Of a DNA stretch of 64,000 bases, positions 1-64,000 are shown piece by piece. Position 1 is the first letter of the stretch. The number at the start of each line of letters is the position of its first letter. Source of the stretch: Thuidium tamariscinum (Eukaryota; Streptophyta; Bryopsida; Hypnales; Thuidiaceae). The translations under genes were made by a program, and so were the position numbers. The stretch spans positions 24,145,067-24,209,066 of the forward strand of contig OX344758.2 in the NCBI GenBank assembly GCA_947034885.2, written 5' to 3'. The notes under the pieces were generated by a model. The model was not told where the DNA came from, searched no databases, and saw only the letters and a program-made list of their open reading frames with translations.

Positions 1-159
1 AAAAATTGGGTTAATGGTTTGATTAAAAAAATTCGAAATGGTGGGAATAAAAAACAAAAGCATATATACTTGTGGCATATGTAAAAAATAGAATTTTGGC
101 ATTTTTTAAAAGTAAACTTAGAAAATATACTTTAAGTGAAAGTATAGCATTGGATTTAA

Positions 160-1081
160 CCCCTAAAGGACCATTGTCCCCTCGGGGGACAATTTGGAGT
201 TCGGGCAGGTTCCGTAGGCCTCAATTTTTAATGAATCTTTCTGAAACTTTCTCATAAGATAGGAAAACTGATTAGCTTCATGGGAATGTAATTTTTATTT
301 CAATTGGTGACCGGGAGCAAAAGTTATACCACAAAAAGCCCAAATTTTCATTCGGCGGGCAGAAATTTTTTTTTGCAAAAAGTCAAAATTTAATTTTTTA
401 ATTTTTTTTTCTAAAATAATATATTTTTGCCTACATGTGAAGCTTTGATTCACTCTATTTGGACTTATAATGAGAAAGTTATGGACAATCTTGTTTTTCG
501 GGCAATCTAAACAATTTCTTGAAAAAATAACTTATAGGATTCATTTTTTAATGCAATTTTCACAATTTTTCAAAAAAATTGTTGGACAAGGTTATGTTTA
601 CTTGCTAGAACAATCTCACCATTGGGATTATTGTATTTCAATCCCATCTTAGAGTTATTAACCATTTAGTTTTTCCTTCAATCTTGGACCTACATCTACT
701 TAACAATTTTTTAAAGAATGAAAATCAAGTGTTTTTTGTGTGAAAATTTTTTCCTAAACTCTCAACTCAATTTTTTAACACAAAAAATTATAAATTCAAA
801 GTCTATAGTGCAATTTTTTAATACAAATTCCAGTCAAAGTCATCTGAAATTGCAAACTACAGTTCAAAAAAACTTGTATTTCCAACTTTGAATGCTCATA
901 TCTTCCAATTTGTACGGTCAAACTTCATGAAATTTTTACCACTTGATCTCAATCAAGTTAAGTACAAGATCCTATGGTTAGATTCTGAAAAAAATATATT
1001 TTTTGTTTTCTTCGATGAATGCAACAGAAATGGCAGTTTTGAGAGGTTTTTGACAGAAAAAAGGCCTTGGTCCTTTAGGGG
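160..1081 (+). mobile_element. 922 bp TTAA element (piggyBac-type, non-autonomous), copy A1
   Basis: Flanked by TTAA on both sides (156-159 and 1082-1085), with inverted ends starting CCCCTAAAGGACC. A small palindrome (TCCCCTCGGGGGA) sits just inside the left end. TTAA duplication and ends starting CCC are the habit of the piggyBac superfamily. No transposase is encoded; the interior is AT-rich and the short ORFs within it look fortuitous. A second copy lies in reverse orientation at 13964-14886. Two diverged relatives are embedded in each giant hAT element. Confidence 0.8.
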
Positions 1082-1340
1082 TTAAATGAACTTGTTGCAC
1101 ATACATTTCAAGCAAACGTATTGAGTATTCTTTTCATTTGTTCATGGTTAAGTTTTCTGTTTAAGTGTTTAACAGACAATACAGTTGTACGAGAAAAATG
1201 AAAATGCTTCATTGTCCAAAAAATGTACTTTTGCAACATGAGCAATAAACGCTCGTAAATGGTCATCATAGCCAAATACTATTTACAATACTAATATACT
1301 ATACATCCGTCTAATGGCCTAACTCATCACCAGAAGGTAT
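1082..1340. other. AT-rich 3' flank of the RING gene
   Basis: Nothing coding is seen. This is the region just downstream of the RING-gene stop and probably contains its 3' UTR and polyadenylation signals, but no unambiguous signal can be picked. Confidence 0.3.
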
Positions 1341-3704
1341 TCAACCTTGTTCTAGTTCTACAATGCCTCTGGCTATACTATTTCTCAAAAAATTTTGCAA
1401 TCCTTCTCTAGATTGCAAACTGTTCAATGTAGCCACTATGGTCCGATCATATCGATCGTGCAAGTAGGAAGAAATGGATGACAACATTTGCACCTCATTG
1501 AACGTAGTGTCTTCGATGAACCTCATTTGTGCCTCATGATCCAGGTCTTGGAGTATTCCGATAGGGTTTCCGCTGGAGTCAAAAACCACATTCTCTGGAT
1601 GTGGTCGGCGCACGAACTCCTCTCGGTCCAAGTCCCAATGGCCACCAGCAAGTTGGCCAAAAAATACTCGCCGCCCTGGATCGCCCGCACCAATCAGCTT
1701 CTTGTACACCTCCGTAATCTCCGCATCATCGATCCACGGAACGTCTTGCACGCTGCGCCCGGTGAGGTGTCTACTGTCATGGCCCCACTTCCACATCCAT
1801 ATCATGTCATTACCCCAACTCCCTCTATTCTCATCGCCAAGCAAGTTCTCTTCGTTTAACTCGAAGTGCGGGGGCATGTGATGCTCCAACCCAAATTGGA
1901 CGTACAACCGCCGGTGCAAAGGAGCCTTGCATTGCGCGCACCGCTTTCTTGTGACCATGTGCGGAATGAGACATCCGGGGTGGTACATATGTCCACACGT
2001 TCCAAGGCTCCATCCACCCTCGGGCCCAAACGGTTCCATGCAAATCATGCACGTCGTTCCATCCTTCACAAACACGGGAACTGTGGGCCACAGTAAGGGG
2101 GTATTGCCTTCTCTATCCACGGGCCCGTATCGGTATCTCGCGATGTTGAATTGGAAGTCTAGATGCGGATGCCCGTCCCAATCAATGCTTGCATTATCGC
2201 GATTTGTGGGCAATGTAACTGGAAACATATCCTCTTGTCGGGCCCACGATGTCAAGCCAAAATAACATTGGCTACCATCTCTAAATTCTGCAGCTACTCT
2301 CCTGACCTCACGCTGCAGTTGCGCGACCTCGTTCATAGCCAAAGTGCATGCCAATCTCATGTTGCTCATGGCAAGCAACTTTTGCTCCCTTGTAGTTGAC
2401 GTTTGGAGCAACAATCTATCCTTCATGGCATTTACAAATGCCAACTCGTCTTGTAGTTCACGCATGGATGCTGATACAGCCTCCATGCTGGCCTTGGCCT
2501 CATTGCACTCGCCCTCTGCACGCTCCGCTCATGCCACAATGGCATCGTACGCCACGCGCTCAACGCTAATGAACTCTTGGCCCAACGCATCTGTTGATTG
2601 GTTTGCCGCATTTGAATTCTCACCACGAAAATGTGGTGTTGGGAATATACCACGAGGCCGCACCCGGCGCACCGTCAACGGGTCAGCTGGCTCAATTAGA
2701 CCATATGTGGCCCGCTCCACGACCTCATCCAATGGTGGAGTGCCATCCGTACTTTGGCGACGTACACGTTCAAGCAAGTCAATGTTACTTGCTAGTAACT
2801 TAGCATTCGTTTCCTCTAAAGCCTTCACCCGTGCGTTGTGGGCTTGTACCTCCATCTCGTGCCTTCGCCCAGCTTCTGCACCATCCTCACGCAGCTGAGT
2901 CACCAATGCATGTAATGCCTCTAATTCCCCATTCGCTCCAAATACTTCATTAATTGTTGTGGACGGGGGAATTGGGTGAATGGCGAGTGGCATGGGCTCG
3001 CTTGGACCGGCAATGGGCGCCTCCAATTCGGGAGCCACCGGGTTTTGTTCGTTGGCGCCTTGAAGTGCATTGTCGACCTCCATGGGGTCCGTGTCCGCCG
3101 CTTCGTCCCCTTGTGCCCAAGCCACTCCTTCGCCCTCCAATTGCACTGCAGGATTTGGTGGAATTCTACGGCTTTTAGTAGGGAAACGGCCACCCCGTTG
3201 TTTTGCCGTATACGTGTTCCAATCCACGTCCTTGCCCAAAAAAACCTCCGCATACGCCATTTGACACAATGCGAGGGTCCCATCCTTCTTCGAGAGGGTC
3301 CCCCAAAGTGCCAATGCCACCTCGGTCAACCGCTTCTTGAACGCTAGGTGTATGCAATACTTTATCAATGCAACGCCAGATCGCACTTGCGTCTCATTTC
3401 TCTCCCGTGGAAAATGGCGGTTGATGTGGGCCCAGTCCACGTATGTCCGACATGTGGTGCGGGTCTATGGCTCAAGCACCTGTTCCCACCCGGGCGCGGC
3501 CAAAACTTCACCAGTGTTGAAAGTCGCCTAATCTACAGTGCTCCTGTTCCCACGACGCCTCCTGTGTGGGGGTTCACCTTCATGGGTCACCATCTCCTGG
3601 TTTTCTACCATTGGGGGGTGATTTGCAGCAATTACCACCTCCTGGTTCTTTGCCATGGGGGGGTTCTCTACATGTATTACCATCTCTTCAGGGTTTAAGG
3701 CCAT
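1341..3704 (-). pseudogene. RING-H2 finger protein with coiled coil and novel N-terminal domain (three in-frame stops)
   Basis: One reading frame runs from ATG 3704 to the stop at 1341, about 787 codons. Order: acidic/basic N-terminus; a domain (about residues 65-165) shared with the protein at 21307, with landmarks PGWE, TTCR-YV and DVDW; a Pro/Glu-rich linker; a coiled coil (about 270-420); a RING finger (about 545-595) reading CMIC...CGHMYH..C...CAQC, a complete C3H2C3 ligand set; and a conserved-looking tail. RING-H2 fingers usually mark E3 ubiquitin ligases, so a ligase role is inferred. Stops lie in frame at 3530-3528 (TAG), 3467-3465 (TAG) and 2531-2529 (TGA); each could come from CAG or CGA by C-to-T. 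The start was chosen because a 3' splice site ends at 3710, six bases before the ATG. It is paired divergently with the kinase-like gene, now split from it by the K1 insertion. Confidence 0.72.
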
Positions 3705-3709
3705 AGTAC

Positions 3710-3763
3710 CTGCACACAATGCCACAACACGGATGTATGTATATACAGATGACTATGCTCTAC
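3710..3763 (-). other. Predicted 54 bp 5'-UTR intron of the RING gene
   Basis: On the minus strand GGAG|GTAGAG is a possible donor at 3763 and TTGTGTGCAG an acceptor ending at 3710, just ahead of ATG 3704. Size and place match the 52 bp and 57 bp introns predicted before the kinase-like and transposase ATGs. Confidence 0.5.
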
Positions 3764-3906
3764 CTCCTGTTGCGTGAGGGCAACTGGAATGTGGCAAAGC
3801 AATAGCCAAATGCTTGACTTCCTCCCGAATTGCAATGCAAAGCTTTTTTCAAGCTAGGACAGAGCAACTCAAGAGAGAAAGCAAGGTGAATGTGGCTTAA
3901 TTTGGG

Positions 3907-3913
3907 ATTTATA
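3907..3913 (-). promoter_or_regulatory. TATA box of the RING gene
   Basis: TATAAAT on the minus strand, about 140 bp before the predicted 5'-UTR intron and followed by a pyrimidine-rich leader (CTTTCTCTC). Confidence 0.55.
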
Positions 3914-3965
3914 CTCCCCATTACCAAGGCTCGTTAGGAGTGCTAATTTGTGTCTAATCACATCG

Positions 3966-4370
3966 CCATGCACCACCTGGAGCCGTTGATGCGGACAGCC
4001 ATCGACGGTTGGTACGTCCAGGGAGCGTCGACTCTGGTTCGGGAGGCCATCGACAGCTTCGGGATGACGTCACAGAGGCTGTCCACAGGTCCGACGCCGT
4101 CAACGAGTTCGAAAAGCACTCATGACAATAGAAGCCAATTATTACTCCGCCGAATTACAAATTCGATGGCCCAAAATGGCTCATCGTGACGGCCTGCCCG
4201 TGGTCTTGGACGGCCACTGTTCCGCTGTGGACAGCCTGCTCGGACAGGTCGACGCTCCGGCCCGAGGTCCTGGACGACCTGCCCAGGTCCTGGACGGGCC
4301 CGTGTTGCTGGACGGTTTTCTGGACGCCCTCCGTCCCCGTGACAGCTTGCCCAGGTCCTGGAATGGCTAC
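3966..4370. promoter_or_regulatory. GC-rich degenerate motif array upstream of the RING gene
   Basis: About 400 bp of GC-rich DNA with many near-repeats such as GTCCTGGACG, GGCCGTC and CGACGG, abrupt against AT-rich surroundings. Similar arrays stand upstream of the other three genes of the left part of the window and beside the hAT-like end at 32546. They may be transposase or promoter-factor binding sites; that is inference. Confidence 0.5.
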
Positions 4371-4399
4371 AATATATACCCTCAATTTCAATTAGGTAG

Positions 4400-6565
4400 G
4401 TGGAATCCAATTAGACAGCCAGGATCCAATTACACAATTGGTATTCAGTTAGGCAGTTGAGATGCAATAAGCTGTAAGACAGCTGAATTTTAATGAGGGT
4501 GAACTGGTGAAGATTGCCAATGCAGTACCTATATACTGTAATTTTTATTGGAGCTCAGTGAGTTAACATTCACAGCTTGCATTTCTTTTAAAAAAATTTT
4601 GGGATTCATTCATGATTGTGACAAGTGTGTGACTCATTTAGATCTTGTATTTCTTTTTAAATTTTTTTGGGATTCATGATTGTGACAAGTGTGTTAGCCA
4701 TGTATGCATGGTAGGAGGCTAAGATTCCACTTATTTAAATTAAGAGTTGATTTGCCTTTTTCGTGTATGTCTTTAGATGAAAATATTTTTAGTTTATTTT
4801 TCAGTCAAGGAGAAATAGATGAGGAATCTAATACAAGTTGTTTCATATTTTTTTGAAGCAAAATTGAATTAATTATGAATTTTCAAACACAATTTGTCAT
4901 AGGACCCTATTTGTGATCAGTAAGCCTTGAAAACCTATACATGCACAGTTTCTAAAAAAATCTGGTTTGGTTCAAAAACTAGTAATGCAATATGTAAAAA
5001 ACACTAGAAATGGTTTCTAAATGTGTCCTTTTCAAAAACTGAAATGAATTCTTCAATTAATCATTATTTCAAAACAATTTAACATTTGAAAGAAGGTAGT
5101 TTAACAACCATTTTTTATTTTGAATAAAATTAGTAGACACCTATAAGTACACTTAGTTAGGATTGAATCCATTGTAACTCTAAAACCATCCATTCATATA
5201 GTAAAAATCAAATCTTAGCATGCTTCAATATAATCCACAATTAGTTTTCTCATAATGAGCTATCCAATTCAGACCCTCTTATTAGGCAGATAAAAAAGCC
5301 TGCATAGTTTATGAACCTCCGTGTGAGCTTCCTACCATAATAGTTGATTTGAGAGCAAGAGGTCCTTGAACTTCTTCATTTTAGATGTTAGAATGGATTT
5401 GCAGACTTATTGATACTCGTGTTTTTAAACACAATCGGCTTATTAAATTCCCTAAGTTTTCTTATTATATAAATGAATGTGAATATGCTCTTGTGCCTTT
5501 AAATTGGTTTTAAATATTGCATTAGGATTGTATACTATAGTTTAATTTCTCTATTGTGTGCTTTGTTTTCTTATAAATGGTGAAATATAAATAGTTGTAG
5601 CTTTGATTTTTGATTTTCAAACTCTTTAGTGGCACATAGATAGCATATGCTGTGCGTTTCACCATGTTCTTAGTTCATCAAAATCCTTGAAGCTGACATG
5701 TTTCCTTGTATACAATGTTTTTGATCTTCTCAGTATTTTGTAATTATGAAATGTAGAAAAAAAATAGGGTGTTCAAAAATAGTCCTTCAAAGAATTTCCA
5801 AAAAAAAATAGGGTACTCTAAAATACACTCCGGTAGCTTTATTTCTACTAATAGGGAGGGAAAAAAACATGAGAAGGACATAAATACCCCCCCATTAAAT
5901 AACCCATTATCGCATGTGGTTACCAAAAGATAAGTGGTGTGAACCCCCCGAGTCTGTTATTCAAACCATTCCCATTTTTTTTATTCAAACCATTTCCACA
6001 TTTTTTTCCAAACCGAACCATTTCCATATTCTTTTAGTCGAACCATTAACCCATTTTTTGGTCCAAATCCCTTCTATATATTTTTGCCCAACACCCGAAA
6101 CCATTAACGTTTTGCTTTATTCACACCACTTCCATTTTTGGGATTCAAATCATTTCCATATTTTTTTTAATCGAACCATTAACACATTTTTTTCCAACCC
6201 ATTTCCACATTTTTTTTATTCGAACCGGGCTCGACAATTTCTTTCCAAAACATTTCTATATTTTTTTGGGGTAACTTTTTTAACCCTTTGACGTGTTTTT
6301 TTGGTTCAAACCATTAACACACTTGCGGAATTCTAACTTTCTTCTAGGGTTTATCATACACTTCGGCAAAGAGAGAATTAGAGCGGTTTAGGGTTCCGCA
6401 GAAGAGTCTGAATTCTGAAAATTGGTTGGTGCCCACTAACGGAGTCTTGTTTGCCAGTGCCCCCGTCTTAAACTCCTAATTAGTGCTTTAGTTCACTTAT
6501 ACTTTCATAACTCATAGTTTCATAACTCATAGTTTCATAACTCATAAGTAGAGTACATGACTACA
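4400..6565. other. AT-rich non-coding stretch with a degenerate CAAACCATTTCCA repeat
   Basis: No gene seen. From about 5950 to 6325 a 20-30 bp degenerate tandem motif recurs (CAAACCATTTCCA or CGAACCATTAACA followed by a run of T). At 6500-6550 a 15 bp unit (CATAACTCATAGTTT) repeats about three times, just outside the K1 target duplication CTACA at 6561-6565. Confidence 0.5.
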
Positions 6566-9500
6566 TGTCGTAGCACAGGAAAGTCAAGTTTCTTCTCTAA
6601 AACCGGAATTGGCCTTAAAGTGACTCGTTTATCGTTCCCACAGAGATTTGGTTGCCAGATGACTAATATCCGGAAATCGGGATAAGGATTACCACAAAAA
6701 CACCCAAGCACACTAAACTAAGCTTGTCTAAACCTACTCTAAAACTCCTACAGACTCCCTATCTTACACACTTTACAAAATCAGAACCGGAACAGAGAGT
6801 GGGTGTTAAGTCCAGCTCTTTTACATCCTAAGGTACTTTCCGGTTTTTTCCAGTAACCAGTATCCGGAATCGGATTTTAACCTCTGAACAAGAGGGATCT
6901 GCGTATTGTGATTAAGGAAGGAAGCTTACAACCTACCCTCTGCGTTTTAGAGTGTCAAGAGTGCCACTTAAGTAAAGAAACCAACAGAACACATCAACCC
7001 TTTTCAACCTAATTTCCCTCACAACTAAACCGGATAGCTATCTGGCCTAGCAGGTCACGCAAGGAAACTTCAGTCAAAATCTAACTTAAACTACAACGAC
7101 GGCCTACTAGATTAGTCTAAATTCTGGGCAGAATCCGGGATGGGTGGAATGAGAAGCCGTCACCTTCCCCTCATAATTCCGGTTACCAAAGAACCTGTCA
7201 ACCGCTTGAACTGGAGTGGTCTGGAATTATCCAAGACTATGACTCCAAGTGACTGGGACTGTCTTCAGGCACCGGAAACCAGGAACTGATCGCATTGAGG
7301 GGTCAAGAATCCACCATCACACATAGATTACACTTACATTTCCAAGAATCCGGATAAACCCAACATCCGGGTACACTCTCGCCCTATCTATTTCTGCAAT
7401 TCTACAGAATATACCCCAACGGCCCAACAAGATCACCCACTAGAATACACGCCGCTACCTTAATGTGAATCAGAAGAGCTGATTTGAATTGCACAATGCT
7501 AGGAAAACAAGGTATGAAAATGCACACATAAAGAACTAAAAACAAACACCTAAATACTTTACAATCCGAGGGAAACTACAGCCCAAGGAAATCAAAGCTA
7601 ACCACAAGGGAATGACACCTGTCATTCGCCTTATCCTTCTCCTCCGTTGACTTCTACTGAAAGCCAAAAACTGCCGAAAAAAGTGGATCTCAGATCCGAA
7701 AAATCCGGATTCAGTTGAGTCCAAACTACCTACTCACCTAAAAGCCACTAGGAAAACGCTTTCTACCAAAAACTTAGGTTTTCAGCCTCCTAACTACTGC
7801 TATACCTAACCCTGAATCTACTTTCTTGGCCGCTTCGCTGGAGTCTCTCCCGACTTGGCGGCGCCCTTTCGTGCTGGCTGTTTCCGGGCAGAACCGGAAG
7901 TTTTCTTGTGCTTCTTCGCCTGAGTGGACTTGGCCTTCAGTTGGGCCTTGATCTTGCGTGTCATAGCCAATTTGGCATCCGGATCAGAGTCCGGTTCTAA
8001 CTCCTCTCCTCCTGATCCAGAGGATTCTTCATCTTCTTCCTCGGATTCGTCTTCCTCTTCTTCTTCCTCTTCCTTGATCTTGACCGGAACTGCCTTCTTC
8101 TTCTGGCTATCGGTTAACTTGCTCTTGGATGGGGAAGGTTTGGGGGATACTGTGGGTTTCTTGCTCTGTGGAGTTCCCACACTCCCTTCCCGATGCTGTG
8201 ATTGGCTCTTGGTCAAGGAAACCGGTGTCTCCCCCGTTCCGGATTCCAGTATGATGGCCGATTTGGGAGGTGTGGTCATAACCACATCCTCAGAGGGCTC
8301 TCTGGTTTTGTCCTTCGTCACCGGAGTTGTTGGCTTCCCTTTTGGCAAGGGTGGCTTAGAGGGTGTCACCTCTGTCACTTTCTCCTTTTCCGGTTTAGTT
8401 TCCGGTCGGACGGGCGGACTGACCTCTCCCATGACTTCCCTCATCTGCCCCAACAACCTCTCCATCTTTACGTTGAAGGAAACTAGGACATTGATCACCT
8501 TATCTCCTAGTTTCCCTGTCCCTTCTAAGACCTTCTCATCAAAGAGTTTGGCCTTGTTCAAAACCTCTGCCGGAACGCTAATGAATTCTTTAATCCGGTC
8601 AAGGGTCTCTACAAACTCAGCTGAGAACTTCCGGTTCCGCTCATTTTCTTGCTTTTGCTCACTCAGCTCCGCCTTAAGGGAGAGCAGTTCCTCCATCATC
8701 TCTTGATGCTTAGCCTTTCCGGATTTCCCCTCAGCATCATCTATCAGGTTCCTGAGCTGCTCTATACATTCACTCCCTGGAATGTCTCCCAACATCTCGC
8801 ATACCCTTTTCAAGGTCTCTCTTTCTCGCTCATAACTCTCATGAACTTTCCTGAGTTCCCTTATGATAGACCCTAACGGGTCGCTGTTCTAGACAGGGTC
8901 CTTCTCCTTTCCCCGTTCTACCTTGACCCCTGCCTTGCTATCCTTTTCCGGTTCCGGTTTCCCGATTAACTCGGAAGGTTCGCCCTCTCTCTCATCTTCC
9001 TCTCTCTCATCATCTGAATCCGACTTCATCCCATGGGCTAACTTCACCTCTCTCACCGTATACTCCTGTCTTTCAGTTTCCCTCATGCAATCTTGTGAAT
9101 GATAGAGGTGGTAGAGAAAGGGAGAAATACTAGAGGGTTTAGTCTTGCCAACCCCCTTGCACAGCTTTACAACATAATCTCTCAAGGCTATACCCCAGTC
9201 TATCTTCCTGTCCCCGCTTAGTGCTCCAAAGATGGTATTCCCCAAGGTGAGAGTCATCCGGTTTCCCCTATCCGGACTGAGAATTGGCACCATAAATTCT
9301 AACACCCTCCTTTCTCTCGCGTTCTTACAATCACTTACAATGTACCCATCCTTGTTGTGAGGTGCTGCCCGGAACTTACCCACCATGAACTTGTCAGTCC
9401 GTGTGGCTCCTCCTTCTCCTTCCTTGGCGAAACCATACACTTCCCTCCAGATTCCCGCCGTCCATTTTTCCGGAAGTGCCCTAATCGTCTTCTTCCACTC

Positions 9501-10361
9501 GTTCGACTGTGGATGCAGCAACTCCCGCACCATTACCTCGTCCTTGAAGCCCCACGGCCGATCGACCAAGCCAGCGCAGCCCATTTGGCTAAGGTCCTCC
9601 AACAGGTCCGCTTGTTCATCAGCATCCTCTGGAATAACCGGAACTACACTTCTCAACGAAACCTTGGTGGTGACCTCCTCCTCTGCCTCGCTCCCAGACA
9701 TGGCTCCCACTCGTGAAACTCCCACAACTCTCGGAAAATCCCCAAAAGCCTTACACACCCAACTAACTCGCTCGGGTACTTTCGCTGTAACCGGAAATCA
9801 GGAAACTAGCCTAAGCAGCAGCAGAGCGCGCGTACAACTCCAAACCTCAGAGCTCCATAGGCAAACATAAGAATGAGGTCTGGAACTCCAAATGACGACC
9901 TAAAAAGACTTCACCCGGGTTTACCCCCTCCCTCACTCTCGGCCGCTGGGAACGGAGTTCTCGACATTCTGACCGTTAAAATCCTGTGGTCTTGGGCCTC
10001 TCACGAGACTGACCGTTGGGTGGTACTTTCTCCAACTCCCGGTACGACTCCTATCGGATTAAAACATGGTCTAGTCTGTTCCCGATAGATTTAGTATGAA
10101 TTTAAGTACCCCTGGTGTCAGGATCCCACCTAGTTTCTAATTTTCTTAATCCGGGTAGACTTTCCGGTTCCGGTTCCGGTAAGAGGACAATCTTTTTCTT
10201 AACACTATTATCCCCTTACCATTTCCCGACATTCCGGTTTTCCTCACTTCTACTATGACTTGGGATATGGACTAGAAAATCAAAAATAAATACGACAAAT
10301 CGAAAAAATTAAAAGGTATTTTATACTACTTAACCTAAAGAAGGATTTTAGGGTTGTGACA
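6566..10361 (-). mobile_element. K1: 3.8 kb LTR-type unit carrying a gag-like ORF
   Basis: Read on the minus strand the unit starts TGTCACAACC and ends GCTACGACA, so TG...CA with short TGTC/GACA ends. It is flanked by the 5 bp duplication CTACA (6561-6565, 10362-10366). No second LTR pair is seen inside. It therefore looks like a solo LTR that contains a protein-coding region, or an LTR-derived unit. Parts: upstream region about 650 bp, gag-like ORF (9701-7818), then a 1.25 kb 3' region with blocks shared with K3 (GCGTGACCTGCT, GGGAACGATA, TTCCTGTGCTAC). A fossil with about one break in its ORF; moderately old. Confidence 0.8.
7818..9701 (-). pseudogene. K1 gag-like ORF region (broken)
   Basis: Conserved N-terminal domain of about 230 residues with the landmarks NKDGY, NTIFGALSGDRKIDWG and SPFLYHLYH, all shared with K2, K3 and K4. 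An acidic linker follows, then a coiled coil, a Ser/Glu-rich acidic stretch and a Lys/Arg-rich tail ending KRPRK. The core resembles, by eye, the 'putative plant transposon protein' domain found with plant Ty3/gypsy elements. A gag-like, nucleic-acid-binding role is inferred. Fossil, about one break. Confidence 0.65.
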
Positions 10362-10366
10362 CTACA

Positions 10367-11549
10367 TGACCAGAATATTATGCAATATAGTAATATACTA
10401 ATATGTACATGTAGTACTAATCTAATTTCCTAAAAAATATATGCCTAGTCGGATGGCTCCCGAATTTAAAATTGAGAAGTTTAAATCCCTACATATCCGT
10501 AGGGCAACTTCTAAAATTTAGGGTCCATCACTTCAGCCATTCTCGATATGAGCTGAAGCACTGGAAGGCAATGTAAAATTTTAGCCGTGTACATTACACA
10601 CTACCCACCAACAAGTTTAGGATCATCCAATTCTACCATTGAAACGAATTTTGCATAATATAATCAAGCATACCAAATGTGGATTTCACATAAGTCAAAT
10701 TCAGTTTTTGGTGAATTGTTTCATTCAAAACTCATAGTTTAGCATGATAATTGATTATAAAACATTGGTGATGAATTAGCATTAATTTGCAAAGAGGAGA
10801 TATATAGGAAACATCCATATGCACATCTTTCATACCAAAAAACATCCTAGATTCCTAGTAAGTTACAACAATATAATTGGGTTGAAGAATTCAATTAGGC
10901 ATTTTATATGACCCCATTTTGTAAAATAGATGTATGTACGCTTGAATTAGATTTTGGCAAAGTCATTGTACGGAAATGATTTAAGTTCCTCAAGGAGTTA
11001 TAGTGTGACCATCAAATAGCAAATGCTAATTAAGCCGGATTAAATTATTAAAATTAGCTCCTATTTCCTAAATTTGCGGGGGAGAATGAAATTAGATGGA
11101 AAGGGAGGAAGTAGAGCTTTTTGACGACACAACTGAGAACGGATACGCATCAACCGAAGAGGTATGTGTTTAGACTAGAACCAATAAGTTTAATCATTTC
11201 ATGTTATTTCTTTTATTTACTTCAAAATTTGCAAAATTAGATTGACGCTAGGAAAAGAAAGATCAATTACCGAATACAAATTATAATGCACTTCTTAAGT
11301 TATTAAATTACTAAACTAGACATTTTACCCTCATTTACGCAAAAGTAAAAAGGAACTTAAACCCTAAACCCTCGGTTGGGCAAGGCCTTTAGGTTGGGTT
11401 TTCACCTTCTCAAAATTCAGTGTCAGCCCTTAGATGGGCGATTTCTGGGCATGTTACCTTATTACCTTGTAGAAGAATTTCAGTCGCACGAGGCTTGCCA
11501 TTAAGTCCGTTAATGGCTTCACTGGCATCTTCACCGCCCTGTGCTTCCC
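10367..11549. other. AT-rich intergenic stretch between K1 and the kinase-like promoter
   Basis: No convincing gene. A short ATG-led open stretch at 11094-11160 followed by GAG|GTATGT looks like a small exon with a splice donor, but no partner exon is apparent. Confidence 0.35.
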
Positions 11550-11880
11550 CTTAATGGTTCAGAATTCCCGGGACGCCCAGTGGGGTCCCGTGGACGGCCT
11601 CGTTCCACGACGGATCCCCGAATTCCCCATTCGGCTTGTGCGTCCCCTCGACGGTCTCGCAGTTCCTCGACGGTCCCCACGACAGCTTTGAAATTCCCGG
11701 GACGGATGGGGCGTCCCGTCGACGGCCTCATCGTCCTCGACATTCCCCTTGACGGCTTCCGAATTCTGAGGACGGCTAGCGGCCCAGCGCGTCCCCTCGA
11801 CGGTCTCGGAGTTCCCGACACCCCTCGACGGCTTTCGAGTTCCCTGGACAGATCGGCCGTCCATGTGACGGCTCGCCAAC
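11550..11880. promoter_or_regulatory. GC-rich GACGGCC array upstream of the kinase-like gene
   Basis: Roughly 330 bp in which GACGGCCTCG, TCCCCTCGACGG and GAATTCCCGGGACG recur in degenerate tandem fashion. It ends next to the TATA box at 11884. Same style as the arrays at 3966, 18640 and 20865. Confidence 0.55.
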
Positions 11881-11883
11881 GGC

Positions 11884-11890
11884 TATATAA
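11884..11890 (+). promoter_or_regulatory. TATA box of the kinase-like gene
   Basis: TATATAA directly after the GC-rich array and about 150 bp before a predicted donor site; a pyrimidine-rich leader follows. Confidence 0.6.
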
Positions 11891-12032
11891 GGTGGGCCAG
11901 TTCTCCCACTCTGCACGAGTCTCTCCTGCTCTGACGGTGCTCTCTTGCCTTGGATTGGTTGCAGTCCTTGCTTGGGAGCGTGGGTGCTTGCGAGGAGGCT
12001 CGGCTGAGGAAGGGGGGATAGTTTTCACATTT

Positions 12033-12084
12033 GTGAGTACTGAACCCTAATTCCTTGGTTATACCATCGCATATTTTTTTCCAG
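12033..12084 (+). other. Predicted 52 bp 5'-UTR intron of the kinase-like gene
   Basis: Donor CATTT|GTGAGT at 12033 and acceptor TTTTTTTCCAG ending at 12084, one base before the ATG at 12086. The pattern matches the RING and transposase genes. Confidence 0.65.
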
Positions 12085-12085
12085 A

Positions 12086-13747
12086 ATGGACGGGCGAGGT
12101 GCGTCGAAGCGCAAGGTTGATACGTGGTTTTCAGGCATCGGAGATCTTGTTGGTGAACAGTCTCCAAAATCCATTGACTGCGTATCGGAGGCAGTATTGG
12201 CCGGAGAAGGGGTCGGTGGTGTGGCTGGAGGAGAATCTTCGGGGGCCAAGAAAAAAAAGAACAGGCGGAGGCACAAGGCTGCGAATACAGACGACTGGCC
12301 AAGGAAGGCTGCGACCAGGAAAGTACAGGAAGTGGCATTGGATTTTCTGGAGCAGTATATGATTGCTCAATTGAATACGACCTACGTCTCGCGTGGATTG
12401 CAAGGGGTGGAGACAATAAAAAACAAATTCACCCACATGTTTTGGACAACAATGGGCGAGGATGAGTGGCTTGAAGATCGCACAAAGGAACACTTCCGTC
12501 GTTGGTTTGACGAATAAGTGCAAACTTGTGTTTTCAACATCGCCCAAGTTGCCGCATCGGTAAAGGGCTTCAAACGAGATGTAGCGCCAAAGCAACAAGC
12601 ATTGCATTTGTTGCACAAAAAGGTGTATTGGTGGCATGACGCAATGCGAGCGTTGTCTTCCAGCAATATCCGCTCTGCCCCATGGTTTCAACAGAGCCAA
12701 AGCTTGTCCCTAGGCCAAGCGGGTGCAAGAGGAGTGGTATTTCTCGAACGAGGAGTGGTGGTGGTTCCATTGTCAGGCCACAACAAACAAGGGGGGCACG
12801 GGAGGGTGCGTAAAGTGAGCCTCCAAAATTCAAGGCACATTCCCCCCACGATGGAATTGGCGGGCAAGACAGCCCTATATGTGGATCAATTGAAGAAATC
12901 GCGGGAGAAGTTGTCCATCGAGGCTTTGGTTTGTCTATGTAATCATCCAGGGGTCATAAATTTTTTTGCTATAAATGACATGACCATGGAGTGTTATTCT
13001 CAATGGTGGAATGGAGGAACATTGGGAGCCATGTTCGCCTTGGACCACAAAAACCGAGATTATGCTGAGATCGGGGAGCTTGCCTACCATGCAACTCCAC
13101 AGATGATGCAAGAAGCCAAAAGACTCTTGGCTTATCGTAGAAACTGCACTGAGCTTGCATGGGTGTTAATTTGCATCGTGGATGCGGTGCAACAATCTTC
13201 GGTGCTCCACAACGACATCACGCCAGAGAACATCATGTTGCATTTTCCGAATGATGATGGGCGAACAGTGTGGATTGGGCTATGTGATTGGGGAATGGCT
13301 AGTCGTATCAATGAAGAAACCCATTCTTTGTACCAGTTTCAATGTGGAAGCCAAATGTGGGCTACACGTCAGAAACGTTGGTGGGTGGCCCCTGAATTGA
13401 TGTATGTGACTGGAGAGGCGGGCACTTCGGTATCCCCCACTCGCGCAGATGGGGCACCGTGTGTCAGTATACATATAGACGGATTTGCTGTTGGGAAGCT
13501 TGCGAAGAAGATATGGAAGAAAGACCGCGAAAATATGGAAATGCTTCCCGACCATACAACGTTTGGTACATTTCAAGCCACATTGGGCGAATTGTGCAAA
13601 GAGGACCCACTACAACGACGCACGATTACGTACACCGTGGGACGAATTAGTGGCGCCCCCTTATTTTGGACTCCACCCGTGGATTGCTACCGCGAGGCCC
13701 GCAAGGAGCAAGCACTTCTACAAGAACAAGCAAGGAATGAAGATTAG
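12086..13747 (+). pseudogene. Protein-kinase-like protein (one in-frame stop)
   Basis: One frame of 553 codons plus a terminal stop, interrupted once by TAA at 12515-12517 (CAA by C-to-T would explain it). The first 145 residues carry a basic KKKKNRRRHK stretch, possibly nuclear-targeting, then a helical region. The second part looks like a protein kinase fold: a Gly-rich loop-like GGHGRVRKV (about residue 235), catalytic-loop HNDITPENIML (about 375, HND in place of HRD, with Asp and Asn kept), CDWGMA (about 399, in place of DFG), VAPELMY for the APE motif and DGFAVGKL for subdomain IX. Catalytic Asp, Asn and metal-binding Asp are kept, so activity in the ancestor is plausible. The first base after the 52 bp intron favours this start. 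It points away from the RING gene. Confidence 0.72.
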
Positions 13748-13963
13748 AGAATAGTATTTTAGTGGCAATGTAATCGTAGACGTACCTTAGTACTTGCTTT
13801 GACCACAGTGTAGTCCACGAACTTTGCCTCACTGAATTTTGTACTAACTCCTTTTTGAAATAAATATATGTAAATCTTTTTGTTCCATTCGAGTATGATT
13901 CCGGTGAGTGGATTTGTGAGTAGTTCTGTCCCTTCGCAAATTTTGGACTTAATGCCATGTTAA
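13748..13963. other. 3' flank of the kinase-like gene
   Basis: Contains AATAAA-like sequence near 13857 (GAAATAAATATATG), a plausible polyadenylation signal about 110 bp after the stop. It ends at the TTAA target (13960-13963) of A2. Confidence 0.35.
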
Positions 13964-14886
13964 CCCCTAAAGGACCACGGCCATTTTTCAACCCAAAACC
14001 ATTCAAAACTGTCATTTTTGTTCCATTCATCCATGAAAAACAAAAAAACTAAATTTTTAGAATCTAACCATAGGATCTTGTACTTTACTTAACTAAGATC
14101 ATGTGGTGAAAATTTCATGACGTTTGACCGTATACATAGGAAGATATGAGCATTCAAAGTTGGAAAACAAAGTTTTCTTAAACTCTAGTTTGCAACTTCA
14201 AATGACTTTGTCCTCCATTTATGTAATTTTTTTGCACTACAGACCTTGAATTAAAAAATTTTTTTTATTGAGAAATTGAGCTAAGAGCTTAGGAAAAAAA
14301 ATTCACAAAATAAAGACTTTTTTTCATTCTTTAAAAAATTGTCAAGTAGATGTAGGTCCAAGATTGAAAGAAAAACTAAATTGCAAATATCTCATAGATG
14401 GAATTGAAACACAATAATCCCAATGGTGAGATTGTTCTAGAAAACAAAATCAACCTTGTCCATTAATTTTTTTTTTTAAATTGTGAAAATTGCATTCACA
14501 AATGAATCCTATAAGTTATTTTTTGAAGAAGATGCTTAGATTGCCCGAAAAACAAGATTGTTCATAACTTTCACATTACTAATCCAAATGGAATGAATCA
14601 AAGCTTTACTTGTAGACAAAAATAAAATCTATAAGAATGAAAAATTATTTTTTTAATTTTGAAGTTTTTGTAGATTTTTTTTTCTGCCCGACAACATGAA
14701 AATTATGTTTACGATGGCATAACTTTTGCTCCCGGTCACCAATTGAAAAAAAATTAATATTTCCACGGAGCTAATCAGTTTTTTTATCTTATGTGAAAAT
14801 ATCAATAAAATTCATTGAAAATTGAAGTCACAAGTACCTGCCCTAATTCTTAAAGTTCCCCGAGGGGACTCTTGGTCCTTTAGGGG
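13964..14886 (-). mobile_element. 923 bp TTAA element (piggyBac-type, non-autonomous), copy A2
   Basis: Inverted relative to A1 and flanked by TTAA (13960-13963, 14887-14890). The ends read CCCCTAAAGGACCA, with the TCCCCTCGGGGA palindrome inside the right end. The interior matches A1 in reverse, with many substitutions and small indels, so the two copies are not recent. Confidence 0.8.
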
Positions 14887-14890
14887 TTAA

Positions 14891-15271
14891 TTCAGTACTT
14901 TCAATCATTTTCTCCATATTCCAGATTACATTTGTTTTCTTGTACATGGCAAAATCCATAATGATCTCAAAATATCCAAGCATGTAGGTAACCAGCTTCG
15001 AAGAATGAATCCAAATTTAAGAGTATAGAACACATGGCAAACAACAAAACAAATATTTCCATTTCTTGGGACAAATATGCATAAATGGATCCGTTGTTGC
15101 GTTGTAGAATTTGTGACATGTGAAGATAAAAAATTTCTACCCATGCGCCTTACATGAGCACAGGAAGCATGGGTAGTATTTATAATTAATGCCGAATTTC
15201 ACATGCAAGGTATTCAACCTTACACAATATTACATAAGATGACATGGAGACATTTTTTTCCCTAGATGCTC
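14891..15271. other. 3' flank of the hAT transposase gene
   Basis: About 380 bp, AT-rich, without a convincing ORF. It probably holds the transposase 3' UTR. Confidence 0.3.
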
Positions 15272-18200
15272 TCAACGTCTTGCACGTGTACGATTAAGAG
15301 CCATGCTCCTTGTAGCAGCCTCTCGCATGGTTGCTTGATTGTCTTGAGGTGCAGGTGGAGGACCTCTACGAGTCCCTCTATAATCACTATCTCCCGGAAC
15401 TTCACCATCTTCACCTATACTAGGATCCATGGATTCATCATCATGATTGGACGTTGCCCTACCGACTTCGCTTGGTGAGTTGTCAGGGCTGTCTGAGCCT
15501 TCACCTACAATAGAAGCCAATCTGCGGATTGTTCGCCTCCCTACTCCATCTCCAGCGGTATCCACATTGGGCCCCGCCGATCCAGGGAGAAGACCTTCGC
15601 GGAGAAATGGTATACTCGCCGCTTCTTCCCTTCTTAGCCTTCTACGTGTTCTTCTACTCACACATTCGTTGGTAGGGCCTTCTTCACGTGGCCGCGGTCG
15701 TCGATTAGTAGTGCGTGTAGGCGGTGCAACGGGTTGTTCTGAGGATGGAGGTGCATTCCTTCGCTCGGTCATATTTAGAGTTGGGAAGAGACCGGCCAAT
15801 CGTGTACCGACTGATGGAGTTTCTTGGTTGGGGCGGGCTCTAGAAGATGAAGGCCGTGCTGAATTTTGGACGGGTGGATCATCCAAGCTAGGCGCTTGTG
15901 GTCGCACGCCGATCGTGTCTCGACGCAATGTGCGAAAGTCTATCTCGACACCAATGGGGGATCTGTGGCTACGAGTGTTCCGCGCCACTAGGGGATCTGT
16001 GGCAACGACCTCATCTTCGCCTTGTCTTTCTACCACAACGACATGTTCATGTCTCCAGGTACGCATTTCTTCTTCAATCGGCCCTATAACCGGCGAAGGT
16101 GGGGCTTCAACCCCTTCGTTTTGATTTCCACCACTTGACCCCGCAATCGATGTACGTGGCATCCATGACGGACTGCCATCATTTCCCCCGTTGTCATTTC
16201 CACCCTCGTCTCCCCCGTGGTCATTTCCATCATTATCCGCGCCATCAAAGTCAAATACGGACTCGTCAATTAGGGGACCCCTTTCTTGCCTTTCACCCAA
16301 AGGCCGAAATGGTGGATCATCATCGCCATTGGAACTGTCGTCTGAGTCATCGTTGTTAGCATCTGATATAACCGAACCACGATCCAAGCCATCTGATTCG
16401 ATTGTCATGGAATCTTCGGACAACATGTTCTCAGTGTACCATCGTGCTGCATCCGCCGCACCCCTTTCCCTGAGAGTCCTCGAATTGGTATAAATGTAAA
16501 CCAATTCCTCTGCGCGCTCAAATGTCAATCTGTTGCAAGACTTGCTGTAGACAAATGAATACATGCTCCACTTGCGTTCGCATGATGATGCGGAACATAC
16601 TTGTGCGAGGATCCTTCTTGCAATAGGTGCAAGCGTATGAGCACCGGCTTCGAGAAGATCCCACCATTCATGCGGCTCCAAATTCAAAGTATTCACATCG
16701 GGAAGTCCAGCGAACATGCCTCGGCGGTCTCGAAAGGATTGGTACTCAAACAAAGCGACTGCATATCCCAACCCTCCAACTGCCAATTTGCGTAGTACTC
16801 TAAGAATGGCCTCCTTTGCCTCGTTATCGTCTATTAGTACAATTTCATCAAGGAGGAATGGATTGAGCAGGGCAGCTACGTAGTGCAAATCGGTCTTCAT
16901 CAAATCCCATCGTTCGTAAAACGCATATTCAGCACGGTCCGCATAATTTGCCTCCAATGAAAATGGTCGATTCCTCAAAGCCAAAACATGCTTTTCTAGC
17001 TTCTTCATCACGATCCATGCTTTGCCCATGACCGGATGTTTTCCATCAAACTCTCGAAGAGCCACCAACATAGGCTCTACCATATGCACGAAGTTGAGAC
17101 ACCTCCTCCAGAACTCGTCCTTTCGAACCCTACGTCGAACCTTTTCTGCCTTATTGTGTATTGCAGCGTTCGAGGACCTCACATATTCGTTCCACTGCGG
17201 ATCATGGACTGTAGATTCCACGGCTTCCTTGACCTCGGCCAAACGCTCGATCATGAGGAACATGGTCGCAAAACGTGTCTCAATGGGATTCTTCAACATG
17301 AGATTAGGAGAATGTCTTCGAAAAATGGCGAGTGGCATGTGATGCGTGCGAATGAATTTCACGATTGATTTTGCTTTCTTCACCATTTTGACCACCCAAA
17401 GTTGCTTGCCCCAATCTTCAAGTAGAAGGTCAAGTGCATGCGCGGAACAACCTTGGAAATATAGGTGAGGGAATTCGCGAGTAATTTGAGTACCAGCCAA
17501 ACGCATGTTTGGCGCATTGTCTGTGCAAACTTGCACCACATTATGTCCCCCCACTGCGTCAATGTAATCGATCATGCGATTAGCCACATAAACAGCGTCT
17601 TTGCTTTCGCCTGTAGTGTCCACCGATCCCAAAAATACTTCTCCACTCGTGCACAACAACATTACATTGATCAATGGCCGATGGGTGACATTGTCCCATT
17701 CGTCAGAACATATAGTGACACCGTACTTGTGGATAGGCCCCCTTGTCTTCTCCGCTACCAATGCAGCCACTTCCTCCTTTGTTGATGTCATGAGCTTCGT
17801 ACGTATGGCATTGTAAGGTGGAGGTTTGTAAAGAACTCTGGACTCGGAGGTTGATTTCACGGCATCCACAAAAGCGGGGTGTCTCACCACATTGAATGGG
17901 ATATTTGCTTCGTAGAAAAACTTCGCCCACTTCTTGTCTAGTACTTGCTTTTTGGATGTGTCCATCCCTTCTTGTACGGATAATTGCCTCAGCAGTCGAC
18001 TATGGGTCGAAGAAGGGACAGGCGCCTCTGATGATCGAACTTGAGAATTTTGGCCCAAAGTATTTCCTCCCCCTCCACTAATTGAGATTGAAGCATTGGG
18101 TAGTTCTTGATCACGTACCACCCTCGTTGGATTCGATGACGGTGATGTCACTTCCACATCATGTTCCTCTTCGTCTTTGGAGACCGTAGGAACATTCCCC

Positions 18201-18415
18201 CCACAATTGAAAAACATAGCCTTCACTGCTGCACTGGCCTTGTTGCACATTCTCACTCCGGGGAGGGTGTCATTTCGTCTATAACCCAAGTGGAAAAGCA
18301 AGCGATCCTTGCGGTAACTAATCTTCGTTTTGCAGAACTTGCATTCCACTTTTCCATCCTGTTGTAGCCTGTACCAGGATTCCCATTGTGTCCTCCCCCC
18401 TCCCATTGCTCCCAT
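15272..18415 (-). CDS. hAT superfamily transposase, uninterrupted, with long disordered tail
   Basis: 1047 codons from ATG 18415. A BED-type zinc finger is near the N-terminus (CKFC near residue 25, RLLFHLGY after it). A DUF659/RNase-H-like core follows: CSDEWDN (first catalytic Asp, about 240), CTDNAPNM (second Asp, about 310), CSAHALDLLLEDWGK, and the hAT C-terminal region with CERKWSMYSF (acidic residue, about 640) and RAEELVYIYTNSR. Beyond about residue 700 some 340 residues are low-complexity: an Asp/Asn/Gly-rich stretch and an Arg-rich stretch (SRRTRRRLRREE) that may be a nuclear signal. The frame is open to an upstream ATG at 18499, but a predicted intron (18490-18434) covers that part, so 18415 is preferred. 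It would cut and paste hAT ends, making 8 bp duplications like those seen here. Confidence 0.9.
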   Translation of the reverse strand: MGAMGGGRTQWESWYRLQQDGKVECKFCKTKISYRKDRLLFHLGYRRNDTLPGVRMCNKASAAVKAMFFNCGGNVPTVSKDEEEHDVEVTSPSSNPTRVVRDQELPNASISISGGGGNTLGQNSQVRSSEAPVPSSTHSRLLRQLSVQEGMDTSKKQVLDKKWAKFFYEANIPFNVVRHPAFVDAVKSTSESRVLYKPPPYNAIRTKLMTSTKEEVAALVAEKTRGPIHKYGVTICSDEWDNVTHRPLINVMLLCTSGEVFLGSVDTTGESKDAVYVANRMIDYIDAVGGHNVVQVCTDNAPNMRLAGTQITREFPHLYFQGCSAHALDLLLEDWGKQLWVVKMVKKAKSIVKFIRTHHMPLAIFRRHSPNLMLKNPIETRFATMFLMIERLAEVKEAVESTVHDPQWNEYVRSSNAAIHNKAEKVRRRVRKDEFWRRCLNFVHMVEPMLVALREFDGKHPVMGKAWIVMKKLEKHVLALRNRPFSLEANYADRAEYAFYERWDLMKTDLHYVAALLNPFLLDEIVLIDDNEAKEAILRVLRKLAVGGLGYAVALFEYQSFRDRRGMFAGLPDVNTLNLEPHEWWDLLEAGAHTLAPIARRILAQVCSASSCERKWSMYSFVYSKSCNRLTFERAEELVYIYTNSRTLRERGAADAARWYTENMLSEDSMTIESDGLDRGSVISDANNDDSDDSSNGDDDPPFRPLGERQERGPLIDESVFDFDGADNDGNDHGGDEGGNDNGGNDGSPSWMPRTSIAGSSGGNQNEGVEAPPSPVIGPIEEEMRTWRHEHVVVVERQGEDEVVATDPLVARNTRSHRSPIGVEIDFRTLRRDTIGVRPQAPSLDDPPVQNSARPSSSRARPNQETPSVGTRLAGLFPTLNMTERRNAPPSSEQPVAPPTRTTNRRPRPREEGPTNECVSRRTRRRLRREEAASIPFLREGLLPGSAGPNVDTAGDGVGRRTIRRLASIVGEGSDSPDNSPSEVGRATSNHDDESMDPSIGEDGEVPGDSDYRGTRRGPPPAPQDNQATMREAATRSMALNRTRARR

Positions 18416-18433
18416 TGGTTCTTCACTTGAAAC

Positions 18434-18490
18434 TGCACAAACAAAACAGGTTAGTATTCTGTTTGGATGTGATGTGGAAATAACACTTAC
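18434..18490 (-). other. Predicted 57 bp 5'-UTR intron of the hAT transposase gene
   Basis: Minus strand donor AGTA|GTAAGTG at 18490 and acceptor TTTTGTTTGTGCAG ending at 18434, 18 bases before the ATG at 18415. Third example of the same layout. Confidence 0.65.
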
Positions 18491-18620
18491 TACTTTCACA
18501 GCAAGTGTTCCTCCTACACACTCTTCTTGGACTTCACTCTAGTGCAATGGCTGTGTGCCAACCAGGTCATAAGAGTAGAGATCAACAAGGAAAAGTGACC
18601 TTCAAATACACGGCTCGTAC

Positions 18621-18626
18621 TATATA
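18621..18626 (-). promoter_or_regulatory. TATA box of the hAT transposase gene
   Basis: TATATA on the minus strand about 130 bp ahead of the predicted intron and directly next to the GC-rich array that starts at 18640. Confidence 0.55.
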
Positions 18627-18639
18627 CTGTGAAGGCCTG

Positions 18640-19260
18640 GCAGCAGTCGTCCAGTCGACGGCCTCTCCGTTGGCGCACTGTGGACAGCCGCGGACGCGAC
18701 GTCGTGGCCGTCCCCGCAGACGCTCTGGCCGTCCAGCGGATGTCCCGCTGTCCAGACGACGGCCTGGCCGTCCCCGCAGCGTGGATGGACTCTGGACGCC
18801 GTGACCGTCCGCTGAACAGAAAACTGTCGAGGCGACGGCCTGGCCGTCGCGCCTAAACCCTAAAGCCGCGGACGCTCTGGCCGTCCACGCGACGGCTAGT
18901 CGTCGAGGCGGCCGACAAGCCGTCTGCGCGTTGTCGACGGACTTCATCCGCGTTGTCGACGACGCCGTCAGCATTCGGGACGGCCTCTGACGCGTCCTGA
19001 CTCATCACGACTGCCGCGTCATGACATCCGAACGGGAAAAGCCCACGTCACGTCGGGATAGACAACCCTGGTCCAGGCGCGTGGACGCCGTGTGGCGAGA
19101 CGGGTGGCACTCCGCTCCATCTCGGCCGTCCGCTCTCCCGTCCGCTCCATCTCGGCCGTCAACAAGACGTTTGCTTCGCCACAATTCGGGCGTCTGTCCG
19201 CCTGACCCATCTTGGCCGTCCGTCGCATCTCGGCCGTCTAGATCCCGTCCGAAAGGCCGT
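18640..19260. promoter_or_regulatory. GC-rich GGCCGTCC/GGACGGCC array upstream of the transposase gene
   Basis: About 620 bp dense in GGCCGTCC, GACGGCC, GTCGACG and CGCGACG units on both strands, the longest of the four arrays. Ac/Ds-type transposases bind clustered short subterminal motifs, so these could be binding sites, but the motif is judged only by eye. Confidence 0.55.
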
Positions 19261-20864
19261 CCAAACACGTATAAAAATGTCTTGCCCGCCAAAGCGACCA
19301 GTTTCAAATTTCTCTTACGTAGCATTGGATTCTTCAAAGAAACAATGGGCTGGCATTCTCTCAATGACAGGCAGGAACCAATGTACATTGAGTGTTAGCA
19401 GTTTGTAGCAAGGTGGCTGATTGATTTTGAGAATTTCGGAATGAAATAGAAAAGTGTAGGAAGTGATTCCGAATGAAAAAAATGAGATATTCGGAAATAG
19501 ACCGAGTAGGAAAAAAAATTCTCGGCAATAAAACCATCCACCTTTGGAGTATTTAGGAAAAATACTGTTTTGCCTGCCTTCCTTATGGCAGGCAACTGAT
19601 CGAGCATAGAATTTCTAGGAAGTTTTTTAGACATAAATATAGAGAATTTTATCAGTATACTTAGTTTTGAACAATGAATTGGAGATTTGGAGTATTGGTC
19701 TATGGTAATGTCATATGTTTGTCAAAAAGCATCTAAACCCTAAAGTAATGGGGAGACTAAGAAATTCTACGAATTTGGCTCTTATGGTCTTATACTAAAT
19801 TTAGATGAGTGCAATTAAAATGGCAATTTTGAATGGTTTTTGACAGAGCATTGGCCTTTAGGGGTTAAGCCTTTCAAAAATTTAGGGGCCTATTTTGGAC
19901 TTTGATTTTTGAACAAACAATTGTGATGGAATTTCTTTATCTTCCTATTAGATTTTTTCCTATAAATATGTACAATAATTACTTTGAATGGAAGATAAAT
20001 TTCATAGACTAAGAATCAATACTTATAAAAAATGTCGAGGTTAATATTTTATGTCAATAGAGATAAGTAAGGGCAACAAGAGGATTGTATATTTGAAATC
20101 TCTTGTAGAATCTAAAGCCTAATTATAAAATAAAGAACAAATTTGAGGAAGTTGTAGGATACGTAAAATTTAGTTATAATTTTTTCAAGAAAATGAACTT
20201 TCCTTTTGCAAATTCATAGTAAAAAAAACTTTGTTTCTAGTTTTCAAATTCTAAATACCTTAAAAGAAAACAATAGAAAAAAATGGGGAGTATAATTAAT
20301 AAATGCCAAAGATGCCTTAAGTAAAAATAAACAATAGGAAAAAAAATGGAGATTGAATACAAATTCACCAAGAAACCAAATAAAACCGGACCCATTTTTG
20401 AAGTTTAGGATACATGCCAAATGGAAAAAGAAAAAATCGGCTAATAGTTTAATTACATTAGAAAATGGGGGATGTTGAGTGACTAAATATGCACTTTGTA
20501 GGCTTACTTCCGCATTAACTTTGAAAAATCCGAGGTACCTTCTAGAAGCTAGGAAATTCTCAGAAATGAAATGTTTGTACTCAATGATTCTATGAATATC
20601 TCCGTGTTTGTGGTTCCATTGACCCACAAACATCTCCATACGATATTCACACTGGGCTCAACTAACACCTACGCAACATGACCACAATCATGAGAGGCAA
20701 TTACCATTGGGGTTTGAACCTTAGACCTCAAGCCCCCATGGAAGTTGAAGAAGCCAAGTGATTGAATCACAACTTCCTTTCATGCCTTAACATGAATGCC
20801 CACTCGATGTCTTGAACTTTGCCTTGTAAAATGTAGTTGGTTTGTGAGTTAAGCCGCGTTGGCG
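19261..20864. other. AT-rich spacer between the divergent transposase and Gly/Tyr/Gln-rich genes
   Basis: About 1.6 kb without a supported gene. TATAAAAA at 19272 is TATA-like but no ORF follows it. A TTAA-family remnant lies at about 19735-19864. Confidence 0.4.
19735..19864 (-). mobile_element. Internally deleted relic of the A (TTAA) family
   Basis: The right end CCTTTAGGGG followed by TTAA (19865-19868), and about 70 bp inside it (TGGTTTTTGACAGAGC), match the A1 right end. The left end is a degraded ACCCTAAAG. About 130 bp long, so most of the interior is gone. Confidence 0.45.
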
Positions 20865-21118
20865 CCATGTTGCGGACAGTTAGCACTCCGCTCCATGTCG
20901 ATCGTCCACCTGTCCATTCCATCTCGGCCGTCCGCCCACCCGTCCGCCCCATCTGAACCGTTGAAATCCCGTCCGAACGGCCGTCCGCGGAGTGCCCCGT
21001 CCGCCCGCGTGTCATTTTTGGTCGTACGATCTTTTGGCAGACGCATGTGGTCTGCACGATTCTGCCGTCTGCCAGTGTGCCGTCCGATGCGGACAAGACA
21101 GTTCGCCTTGGTGGACAA
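20865..21118. promoter_or_regulatory. GC-rich CCGTCCG array upstream of the Gly/Tyr/Gln-rich gene
   Basis: Degenerate repeats such as TCTCGGCCGTCCGCCC, CCATCTCGGCCGTC and GCCGTCTGCC, abrupt in AT-rich surroundings. The same CATCTCGGCCGTC unit occurs in the transposase-side array (19130-19240), linking the two halves of this divergent pair. Confidence 0.55.
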
Positions 21119-21127
21119 CATAAAAGG
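21119..21127 (+). promoter_or_regulatory. TATA box of the Gly/Tyr/Gln-rich gene
   Basis: CATAAAAGG after the GC-rich array. A donor-like TTTG|GTGAGT lies at 21218, but no clear acceptor precedes the ATG at 21307, so the fourth 5'-UTR intron is uncertain. Confidence 0.5.
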
Positions 21128-21306
21128 CGCGGCGGACGGCCTATTCACGCGCACTTGCTTTCCTCGCGGAGTGGGTTATCCAGCACCTTCGGGAATCTCT
21201 GGACCCCTTCTGCTTTGGTGAGTGAGCAGGTGTTGCTATTTTGAGTTGCATAAACTCGTTCTTCACTTCATAATTCATTAATTTCTTCTTAATCAATCTG
21301 ATCACT

Positions 21307-22446
21307 ATGCCTCATAAAGGATTTTCATTACCGCGAGGAAAGAAAAGCACAAAGGGCAAACCACAAGATGTAAACTAGAAAGATATTGAAGACCGATGGT
21401 GTATAGTTGAACCTGGATGGGAAGAGGAGCCCAAGAAATTTTGGGATTGCACAACATGCAGGAAGTATGTGAAAATGGTACACCTTGCCAAACTTTGGGA
21501 ACATGATCGGGCAGAGTTGCAAATTGCCCGTTGGGAAGGACAAATGTCCTTGTGCTTGAGCCAACACTTTGTTAGGCGGTACGAAGAAGTTACTTCTACT
21601 GCAAATATCCTTAGCACGAAAACAAATGTCATGAATTATTCCACCATGGCTATGGTTTGGGCAGAGATTGTGCTTCACAAGGAAGTGGATTGGCGCACTA
21701 TTACAGGGCGCAATACAAAAAACTTGGATCGCACTCACGGCATGATTTACACAAATTGGACAGAGGTGAGTGATTGCATTCCGGAGTGGTCCAATCGAGG
21801 ACAATTTGGGTATCCTCCAGTTCTGTTGCCGAATGCAGAGGACGATCTTACAGATGACGATGACGTCAATGACGTTCCTATGCCTGCACCACATGGACAC
21901 AAGCATGAACATCGTGAAGAGCGTGAAGACATCGAATTTGAACAACAAATGCGGGAGGCAATGCGTAGAAGCGTAGAGAATCGTGGTTGACAACATCACC
22001 ATGATAGGTCTGGCCACCGTGACTATAGTACACATGGCACAGAACATGGAGGAAGGAGTTCGCAATACGGTAATGCCCCCCAAGGTGGTTCTTAATATTA
22101 TCCAAGTACTACACACTATGGGCAGTATGGAGGGGCTAGCCAAGGAGGGGCCCAATACTATTCGGGTACTGCAAACTATGGGTAGTATGGAGGGGCTAGC
22201 CAAAGAGGCTTCCAATATTATCCTAGATCCACAATAGGGGGATCATATGGGCATCAAAGAGGCTCAAATTATGATGGTTCAAGTGCAAGAGGAACTGAAT
22301 ACAATGCTCCAGCTCCTCCTCCCACTTTTAGAGGTCCATACTATGGAAATTATGGACAAGGCGGTACGTCAAGCGGATATGGATATGGCAGATCAAGCTC
22401 TACATATCCAAGTCAGGATGATGACGATACTTCTGATTTGGAGTAG
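21307..22446 (+). pseudogene. Protein with RING-gene-like N-terminal domain and Gly/Tyr/Gln-rich tail (four in-frame stops)
   Basis: One frame of about 379 codons. A basic N-terminus (RGKKSTKGK) is followed by about 95 residues (38-130) matching the N-terminus of the RING protein: PGWEE, CTTCRKYV, a helical stretch and WAEIVLHKEVDW against YAEVFLGKDVDW. Then an acidic patch (DDLTDDDDVND), a His/Glu-rich helix, and a low-complexity tail with repeats of the QYGGASQGG and QYYS type ending DDDDTSDLE. Such tails are common in proteins that self-associate; that role is inferred. In-frame stops lie at 21376 (TAG), 21988 (TGA), 22093 (TAA) and 22183 (TAG), all reachable by C-to-T from CAG, CGA, CAA and CAG. 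It is divergent from the transposase gene. I do not recognise the family. Confidence 0.68.
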
Positions 22447-22945
22447 AATAGACTATAGAATTCTAATTAAAGCGTAGAATGTAGAATTGAAAGATTGTAG
22501 TTATTGTAGAATATAAAGTGTTCATATAAATTTTGATAGAATATGTGTGGCTAGCAATCAAGCATAGTATTATTATTTTAGTAAAGAATAGTCGTGCATT
22601 TTGCAATTTTTATCAAAATACATCGTATAGTATAGGAAAGTAGGAATATCGAATATGTAAGTGACAATGTTTTGAAATATAAATATTTCATTGCACTATT
22701 TTGTCATTTCTACATCTATGCCATTTTTTTTATATTTCCCCCAAAAAACATTGTTTTCGGTTTTAGAATGTAATCGTACTTCACTTGTTCTCAAGGAGGT
22801 GAACATTGAACTATAATTTGATGAAGTTTGATTGCAATTCATTTCAAATTCTCCTCTAGTAATTCATTTAAGCAATGATGTGCAAATTACTGAGTTATTA
22901 ATTTTATCCTACACATCTAAAAAGAAAAAAGATTTTCTAAAGTAA
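22447..22945. other. 3' flank of the Gly/Tyr/Gln-rich gene
   Basis: AT-rich with no ORF of note. AATATAAA near 22510 and AAATATAAATA near 22676 could serve polyadenylation. It ends at the 8 bp target ACTATTTA (22946-22953). Confidence 0.3.
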
Positions 22946-23149
22946 ACTATTTACAGGGTTTTCTCTGGCGACAACGCGACATCACGACAACCAGACGTCA
23001 CACGACGTCTAGTAGATATCCTCACGACGTCCAATAGAGTCAAAGTTACCTTTGACTTTTAAAAATTTACCACACGGTAAATAACGCCACCTGGATGCCA
23101 TGTGGCATCCACGTGTTACATTTTGGAGGCGCATGTGGATCTAAAAAAG

Positions 23150-23215
23150 ATAGGCGACTACAGGTATAGGGCGACCTCTGGTAGAGGCGACCTCGGGTAG
23201 GGGCGACCTCTTCCT
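23150..23215 (+). repeat. Left GGCGACC cluster of giant hAT copy 1
   Basis: Four spaced GGCGACC motifs (one is GGCGACT) separated by TCGGGTAGGG-like spacers, next to a poly-T run. Copy 2 has an expanded version at 44330-44475. Confidence 0.6.
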
Positions 23216-23299
23216 TTTTTTTTTTTTTTTTGAGAAAATGGGGAAACCCCATCACATTAAAAAGAAAGGGGGGTGACCTCTTCTAATGCTGTTAGAAAA

Positions 23300-24180
23300 A
23301 ATTGCACTCATCTAAGAATACAAAAAATAAAAATTTAGAAACACTTAAAGCCTTTTGTCACACCCTAGTTTTTTATTTGTTTTTGGCCATAACTTTTTTT
23401 TTTTGCTCCAAATGACTTAAAATTGGCAGGGAAGATACTCATAGCTATTATAAATCTATAATGAATTTTGGAGATTTTTCAAAAATAATTTATTATTTTT
23501 AAACAGCCCCAAAAATTTCTCACAATACTTGATTTAGGGGTTTTTAGCACCATTTACCTGCGAAAAAAACGAATTTTGACCTAAAATTTAGAGAGGATGG
23601 TCTCCTAGTAGACTTATAGCTATTGTCTAAATGAATTTTTAAAATACTTATTTTAATGTATTGTAGAAGTCTACAAAGAGAGCTTCATTTTGCATCTTTT
23701 CTTAAAATACATAAAAATACATCATTTGGAAAAACTTTGCGGAGATGAGATTTGACCAAAAAACTCACTAAAATAATGTTTTATACCTTTGAAAAAAAAT
23801 GCAAAATGAAGCTCTCTTTGTGGACTTCTACAACACATAAAAATAAGGCTATTTTGAAAATTCATTTAGACAATAGCTATAAATATACTAAGAGACCATT
23901 CTCTCCAAATTTTAGGTGAAAATTCCTTTTGGGGGGAGGTAAATGGTGCTAAAAACCCCTAAATCAAGTATTGTGAGAAATTTTTGGGGCTATTTAAAAA
24001 TAATAAGTTATTTTTGAAAAATCTCCAAAATTTATTATAGATACATAATAGCCATGAGTAGCTTCCCAATAAATTTTGAATCATTTGAAGCTAAAACACA
24101 AAATTTATGGCTAAAAAGAATCAAAATCTAAGGTGTGACAAAACGCAACAAATAGTACAAGTGTTTCTTGCAATCACCCA
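23300..24180. mobile_element. Foldback element inside giant hAT copy 1
   Basis: A long imperfect palindrome: the left arm from TTTTGTCACACCCTAG (about 23355) is echoed in reverse by the right arm ending CTAAGGTGTGACAAAA (about 24143). The right end reads TTTCTTGCAATCACCCA. Near-identical octamers flank it (TTAGAAAA, TTAGAAGA). No ORF. A relative interrupts K2 at 39281-40012. Confidence 0.6.
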
Positions 24181-25175
24181 TTAGAAGATATTAGCATTCA
24201 AGTTGGAAAAATAAAATTTTGAATGTTGGACTACAATTTCAATGACTTTGACCATAATTCATGGAAATTTTTTGCACTATAGACTTTGTTTCTTATGTTA
24301 TATTATAATAAAAAAATTGGTTTAAAAGTCTAAGAAAAAAAATTCCAAAAAAATAAATTTGTTTTCAATCTCTAACCCCTAGAAGCCCAAAGGGTTAGGA
24401 CAAAATGAAAATGTGATAAAATACAAGTTCTATAACATTTTTGAAGTTATCATTAAAAAAGATTATATGAAACACAAAAAATAGAAAGTATCTATATAGG
24501 TAGAGTTTTTAAGTTGTTTTTAGATTATCTTCAAATGAATTTTGAAGATATAACTTCAAAAAAATCACCAAAAATACAAATTTCATCTTTAGTACTTGAT
24601 TTTTTTTGGATTGGTCAAAATTGTGGTTTCTATTGATTTGTGAAAAAATGAAAAAGATCTAATAATGAAAGAATCAACATTTTCTCCAAATATTAAATTT
24701 TTCAACACTATGCAATTCTAAACACTTCCTACTATTTTTCTTATAATTTTTGTTTGATCACATTGATCTTAGTTTTGAATGTAAATGTTGAAAGACAATC
24801 CAATTTTTTTAAATTGAAAAAATATATAATGCCCAAAAATTCTACCCAAAGTCAAGCAACAATTAAAAAAAAGCCGTGTGAGTACTTAGGGGTTTACAAA
24901 TTGTTAAGTAGAAATAGGTTGAACAAAAAAATAAATTATTGATAGCTCTAGGATAGAATTGAATCACATAAATTCTAATTGTGTGATTCTTCTAGGAAGA
25001 AAATTTTAACTTAATAAATAGTTTTTTAAAAAATTTGTGAAAATTGCATTCAAAATGAAATCTAATACGTTATTTTTCAAAAAGTTTCTATAATTGCTCA
25101 AAAAACAAGATTATCTATAATTTTTTAATCATTAGTCCAAATAGAATGAATCATAGCTTTATATGTAGACAAGGG
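24181..25175 (-). mobile_element. Old TTAA-family relic in giant hAT copy 1 (first)
   Basis: Runs parallel to A2 over about 1 kb: GCATTCAAGTTGG, AATGACTTTGACC, TTTGCACTATAGAC, AATTGAATCACA and AACAAGATTATCTATAA have A2 counterparts in the same order. The outer ends are lost or degraded. Confidence 0.55.
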
Positions 25176-25916
25176 GATTCTTGATTCTTTACGTGTTATA
25201 TTTCAATTTCATTTTGTAGACTTTTTCATGCAGTAATTTAGGATTGAACAAATGAGAGTAAATTTTATGACAAAAATTACAAAATATTTGCACAAGAGAA
25301 TTCAAATTTGAGATTCTATGCATAGACCTCAACACCTTATCACCTTGCATATAAGATATTCAACATATTTTTCTAAATGGCACATCATAAAAGAATTTGT
25401 TAATTTATTTACATTAGTTTTTGAAATTTAGAGGCATGCAATGTGGCCTAACCATTTATGCTAGTATAGGAATATCATGTCCTATTACAAAATAATGGGT
25501 GGGGGAAACTATTTTCAAGAGCTTCATCAACCATGGTTTATCTATAAGCAAGTTCACCAACTATTCATTTGTCAATTGCTTCTTCGAAGCAATACACCCA
25601 ACTTCCTCATTAAGCACCTTAATGTTGATGTATTTTCAAATACTTCACTATTGTATTTTTTCATATTATTAATTAATTTTCATCAAGTTGGCAAATTTTC
25701 CAATAGAAAACAAAATAGATTCCATTGTATATTTATACTTTGCTTGCATTCTCTGTATACTCTTCTTTAAATGTTATCACTTGATCACAGAGAATAATTT
25801 TAGAGTCATCTACCAACAATTCTTTAATTTTTAGGAAAAATAGTAAACAACATGAAAAATCTCAATCTAATGCCAAAAAAATTCCAAAATAAAAGAGAAT
25901 TTTACAAAGGCAAGGC
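25176..25916. other. AT-rich spacer in giant hAT copy 1
   Basis: Contains a 97-codon ORF (25477-25770) that recurs with substitutions in copy 2 (46741-47034). It is hydrophobic and Phe/Leu-rich; no family is recognised and coding is doubtful. Confidence 0.3.
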
Positions 25917-26466
25917 AATGGCTCCCACCTCCACCTCCAATTGCCCTACACCCGCGGTTGCCCACAAGAGGTCGCCCCAAGACCCGAAGTAGCTCCAAAA
26001 CGGCCCAAAATGGCCAAAAAATGACTTTTTTTGAACTTGGACAAGGGAATGGCTCCCACCTCCACCTGCAGTCGCCCTAGACCCGCGTTCTCCTACCTTT
26101 GGTCGCCCCACACCCGCGGTCGCCCACAAGAGGTCGCCCCAAGACCCGAAGTAGCCCCAAAATGGCCAAAAATGGCCAAAAAATGACTTTTTTTGAACTT
26201 GGGCAAGGGAATGGCTCCCACTTCCACCCGCGGTCACCCTAGACCTGCGTTCTCCTACCTTTGGTCGCCCCACACCCACGGTCACCCACAAGAGGTCGCC
26301 CCAAGACCCGAAGTAGCCCCAAAATGGCCAAAAATGGCCAAAAAATGACTTTTTTTGAACTTGGGTAAGGGAATGGCTCCCACCTCCACCCGCGGTCGCC
26401 CTAGACCCGTGTTCTCCTACCTTCGGTCACCCCACACCCGCGGTCGCCCACAAGAGGTCGCCCTTC
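25917..26466 (-). repeat. 162 bp minisatellite in giant hAT copy 1, about 3.4 units
   Basis: Unit boundaries at GACTTTTTTTGA: 26023, 26185 and 26347, exactly 162 bp apart. Each unit carries several GGTCGCC motifs (GGTCGCCCACAAGAGG, GGTCGCCCCAAGACCC). As 162 divides by three, reading frames can stay open across units. Confidence 0.85.
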
Positions 26467-26759
26467 AGAAGTGGTCGCGAAAGAAACATAGAGTATGGCA
26501 TTTTTTTCAAAAATGGAGGGAAAGAATAGTCTAGCTCATTGTGATTACTTACACTTGCTTCAATTTCTGAATTTATTAATGTACCTTTTATGTTTGGTGA
26601 CCTAAGAAAATGTTTATGTTTGAGATTAGACTTCAATGCCTAAATGGCTAATCTCATTTGCTAAATATCAAAGCTCTTCTCAAAATTTGTTTACTTTGGA
26701 TTGTCTATAGTAAGGTTTTAATTTTTGTGTATCTAATTTAACCTATGAGTTCTTTCTAC

Positions 26760-29400
26760 TGGATAATTGGAGTGATAAGGTCACAACTTTCATTGAGCAT
26801 TCTGATTTTGCGGAAAGGGAAATTTATTATTGTATGAATGTTTGTGTAAATGGAATTGTAATTTTTAATGTATTGATAAATTAAATGGGGACCAATCTAC
26901 ATTGATCTCTATTTATTATTTTGTATTTTGAAATCCAATACACTATGAGGATGATTCATTGACATTTACATAAACTAAAAGGAGAAGTTATCATTTAAAT
27001 CTCTTTCTTCTTATTTTAAAATCTTAAATTGAAGTAGTAAATAATACTTGAGTAGAATGATGCTTCAAGAATGGAAAATTTTAATGGATATCTTCTTATA
27101 CAAATCTCAATCTATTATTTTGTATTCTAGAATTTATTTCATAAATGTTTTTTGCCACAACAACTCTTTGACATTTTTGTAAGTCAAAAAGCAAATGTTT
27201 TCATTTAAATATCTTTCCACTCATTTTTAAGAGTGAAATGAAGGTGGTGAAATATTAAGATATGAGTATGGTGATACTTTGGAAATAGAGAACTCAAATG
27301 GGTAAATTGTTATTGAAATCTCTATCCACTATTTTGAGTTCTAACATCCACTTGATAAATAATTTACCAAAAAGATGAGCCTTCAAATTAAAGTTGCATA
27401 AATCTAAAACAAGAGTTTCATTTTTTTAATCTCTTCCCTCTAATTTTAAAGACAAAATTAAGGTTGTGTTTAAATAAAACATGAGTATCATGATGCTTGA
27501 AAAATGAAGAAATTCAAATGGGCTTATAGGCAAATTGTTATTGAAATCTTTATCTACTATTTTGAGTTCTAAAATCTATTTGATAGAATAATCCACCATG
27601 AGGATAAGCCTTCAAAATAAAGTTGTATAAATAAAAAAGAGAAGTTTCACTTATATCTCTTCCCTCTAATTTTTAGGATAAAATCAAGGTGGTGCCTAAA
27701 TAAGACATGACAATGATGATGGTTTGAAAATAGGAAAAATTGAAATAGGCAAGTTGTTATTAAAGTCTCCATCCCCTATTTTGAGTTCTAAAATTTGCTT
27801 GATAAATAATTTGCCATTAGGATGAGCCTTCAAATAACATTTGTAGAAATAAAAATTAAATTTTTTTAATTTAAAGTTCTTCCTTTTTATTTTTTATTTA
27901 TTGTTGAAGGTGGAGATTGATAAATAGTACGCAAATATAATGATGCTTGAAAAATAGAGAATTTTAAATGGAGAAGATTGTTCACAAATATCCATGCATT
28001 CTTTTTTATTCTAAAATTCACTTAATGAATATGACACCATTAGCCTGACTTTAAGATTTGATTAGATGAAAAGGGAAAGTTTTCATTTGAATCTCTTCTT
28101 TTTAGTTTTTAAGCTTTTGGTGAAGGTAATGAAGAATACATGAATATGTTGATGCTTGGAAAATAGAGAAATTGAAATGGAGAAGTTTTTAGTTACACAA
28201 AATTCTAATAATTATTTTGTATCCTAGAATTCACTTTATAAATCTTGGGGGATGCACTTTGTAATATATTAAGACATTACGTGCATTCAAGCCCTTATAA
28301 GATGGGGGCAATGTAGCTACATTTGGTGAATTAAAATAGACCTATCTTTACCTAAATTTTTAAAGTTAGGTAATTTCAATAACCCTATCTTTATTTTGAA
28401 TTTTTCTTGGGTGCTAATTAATCATACACTATGTTCGTTATACATAAGAAAGACCTGCATTTTTTTTGCAAATACAAAGAAAAAAGAATTTGTCATTAAA
28501 ACTTTGACTAAACATGTGATACATTTAGAGGCTAGAGACTAGATAAGCAATACTTCCATTTTAAACAATTTCATTCAAACACATTCAAAGTGTGAGTACT
28601 CACAAGAGCACAACCATTAGTTGTCACCATTAGTTGTCATCCATTAGTTGTCACTCTCATTTACATGTAGAGCTCATGCTCTCATAGTATTTAGCTCATA
28701 GGATTCCTTATTTCAAACTTAGTATACTTCATAAAAGTTCAAATTTCTAGAGATCCTTTTTGGCTACCCTTATTTAGAAAAACAAATTTGATAAAGTTGT
28801 GTATTATTTTCTACCCTTCATTATTTATAATGATAATAGCTCATTTTAGTGATGCTAATTTATTTCTAAAAATTGTTTAAAATTTAGGCTAAGGGAATTA
28901 AAAGCACCTTTCATTTGATTGCATGCTATAATTAAATAAACCAGGAGTGCCCCCCCTCCTGAGTTATAAATTTCACACAATTAGAATGACTATGAGATTT
29001 ATATAAAATCAAAAGAGAAATTTTAAGTTAAAATAATCTCTTCCCTCTAGTTTTAAAATTTTTGGTGAAGGTGGTAAGTTATACATAAATATAATGATGC
29101 TTGAAAAATAGAAAAATTGAAGTGATGAAGTTCTTATACAAATATCCATTCATTATTTTGTATTTTGAAATCTAATTATTTAATAATACAGCTTTAGAAT
29201 GATTCTTTGACTTTTACATAAATTACAAGGAGAAGTTTTAATCAAATCTATTTCTTCTAATTTTTAAATTTAGTTGAAGATGCTAACTTGCTAAGAAATA
29301 TAAGAATATAATGATGCTTGGAGATTAGAAAAATCAAATTGGGATGATTTAAAAAAAAATCACAATCGATAATTTTATATTTCAAAATCTTTTTGATAAG
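26760..29400 (+). repeat. Degenerate tandem array of about 215 bp units in giant hAT copy 1
   Basis: The landmark TGATGCTTGAAAAATAGAGAA recurs in diverged form near 27060, 27270, 27490, 27716, 27940, 28150, 29095 and 29313. Between landmarks come 'ATCTCTTCCCTCTAATTTT' and 'CTATTTTGAGTTCTAAAAT' blocks. An unrelated 0.75 kb segment (about 28240-29000) splits the array. Confidence 0.65.
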
Positions 29401-29429
29401 TAATACATTAGTAGATTGTAATCTTCTAA

Positions 29430-30712
29430 AGTTTCATTGTCTCCACAAGGGGGTAAAGTAGATTTTGTACAAGTTCCTATAATGTCAAATTTTTATGAAT
29501 CTTTTTGAAACACTATTATAAGATAGAGAATCTTATTGGCTTTCTAGAAATGTAGTTTTATTTGAATTAGTGCCTTAAAGCAAGAGTCATATCACAATAA
29601 GCTTAGATCTAAATTATGTAGGTAAAAACAAATCCACAAAAATTAAATTTTTTTTTCTTATAGATTGTAATTTTGTCTACTTAGAACTTTGATTCATTTT
29701 ATTTAGATTGATGATGCAAAGATTATGAATCATTTTGTTTTGTGGGCAATAATAATAAGATTTTGAAATTGTTTGAGATAGGATTCATTTTTTACTTCAA
29801 TTTTAATTTTTTTTTTAAAAATTTTGTAGCATTAACATTGATTATTAGAACAATTTCACCATTGGGATTAGCATTTCTAATTCCACATTTCCACCTTAGA
29901 GCTATTAATTTTTTTTTCCTCTATGATGTACCTTCTACTTAATAATTTAAAATAAAATGACAACCACATTATTTTTCTAACTTTTATTTTTCCTACATTC
30001 TCAACTTAATTTTGAATGATATATTAAGTTAAGATCTAAAGTGAAAACTTTTTAAGTTAAGAAAATCAAATCTCATAAGCTAAAGTAGACCAACCCATTT
30101 CCATTTGTAACTCTATTCCACCAACTAGACTAGCCTATTTCCGTCACTCTAGTTTTGGCCCCATTTCTACTTCCCCCCCCAATTCCCTTCATTCTATGAC
30201 AAAATCAAGGATTTTATGACAAGTTGGAGTAATGTGTCACTATTTAAATAGAAAATATCTAGTTGTTGATTAGGTGGTTATACAATGTTTATAAGTTGTT
30301 TATGATCCTAGCCTAAAGGTGGTTTTGTAATTTAGGATTGTCTACTTCAAAAATTCATAGAAATTACGATTTTGATTGGAAAATTATAATTTTATTTGTG
30401 TTTGATTCAAGAAACATGTGCACACTTCAAATAAATATGTGCCCCTCTTAGAATTGACTCCAACACAGCTAGATTGCAAGTAGGCATGTCTACCTTAGTT
30501 TGTCATTGTCTTCTAAAACATAGTTTTTTCACTTTGAATGCAATTATCTTGCAATCTATGTGGTGAAAATTTTTGAAATTTTTTTCACATATTCTTATAG
30601 TATAATATGGTAAGATCCTTCCATTATATTTGCAAAAAATTCCATTTTAAAATTTTTTTGCTCTTTATACTAGAAATGGCAGTTTTGAGTGTTTTTTTTG
30701 ACAATTGCAACA
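29430..30712 (+). mobile_element. Old TTAA-family relic in giant hAT copy 1 (second, inverted)
   Basis: Parallels A1 in A1 orientation: ATTGTCTCC..GGGGG near the start, TATAAGATAGAGAATCTTATTGGCTT, CACCATTGGGATTAG, and AAATGGCAGTTTTGAGTG at the end. Opposite in orientation to the relic at 24181. Confidence 0.55.
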
Positions 30713-31010
30713 AAGAGGTCGCCCACCCGAGGTCGCCCCTAGACCAGAGGTCGCCCACCCGTAGTCGCCTCTTGATAAGAGGTCACCTCCAAACCAGAGG
30801 TCGCCCACCCGTAGTCGCCTCTTGATAAGAGGTCACCCCCAAACCAGAGGTCGCCCCTCGACAAGAGGTCGCCCTCAAAATTGGACACGTAGTCGCCCTA
30901 TTTTGAAGCGCGGTCGCCCTTCCTGAAGTCGCCTTCAAAATTAGACACGCGGTCGCCCTATCTTGGAGCGCAGTCGCCCCACTCGAAGTCGCCTACCCAA
31001 AGTTCCACGT
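30713..31010 (+). repeat. Right GGTCGCC cluster of giant hAT copy 1
   Basis: About a dozen GGTCGCC/AGTCGCC motifs with ACCAGA and TTGATAAGA spacers, in inverse orientation to the left cluster, so the two clusters mirror each other. Copy 2 has a shorter version at 52752-52965. Confidence 0.65.
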
Positions 31011-31189
31011 CACTCTGAACAATCTGCCATGTATGCCAAATCCATTTACCGTAGGGTAAAATTTTTTTATCTTACTCGACGGGCTGCGACGGGGTAGCAA
31101 CATGTTGTCACCTGCGACACACGACGTTGGACGTCCTACACGACACCAAAACCCAAAAATATGTCCGACAAGAAAACCCTGACTATTTA

Positions 31190-31984
31190 GTATTTCAATA
31201 CCTATCTTTTATTTCCAGTGACTTAGTATAGTGAAGGATTAATATCTTGCAATAGCCTCAAAATTCCTAATTTCATACACAATTTGGTACTTCAAAATTG
31301 TGTACTTGTTCATAAAATAACTTTTCAATTCTTCAAATAAATATATGATTTGTCTTTCAAAGAAAACATATACTCAATTGCAAATAATTGCAAATGATTG
31401 CAATATTGCATGTTTCTCGTAGCATCATAATCAATACAACTTTAAGAAGACTTTGACATTCAATTATTTAACTATTGAAGAATTCAAGGAGATATTGTAT
31501 GCATATCTAAATATTTCTCAAAATTTATAGTTTTTTCTATTCCCTTTATTAGAAATCCACATGTTTTAATTTTTTATAAACTTTTTTTGGGTGGAATTTG
31601 TACTAATTTTTTAATTTACATTTCACATGTTCCTATAGATTTATAAGAGGAAAGATTATGAAGTTTGATTGTAGAATGTAGGCTACTCGCCAAGTGGATT
31701 AAAATGTGTGAATAATTAGGATTTTTTTTTCTTACATGTCAAATATAATGAATAGTTAAATTCAATATATTGAATATACCCCTAAATTCAAAAATTCAAA
31801 ACGCTAGGTCAAGTGTCTTCAATAGGTGAGAATCAACTAAGAACTATCATTTCACTTTTAAAATTATGGTAAAATTTCAAGAGTGGTTGTAGGAAACTAG
31901 TTCCAATATTGGTCTCAATTATTTGTTGTTCAACTAATTTGGTACACCTCAAACATCTCAGATTCTGAGACTAATATTCAAAAT
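31190..31984. other. AT-rich stretch to the right of giant hAT copy 1
   Basis: No gene recognised. If the multigene element is real, this is its interior near the right end. Confidence 0.3.
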
Positions 31985-32546
31985 GGCCTCCCTCAAACCG
32001 AAGCGACCCGCCCGTCTGCTTGTCCGCCAACCCGTCCCAGGGTTGTCTTGTCGAACATATTTTTGGGTTTGGGTGTCGTGTATGACGTCCAACGTCACGT
32101 GTCACAGTGACAACTTGTTACGAAGGGCGTCGCACCTCGTCGCGAAAGTCCATTTTCAGCAGTTCAAAAAAATGAAAATCTTACTATTACTATGAACCTA
32201 AATGAAGAATGTAATATGTATTCATAAAATTGAAACACTTAATTGAAATCCAACTTAAATATGTCAAAATTTTAAATTTCTAATAATTTATTTTTAAGTC
32301 AACTTGATTTTTAGTCTTTGAGACGTCATGAGGGCTCTACTAGATGTTGCATGACGTTTGTCTGTCGCGATGTCGCAATGTCCGGCAGAACAACCCTGAC
32401 CCGTTCGCCTTGGTCGGCTGGTGCGGCCGTCCACTAGACGGTAACGTCAAAAAATTGTAAATGTCAAATGACGTCTGGGAACTAGCGGACGCTGCCGATG
32501 GATGTTCGGTCGTGACGCTGGACGTCCGAGCGTCCTGTCAACCCTG
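31985..32546. promoter_or_regulatory. GC-rich subterminal region and hAT-like right end
   Basis: Apart from the MITE nested at 32038-32398, this stretch is rich in CCGTC, GGCCGTCC and GACGTC motifs and stops at AACCCTG (32546). It is the outermost example of the GC-rich arrays seen by the four genes. The next base begins a methyltransferase-like frame. Confidence 0.5.
32038..32398 (+). mobile_element. 361 bp hAT MITE, copy 1
   Basis: Starts CAGGGTTGTCTTGTCG and ends GCAGAACAACCCTG. Flanked by 8 bp repeats with one mismatch (ACCCGTCC 32030-32037, ACCCGTTC 32399-32406). Its first 100 bp resemble the right end of the giant hAT in reverse, and its last 100 bp resemble the giant's left end in reverse. 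Same length as copy 2 at 57437. Confidence 0.88.
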
Positions 32547-33690
32547 ATCTAGAGGGTATTCATCTCATCGAACTATTTGGTGGACTTGGAACTGGTCTAC
32601 CTTCAGTATTAGAAGCAGGTCTGACAATACAAAGATATACGTCTGTGGACAACAATATTGTTGTAAGCAAGGTTGCAAAATATCATTTGCAGCAACTAAG
32701 GATGCGATATCCAAAGTAACTACCTGCAAGTGCTATTCAAGGGTGTATGTCCTGAGTTCCTTCAGACATTACCTTGATTGGAGAGGAAGATCTCTTGAGA
32801 TTGGGCAAAGTGGACCTTGTGATGGCTGGATGGCCTTGCCAGGGGTATTCCCGGGCTGGTTATCGCCAAGGACTCCAAGACCCACGCTCAAGTTTATTTT
32901 GAGAGCTTTTGCAATTATTACACTGGTGGAGATGCAAACAAGCTACACATGTAGCTTATATTCTTGAAAATGTGCCTCCAATGGAAAATGTTGGAAGACA
33001 AGTTTATGAGGATGCAAAAATGGGATATCAACTTCTTGGACAACCAGTTGAGGTGGATGCTGCAGCCCTGGGTTCCTATGCACATTATTTATGATGGAAA
33101 TGGACTAATTTGGCTCATATGCCGGGAATTTCGGCAGCAACACATAGCATTCATCGATCGCAAGACAAACGCCTTGATGACATTTTAGACAATGGACGCT
33201 CAACTCAAGCAATGGTGCAAGAAGATCAAGCACCATTAGCTATAGTCAATCATGTAGGCATGCCTCGATTAGCATTTCCTACTTTGAAGAGCTATCCTCG
33301 ATCTTTTGCATTTTGCAATGGAGGACTTGGCTTGGTATTTGACAATACATCTATGAGATTGGAAGAACCTTGTGCTACAGAACGAGAACGTGCTATGGAT
33401 TTTCCAACAAACACAACTTATGGACCTGGTATGACAGAGTCTCAACGACGTCATTGTCTTGGTCAAGCTATGGATCTTACATCTATGGTTTGGTTTGTTG
33501 GAATATGTTTGGTAGTACAAAGGCTCAAGCAATTTGGCCTTGAAAGTCACCTGGGGGCATGTTATGAACCCGTTCGTAACAAGGGAATGGTTATAACGGT
33601 TGGGTTAGTTGGTCTCTTCCTTGCCTTTAATAATCATGAGAGGAGGTTTGTTCCTCACTTGACATTTTGCTTAATGAAGAGAATATGAGT
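32547..33690 (+). pseudogene. Cytosine-5 DNA methyltransferase-like region (retroelement-borne, broken)
   Basis: Landmarks of the C5-methyltransferase fold appear in the right order: SAM-binding motif I as ELFGGLGTGL (about 32570), catalytic Pro-Cys motif IV as GWPCQGYSRAG (about 32830), motif VI as ENVPPM (about 32970), and C-terminal motifs as ERERAMDFPTNTT (about 33390) and RRHCLGQAMDLTSM (about 33450). The domain would methylate cytosine in DNA; in a retroelement it may have masked or regulated copies. Fossil, several breaks. Confidence 0.7.
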
Positions 33691-33947
33691 TCAAAACAAT
33701 GTGTACGTTTGATTCCTTTTGTCATTATTGTCACTTAGTGGTGATTTAGTAGTGGTTTGCTTTGAATGTAATCCAAGTAGAGCATCGACTTCTTGGTCCA
33801 GTTGATCCGTAACATAATGTCAAGTCTTGCAAAGTCCATGCTCTAATTTGGATTTCCAAGTTGAAGGTGCATTGATGGCTTTGGCCAACGGCCGTTGCAA
33901 TGAGGGATTTTGTAGGATTATTTGATTCGGAAACCTAATCTCCTTCG
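33691..33947. other. Spacer between methyltransferase-like and gag regions
   Basis: About 260 bp without an ORF of note; probably internal element sequence. Confidence 0.3.
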
Positions 33948-35042
33948 ATGGATCAAGATCCACCGGTGGTCAACCCGGGGGAAGGATTGATGCCGGATGG
34001 GGTGGGGTCGGAGTGGGCGACCTTCATCCAACAACAAATCCAAAGTGTTTTTCAAGCTACAATTCCTCATTTGATACAAGAGATTTCGAGTCGAGCAACA
34101 CAAGGACCACGACCGATTGTCTCTCCCATATCCCAAAGCGGAGGGATATTAGGAGGGAGATGTACAGAATCAAATGTGGAACCCAAAGAATCGAAGGTAG
34201 CGGACCCGGATAAATTTTCCGGAAAGAAGGGAAATGAAGTTTACCGATGGTTTGCACAACTCTGTCTTGTATTTCGAGGTAAACTGCGCACTTATAGCTC
34301 TGATGCAGATAAAGTAGCTTATACACTTTCGTATATGACTAGAGCGGCACAAAATTGGGCTATGCTTCTTCTCCAAGCTTTAGACGAGGAGCGTGATCAC
34401 GAGTTATTAGGCGATTACCATGCTTTTCGGGAGTCCGTAATTGCCGTATATGGGGATATTGACGGTCGGAGCAATGCGGAGGATCGCATTGGGAAGCTTC
34501 GACAAACTGGGTCAGAAGCAAATTATATTTCTATGTTTAATGAATGTCCGGCGCTACTTGATTGGAATGAATCTAGTTTGGTAGCTCGCTTCTGTAGGGG
34601 ACTCAAGGATGAGATTTTGGATTCGGTGGCGACGACTGAGACTCAACCACGCCGGCTACAAGATTGAATGGCAATGTCATCCCGAATCGATGAGAGACTG
34701 GGGTCGGCGTCAAAACCGCCGTTTACCATTTGAGACTCCAAGTTTCCGATCTCCAACAACATTGCCACGAGATGCAGTGCAGCAGTGGGGAAGGTCCAAT
34801 CTAACTTGAATACATCTGGTCCGGTGCCAAAGGAGCTTGGAGCGGTGCATACTCCTTCTATAGCCTTGGCAAAAACGGCGGTGGAACGGCAAGAATATCA
34901 ATGCCAAGGACGCTGTTGGGGTTGTGGTGGAGTAGGTCATATTCGATCGCGTTGCCCCACAAATCCTTCTAAGCCCTTGTCAATCTCTGCCATCATTGAA
35001 GCGGAAGGCACCTCTTTGGGAAAAGAGAAGGCTCGGGACTGA
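33948..35042 (+). pseudogene. Gag region of the gypsy-type fossil
   Basis: A capsid-like region has KVADPDKFSGKKGNEVYRWF and AAQNWAMLLLQ, typical of the retrotransposon gag family. A CCHC zinc knuckle follows (CWGCGGVGHIRSRC, about 34916). Fossil, broken. Confidence 0.7.
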
Positions 35043-35068
35043 AGGGAAATTTTTAGTACCCGGACACT

Positions 35069-35698
35069 GTGAAAACTGCCGCTGCCATCATCCACAAGAC
35101 ACCCACGCTGGACGCAACAAGGAAGGTGGACAATATGATGGAGCGGCCTCTTGAGTCGGCTCCTTGGGAGAATTTGCAATGGGGTAACATCTGGTCGAAT
35201 AAGGGTGTCGAGGTTTCAAAGGAGGTAAACTGCGGATTAGATCCGTTGTGCTTACGTACTACTATTGATCCTAGTGCACATGTGACGTTGGATGCACAAC
35301 TCAATTCCGTCCCAGGCCTCATGTTAGTGGATTCGGGAGCCACAAGAATATTTATGCATCCCAAGTTTGCGGAACAATGTAATGCGGAGCTACAACTAAA
35401 GTCGGTGCCGCATGAAGTTAGCGTGATTGATGGACGAATGATCAGTTCCGAGCTTATAACCCACAAGGATATTGTGGAAGTTATCATTGGAAATCATCGT
35501 GAAAGATTGGTAGCAGATGTCACAAATACATGCAAATATCCATGTATTTTAGGCATTCCATGGTTAATTCGCCATGACCCGACTATTCAGTGGTCTCAAC
35601 GAAGCGTGGTATTTGATTCCCCATATTGTCAGGCTTGGTGCATGGAGCACAGAATGCGAGGAGAAAAAGGAAATTTACAAAGCTATGGAGTGCCATAG
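35069..35698 (+). pseudogene. Retropepsin-like protease region of the gypsy-type fossil
   Basis: The active-site motif is LMLVDSGATRIFM (about 35320), followed by a second conserved stretch CILGIPWLIRHDP (about 35550), typical of Ty3/gypsy aspartic proteases that process gag-pol. Fossil. Confidence 0.7.
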
Positions 35699-35739
35699 AA
35701 ATTCCCAATTCATAAATTCGGAAGAAATCCATTTGACGA

Positions 35740-36170
35740 AAATTCCTCCAAGGCCGAGCCGACACCCCAGCCTGCAAGGCCGGGCGCGGCACCAATGCCA
35801 GCTTGCCTGCGGCTTGCGGGGGCTGGCGCAGTGCCTTCCAAGGCCAGGGCTGGCCCGATGCCCCAACCTAAGGGTCCGGGCGCAGTCTCAGCTGCCGTGG
35901 GCACCAGGGCTGTTGGGGCCTCGCCGGCTCAGCCGCTTGTTGGGGCAGGCTCGGCTACTGCCGCCACAGCTCCCCGGCTTAGCGGGGCCTGGACGGCTCG
36001 CTCACCTGCTAGGACAGGCCCGGCTGTCGCCGCCATTGGCCCTTGGCTTGGCAGGGCCTGGCTGGCTTGTCTACCTGCCGGGCAGGGCCAGGGGCTAGCC
36101 ACTGCGTCTGGCAGGGGCGGCTTGCCCTTTTCCGGGGCCGACCCGCCTATGGAGAAAGGGGGTCCCCCTA
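35740..36170 (+). repeat. GC-rich degenerate CCTGGCTGG-type repeat in the gypsy-type fossil
   Basis: Short imperfect repeats of GGGGCCTGG, GGCTGGC and CGGCTC give Gly/Ala/Pro/Leu-rich translations in all forward frames, so the long overlapping ORFs here need not be genes. A related GC-rich patch lies at 58740-58880. Confidence 0.5.
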
Positions 36171-36560
36171 GGAAGAAAAAATCATTGATTTTTGACAAAA
36201 CTAAGGAAGTTTTGGGCACAAGAAGTTCCAATCAAGGACGGAATGTTTTGGGGCTGGATCAAGGACAATATGAAATTCAAGGAGGAGAAACAAATTTCAA
36301 AATTAATTGCTCCAAAGCATACATTAGTGTCTGAGGCAGCTTTTCGTCTTTTGGCAAAGGAAGCAAAAATTTATGCGCTTGAGATTTTCGAGGTGGATAC
36401 CCCACTATCTTCTTCCATTCCAGAAGAATATCATGATTTAAAAGCAGCTTTCAGTGAGGTGGCATTCAATGAGCTGCTAGCTGTGGGCGCTTCATTCCTA
36501 CCCTTGGAATCAAGCGATCACAACCAGGCTCTAGTCCTAATGATTCTACTACCTATGGGT

Positions 36561-37327
36561 GTTTAAGCGTCAATCCATTATGCCTTTGAAGCAATGGATC
36601 TTCTTTACTAACCTACCTATCATAATGTGTGTTTTGTTCCTACTTGAGGCGTGGTTCCCTTCTTGCCCAAGTGATCTTGGTTCCTTTCTTACATTGTGCT
36701 TCCCTACCTCTACTCGTGGTTTTTTCCTACACTACTTTATGCATTGTGGATTTGATTAATCTAGTCTATGTACTCTGGGTTGGGCTAATTCTACTCTACG
36801 TATTTGGATTGGATTACTCTACTCTACGTATTTTGGATTGGAATATTCTACCTTACGTATTGGTATTCTTTTAATCTATTCTACGTCTTCGTATTTTTAT
36901 CCTATTCTACGTATTTGTATTTATATTAACCTACTCTACGTATTTGTATTTGTCTAGTCTACCTCTACGTATGGTATTCTCTTAATCTACTCTACGTCTT
37001 CATATTTGGTTGGGCCTACTCTACGTCTTCATATTTTTATCCCATTCTACATATTTGTATTTATGTTAACCTACTCTACGTATTGTATTCTTTTACCCTA
37101 CTCTTTGTATTTGTCCTTGTTCCTTCTATTTCACTTCTCCGTATTCTATTCTATGTTTGCGTATTCATTCTTCTTATTTCTATTCTAGTTGTCGTTGTCT
37201 TCCTATTTGTGTTTGCTAATTGCCGGACCTTAACCTCACCGGGGTTGCTAACCCTTTTCTACTAATTAATTCCTAATTGCATTAACAAATTAAATCAAAA
37301 GAGAGTTTTAGAGGCCCACCTCCGTTC
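36561..37327 (+). repeat. Pyrimidine-rich TCTACTCTACGTATTTGTATT tandem region
   Basis: Degenerate 20-50 bp units containing CTACGTATT recur from about 36770 to 37200. No gene. It ends at the K2 target CGTTC (37323-37327). Confidence 0.5.
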
Positions 37328-38569
37328 TGTCGTACGCGCAGTCTAGCAAAAAGCACCTTTATCACACCCAAACGTGATAATATGACACGGAATATCGTCC
37401 CAGGAGATTCCAGACGTTACTAATAGTTGCGTTTTCTGGTTTCTAGGTTTCCTAGCTCAAAAACATCCAAGTTACTACTCTCAATCCGGAATACCACTTA
37501 GTTTTCCGGAACCCTTTTCCCGGATCCGTCACCTCTCTCCGAATCCGTATCCCAACTATTGCCGGATTCCCTTTCCGGATCCGGATTTCACTTCTACCCG
37601 GATCCGTCTCAATCCGGATTCCAGTTCCGTTACTTTGATTATTGGTTTTAGATACCCTTGTTTTACCCTCGGGGAGGTCCTCTCTTGATCTTTAGAGGGG
37701 CAGGGACTTACCACTCATAAACCTCACACTCTCTTCCCTCAAATAAAATACACAAAACACACAAAGACACCCAAATATATCTAGTTTTGTAGTAGAGGCG
37801 GATCTGGATCCTCATAACTTTCCGGATGGATCTGAGCCAATCCGGTTAGCAGGTCACTCAGGACTACTTCACTTGCCCTTACTACAACGATAGATCAAAA
37901 GACCCCCAAGACCTGAAAGAACGTACTTCCCTAGTTCCACAGATCGACTCAATGGTTGGCAAACCTTCCGGTGGACGGAAACTTTCCTATGGCGGCTGCT
38001 TAACTCCGCACGGATCCACCCCTGTGGTTTCGGAACCTCCTCCGCGTCACTCCTGGACTCACACCGGATCACCGTTCCAGCATAAAAGGCTCCGCACTCA
38101 AACTCACGAGTCAAGACTTTAGCTCTCAGAAGTTGATCACTCAATTCAGATCTCAGTTGCCTAAGAATCCGGATTCTTCCTCACCCATCCCTCTTACCTC
38201 TCAGCACCCTAAACAAACACACCAAGAGAAAACCAAACACAAAGTTTAGAGCTGGAATGTCCACCTACCGGCTCAGATTAAAGAAAGGAATGAAATACAT
38301 AAATATGCGCTAGGAGGGAATGACAGGCCAACTAACTTGCCTGCCCCTTAAAAGCCCAAATCAAAACAAAAGTCAAAGCCTAAAAATAGAAATGGAATGC
38401 CAACAAGGCAAAAAGAAAATCCGAAACAACCAATTCGAGTCCAACCAGATTATCCGGAAAGGTCTGGCCAGTTGTTCCTAAAGTTCCAGATCGGGGCCCA
38501 CATCTGGGAAATCCGGTCCGGAAACTTCCGTCCAAAATCTCAAAAACTATCTAACTACTCTACTTTGTT

Positions 38570-41345
38570 CTACTTACGCGCCCGCTTCGATGTAGTACCC
38601 ACGGGCGGAACTGAACTCCTGCGTGTCGCTGCCTTGGCAAGTAGAGTCTTCTTGGTGGCGGAACGGGTCTGCCTCTTCTGAATTAGGGTTGGCGGCGTTC
38701 CGCTGTCTTCTGTCGAGGTCTCATCTGACTCCGCCTTTGAGCTTTCCGACTACTCTACTCCCTGGAATCCGCTCAACTCCCCAGCTTCGCTACGGATGAT
38801 GGTGGGCGGATCGTCTTCCTTGTCCGAGTCATCCAGGAGGACCAGTGTGTTGTGCGGAACCTTGTCCGGCTCCTACATATGGGCAAACTTGTCCGGATCC
38901 TCCCTCGCCGGATTCTCCCTAGCCGGATTCGGTAGGGCCTTCATCCGGATCTCCAGGTCAAGTCAAGGCGTTGTCTTCTTCTCGGGTGGAACTGTCGGTG
39001 TGGTTGACGGCCCGGCCGCCTTTAGATCCGATCCAAGTTCGCCGAGGTTCTTCATAACTGGAGAGTCACCGAGCAGTTTCCAATCCGTCGACATCCGTCC
39101 TTGTGGTCCGAGGCTGAAGTCAGTGTAAACTTGTTGGTTGAGCAGGTTCAGAAGACCCTCCCCCATTTCCAGATTGAGGGCTCCAACCAAGGCCCTCATC
39201 TCCATCAGCACCTCCTCCATCTTGGCCTGGTAATCCACCAAGATGGTGAGGAGCTTCGATCCGGTGACGTGCCCCTCTCTGGGTGATTGCAAGAAAGGGC
39301 TGTCCTTTTTGGCGTCATAATGGAAGTGACATTTGTGCCATTGGTTATAACTTTTGGGGTATTAATCCAATGTACTTGAAATTTTTATTGAAGATGGACA
39401 ACTTGATAATAAAGAAATTCCTTATTTTTCATAAATTTCCAAAAAACATTTTCTAATTAAATTTTAATTTACCTAATTTGTCACACTTTGCAATTTAGGG
39501 GTTTTTAGTACTGTGGAGTATCCCAAATTAATGATATAGACTTGAAATTTGTATGGTATATTTATACACTAAAGATTTATAAGTTGACAAAATTTTTTTT
39601 TTAAAAAACATTATTTTATGTCCTCTACATTGATGCAAACAGGGGCCCCTTGCGCATACAATTCTGAACATCAAAAATGGTTTCAAAATAATTCTTTTGG
39701 TGAAATCTCATCATCATCAATCCTTTCCAAATTGCCAATTTTTAGTTTTTTTAAAAATTTCTTTTCCTATTTTTTACAAATTAAAATGTGAAAGTACTCA
39801 TTTTCATGAGATTTTGCACTTTTCTAGTTCTCCTAGTTAGAGAATTTTCTTGAACTTTTCCTTCTTAGGGTATTCTTCTTAAAGGTATATTCATGAAAAT
39901 TATTTTTCACAATTTTTAAAAATTGTTTTTCTAATTAAATAGTACTCCTGAAAAAATCATGAGTACTATTCAAAACGAGACAAAAAATGGGAGGCCTTTC
40001 TTGCAATCACCCCTCTCAGCAACCGGGCAGAAAAGAGTTGTGCCCTTAGCACCGCTTCCGCCGGCTGGACCTCTAACCCTTGTAGGTTGTGGATCAAGGT
40101 GGTAGCCTCGCTGACCTTTCCGTTGGCGACACTGAGGTCACTCTTCAGCCAGCTCACCGTGCTCTAGAGCTCGTTCCGCTCCTCTTCCGCCTTCTTTCGT
40201 CCCTCTTCAGCCACTCGGGTCAGATCTTCTGCCTGCCGGATCCGATCCGTCTGAATCCGGGCTTCGTCCTCCCACTTCCGGATCTCCTCGTCCTTCTTCT
40301 GTAACACCTCCGAAGTCGGAAGATGGTCCAGGAGTTCCGAAATGTCCTCGATCTTCACTCCGCCCAGCTTGACGGAGATTTGCTCAAGGATTCCCTGGTG
40401 ACTAAGTTTGTCTGAATGCGCCATCATAGCGTGTCGGATGATGATGTCGAAGTGGTCCTTCTTTTTCTTACCCAAAGTCGGTCCGGGCGGATCCGGTTCT
40501 GGATTCCCCCTCTTATCTAGCGTCGTGGCTCTCTTCCGTTCCGCTTTTCGTTCCGACTGGATGGCTAGCTTCTGCTCTTGAGGCTCTTCTTCCATTTGCT
40601 CGTCCTCTGGATCCTCCGGATCCTTGTCCAACTCCCCCGTCAGGCCGTACTTCAGGATCTGAACCCCGGTCTCATAAGAGAAGATTTCCGGTCCGCTCAA
40701 TACATCATTGTGATGATACAGATTGAACAAGTAGGTGCTGATAGGGCTGGTCTTGTCCCGCCCAACGTGTTCGGCTAACTGATTGACTACATATTGGAGG
40801 ACTAGGCTCCAGTTGACTATCCGCTTCTCGAAACATCCGAAAATGGTGTTCGCTACTGTCACAGTGACACGGGTAGGCTTTTCCGGGTAGAGGATGGGAA
40901 TCAGGAATTCCAACATCCGCCGATGCCGGTCATTTGTGCAATCCGGAACAGAATATCCGTCCTTCGGGTGGGGCGGATTCCGGAACTTTGAGACACCAAA
41001 CTTATCTGTCCGGGGAGCCATACCTAATCCGGTTTTCTCAAACCCGTAAACTTTCGCCCAGACTTCCAGCGACCATGAAGGCGGTCTACCCCTCACTGTG
41101 AGCTGGTACAGATTCGAAACTCCCGTGAGGAGTTCTTGCACCATCTCGTCACTCTTTACGCTCCACGGGCGCCAGATTAGACCCTCACACTCTAGAAAGA
41201 CTAAATCATCCTCCAACTCCTTTCGATGTTGCGGATCGGAAGGGATGAGTGGCGAAACTGATTTGGCAGTCACCACCATCTGTTTCGGATTGGAGGAGCA
41301 CGCCATCTCTCCGCCCGAGTCGGAACTTGTCGGTGCAGTCGGCAT
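38570..41345 (-). pseudogene. K2 gag-like ORF region (split by a foldback insertion)
   Basis: The N-terminal part (41345-40164) has the K core: HPKDGYSVPDC, PEKPTRVTVTVANTIFG and ISTYLFNLYHH. An acidic stretch (EDPEDPEDEQMEEEPQ) and a coiled coil follow. Beyond the foldback, further pieces show the helical region (39292-38963) and a basic C-terminus ending KRARK (38570), like K1 and K3. Fossil; broken by the insertion and a few further changes. Confidence 0.6.
39281..40012. mobile_element. Foldback-type element interrupting K2
   Basis: Inverted ends GGGTGATTGCAAGAAAGG / CCTTTCTTGCAATCACCC. The flanks share CCCCTCTC if the element is trimmed by a few bases (39272-39279, 40010-40017). The interior is AT-rich; TTATAACTTTTGGGGTATTAATCCAA resembles the matching part of the foldbacks in the giant hAT copies. 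No ORF. It splits the K2 coding region. Confidence 0.7.
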
Positions 41346-41529
41346 CGACCCTGAACTACATCCAAAACCAATCTCTACTGCTCACCACTCTTTCTCTCTC
41401 TATACGCGCTCAAAAACCTATACACAAGCGTACCTCGATTTGCCAAATCGAAAAGGGAAAATGAAGTGGGGTGTGAGCCCTCGAGATGGCACTCAAGACT
41501 CTGGGTCCATTTTTTGCGATTAAATAGCA

Positions 41530-43552
41530 AAAATTAGCCAAAATATTCAAGAAAAAGACATAAAAAGAGTGTTGAAGGAGTTTTGGTGTCAGTCTATGCC
41601 AAAATGGTGGAAAACCAACTTAGAAGGTGGAAAATTCCTAATCCTAGAAATTTGAATCATTCTAAGTCTCCAAAGTAAGTTTGTGTGAAGTATTAGTAGT
41701 TTTGAGAGAATTGAAGGATTGAGAATTAGTCAGTCCTAGTGACTGTCTATGCAAAATCAACCTTTTAAGGATGCACATGACATACTGGCTAAGCCAAAAG
41801 AGTCTACAACAAACCTAGAAGATTTACCAAGGTCTAAATTCAATATTGGAACAAATTGGATTTAAAGGCAAAACCACTACAATTGACTTGGAGAATTCAA
41901 GCTTCACAAGACAAAAGATGGAGGATTGGAGATTGAAGACTACAGAGAGATGTTCCAAGGGTAGGAGCATGCCAGGAGCGAACAAGAATCAAACAATTGT
42001 CCAAGATTCCTGGGCATTGGGAATTAAATTGTCCAATTGGGCAAAGTAATTCCAAATTACTAAAATTAGGAAGGTTCAAGGTTGCGTGGGACTTACACCA
42101 AGAATCTAGAAGTGCCCTAGATGTTACCCAATTTATTTCGGATTTTTCCGAAATTCCATGTTGACTCCATGGGAAATCAACCGCACATAGAAATGTTCGT
42201 AAATTTATAGAAATTACGCATGATGCGGTAAAATCTTACTAAAAATTAGAATAGGTTTTTGTATGCTTAAATGCTTAATAAGCGCCCAATCAAGTTTGAA
42301 GACATTCCCACATTCCCAATTACCAGAATCGGCATCGACATCGAATTTCACTAGAAGTTATAAGTTGGCGGCGGGTTGACTGGCGTATTAGGAGCGGATG
42401 ATGTCCGATTGTCGCAAAAAAGGAGTCATTCCTTACTCTCACGGACATTCCTAACAACCCTATCCTGACAGATTCATCAAAATGCACAAATCCTAGAAGT
42501 TAGATTTTTGACTTTTAATTGGAGTTACCGTAATTCCAATTTGGGCGTGCAAACGGCCTAGGAGTGAGGGGTAAGGGGTCCCTTAGGCTAATTGGGGTTT
42601 TCTGAAGACAATGGCGCAGACGGTTTTCCGTTTCGAGTTGTTCCCTAAAAGATAGAGAGGGTCAGCTCTTAGTTTGACTTTTTAATCGTTAATTGCGATT
42701 AATTAGAAGTGATTTTGGAAATATCTCTTGGAAAATCAAAGATTGGATTTGGTCAAGATCTCTTTCTTGCGTAAAAAGCCATCTTTGGGCTAAAGAAAGA
42801 CAATTTTCAAAATGACTTTTGGTTAATTTGCAAAATATCTACGAAAATTAGGGTTAATTTCAAAATATTTTGAGTTAAGATCTTGGATTTGATTTGGCCA
42901 AGATTTCGTTAGCCAAATGGGGATGTTTTTAGAAATTTCCACCATTAAACAAATATTATTTTGGAATTACATTAGGGTAGTTTAGGGTAGGAAGTAACAA
43001 AGTGTTTTCATTGGCAATTACCGAGAGGGGCCTGGCCACGGGTATATAAGGGCCCCCCTCAAGGTTGCTAGTACCCTTGTTTCTCGCACCAACATTTTGT
43101 TCTTCTTCTGTGCTACCGACGTGGTCGGAGCACTACTTGGACCAAAATTCTTGGCCAAGTCTTGTTTTGTGTTTTGATATTGAAATCTTGAAGGCTTAGG
43201 GCCTCTTCAATCAATTCTAGAAACTCTTTTCTGTAAAAAGGCTAAGCCTTAACTGTTTCGTCGGAAATTTCAACCATTGAGTGCCAAAGTTCGGTTCAAA
43301 CATTGTCATGTGTACCCCTTTGATGACAAAATCTTGAAATACTAGGAAATTTTGGGAATTTAAAGTGAAAGTTCGGTTCAACACTATCATGTGTACTTCC
43401 TTTTGCGATTAAAATTCTTAAAATACTATCGGAGAACCCCTTATACGACGAAGCTCTACTCTCCTATTGATTGGAATGAAAAAGGTGGAAATCTAAAGCA
43501 CCATAATAACTCCAAAAGTCATAGGTGATAAGCAAAGTTGGGAAAAGACTAG
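41530..43552 (+). other. Unassigned AT-rich segment with a promoter-like TATATAAGGG
   Basis: No ORF of note. GGGTATATAAGGGCCCCC at about 43040 on the plus strand, followed by a C/T-rich leader, looks like a transcription start, perhaps of an inserted LTR. A roughly 60 bp block (AAAGTTCGGTTCAA...CATGTGTAC) occurs twice at 43283 and 43370. TTTTGCGATTAAA occurs at both about 41512 and 43402, which could mark an insertion, but TG/CA ends are not clear. Confidence 0.35.
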
Positions 43553-44329
43553 TGTGACACTTCTGGTTAATCACTATTACATTCCATAATCTCCAAATCC
43601 CGGGCTTATGAAAATGATGGCTTAGTCATTGGCCTTATTTCACAAAATCCTACCCTCATAGTACTCGTTCATTATTTATTCCGTTCAAGAATGCTCATAA
43701 GATAGAAATTAGTGCAAGTAGAAACTGAAGTTAGTTAACGTAGAGGTTCACTGTAGTTAGTACGAAGTCCAAAAATCCACCAAAAAAACTTGTATGTTGA
43801 CCAAAATTTAGAATTAGCAACCAGTCCAGCCAAGACTGTACTCAGTCGACTAGCCTACCGGACTGAACTCAAACTACCAGCCCACTGACTACCCTCGGAG
43901 AGAAGGCCGGCACTCTCCCCCTCACCGCCAGTCATGCCGTTCTACGTGGCAAGTGCTGACGCGTCGAAGAAGACGAGTCCGACCAACCCATGGCCGCCAC
44001 GTGGCCGGGGACGGGAAAGGTATGTGGCAACCTAGAATTCACCTAAGTAGGTTCTTAAACAAAATACGGGAAAAAGGGATCTATTCAATCCCCATTTTTT
44101 TGTTGTTTTCTTAGTTTAACATACAATTAGAACCAAGGTTTTCTCTGGCGACAACGCGACATCACGACAACCAGACGTCACACGACGTCTCGTGGTTACC
44201 CTCGCGACGTCCAATAGAGTCAAAGTTACCTTTGACTTTTAAAAATTTACCAGACAATAAATAACGCCACCTGGATGCCATGTGGCATCCACGTATTACA
44301 TTTAGGAGGCGCATGTGGATCTAAAAAAG

Positions 44330-44472
44330 ATAGGCGACTACGGGTAGAGGGCGACCTCTGGTAGAGGCGACCTCGGGTGGGGGCGACCTCGGGTAGGGGC
44401 GACCTCGGGTGGGGGCGACCTCGGGTAGGGGCGACCTCAGGTAGGGGCGACCTCGGGTAGGGGCGACCTCTT

Positions 44473-44516
<44 letters not shown>
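44330..44516 (+). repeat. Expanded left GGCGACC cluster and poly-T run of giant hAT copy 2
   Basis: About eight GGCGACC motifs against four in copy 1, then a T run of about 40 against about 17. Typical slippage between otherwise close copies. Confidence 0.7.
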
Positions 44517-44518
<2 letters not shown>

Positions 44519-44581
44519 CAAATGGGGACACCCCATTGCATTAAAAAGAAAGGAGGGTGACCTCTTCTAATGCTATTAAAA

Positions 44582-45446
44582 AAATTGCACTCATCTAAGA
44601 ATACAAAAAATAAAAATTTAGAAACACTTAAAGCCTTTTGTCACACCCTAGTTTTTTATTTGTTTTTGGCCATAACTTTTTATTTTTTGCTCCAAATGAC
44701 TTAAAATTGGTAGGGAAGCTACTCATAGCTATTATAAATCTATAATGAATTTTGGAGATTTTTCAAAAATAATTTATTATTTTTAAATAGCCCCAAAAAT
44801 TTCTCACAATACTTGATTTAGGGGTTTTTAGCACCATTTACCTGCGAAAAAAACGAATTTTGACCTAAAATTTAGAGAGGATGGTCTCCTAGTAGACTTA
44901 TAGCTACTATCTAAATGAATTTTTAAAATACTTATTTTAATGTGTTGTAGAAGTCTACAAAGAGAGCTTCATTTTGCATTTTTTCTTAAAATACATAAAA
45001 ATACATCATTTGGAAAAACTTTGCGGAGATGAGATTTGACCAAAAAACTCACTAAAATAATGTTTTATACCTTTGGAAAAAAATGCAAAATGAAGCTCTT
45101 TTTGTGGACTTCTAGAATACATAAAAATAAGTGTATTTTGAAAATTCATTTAGACAATAGCTATAAATATACTAAGAGACCATCTTTTCTAAATTTTAGG
45201 TCAAAATTCGTTTTGGGGGGAGGTAAATGGTGCTAAAAACCCCTAAATCAAGTATTGTGAGAAATTTTTGGGGCTATTTTGAAAAATCTCCAAAATTCAT
45301 TATAGATACATAATAGCCATGAGTAGCTTCCCAATAAATTTTGAATCATTTGAAGCTAAAACACAAAATTTATGTCTAAAAAAAAATCGGAATCTAAGGT
45401 GTGACAAAACGCAACAAATAGTACAAGTGTTTCTTGCAATCACCCA
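44582..45446. mobile_element. Foldback element inside giant hAT copy 2
   Basis: Counterpart of 23300-24180, with the same TTTTGTCACACC / GGTGTGACAAAA arms and the TTTCTTGCAATCACCCA right end. Confidence 0.6.
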
Positions 45447-46440
45447 TTAGAAGATATTAGCATTCAAGTTGGAAAAATAAAATTTTGAATATTGGACTAC
45501 AATTTCAATGACTTTGACCGTAATTCATGGAAATTTTTTGCAATATAGACTTTGTTTTTTATGTTATATTATAATAAAAAAAATTGATTTAAAAGTCTAA
45601 GAAAAAAAATTCCAAAAAAACAAATTTGTTTTCAATCTCTAACCCCTAAAAGCCCAAAAGGTTAGGACAAAATGCAAATGTGATAAAATACAAGTTCTAT
45701 AACTTTTTTGAAGTTATCATCAAAAAAGATTATATGAAACACAAAAAATAGAAAGTATCTATATAGGTAGAGTTTTAAAGTTGTTTTTAGATTATTTTCA
45801 AATGAATTTTGAAGATATAACTTCAAAAAATCACCAAAAATACAAATTTCATCTTTAGCACTTGATTTTTTTTGGATTGGTCAAAATTGTGGTTTCTATT
45901 GATTTGTGAAAAAATGAAAAAGATCTAATAATGAAAGAATCAAAATTTTCTCCAAATATTAAAATTTTCAACACTATGCAATTCTAAACACTTCCTACTA
46001 TTTTTCTTATAATTTTTGTTTGATCACATTGATCTTAGTTTTGAATGTAAATGTTGAAAGACAATCCAATTTTTTTAAATTGAAAAAAAATATAATGCCC
46101 AAAAATTCTACCCAAAGTCAAGTAACAACTAAAAAAAAGCCACGTGAGTACTTAGGGGTTTACAAATTGTTAAGTAGAAATAGGTTGAACAAAAAAATAA
46201 ATTATTGATAGCTCTAGGATAGAATTGAATCACATAAATTCTAATTGTGTGATTTTTCTAGGAAGAAAATTTTAACTTGATAAATAGTTTTTAAAAAAAT
46301 TTGTGAAAATTGCATTCAAAATGAAATCTAATACGTTATTTTTCAAGAAGTTTCTATAATTGCTCAAAAAACAAGATTATCTATAATTTTTTAATCATTA
46401 GTCCAAATAGAATGAATCATAGCTTTATATGTAGACAAGG
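45447..46440 (-). mobile_element. Old TTAA-family relic in giant hAT copy 2 (first)
   Basis: Counterpart of 24181-25175, sharing the same A2-like order of blocks. Confidence 0.5.
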
Positions 46441-47174
46441 GGATTCTTGATTCTTTACATGTTATATTTCAATTTCATTTTGTAGACTTTTTCATGCAGT
46501 AATTTAGGAATGAACAAATGAGAGTAATTTTATAACAAAAATTACAAAATATTTGCACAAGAGAATTCAAATTTGAGATTCTATGCATAGATCTCACCAC
46601 CTTATCACCTTGCATACAAGATATTCAACATATTTTTCTAAATGGAACATCATAAAGAATTTGTTAATTTATTTACATTAGTTTTTGAAATTTAGAGGCA
46701 TGCAATGTGGCCTAACCATTTATGCTAATATAGGAATATCATGTCCTATTACAAAATAATGGGTGGGGGAAACTATTTTCAAGAGCTTCATCAACCATGG
46801 TTTATCTGTAAGCAAATTCACCAACTATCCATTTGTCATTTGCTTCTTCGAAGCAATACACCCAACTTCCTCATTAAGCACCTTAATGTTGATGTATTTT
46901 CAAATACTTCACTATTGTATTTTTCCATATTATTAATTAATTTTCATCAAGTTGGCAAATTTTCCAATAGAAAACAAAATAGATTCCATTGTATATTTAT
47001 ACTTTGCTTGCATTCTCTGTATACTCTTCTTTAAATGTTATCACTTGTTCACAGAGAATAATTTTAGAGTCATCTACCAACAATTCTTTAATTTTTAGGA
47101 AAAATAGTAAACAAGTTGAAAAATCTCAATCTAATGCCAAAAAAAATCCAAAATAAAAGAGAATGTTACAAAAG
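46441..47174. other. AT-rich spacer in giant hAT copy 2
   Basis: Counterpart of 25176-25916, with the same doubtful 97-codon ORF (46741-47034). Confidence 0.3.
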
Positions 47175-48205
47175 GCAAGGCAATGGCTCCCACCTCCACC
47201 TCCAACTGCCCCACACCCGCGGTCGCCCACAAGAGGTCGCCCCAAGACCCGAAGTCGCCCCAAAATGGCCCCAAAATGACTTTTTTTGAGCTTGGTTGAG
47301 GGAATGGCTCCCACCTCCACCCGCGGTCGCCCTAGACCCGCGTTCTCCTACCTTCGGTCGCCCCACACCCACGGTCGCCCACAAGAGGTCGCCCCAAGAC
47401 CCGAAGTCGCCCCAAAATGGCCCAAAATGGCCCCAAAATGACTTATTTTGAGCTTGGTTGAGGGAATGGCTCCCACCTCCACCCGCGGTCGCCCTAGACC
47501 CGCGTTCTCCTACTTTCGGTCGCCCCACACCCGCGGTCGCCCACAAGAGGTCGCCCCAAGACCCGAAGTAGCCCCAAAATGGCCCAAAATGGCCCCAAAA
47601 TGACTTTTTTTGAGCTTGGTTGAGGGAATGGCTCCCACCTCCACCCGCGGTCGCCCTAGACCCGCGTTCTCCTACCTTCGGTCGCCCCACACCCGTGGTC
47701 GCCCACAAGAGGTCGTCCCAAGACCCGAAGTCGCCCCAAAATGGCCCAAAATGGCCCCAAAATGACTTTTTTTGAGCTTGGTTGAGGGAATGGCTCCCAC
47801 CTCCACCCGCGGTCGCCCTAGACCCGCGTTCTCCTACTTTCGGTCGCCCCACACCCGCGGTCGCCCACAAGAGGTCGCCCCAAGACCCGAAGTAGCCCCA
47901 AAATGGCCCAAAATGGCCCCAAAATGACTTTTTTTGAGCTTGGTTGAGGGAATGGCTCCCACCTCCACCCGCGGTCGCCCTAGACCCGCGTTCTCCTACC
48001 TTCGGTCGCCCCACACCCGCGGTCGCCCACAAGAGGTCGCCCCAAGACCCGAAGTAGCCCCAAAATGGCCCAAAATGACCCCCAAATGACTTTTTTTGAA
48101 CTTGGTTGAGGGAATGGCTCCCACCTCCACCCGCGGTCGCCCTAGACCCGCATTCTCCTACCTTCAGTCGCCCCACACCCGCGGTCGCCCACAAGAGGTT
48201 GCCCT
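47175..48205 (-). repeat. 162 bp minisatellite in giant hAT copy 2, about 6.4 units
   Basis: GACTTTTTTTGA-type landmarks at 47278, 47440, 47602, 47764, 47926 and 48088, each exactly 162 bp apart. Units alternate in small variants (AAGTCGCCCC versus AAGTAGCCCC; TACCTTCGG versus TACTTTCGG), hinting at duplication two units at a time. The minus strand is open for 342 codons with a 54-residue repeat; likely a by-product of the unit length. Confidence 0.9.
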
Positions 48206-48639
48206 TGAGAAGTGGTCACGAAAGAAACATAGAGTATGGCATTTTTTTCAAAAATGGAGGGAAAGAAGAGTCTAGCTCATTGTGAGTACTTACACTTGCT
48301 TCAATTTCTGAATTGATTAATGTACCTTCTATGTTTGGTGACCTAAGAAAATGTTTATGTTTGAAATTAGACTTCAATGCCTAAATGGCTAAATGTCTAA
48401 TCTCATTTGCTAAATATCAAAGCTCTTCTCAAGATTTGTTTACTTTCGATTGTCTATAGTAAGGTTTTAATTTTTGTGTATCTAATTTAACCTATGAGTT
48501 CTTTCTACTGGATAATTGGAGTGATAAGGTCACAACTTTCATTGAGCATTCTGATTTTGCGGAAAGGGAAATTTATTATTGTATGAATGTTTATGTAAAT
48601 GGAATTGTAATTTTTAATGTATTGATAAATTAAATGGGG

Positions 48640-51480
48640 ACCAATCTACATTGATCTCTATTTATTATTTTGTATTTTGAAATCCAATACACTATGAGGA
48701 TGATTCATTGACATTTACATAAACTAAAAGGTGAAGTTATCATTTAAATCTCTTTCTTCTTATTTTAAAATCTTAAATTGAAGTAGTAAATAATACTTGA
48801 GTAGAATGATGCTTCAAGAATGGAAAATTTTAATGGATATCTTCTTATACAAATCTCAATCTATTATTTTGTATTCTAGAATTTATTTCATAAATGTTTT
48901 TTGCCACAACAACTCTTTGACATTTTTGTAAGTCAAAAAGCAAATGTTTTCATTTAAATATCTTTCCACTCATTTTTAAGAGTGAAATGAAGGTGGTGAA
49001 ATATTAAGATATGAGTATGGTGATACTTTGGAAATAGAGAACTCAAATGGGTAAATTGTTATTGAAATCTCTATCCACTATTTTGAGTTCTAACATCCAC
49101 TTGATAAATAATTTACCAAAAAGATGAGCCTTCAAATTAAAGTTGCATAAATCTAAAACAAGAGTTTCATTTTTTTAATCTCTTCCCTCTAATTTTAAAG
49201 ACAAAATTAAGGTTGTGTTTAAATAAAACATGAGTATCATGATGCTTGAAAAATGAAGAAATTCAAATGGGCTTATGGGCAAATTGTTATTGAAATCTTT
49301 ATCTACTATTTTGAGTTCTAAAATCTATTTGATAGAATAATCCACCATGAGGATAAGCCTTCAAAATAAAGTTGTATAAATAAAAAAGAGAAGTTTCACT
49401 TATATCTCTTCCCTCTAATTTTTAGGATAAAATCAAGGTGGTGCCTAAATAAGACATGACAATGATGATGGTTTGAAAATAGGAAAAATTGAAATAGGCA
49501 AGTTGTTATTAAAGTCTCCATCCCCTATTTTGAGTTCTAAAATTTGCTTGATAAATAATTTGCCATTAGGATGAGCCTTCAAATAACATTTGTAGAAATA
49601 AAAATTAAATTTTTTTAATTTAAAGTTCTTCCTTTTTATTTTTTATTTATTGTTGAAGGTGGAGATTGATAAATAGTACGCAAATATAATGATGCTTGAA
49701 AAATAGAGAATTTTAAATGGAGAAGATTGTTCACAAATATCCATGCATTCTTTTTTATTCTAAAATTCACTTAATAAATATTACATCATTAGCCTGACTT
49801 TAAGATTTGATTAGATGAAAAAGGAAAGTTTTCATCTGAATCTCTTCTTTTTAGTTTTTAAGCTTTTGGTGAAGGTAATGAAGAATACATGAATATGTTG
49901 ATGCTTGGAAAATAGAAAAATTCAAATGGAGAAGTTTTTAGTTACACAAAATTCTAATAATTATTTTGTATCCTATAATTCACTTTATAAATCTTGGGGG
50001 ATGCACTCTAGGAGAGGACACTTCCCGTTTTTTAATAACCTACATGTGGCGGAATATAGGGTACATTTAAATAATCTTAGGTAAAATTTATAAGAAATTT
50101 ACATATAAAATAGGGGACATTAAAAAGGCAAAGTGTTTTAAAAATAAAATAGGGATTATAATATGGCTGATTTTTCCGCTTTATGGTAAAATAGGAGCTC
50201 TTTTAATGTTGCCAAGTAATGATTACAAGTAATTGATAGCCCCCCTAAAAATACCCCACCACCGCACGTGGATCCTCCAAATATACAAGAAGTGTCCTCC
50301 CCGGGGATGCACTTTGTAATATATTAGGACATGACGTGCATTCAAGCCCTTATAAGATGGGGGCAATGTAGGTACATTTGGTGAATTAAAATAGACCTAT
50401 CTTTACCTAAATTTTTAAACTTAGGTAATTTCAATAACCCTATCTTTATTTTGAATTTTTCTTGGGTGCTAATTAATTATACACTATGTTCATTATACAT
50501 AAGAAAGACCTGCATTTTTTTTGCAAATAATTACAAAGAAAAAAGAATTTGTCATTAAAACTTTGACTAAACATGTGATACATGTAGAGGCTAGAGACTA
50601 GATAAGCAATACTTCCATTTTAAACAATTTCATTCAAACACATTCAAAGTGTGAGTACTCATAAGAGCACAACCATTAGTTGTCACCATTAGTTGTCACC
50701 CATTAGTTGTCACTCTCATTTACATGTAGAGCTCATGCTCTCATAGTATTTAGCTCATAGGATTCCTTATTTCAAACTTAGTATACTTCATAAAAGTTCA
50801 AATTTCTAGAGATCCTTTTTGGCTACCCTTATTTAGAAAAACAAATTTGATAAAGTTGTGTATTATTTTCTACCCTTCATTATTTATAATGATAATAGCT
50901 CATTTTAGTGATGCTAATTTATTTCTAAAAATTGTTTAAAATTTAGGCTAAGGGAATTAAAAGCACCTTTCATTTGATTGCATGCTATAATTAAATAAAC
51001 CAGGAGTGCCCCCCCTCCTGAGTTATAAATTTCACACAATTAGAATGACTATGAGATTTATATATAAACAAAAGAGAAGTTCTAAGTTAAAATAATCTCT
51101 TTCCTCTAGTTTTAAAATTTTTGGTGAAGGTGGTAAATTATACATAAATATAATGATGCTTGAAAAATAGAAAAATTGAAGTGATGAAGTTCTTATACAA
51201 ATATCCATTCATTATTTTGTATTTTGAAATCGAATTAGTTAATAATACAGTTTTAGAATGATTCTTTGACTTTTACATAAATTACAAGGAGAAGTTTTAA
51301 TTCAAATCTATTTCTTCTAATTTTTAAATTTAGGTGAAGATGCTAACTTGCTAAGAAATATAAGAATATAATGATGCTTGGAGATTAGAAAAAATCAAAT
51401 GGGGATGATTTAAAAAAAATCACAATCCATAATTTTATATTTCAAAATCTTTTTGATAAGTAATACATTAGTAGATTGTA
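48640..51480 (+). repeat. Degenerate tandem array of about 215 bp units in giant hAT copy 2
   Basis: Same array as in copy 1, unit by unit, so it was present before the two copies separated. Confidence 0.6.
50008..50304. mobile_element. 297 bp MULE-like MITE, present only in giant hAT copy 2
   Basis: Absent from copy 1, where the flanks are joined (near 28250). A 9 bp duplication GGATGCACT lies at 49999-50007 and 50305-50313. Imperfect inverted ends share GAGGACACTT. A 9 bp duplication suits Mutator-like elements. It inserted after the giant copies diverged. Confidence 0.75.
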
Positions 51481-51489
51481 ATCTTCTAA

Positions 51490-52745
51490 AGTTTCATTGT
51501 CTCTACAAGGGGGTAAAGTGGATTTTGTACAAGTTCCTATAATGTCAAATTTTTATGGAACTTTTTGAAACATTATTATAAGATAGAGAATCTTATTGGC
51601 TTTCTAGAAATGTAGTTTTATTTGAATTAGTGCCTAAAAGCAAGAGTCATATCACAATAAGCTTAGATCTAAATTATGTAGGTAAAAACAAATCCACAAA
51701 AATTAAATTTTTTTTCTTATAGATTGTAATTTTGTCTTCTTAGAACTTTGATTCATTTTATTTAGATTGGTGATGCAAAGATTATGAATCATTTTGTTTT
51801 GTGGGCAATAATAATAAGATTTTGAAATTGTTTGAGATAGGATTCATTTTTTACTTCAATTTTAATTTTAAAAAAAGCAGTTTTGTAGTATTAGCATTGA
51901 TTAATCAAACAATCTCACCATTGGGATTAGAATTTCTATTTCCACATTTCCACCTTAGAGCTATTATTTTTTTTCCTCTATGATGTACCTTCTACTTAAT
52001 AATTTAAAATAAAATGACAACCACATTATTTTTCCTACATTCTCAACTTAATTTTGAATGATATATTAAGTTAAGATCTAAAGTGAAAACTTTTTAAGTT
52101 AAGAAAATCAAATCTCTTAAGCTAAAGTAGACCAACCCATTTCCATTTGTAACTCTCTTCCACCAACTAGACTAGCCTATTTCCGTCACTCTAGTTTTGG
52201 CCCCATTTCTACCTCCCCCCCCAAATTCCCTTCATTCTATGACAAAATCAAGGATTTTATGACAAGTTGGAGTAATGTGTCACTATTTAAATAGAAAATA
52301 TCTAGTTGTTGATTAGGTGGTTATACAATGTTTATAAGTTGTTTATGATCCTAGCCTAAAGGCGGTTTTGTAATTTAGGATTGTCTACTTCAAAAATTCA
52401 TAGAAATTATGATTTTGATTGAAAAATTATAATTTCATTTGGGTTTGATTCAAGAAACATGTGCACACTTCAAATAAATATGTACCCCTCTTAGAATTGA
52501 CTCCAATATAGCTAGATTGCAAATAGGCATGTCTACCTTAGTTTGTCATTGTCTTCTAAAACATTTTTTTTTTACTTTGAATGCAATTATCTTGCAATCT
52601 ATGTGGTGAAAATTTTTGAAATTTTTTTCACATATTCTCATACTATAATATTACAAGATCCTACCATTATATATGAAAAAAATTTCATTTCTAATTTTTT
52701 TTGTTTTTTGTACTAAAAATGGCAGTTTTAAGTGTTTTTTTGACA
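51490..52745 (+). mobile_element. Old TTAA-family relic in giant hAT copy 2 (second, inverted)
   Basis: Counterpart of 29430-30712. Confidence 0.5.
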
Positions 52746-53568
52746 ATTGCAACAAAGAGGTCGCCCACCCGCGGTCGCCCCTTGACAAGAGGTCGCCCCT
52801 AGACCAGAGGTCGCCTACCGTGGTCGCCTCTTGATAAGAGGTCGCCCCCAAACCAGAGGTCGCCCACCCGAGGTCACCCCTCGACAAGAGGTCGCCCTCA
52901 AAATTGGACACGTGGTCGCCCTATCTTGAAGCGCAGTCGCCCCACCCGAAGTCGCCTACTTAAAGTTCCACGTCACTCTGAACAATCTGCCACGTATGCC
53001 AAATCCATTTACCGTAGGGTAAATTTTTTTTACCTTACTCGACGGGCTGCGACGGGGTAGCGACATGTTGTCACCTGCGACACGCGACGTTAGACGTCCT
53101 ACACGACACCAAACCCAAAAATATGTCTGACAAGAAAACCTTGATTAGAACCAAGACCGAAAATCGAAAACTACGCTAAGGGACAAAGTAAGAAAACCCG
53201 GATCCAGCCCACCTAGCGACCGAGACCGGATAGGCAATGAGTGGCTACCGAGCCTAGAGATCGTCGAGAACTCTCCCATGTGACCAGACTAGTTTAAACC
53301 TAACGGTCAGTAATTAATGCTGGGGGAAAAGTATAAGACCAGGAGGGCAGGGCCAGGTCCTGCCACTTTCTTGCATACAATTCGAGAAAGGGTCTTTCGG
53401 CAAGAGAGAGCGTATTTGGTCTATAGACAGAGAGAAGGGATAGAGAAGCTGTCAATCCGGTCTGGCGCAGAGTTGAGCGATTAGCACGAAACCAGTTGAG
53501 AGATTCTTGAGCGCATAAGGTTCAGTCAAGTTGGACTACGCCTAGATAGTGCAAGCGTAGAACGAGCG

Positions 53569-55663
53569 ATGGCGAGTGAGGTACAGGAGGGAGTGATTCT
53601 AGCCTTCCGGAATGTCAATCCGGTCGTGCCAACTGATGCACAAGATAAGCTGGAGATGGAGGAAGACCTCAGACAGATGGGCTGCGAGGGATTTATGGCG
53701 CGTCCCTAGAACCTGAAGGACGAGGCAATGGTGGAGGAATTGCTGGACAACTAGACCAACGAATGGAAGGAGACAGTCCGGGCGCTGCCAAGGGAGTGGA
53801 ATGCGGCTATGTGGCGCAAGGTGTACGCCTTTGAGCAAGGTGGAGATGTGACGGGCACCCGGACGGATAAATTCCACCAAGGTAAGTTCCGAAGGCCCAC
53901 CAACCCGAAGGATGGCTTCACGGTAGCAGAGTGCGTATCCGCTAGACACAAGAGGCTGCTACGGTTCATGATGGCCATCTTGAACCCGGATAGGCCAAGT
54001 AGGATTACGGTCACCGTAGCCAACACCATTTTTGGTGCGCTATCGGGAGACCGGAAGATAGATTGGGGTTTAGTCATGCGGGAGCAGATGGTCAAGATGG
54101 TGAATGGGATTGGGAAGTCAAAACCCTCTCCCATTTCACCATTCCTGTTTCACTTGTACCACTCGTTAGACCTCCTGAGGGAGAGAGAGAGAGGCTTACG
54201 AGGTAGGAGCAACCATGATAGAATATGAGATAGAGGATTCGGAGGCCGATAAGAACCCGGATGATGAGGTCTCGGAGGAAGAGGGTCAGGATGAGCAACA
54301 AGAGGAACTGTAGGAGAGGAAGGAAGAACTAGAGGTAGGAGAAGGTAGCTTGCCACTGGAAGCCCTTGTAGTGGCAAGAGAGACCCAAAGAGTGGATCCG
54401 GTCTGGGGACAGGATCCCTTGATGAGGATCATCTGGGACCTGGATGACTTTAGAAAGCACCACCTGGAGGAGAGGGGATTGCTGCAGGACATCAGTCGAG
54501 CCCTAGGCTCTATTCCACCCTCCAAAATCATGGAGGTGTTGGGAGAGTTGATTCGGGAGGCACATGAGAGCCGGGACAAGGAAGAAGTACTCCGGCTGAC
54601 GAACCAGGTCTCAGCCCTGAAGAGGGAGCTCCATCACACCCAGGAGGAGCTGGACGAAGAGAGACGCCTCACCACGCAGGCCTGGAACACTCTCGGAGAA
54701 ATCCGGGAGTTCATCACACATCCGGGCGAGGTTGTCAACAAGGCTATGCTATTTGACAAGAAGGTGTTGGAGGCAGGCAAGATGGTAGGTCCATAGATGC
54801 TCATAGCTCTGGTGGCCTACAACAAGAAGATGGAGGCAGCGCTGGAGAAGTGGCGAGCAGTCGTCACGGAAGTCCAGACTAGCTCTGCTCCAGTCCCAAG
54901 ACCGGAAGTGCAGAAGATGGAGGTGGAACACCCAAAGGAACAACCACCACCAGCTGCTGTTGAGATGGAGGCCGGCGCGTCCGAGCCAACGAAGGAAGAA
55001 GGGATCAAGTCTGAAGCCGTGGCGGAGGAACCCGTTCCACAAACCAGGATTGAAGAACCTAGGGTTTCTGAGCCCGAGAAGGCCAAGGAGGCGGAACCAG
55101 AGCCGATCGTGTTGCGGGAGATTATCCGGGGAACAACACCACCAAGGGAGAAGACCAAGTTCATCAACTTGCTGGACGATTCTCCAAGCAAGTCATCACC
55201 CACGGGCATCACGCAACCAAAGACCGGAGGGGAAGCAAAGGCAACGGTGCCGGTTCGCACCATACTGAAGACCGGATCTGGATCTCGGTCACCAAGCAAA
55301 GGACCAGTTCGGATTGCCGAGAAAGTGGGAGAGCAGACCCCGCAGAGCAAGGCAGTGCACCATCCGCCCATCACCGGGTTCAAGAAGAAGACCACGGAGA
55401 CGCCCACGGTGAAGTGGAAGGCCCGGGTTGAAGAGGAAGAGGATTCAGAAGAGGAAGATGAGGACTTGGAGGAGGAGACCGACTCCGGTGATGAGTCGGA
55501 CCAGTACTCGGACGCAGACCAAGCACTGGCGGAGACAAAGCAGACCAAGGCCAAGGCACGGGGTAAGACCAAGCTGAAACCCAAGCCAGTCAAGATGTAC
55601 CGGTCTCCGAAGAAGCAGCCAGCCCGGAAGGGTGCATCGCCTGTCAAGCGGGCGAGGAAGTAG
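53569..55663 (+). pseudogene. K3 gag-like ORF region (broken)
   Basis: Shows the K core (NPKDGFTVAEC, PSRITVTVANTIFGALSGDRK, ISPFLFHLYH), a coiled coil (about 54580-54700), a Pro/Glu-rich linker, an acidic stretch (EEEEDSEEEDEDLEEE) and a basic C-terminus KKQPARKGASPVKRARK. The tail is nearly the same as in K1. Fossil with several breaks. Confidence 0.65.
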
Positions 55664-56938
55664 GGAAGCATTAACACCAAGTAGATAGGAAGGCGGCTAA
55701 AGCAAGATATATTTAGGTTAGGAGTTTTTTTTGAACCTAGACCGGATTCGGATTTGTAGGATCTCATATCCTATTTTGTTGGTATTTTTGGAGTTTTGTA
55801 GAAGTCAACCCGCCCAAGTTGTAGAGGAATGTCACGTGGCATTCTTTGTGGCTGGTGTTGATTCCATTTACACTTTTAGGTTTGCTTGTAGTTTACTATT
55901 TAAACCCGGTTTGTAATTGAATCCGGGCGCACATTATGTTATCTTACTTTCACAAATTTTTGTGTTGCAAATACAAGTCAGAGCCTTTCTGATTCACTCT
56001 GGAGTGGACTATGTGCATGGGACCTTGTCAAAGTCTTATGGTGATGGTTAGGATTGCAACCTTGTGTGGATAAGTGTATGCCCGGATGTTCAGTTTATCC
56101 GGTCTCTGGACTTAAAGTGAATTCGGTTTTGATAGGGAATTTGTGCAGGATCTCACAGTGTTTTTTGGAACAGGTCTAGGGAGTACTCGATAGGGATAGA
56201 CACTTGTAGAGTCTGGGTTTGAGATCAGGAAGCACCCGGCCAAATGCCAACTGAATGGTGATCCGGTCTCTATAGAAGAAAGAAGGACTAGTAAGGAAAT
56301 TCAGCTCTCTTGCATAAGCTACCGCCCTTGTTCTACCAGAACTTAGACTAACTAGGTAATCTGTCGTTGTAGTCTTTGTTAGGATTAGGCAGGAGTGCTT
56401 GCGTGACCTGCTGGGCCGGATTAGTCTCGGTCCAGTTGTGAGGTATTCCGGTCTGGTTGTAGTAGTAGTTTCTTTTTCATTACAAGTGGAACTTCTGACA
56501 CTTTAAAACTTGAAGGGTAGGAGTAAGCTTCCTTCCTAAACACCCAAACAAGCAGACCCCTCTTCTTATCGAGGTAAAACTTACATTTGGTTACTAATCT
56601 AGGGACTCGACCAACTCCTAGTATCCGGTCTTTAGCCCCATATCTCGTAAGGATAAGTATGAAGGCGATAAATGTGCTGGTATAAATAAATATACAAGTC
56701 TCGCAAGTGAAAGGATTGATCTAGTATCAGGTCTAAGGTAAATTCTAGGAACCTTTGAGACCAGGACCGGATTAGTTTTTTGCTTGGGTTTTGTTGTGGT
56801 AACCACTAACGTATTACGGTCTTTCGTCAACTTTCGACCAAATCCTTTGGGAACGATACACGAGTCACTTTAAGGCTAATTTAGTACATTCTAACGCCTT
56901 AGAGAAGGAATTGTGCTTTCCTGTGCTACAACAAATAG

Positions 56939-57428
56939 GTAGACTAATTTGAATTGCAGTATTTTCTAATTACCTAGAATTTAGGAATTAAAGGAATTAC
57001 TCAATTAAATTAGCGCTATATAACCTTTAGTTTCCTTTTAACCAGGGTAGATTTAATTGATGAACAACGTGAGAATTACTATGGATTAGATGGAGAGCCG
57101 GGATGATTTCGATGGCGAGGTTGTGGGGGAATATTTACACATGATGATGTTTGATGACGGGATTATGGAGATTTACGCAAAGGAGGTAAACCGCTCCCAT
57201 TTGATTTTCATTCTTGTTGTTTTACTGTTAAGTTTCTTTTTACCGAATGCTTGAAATTAGAACTAGATACAAATTCAACCAATAAAATAGAATAGGATAA
57301 AATAGATTAGTTGAACTTTGACCATAACATTAGATTAGAAACACTAAAAAACGTGATTAAAGGAGTTCATTGCTTGGAAGGCTTTCTTTTAATACCCAAT
57401 TAGAAGGAAAACTCAATTAGACACAAGA
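56939..57428. other. AT-rich stretch between K3 and MITE copy 2
   Basis: Probably part of K2 upstream sequence. On the plus strand an ATG-led open stretch near 57090-57183 (MESRDDFDGE...) ends at GAGGTAAAC, resembling the small exon-like stretch at 11094. No gene is called. Confidence 0.3.
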
Positions 57429-57436
57429 CCCGTGTG

Positions 57437-57797
57437 CAGGGTTGTTTTGTCGAACATATTTTTGGGTTTGGGTGTCATGTACGACGTCCAACGTCACGTG
57501 TCACGGTGACAACTTGTTACGAAGGGCGTCCCACCTCGTCGCGAAAGTCCATTTTCAACAACTCAAAAAAATGAAAATCTTACTATTACTATGAACCTAA
57601 ATGAAGAATGTAATATGTATTCATAAAATTGAAACACTTAATTGAAACCCAACTTATATATGTCAAAATTTTAAATTTCTAATGATTTATTTTTAAGTCA
57701 ACTTGATTTTTAGTCAATAAGACGTCATGAGGGCTCTACTAGACGTTGCGTGACGTCTGTCTGTCACGATGTCGCAATGTCCGGCAGAACAACCTTG
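57437..57797 (+). mobile_element. 361 bp hAT MITE, copy 2
   Basis: CAGGGTTGTTTTGTCG...GCAGAACAACCTTG with a perfect 8 bp duplication CCCGTGTG (57429-57436, 57798-57805). Same length as copy 1, with few differences by eye. Confidence 0.92.
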
Positions 57798-58242
57798 CCC
57801 GTGTGATAAACTCCTAGCTCGAGGGTGGGGTTAGGAGCGCTCACATGGGGCGGAGTGGTTTATATACCAATCGGTACCCTGCGTTCCCGGTTCTCATCGG
57901 AACGGCGCGACGTTCCCGAGCCATTACGCTAGTTTCCGTAGGTCGGTGGCATAGACCCGTAGGTGCCGTCCATCCGGAACTAGTTTGGATCCGACCAATC
58001 CGCCTAGGATCTGTTCCGTCTCCTGGATGAATCCGTTCCGAACACCGTATAGATCCGTTCCGGACATTGAGGACATCCGGTCCGGAAACTACCCTTGGTC
58101 AATCCGGTTGGACGGATCTTGGGATGTAAAAGACTCTAAATGTCTTCCTTTCCCATATCTAAAATCTAAAATTTTTGAAAATTTGAACTATTCTATAAAC
58201 TATCTTCCTATTTCACTTACATGATATTTTCGGACTGTGACA

Positions 58243-60448
58243 CGTTCCGTGTATGCTCCATGCCGGGCCTTCTTCGTCCCGAACCACCTCCATATTGTAC
58301 TCCCGGCTACTTTGTATGCTTGGTCTTGATTTGGGCCTAACCCTTCCCCAACTATTGCTATTCTAACCTAAACCGTTTTAATATTTGTATTTGATTTTTG
58401 AGCTAGTCCCTTCCTAACCTATTTCTATTCTAGTCCTAAACTACTCTAACATTTGCATTTAAATTGTGGGCTAATCCCTTCCTAGCCTATTTCTATTCTA
58501 GTCCTAAACTATTCTAGCATTTGCATTTAAATTGTGGGCTAATCCCTTCCTAGCCTATTTCTATTCTAGTCCTAAACTATTCTAGCATTTGCATTTAAAT
58601 TGTGAGCTAATCCCTTCCTAGCCTATTTCTATTCTAGTCCTAAACTATTCTAGCATTTGCATTTAAATTGTGGGCTAATCCCTTCCTAGCCTATTTCTAT
58701 TCTAGTCCTAAACTATTCTAACATTTGCATTTGAACTGCGGCCTTCCCAACTCACTGCGGCCCTCCCAACCCACTACGGCCCTCCCAATACCCGTGGACC
58801 CCCGAACCCCCTGCTGGGGCTGGCTTTGCGAGGTTGGCTCTGGACTGGGGTTGGCTCCGAACTGGGGCTCGCTCTGGAAGTTTATATTTGACTCCTAATG
58901 TAATGCAAGGGTGCTAGGCCAAGTGCTTGGGTTTAACATTAGTTTCCTAATCTAAGTGAGAGCTTAATACTAGATTGTTAGAAGCTAAACGTTGGGTTAA
59001 TTTCCAAGGTGTTAAAAACTAAACGTTGTTGCTATCTCAAGGGAACTTGCATTTGACACCCCGCTAAGAATAGGGGGTTCAAAGTTTCGTTGTGAGAGTG
59101 ATAATTTTGACACGTGACTAAGACTTTTATTTGCCTAAAGACTTAGGGGGGCCATAGCTCCGCCGTCCTTCATGGGACTAGTTTAACTCCGTGGACAAGA
59201 GAAGAGGGAGAAGAGAGGGTGCTTCCTAATTACTAAGACTAAGTGTTATAAGAGAGTCAAAGCTTAGTTGTCCCTCATGGGACTAGTTTAATCTTGTGTA
59301 CAAGAAAAGAAAAAGAAGAGAGGTTGTTCCTACTTACCAACAGTAAGTGTTATAAGAGAGTCAAAGCTCCGCCGTCCCTCATAGAACGAATTGAACCTTG
59401 TGCACAAGAGAAGAGGGAGAAGAAGGTGGGTACAAATTGCAACATACTTTCAAAGTCACCTCCCAAGTCACCCCTCGGTTCCTCACAATTCTCTCCCACA
59501 ACAACCTTCACTTGTTTCACAACACAAAAGGTGGCCCATCATCAATTAGTATAAGTTCCAACAAAACTTAGGGGGTCTCAAGTCCCCAAGTGCAAACCAC
59601 AAGTACCAAAGGGGCAACAACCCTAAAAACTATCAAAGGCTCCTTTAGCATAACAAGCCAAAGGAAATCTGGCATAACCCGGATCCAATAGTGCTCCTCC
59701 CTTAAATAGGTAGGAGTGAGAGAAAAAGAGAGAATGAGAGGAGAATGCCACTCCTTTTATACTCAAAAGAGAGCACCCCCTTAATCTACTAAGAAAATCT
59801 AAATGAGGGAATTTAAGAGGTCTGTAGATGTTTTCCAATCCCAAATCTAACTATCCTCCTAAAATCTACACAATTTGAATTGAGTAATTCAAATCTTACC
59901 TAACCTTACAAGAACTTGCAAATCCACCTAATTTACCTACCCCCAAATCTACAAATTCCCACGTGGAAGTGGTTCCCATGTGTTCCCACCTACTTAATTT
60001 GAAATTACTTACAACAAGCACTTGGAGCCACCTCCACTAACTTTTTGAGGTGGTACTTGCTCCCACATATGCCCGGAGTTCCCCACGCATTCCCTACGGC
60101 CATTGGGGTCCAAACTCCCCAAAAAAGCATTAGGGGGCCTTAAACCCTGATTTCTCCTCCATGTGCTGTCCCCAAAAGGTTAACTTTTGGAGTTTAGCTC
60201 CGAATGGCAAACGGATTGCGCCATTGGGTCCGGAAGGCCATAATTAGCCTACAAGAAATCCCTTCCCCTTACACTATGTCCAAATTCTCAAAAAATCTTC
60301 ATGTAAGCTGGGGTCAAAGTTGGGATAAATTCCCAACTTTTGGAGTTTGGCAATTTTGGACCCTAAACCTTCACCAAGATCTTAAGTAGATAGAAGGGGG
60401 TAGGAATAGATCCAAATTAGGCCTCGGTCCGATATCATATGGCCCTGG
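58243..60448. repeat. Non-coding stretch with 68 bp and 105 bp tandem repeats
   Basis: From about 58385 to 58740 a 68 bp unit (CATTTGCATTTAAATTGTGG landmark at 58451, 58519, 58587, 58655, 58723) repeats about five times. From about 59130 to 59430 a unit of about 105 bp (TCCCTCATGGGACTAGTTTA) repeats three times. A GC-rich patch lies at 58740-58880. TATAAAAGG on the minus strand near 59750 is promoter-like. No gene. It may continue the sequence interrupted at 37327. Confidence 0.55.
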
Positions 60449-61714
60449 TGTCGCAACACAGGGTAAGTAAATTCCCTGTTATACTCACAAAAATCATTGT
60501 AGAGTATAACTAAGTGACTCTAAAGATCGAACCCGCGAGATTCTGTGAAGTATCTGGCTTAGTTAAGCGATTAAGATAGGACAGCTCCCAAAACTCTATA
60601 ATCCGGTTCTAGATCTAGAACCGGAAATACACAAATAACCCGAGACGACAACCCGTTATCCCGTTCAAAACTGATATTCTAGCAATCTGGTCCGGAACGG
60701 ATCCGTTCCTTCACTTTTCCGGTTTCCCGGATTTTATCCGTTCCGTCAGACTGCAACGGATCCGCTCCCTAACGAGTTCCGCTCCTGGTTTCCTCTCCGG
60801 ACCAATCCGTTCCGGATGATCCATCTACACCCGTTCCTCAATCCGGTTTGGTTTTGCCTCTGTTTTACCATCAGAGGGGTCGCCGCTTGATTTTGTGAGC
60901 GGTAGGCCCACCGCTCCTTCCGTGACTTATAGTGGCTGAAGACCCACTTTCTACCTGTTAATTCTAAAAATACTTCAGATCCGGTTTGATCCCTCACAAC
61001 AATCCAGACAAAGATCCGGACTGTAGGTCACACAGAGATCCCCCGTACGATCTTCTCATACTACAACGACTTTGACACGACTTTCCGTTCCTGGGGAGCC
61101 AGGTGGCTACAAGTGTATCCGTCCGTTCCAACGTCAACCAGAACTCTTCCGTTTGTCACAAAGACGGTGAGACCTCACAGGAGATCGGACACTCAACTGG
61201 GTTTCCCACCCAGGAGCTCTAGCACGATTAAGGAATCCCTCTCTCTCGTCTAGCCTAACAACGGCTTTCTCACCCGGAATCTTAAGTCCTAGAAGCGCTG
61301 AGGCACTAGAGTTACACTCCCAACTCTTCTCTACCCGTTCTCATATACTCAGACACGGAAAATAAGCACCAAAGGGAGAATGTCGCCTGCAAAACCACTT
61401 GCGCCTTCCTAACTCCGCGTCACGCCGCCCTGCCAAACTCGGGAGATACACACGCAAAGCAAGAGAGAATAAAATACACAAAGATAATGCAAAGGAAAAG
61501 ACTCCCAGTCCACCGCGAGGGGACTGACTTAAATAATGGGGCAAAAAGCAAAAAGCGCCATACAAGTCCGCCGCGATTAACGCTCGGCGGATCCGTTCCT
61601 ACCTACTTCTGAACCGGAACGGATTCCAACCCGCTCCAAGTTCCTAAACCGGACCGGATTTCCTCCTGATCCGTTCCTAAGTTAAAAACTACAAAAACAG
61701 GAAAGTCCTAATAC

Positions 61715-63397
61715 CTACGTATCTGGCTCTGCTACCCTAGATCCTATAGTCGGGCTTTCCGCCCTACTGATCTGCTCGAAGACCTCGATGAGGTTCCGAT
61801 TCCGTTCTCCGTCTGTTGCAACCGGAGCTCCAGTAACCGGACTCGCAGGAGACTCCGACAACTGAATTGCCGCCTCCCGGTTGCCCGTTGACGCTCGCCC
61901 TAACTTCTTGGATTGCGGCGTCCTGTCCTTCCCTGGTCTCTGAGGCAACCCTTCGGAAATATCCGGTAGAGATAGATCGGAGAGTCTGACCGGAATTTCC
62001 GTCAGTCTCCGGCTACAGTCTTCCATCCGTTCGGCCGCCTCCCGAACCTTCACCAAAGTCGTCTCCACCTTTTCGGAGAAGTCGGACAGAATCCGGACTA
62101 TCCGGCTTCCGGATAGTTTCTTCTCCTTGTGCACCTCTTCGTCAAACAGTTGAGCCCGGATGACAGCCGATCCGGGTTCCCCGAATGTTGCCTTCACGTG
62201 CTCTGCCAGTTTGACGGTCTCCGCCGCCATCTCCTTGGTAGCGGCCTCGTTGTCCCTGAGAACAAGGAGCTCCGCCTTCAAACCGTCAACTTCCTCCTGA
62301 AGTTTCCGGTTTTCCTCCTCCATCTTGGCGAGATCCGCAGGCGAGGCGATGCAATTCCCTACCACGGTTGGGAGAGTATGATCCGGTTTGCCATTGACCA
62401 TCCCCGCGATGTTCTCCAAGACAATCCGCTTGACCTCCCAATCCGCTCGGATGTTGCACAGGATTTCCGTCAGTTGCACGAACGGATCACTGGGATCCGT
62501 TTCCTCTGCTGCTGGTTCGGCCTGACCCGGTTCGGATGGTCCTGCTCTGCCTTCCGTTCCCGGATTGTGTCGGACCGGAGGAGATCCCCTCGTGTTCGGC
62601 GGTGTGGTCTTCTGCCGCTTCACGAGCGGAACTTCCGGTTCCTCTCCCTTATCCGAGTCCTCCCGCTCTGTCTCGGACTCGGAGCTCTCCTCATCATCCG
62701 TTGACGTCTCCCCGTACGTCAAGACTATCTTCTGGGTGTGCCACGTCTTCTCTTCCGTATCCGAAAGGAGCTGTAGATGGTGGTAGAGGTGGAAGAGGTA
62801 GGGGGAGATCGGAGTTGCCCTACTCCCTCCGAGGTTCTTCAATAACCGGGTGATCAGGTCCTGTATGATCCGGCCCCAGTCCACTTTCCGGTCTCCGATC
62901 AACGCACCGAAAATGGTGTTGGCCAGGCCGATCGTGATCCGGGTTGGTTTCTCCGGATGAAGGACCGGAAGCAGAAACTTCAACAGGCGCCTATGCCTGT
63001 CTTCGTTGCAGTCCATGATCCGGTATCCGTCCTTCGGGTGAGGGGTGCCACTGAACTTGTTTTGGAGGAAGTCTACCTTCCTCCCGGCCGGTCCGTGCCC
63101 CTGGTGTTTGAACCCGTATACGGCCTTCCAGTGCGCCTCCGTCCATTTGTGCGGCATTCCCCGCGCCGTGTTGTCGAACTGATTCGACACCTTGCCCTTC
63201 AGCTCCTTCACCATCTGCTCCTCCTTGAAACCCCAGGGTATCTCTGCTAACCCTAGACACCCCATTGCGGTTAAGTCCGCCATCAAGTTGCTTTTCTCCG
63301 ACTCTGTGGAAGGGATGAGCGGAACTACTTTCTTCAGCTTTATCCATGAGGGTGGGGGTGTAGTGGACTCGGTTCTCTTCCGGCGTAGCTGCGGCAT
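61715..63397 (-). CDS. K4 gag-like protein (560 residues, looks whole)
   Basis: One open frame. The N-terminal K core (about 1-225) has VVPLIPSTESE, LTAMGCLGLAEIPWGFKEE, HPKDGYRIMDC, PEKPTRITIGLANTIFGALI, GDRKVDWGRIIQDL and ISPYLFHLYHH. An acidic region (about 235-265, DDEESSESETERED) follows, then a coiled coil (about 350-420, EEENRKLQEEVDGLKAELL) and helices ending near 470. Unlike K1-K3 it lacks the Lys/Arg tail and ends with an acidic/helical segment (NLIEVFEQISRAE). Function unknown; a gag-like structural role is inferred from the LTR context and weak likeness to the 'putative plant transposon protein' domain. Confidence 0.75.
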   Translation of the reverse strand: MPQLRRKRTESTTPPPSWIKLKKVVPLIPSTESEKSNLMADLTAMGCLGLAEIPWGFKEEQMVKELKGKVSNQFDNTARGMPHKWTEAHWKAVYGFKHQGHGPAGRKVDFLQNKFSGTPHPKDGYRIMDCNEDRHRRLLKFLLPVLHPEKPTRITIGLANTIFGALIGDRKVDWGRIIQDLITRLLKNLGGSRATPISPYLFHLYHHLQLLSDTEEKTWHTQKIVLTYGETSTDDEESSESETEREDSDKGEEPEVPLVKRQKTTPPNTRGSPPVRHNPGTEGRAGPSEPGQAEPAAEETDPSDPFVQLTEILCNIRADWEVKRIVLENIAGMVNGKPDHTLPTVVGNCIASPADLAKMEEENRKLQEEVDGLKAELLVLRDNEAATKEMAAETVKLAEHVKATFGEPGSAVIRAQLFDEEVHKEKKLSGSRIVRILSDFSEKVETTLVKVREAAERMEDCSRRLTEIPVRLSDLSLPDISEGLPQRPGKDRTPQSKKLGRASTGNREAAIQLSESPASPVTGAPVATDGERNRNLIEVFEQISRAESPTIGSRVAEPDT

Positions 63398-63749
63398 GGC
63401 AACTATCCGGAAAACTACCTCACTCCTCTCCTAGCCGCACGTCCCGTTCCTCACACACACTCACAATCACAAATACAAAAGTAATCTGCCCGTAATAACC
63501 ACCTGCACATACACACACTCCTCTCCACACACCAGCGTCTCAGCGCACAGTCTGAAACCCGCGCTGCTGACAACTGCCCGCTCTGACAAAACACCCGCTG
63601 CTAATACTGACAGCCGCGTCACAGAAAATTGCGCCACCAAACACGCGCAGAAAACCAACTCACAGAAAAGGCGGAAAACGCTGAAGGTTGAAAAACACAC
63701 AACGAAGCGCCTGAGAGCAAATGGGCCAACTGAAAATGTCAGGCCTTAT

Positions 63750-63760
63750 ATACTTTCCAG
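63750..63760 (-). promoter_or_regulatory. TATA box of K4
   Basis: AGTATATAAGG on the minus strand, about 355 bp ahead of the ORF start. The upstream DNA (63760-64000) is packed with TCCGTTCC and TCCGGA motifs, as is the 57880-58240 stretch assigned to K2. Confidence 0.6.
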
Positions 63761-64000
63761 AAATGGATCCGGTCTTCCGTTCCTGATCATCCGTTCCCGA
63801 TCATCCGTTCCCGTTCTCATCCGATCGGTCCAAGTCCGGAAATCATCCGTTCCGTTCTGGGACTTAATCCGGATAGAATCCGTTCTGTAGGGTCCGGAAT
63901 TTTTCCGTTCCGGTATTCCGTCGTAATAAACCGGAATTATTCTGCCACCGGTCTCTACAACATTATCTGGTACTACTTCTGGATCTTACCCGTTCCCTGA

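Follow-up and report, generated by a model that had tools for sequence, protein, structure and literature searches.

Transposons of the hAT superfamily are generally regarded as needing little more than a transposase, and the element proposed here is several times longer than the usual hAT. Kaonashi, a Mutator-like DNA transposon with ULP-like protease genes, carries a gene of a ubiquitin-like pathway, as does the locus described here, but it belongs to another superfamily and its product is a protease and not a RING ligase. The available excerpts of other studies describe how the BED zinc fingers of the Hermes transposase bind repeated subterminal motifs (PMC10368747), how VANC of the Arabidopsis VANDAL elements binds a short motif that is dense in the non-coding parts of the element and causes loss of DNA methylation (PMC5735166), and how TET+ hAT7 of Puccinia, a hAT with a TET/JBP gene, is thought to counter methylation-based silencing (PMC12730594). 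No hAT element with both a RING and a kinase gene was found among the literature matches listed, which consist of titles and abstract starts with thin coverage of subscription journals, and in a review on how plant transposons capture genes the word hAT occurs 0 times in the main text (PMC13317346).

In a window of 64,000 bp from Thuidium tamariscinum (the window being the whole stretch of DNA analysed) we find two divergent gene pairs, made up of a hAT transposase gene and three accessory genes, which probably form the core of one large hAT DNA transposon of the autonomous type, now partly decayed. Judged by its transposase, the putative element is by membership a hAT, and neither a VANDAL nor a TET+ hAT, while its working may resemble that of VANDAL/VANC and of the TET+ hAT. 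With the hAT superfamily (Ac, Hermes, Tol2; DUF659-type) it shares the transposase domains, a weak alignment of Hermes residues and a CAGGG-type end, and also a short motif repeated near the end, comparable to the subterminal repeats in the available part of the Hermes work (PMC10368747), but it differs by its three accessory genes and by internal promoters with the same motif. As far as the excerpts of the VANDAL studies go, likenesses are several genes per DNA transposon, a short family-specific motif arrayed by the genes, tandem repeats as targets and variable repeat-bearing proteins (PMC5735166, PMC10398659). The VANDAL transposase is Mutator-like whereas only hAT domains are found here, where the array motif is a putative binding site, and the VANC domains DUF1985 and DUF287 gave no Pfam match in the RING, kinase and Gly/Tyr/Gln frames, less positions 3465-3704, 21307-21378 and 21991-22446. 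TET+ hAT7 is alike in being a hAT with an accessory gene, which according to the excerpt encodes a TET/JBP dioxygenase there (PMC12730594) but not here, no Pfam match to this family being found in the scanned frames of the four genes within the window.

Gene content of the locus

The preliminary description of this DNA had claimed an intact hAT transposase together with three further genes in two divergent pairs. All four were located, a RING gene on the minus strand and a kinase gene and a Gly/Tyr/Gln-rich gene on the plus strand accompanying the transposase, in the order RING (3704..1341, minus) / kinase (12086..13747, plus) and transposase (18415..15272, minus) / Gly/Tyr/Gln-rich (21307..22446, plus):

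1341..3704, minus strand: RING gene, 788 codons; shared N-terminal domain, RING-H2 finger and a C-terminus without assigned domain
12086..13747, plus strand: kinase-like gene, 554 codons, 1 internal stop (codon 144)
15272..18415, minus strand: hAT transposase, 1047 aa, no internal stop; the C-terminal third looks disordered (by eye)
21307..22446, plus strand: Gly/Tyr/Gln-rich gene, 380 codons, 4 internal stops; N-terminal domain followed by Gly-, Tyr- and Gln-rich repeats

The transposase matches the Pfam families DUF659 (E 1.8e-35, 122.3 bits, cut-off 34.7) and Dimer_Tnp_hAT (E 1.3e-8, 34.9 bits, cut-off 21.4). Its motifs SDEW, TDNAPN, CSAH and CERKWS, read as the DDE residues and CxxH typical of the superfamily, stand beside their Hermes counterparts, which we take to be the catalytic residues, in a weak phmmer alignment with a whole-sequence E of 0.016, the two aligned stretches taken alone being not significant (E 2.9 and 31). 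Near its start (residues 25-57) a CxxC...H...C pattern can be recognised by eye, without a Pfam zinc-finger match. When hAT-like ends with an 8-bp duplication were sought in the 64-kb window, no convincing smaller, ordinary hAT element was found around the transposase.

Among the accessory genes the RING finger scores 29.3 bits with Pfam zf-RING_2 (cut-off 27.3) and the frame has 3 internal stops, at codons 59, 80 and 392. The kinase-like product matches Pkinase (E 3.6e-9, 36.8 bits, cut-off 31.7) in the C-lobe only (profile positions 79-169 of 263), and HND, N, DWG and APE motifs are readable by eye. The Gly/Tyr/Gln-rich gene contains a 60-bp tandem repeat at 22106-22221, and its longest open stretch, 21379-21990, gave no Pfam family. 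Predicted structure models were poor, with a mean pLDDT of 31.3 for the kinase and 47.9 for the shared domain. In total 8 in-frame stops (3, 1 and 4) are present in the three accessory genes versus 0 in the transposase; set against the remaining CAA, CAG and CGA codons this is 8 versus 100 and 0 versus 45, a difference which is not significant (Fisher p 0.11).

When analysing the regions upstream of the genes, the following layout was found by eye for RING, kinase and transposase: an array, then a TATA-like box, then a 5' UTR that may hold a short intron, and the ATG. The preliminary description had ascribed the same layout to all four genes, and this held for these three but not for the Gly/Tyr/Gln-rich gene, where the box is looser (CATAAAA) and a donor-like site is followed by no acceptor before the ATG.

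Searches for relatives were performed in collections with few eukaryotes: all three scans of viral contigs found none (2 pattern matches for the transposase, 7 for the kinase and 28 for RING/Gly-Tyr-Gln, none confirmed), neither did the single scan of prokaryote genomes for the transposase (6 pattern matches, none confirmed), and tblastn of the transposase against plasmids, a collection equally poor in eukaryotes, gave no match. Within the window a tRNA scan (ARAGORN, bacterial mode) and an Rfam scan returned nothing, while NCBIfam in all six frames gave only matches far below the curated cut-offs.

Motif arrays common to the genes and the proposed right end

All four genes are preceded by arrays of a short GC-rich core motif, CCGTC/CGTCC and their complements, and the same motif is arrayed at a right-end-like sequence at 32546:

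3940..4360: array before the RING gene; 14 core motifs (letter shuffles mean 2.7, 0 of 1000 reach this), held-out density 114/kb (0 of 254 background windows)
11480..11890: array before the kinase gene; 22 core motifs (mean 3.0, 0 of 1000), held-out 139/kb (0 of 254)
18630..19275: array before the transposase; 40 core motifs (mean 5.3, 0 of 1000), held-out 187/kb (0 of 254)
20850..21140: array before the Gly/Tyr/Gln-rich gene; 16 core motifs (mean 2.1, 0 of 1000), held-out 155/kb (0 of 254)
31975..32037: subterminal array, inner part, separated from the outer part by a MITE
32399..32546: subterminal array with the proposed right end, the tip reading ...CCTGTCAACCCTG/ATCTAGAG (the slash marks the end)

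For the right-end array (31975-32037 together with 32405-32546) the values are 10 core motifs in 205 bp (shuffles mean 1.3, 0 of 1000) and 146/kb (0 of 254). Borders of the arrays were drawn by eye, and the letter shuffles keep the composition only and not CpG; the CpG observed/expected ratio in the four gene arrays is 0.97-1.34. Eight out of eight comparison stretches (the MITE, three pieces of an 8.2-kb element, three coding parts and the gag region) were unremarkable against letter shuffles.

GC-rich arrays beside each of the four genes and beside the right end had been noticed before, and counting bears this out: at least four CCGTC/GACGG occur in 6 of 129 bins of 500 bp (starting at 4000, 11500, 18500, 19000, 20500 and 32000), CGTCC/GGACG picks out the same six, and these bins fall at no other places than the four promoters and the right end. 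Altogether 102 of the 217 core-motif positions in the 64,000 bp fall within 1,980 bp.

In a held-out test the 6-base words from three gene arrays were counted in the fourth, and those from all four were counted at the right end. The background consisted of 254 GC-matched windows, overlapping and all from this 64-kb window, with host CpG-rich promoters not among them, and reached maxima of 70 (RING), 80 (kinase), 55 (transposase), 95 (Gly/Tyr/Gln) and 75 per kb (right end). The 146/kb of the right end thus compares with a background mean of 23.8 and with at most 97.6 in 500 shuffles, and each of the five held-out values also lies above 500 shuffles of its own array. A running scan with 57 words in 200-bp windows gave 235-390/kb for the gene arrays, 85 and 110 for the right end and up to 75 elsewhere. 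No array is weaker than that of the right end, whose density in the running scan is lowered because the nested MITE dilutes it. Finding the same motif before all genes and at the one visible end hints that the element brings its own regulation.

Inside the transposase array, GACAACCCTG at 19061-19070 resembles the right tip of the element. When AACCCTG at 19064-19070 was tried as a right end no left partner was found, and a looser look gave only poor candidates, so that it was rejected as an end.

The proposed right end and its neighbour

A hAT-like end cutting into a methyltransferase frame had been proposed at 32546, and this was recovered: the end is of the CAGGGTTGACAGG type, with CCTGTCAACCCTG at 32534-32546 followed by ATCTAGAG and directly by an open methyltransferase frame. 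This frame, from 32549, is that of a C5-DNA-methyltransferase with stops (Pfam DNA_methylase, E 4.8e-11). Within the window, end-motif and end-pair searches revealed no left end of the four-gene element and hence no 8-bp duplication belonging to it; of its two termini only the right one was seen, and the element is present as a single copy.

The methyltransferase frame extends over 32549-33688 (plus strand) and is closely followed by a Ty3/gypsy-type gag and protease (33939-36566, plus strand). The methyltransferase motifs follow the order FGG.G, PCQ, ENV, apparently unrearranged (by eye). Charophyte gypsy retrotransposons, in the excerpt available, carry a methyltransferase within the Pol frame, and the unrearranged methyltransferase beside a gypsy-type gag is a likeness to them (PMC5890265). 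Since it is placed within Pol there and before gag here, either the order differs from that in the charophyte elements or two elements abut.

Nested insertions and size of the proposed element

A search for end pairs was performed with 206 left and 238 right CAGGG-like candidates, allowing at most 1 mismatch in an 8-bp duplication and asking for 8 of 14 end bases. It gave seven pairs in the window, of which four are convincing, 22954-31181 (ACTATTTA), 44134-53143 (ATTAGAAC), 32038-32398 (ACCCGTCC/ACCCGTTC) and 57437-57797 (CCCGTGTG), and none of these four encloses the transposase. The other three are weaker: 55084-56901 and two pairs whose duplications are A-runs, 5765-20262 and 5809-20262. 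An element spanning kinase and transposase between 5765 or 5809 and 20262 was considered weak and is not credited because both candidates begin in the A-run.

Six apparently later insertions, which account for much of the length, are set apart from the core:

153..1085 (borders from the alignment): nested element whose ends read TTAACCCCTAAAGGACC, its first TTAA standing at position 156
4480..11480: presumed insert, AT-rich, that separates the RING array from the kinase array and contains two frames (9797-7818, minus strand) of a family recurring in the window
13960..14893 (borders from the alignment): the other copy of the TTAACCCC element, its last TTAA ending at position 14890
19280..20850: presumed insert, AT-rich, that separates the transposase array from the Gly/Tyr/Gln array and holds a remnant of the TTAACCCC element
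22954..31181: nested non-autonomous hAT of 8.2 kb with the ACTATTTA duplication on both sides and CAGGGTTTTCT ends
32038..32398: nested MITE of 361 bp with the ACCCGTCC/ACCCGTTC duplication and ends like those of the 8.2-kb family

The regions 153-1085 and 13960-14893 form an 81% inverted match and were considered as a structural inverted repeat of the four-gene element, but each copy has its own TTAACCCC ends and they are therefore read as two copies of another element. For the two AT-rich presumed inserts a search for duplication-flanked ends gave only short or low-complexity matches.

Subtracting the four insertions with defined ends (10,472 bp) from 1-32546 leaves 22,074 bp, and removing the two AT-rich presumed inserts as well leaves about 13.5 kb, the core inside the window being of this length or more. 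The earlier estimate of at least 18 kb was too high because nested insertions were counted in. With the inserts set aside, and reasoning from the coordinates, the end of the Gly/Tyr/Gln-rich gene would lie some 1.5 kb before the right end, and the two arrays of each pair would become near-continuous, like a two-way promoter.

The second copy of the 8.2-kb hAT family lies at 44134-53143, giving a size range of 8.2-9.0 kb; the two copies are 93-97% alike in three long matches and have perfect 8-bp duplications. GTCGCC arrays are present near both ends of this family and the same GTCGCC motif occurs in 162-bp tandem repeats inside. No frame longer than 174 aa is found in 22954-31181 and only one of 349 aa, running through the tandem repeats, in 44134-53143. 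The other copy of the MITE (57437-57797, 361 bp) has CCCGTGTG present twice, and judged by their ends both MITEs are likely deletion derivatives of the 8.2-kb family. Elsewhere in the window a protein family without class has four copies, at 9797-7818 (minus), 53572-55663 (plus), 41381-40164 (minus) and 63430-61715 (minus), in one or two frames each, with the N-terminal part 41-55% identical and no match above Pfam cut-off in the frames scanned, and 5.6 tandem copies of a 68-bp unit, matching at 93%, are situated at 58352-58732.

A domain common to two accessory proteins

Pairwise comparison of the four proteins revealed a homologous N-terminal domain in the RING protein (residues 51-168) and the Gly/Tyr/Gln-rich protein (residues 10-135), with a local score of 131 against a mean of 38.3 (sd 4.7, maximum 59) in 200 shuffles. 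None of the remaining five pairs scored above the best of 200 shuffles. This homology is new here and goes beyond the earlier reading, and since each of the two divergent pairs holds one of the homologues, the two pairs are linked by it.

In one alignment column of the domain an in-frame TAG is present in both genes, at RING codon 59 and at codon 24 of the Gly/Tyr/Gln-rich frame (21307..22446), which could be due to chance, a splice feature or read-through.

One element or several

We infer that the four genes, the arrays and the right end belong to one element. This part of the preliminary description gains from the held-out motif test and from the homology of the RING and Gly/Tyr/Gln-rich proteins, but the size had been overestimated, and in this copy all genes other than the transposase are interrupted. 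It is unlikely that there are two hAT-related elements, neighbouring or nested, from sister families with common arrays, one carrying RING and kinase and the other transposase and Gly/Tyr/Gln-rich gene with its end at 32546: the two pairs are indeed separate, their 3' ends facing each other at 13.7-15.3 kb across a TTAACCCC element, and the right end adjoins the second pair only, yet none of the convincing hAT end pairs in the window, each with its 8-bp duplication, separates them, the motif words are common to both pairs and the RING-Gly/Tyr/Gln homology crosses from one to the other, though sister elements could have it too. It is very unlikely that a simple hAT transposase merely lies near unrelated host genes, with arrays that are ordinary CpG-rich promoters and with 32546 as the end of a small or dead element. 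The CpG ratios of 0.97-1.34 are as in unmethylated promoters, the left end falls outside the view and the right end is the weakest array, all of which would fit, but GC-matched windows from the same DNA do not contain the words at such a density, the same words mark a transposon-like end and two of the three non-transposase genes are paralogous.

A single element whose accessory genes were captured passively from the host and play no part in transposition also seems improbable. In-frame stops in all three of them and none in the transposase would fit passengers (with the non-significant Fisher p of 0.11 given above), but each is preceded by its own copy of the array, the frames are full-length and not fragments, and the RING and Gly/Tyr/Gln-rich genes are diverged paralogues, thereby pointing to long residence. 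One hAT element with a transposase and three accessory genes of its own is the reading preferred here.

Proposed mode of action

For such an element the arrays would be candidate binding sites for an element-encoded protein, by means of the putative N-terminal zinc finger of the transposase, the shared domain or both. Since a CxxC...H...C pattern, albeit without a Pfam match, is found near the start of the transposase, the simplest view would be that the CCGTCC arrays are bound by the transposase, at the ends and also at the promoters, and that from the promoters it controls the accessory genes as well as its own. Array binding would thus let the element recognise its own ends and promoters. 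It might also bring the kinase and the RING protein to the transposase or to chromatin at the element, resulting in phosphorylation and ubiquitination, and the outcome would be that transposition is tuned or that host silencing is lifted. Having a domain in common, the RING and the repeat-rich protein may act on one and the same target, and a kinase together with a ligase suggests that this target or something beside it, either the transposase or host silencing factors, is phosphorylated and ubiquitinated; the accessory proteins may in this way act on the transposase or on host factors.

A more far-reaching version, which we put forward tentatively and consider doubtful, is a control module of the hAT's own: a DNA- or chromatin-reading domain on a RING ligase and on a low-complexity, condensate-prone protein, together with a kinase, would be drawn to the arrays at every promoter and at the ends and would modify host silencing factors at the element's own copies only, a hAT counterpart of VANC working through ubiquitin and phosphate signalling. 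Family-specific recognition is suggested by the 8.2-kb hAT family in the neighbourhood, which is built similarly but has GTCGCC as its motif. If true, the locus would be a fresh case of co-evolution between transposon and host silencing, in which the transposon has its own kinase and RING ligase and its end motif at each internal promoter, and it would show the hAT superfamily, too, to be capable of evolving control by several proteins over its own silencing and activity.
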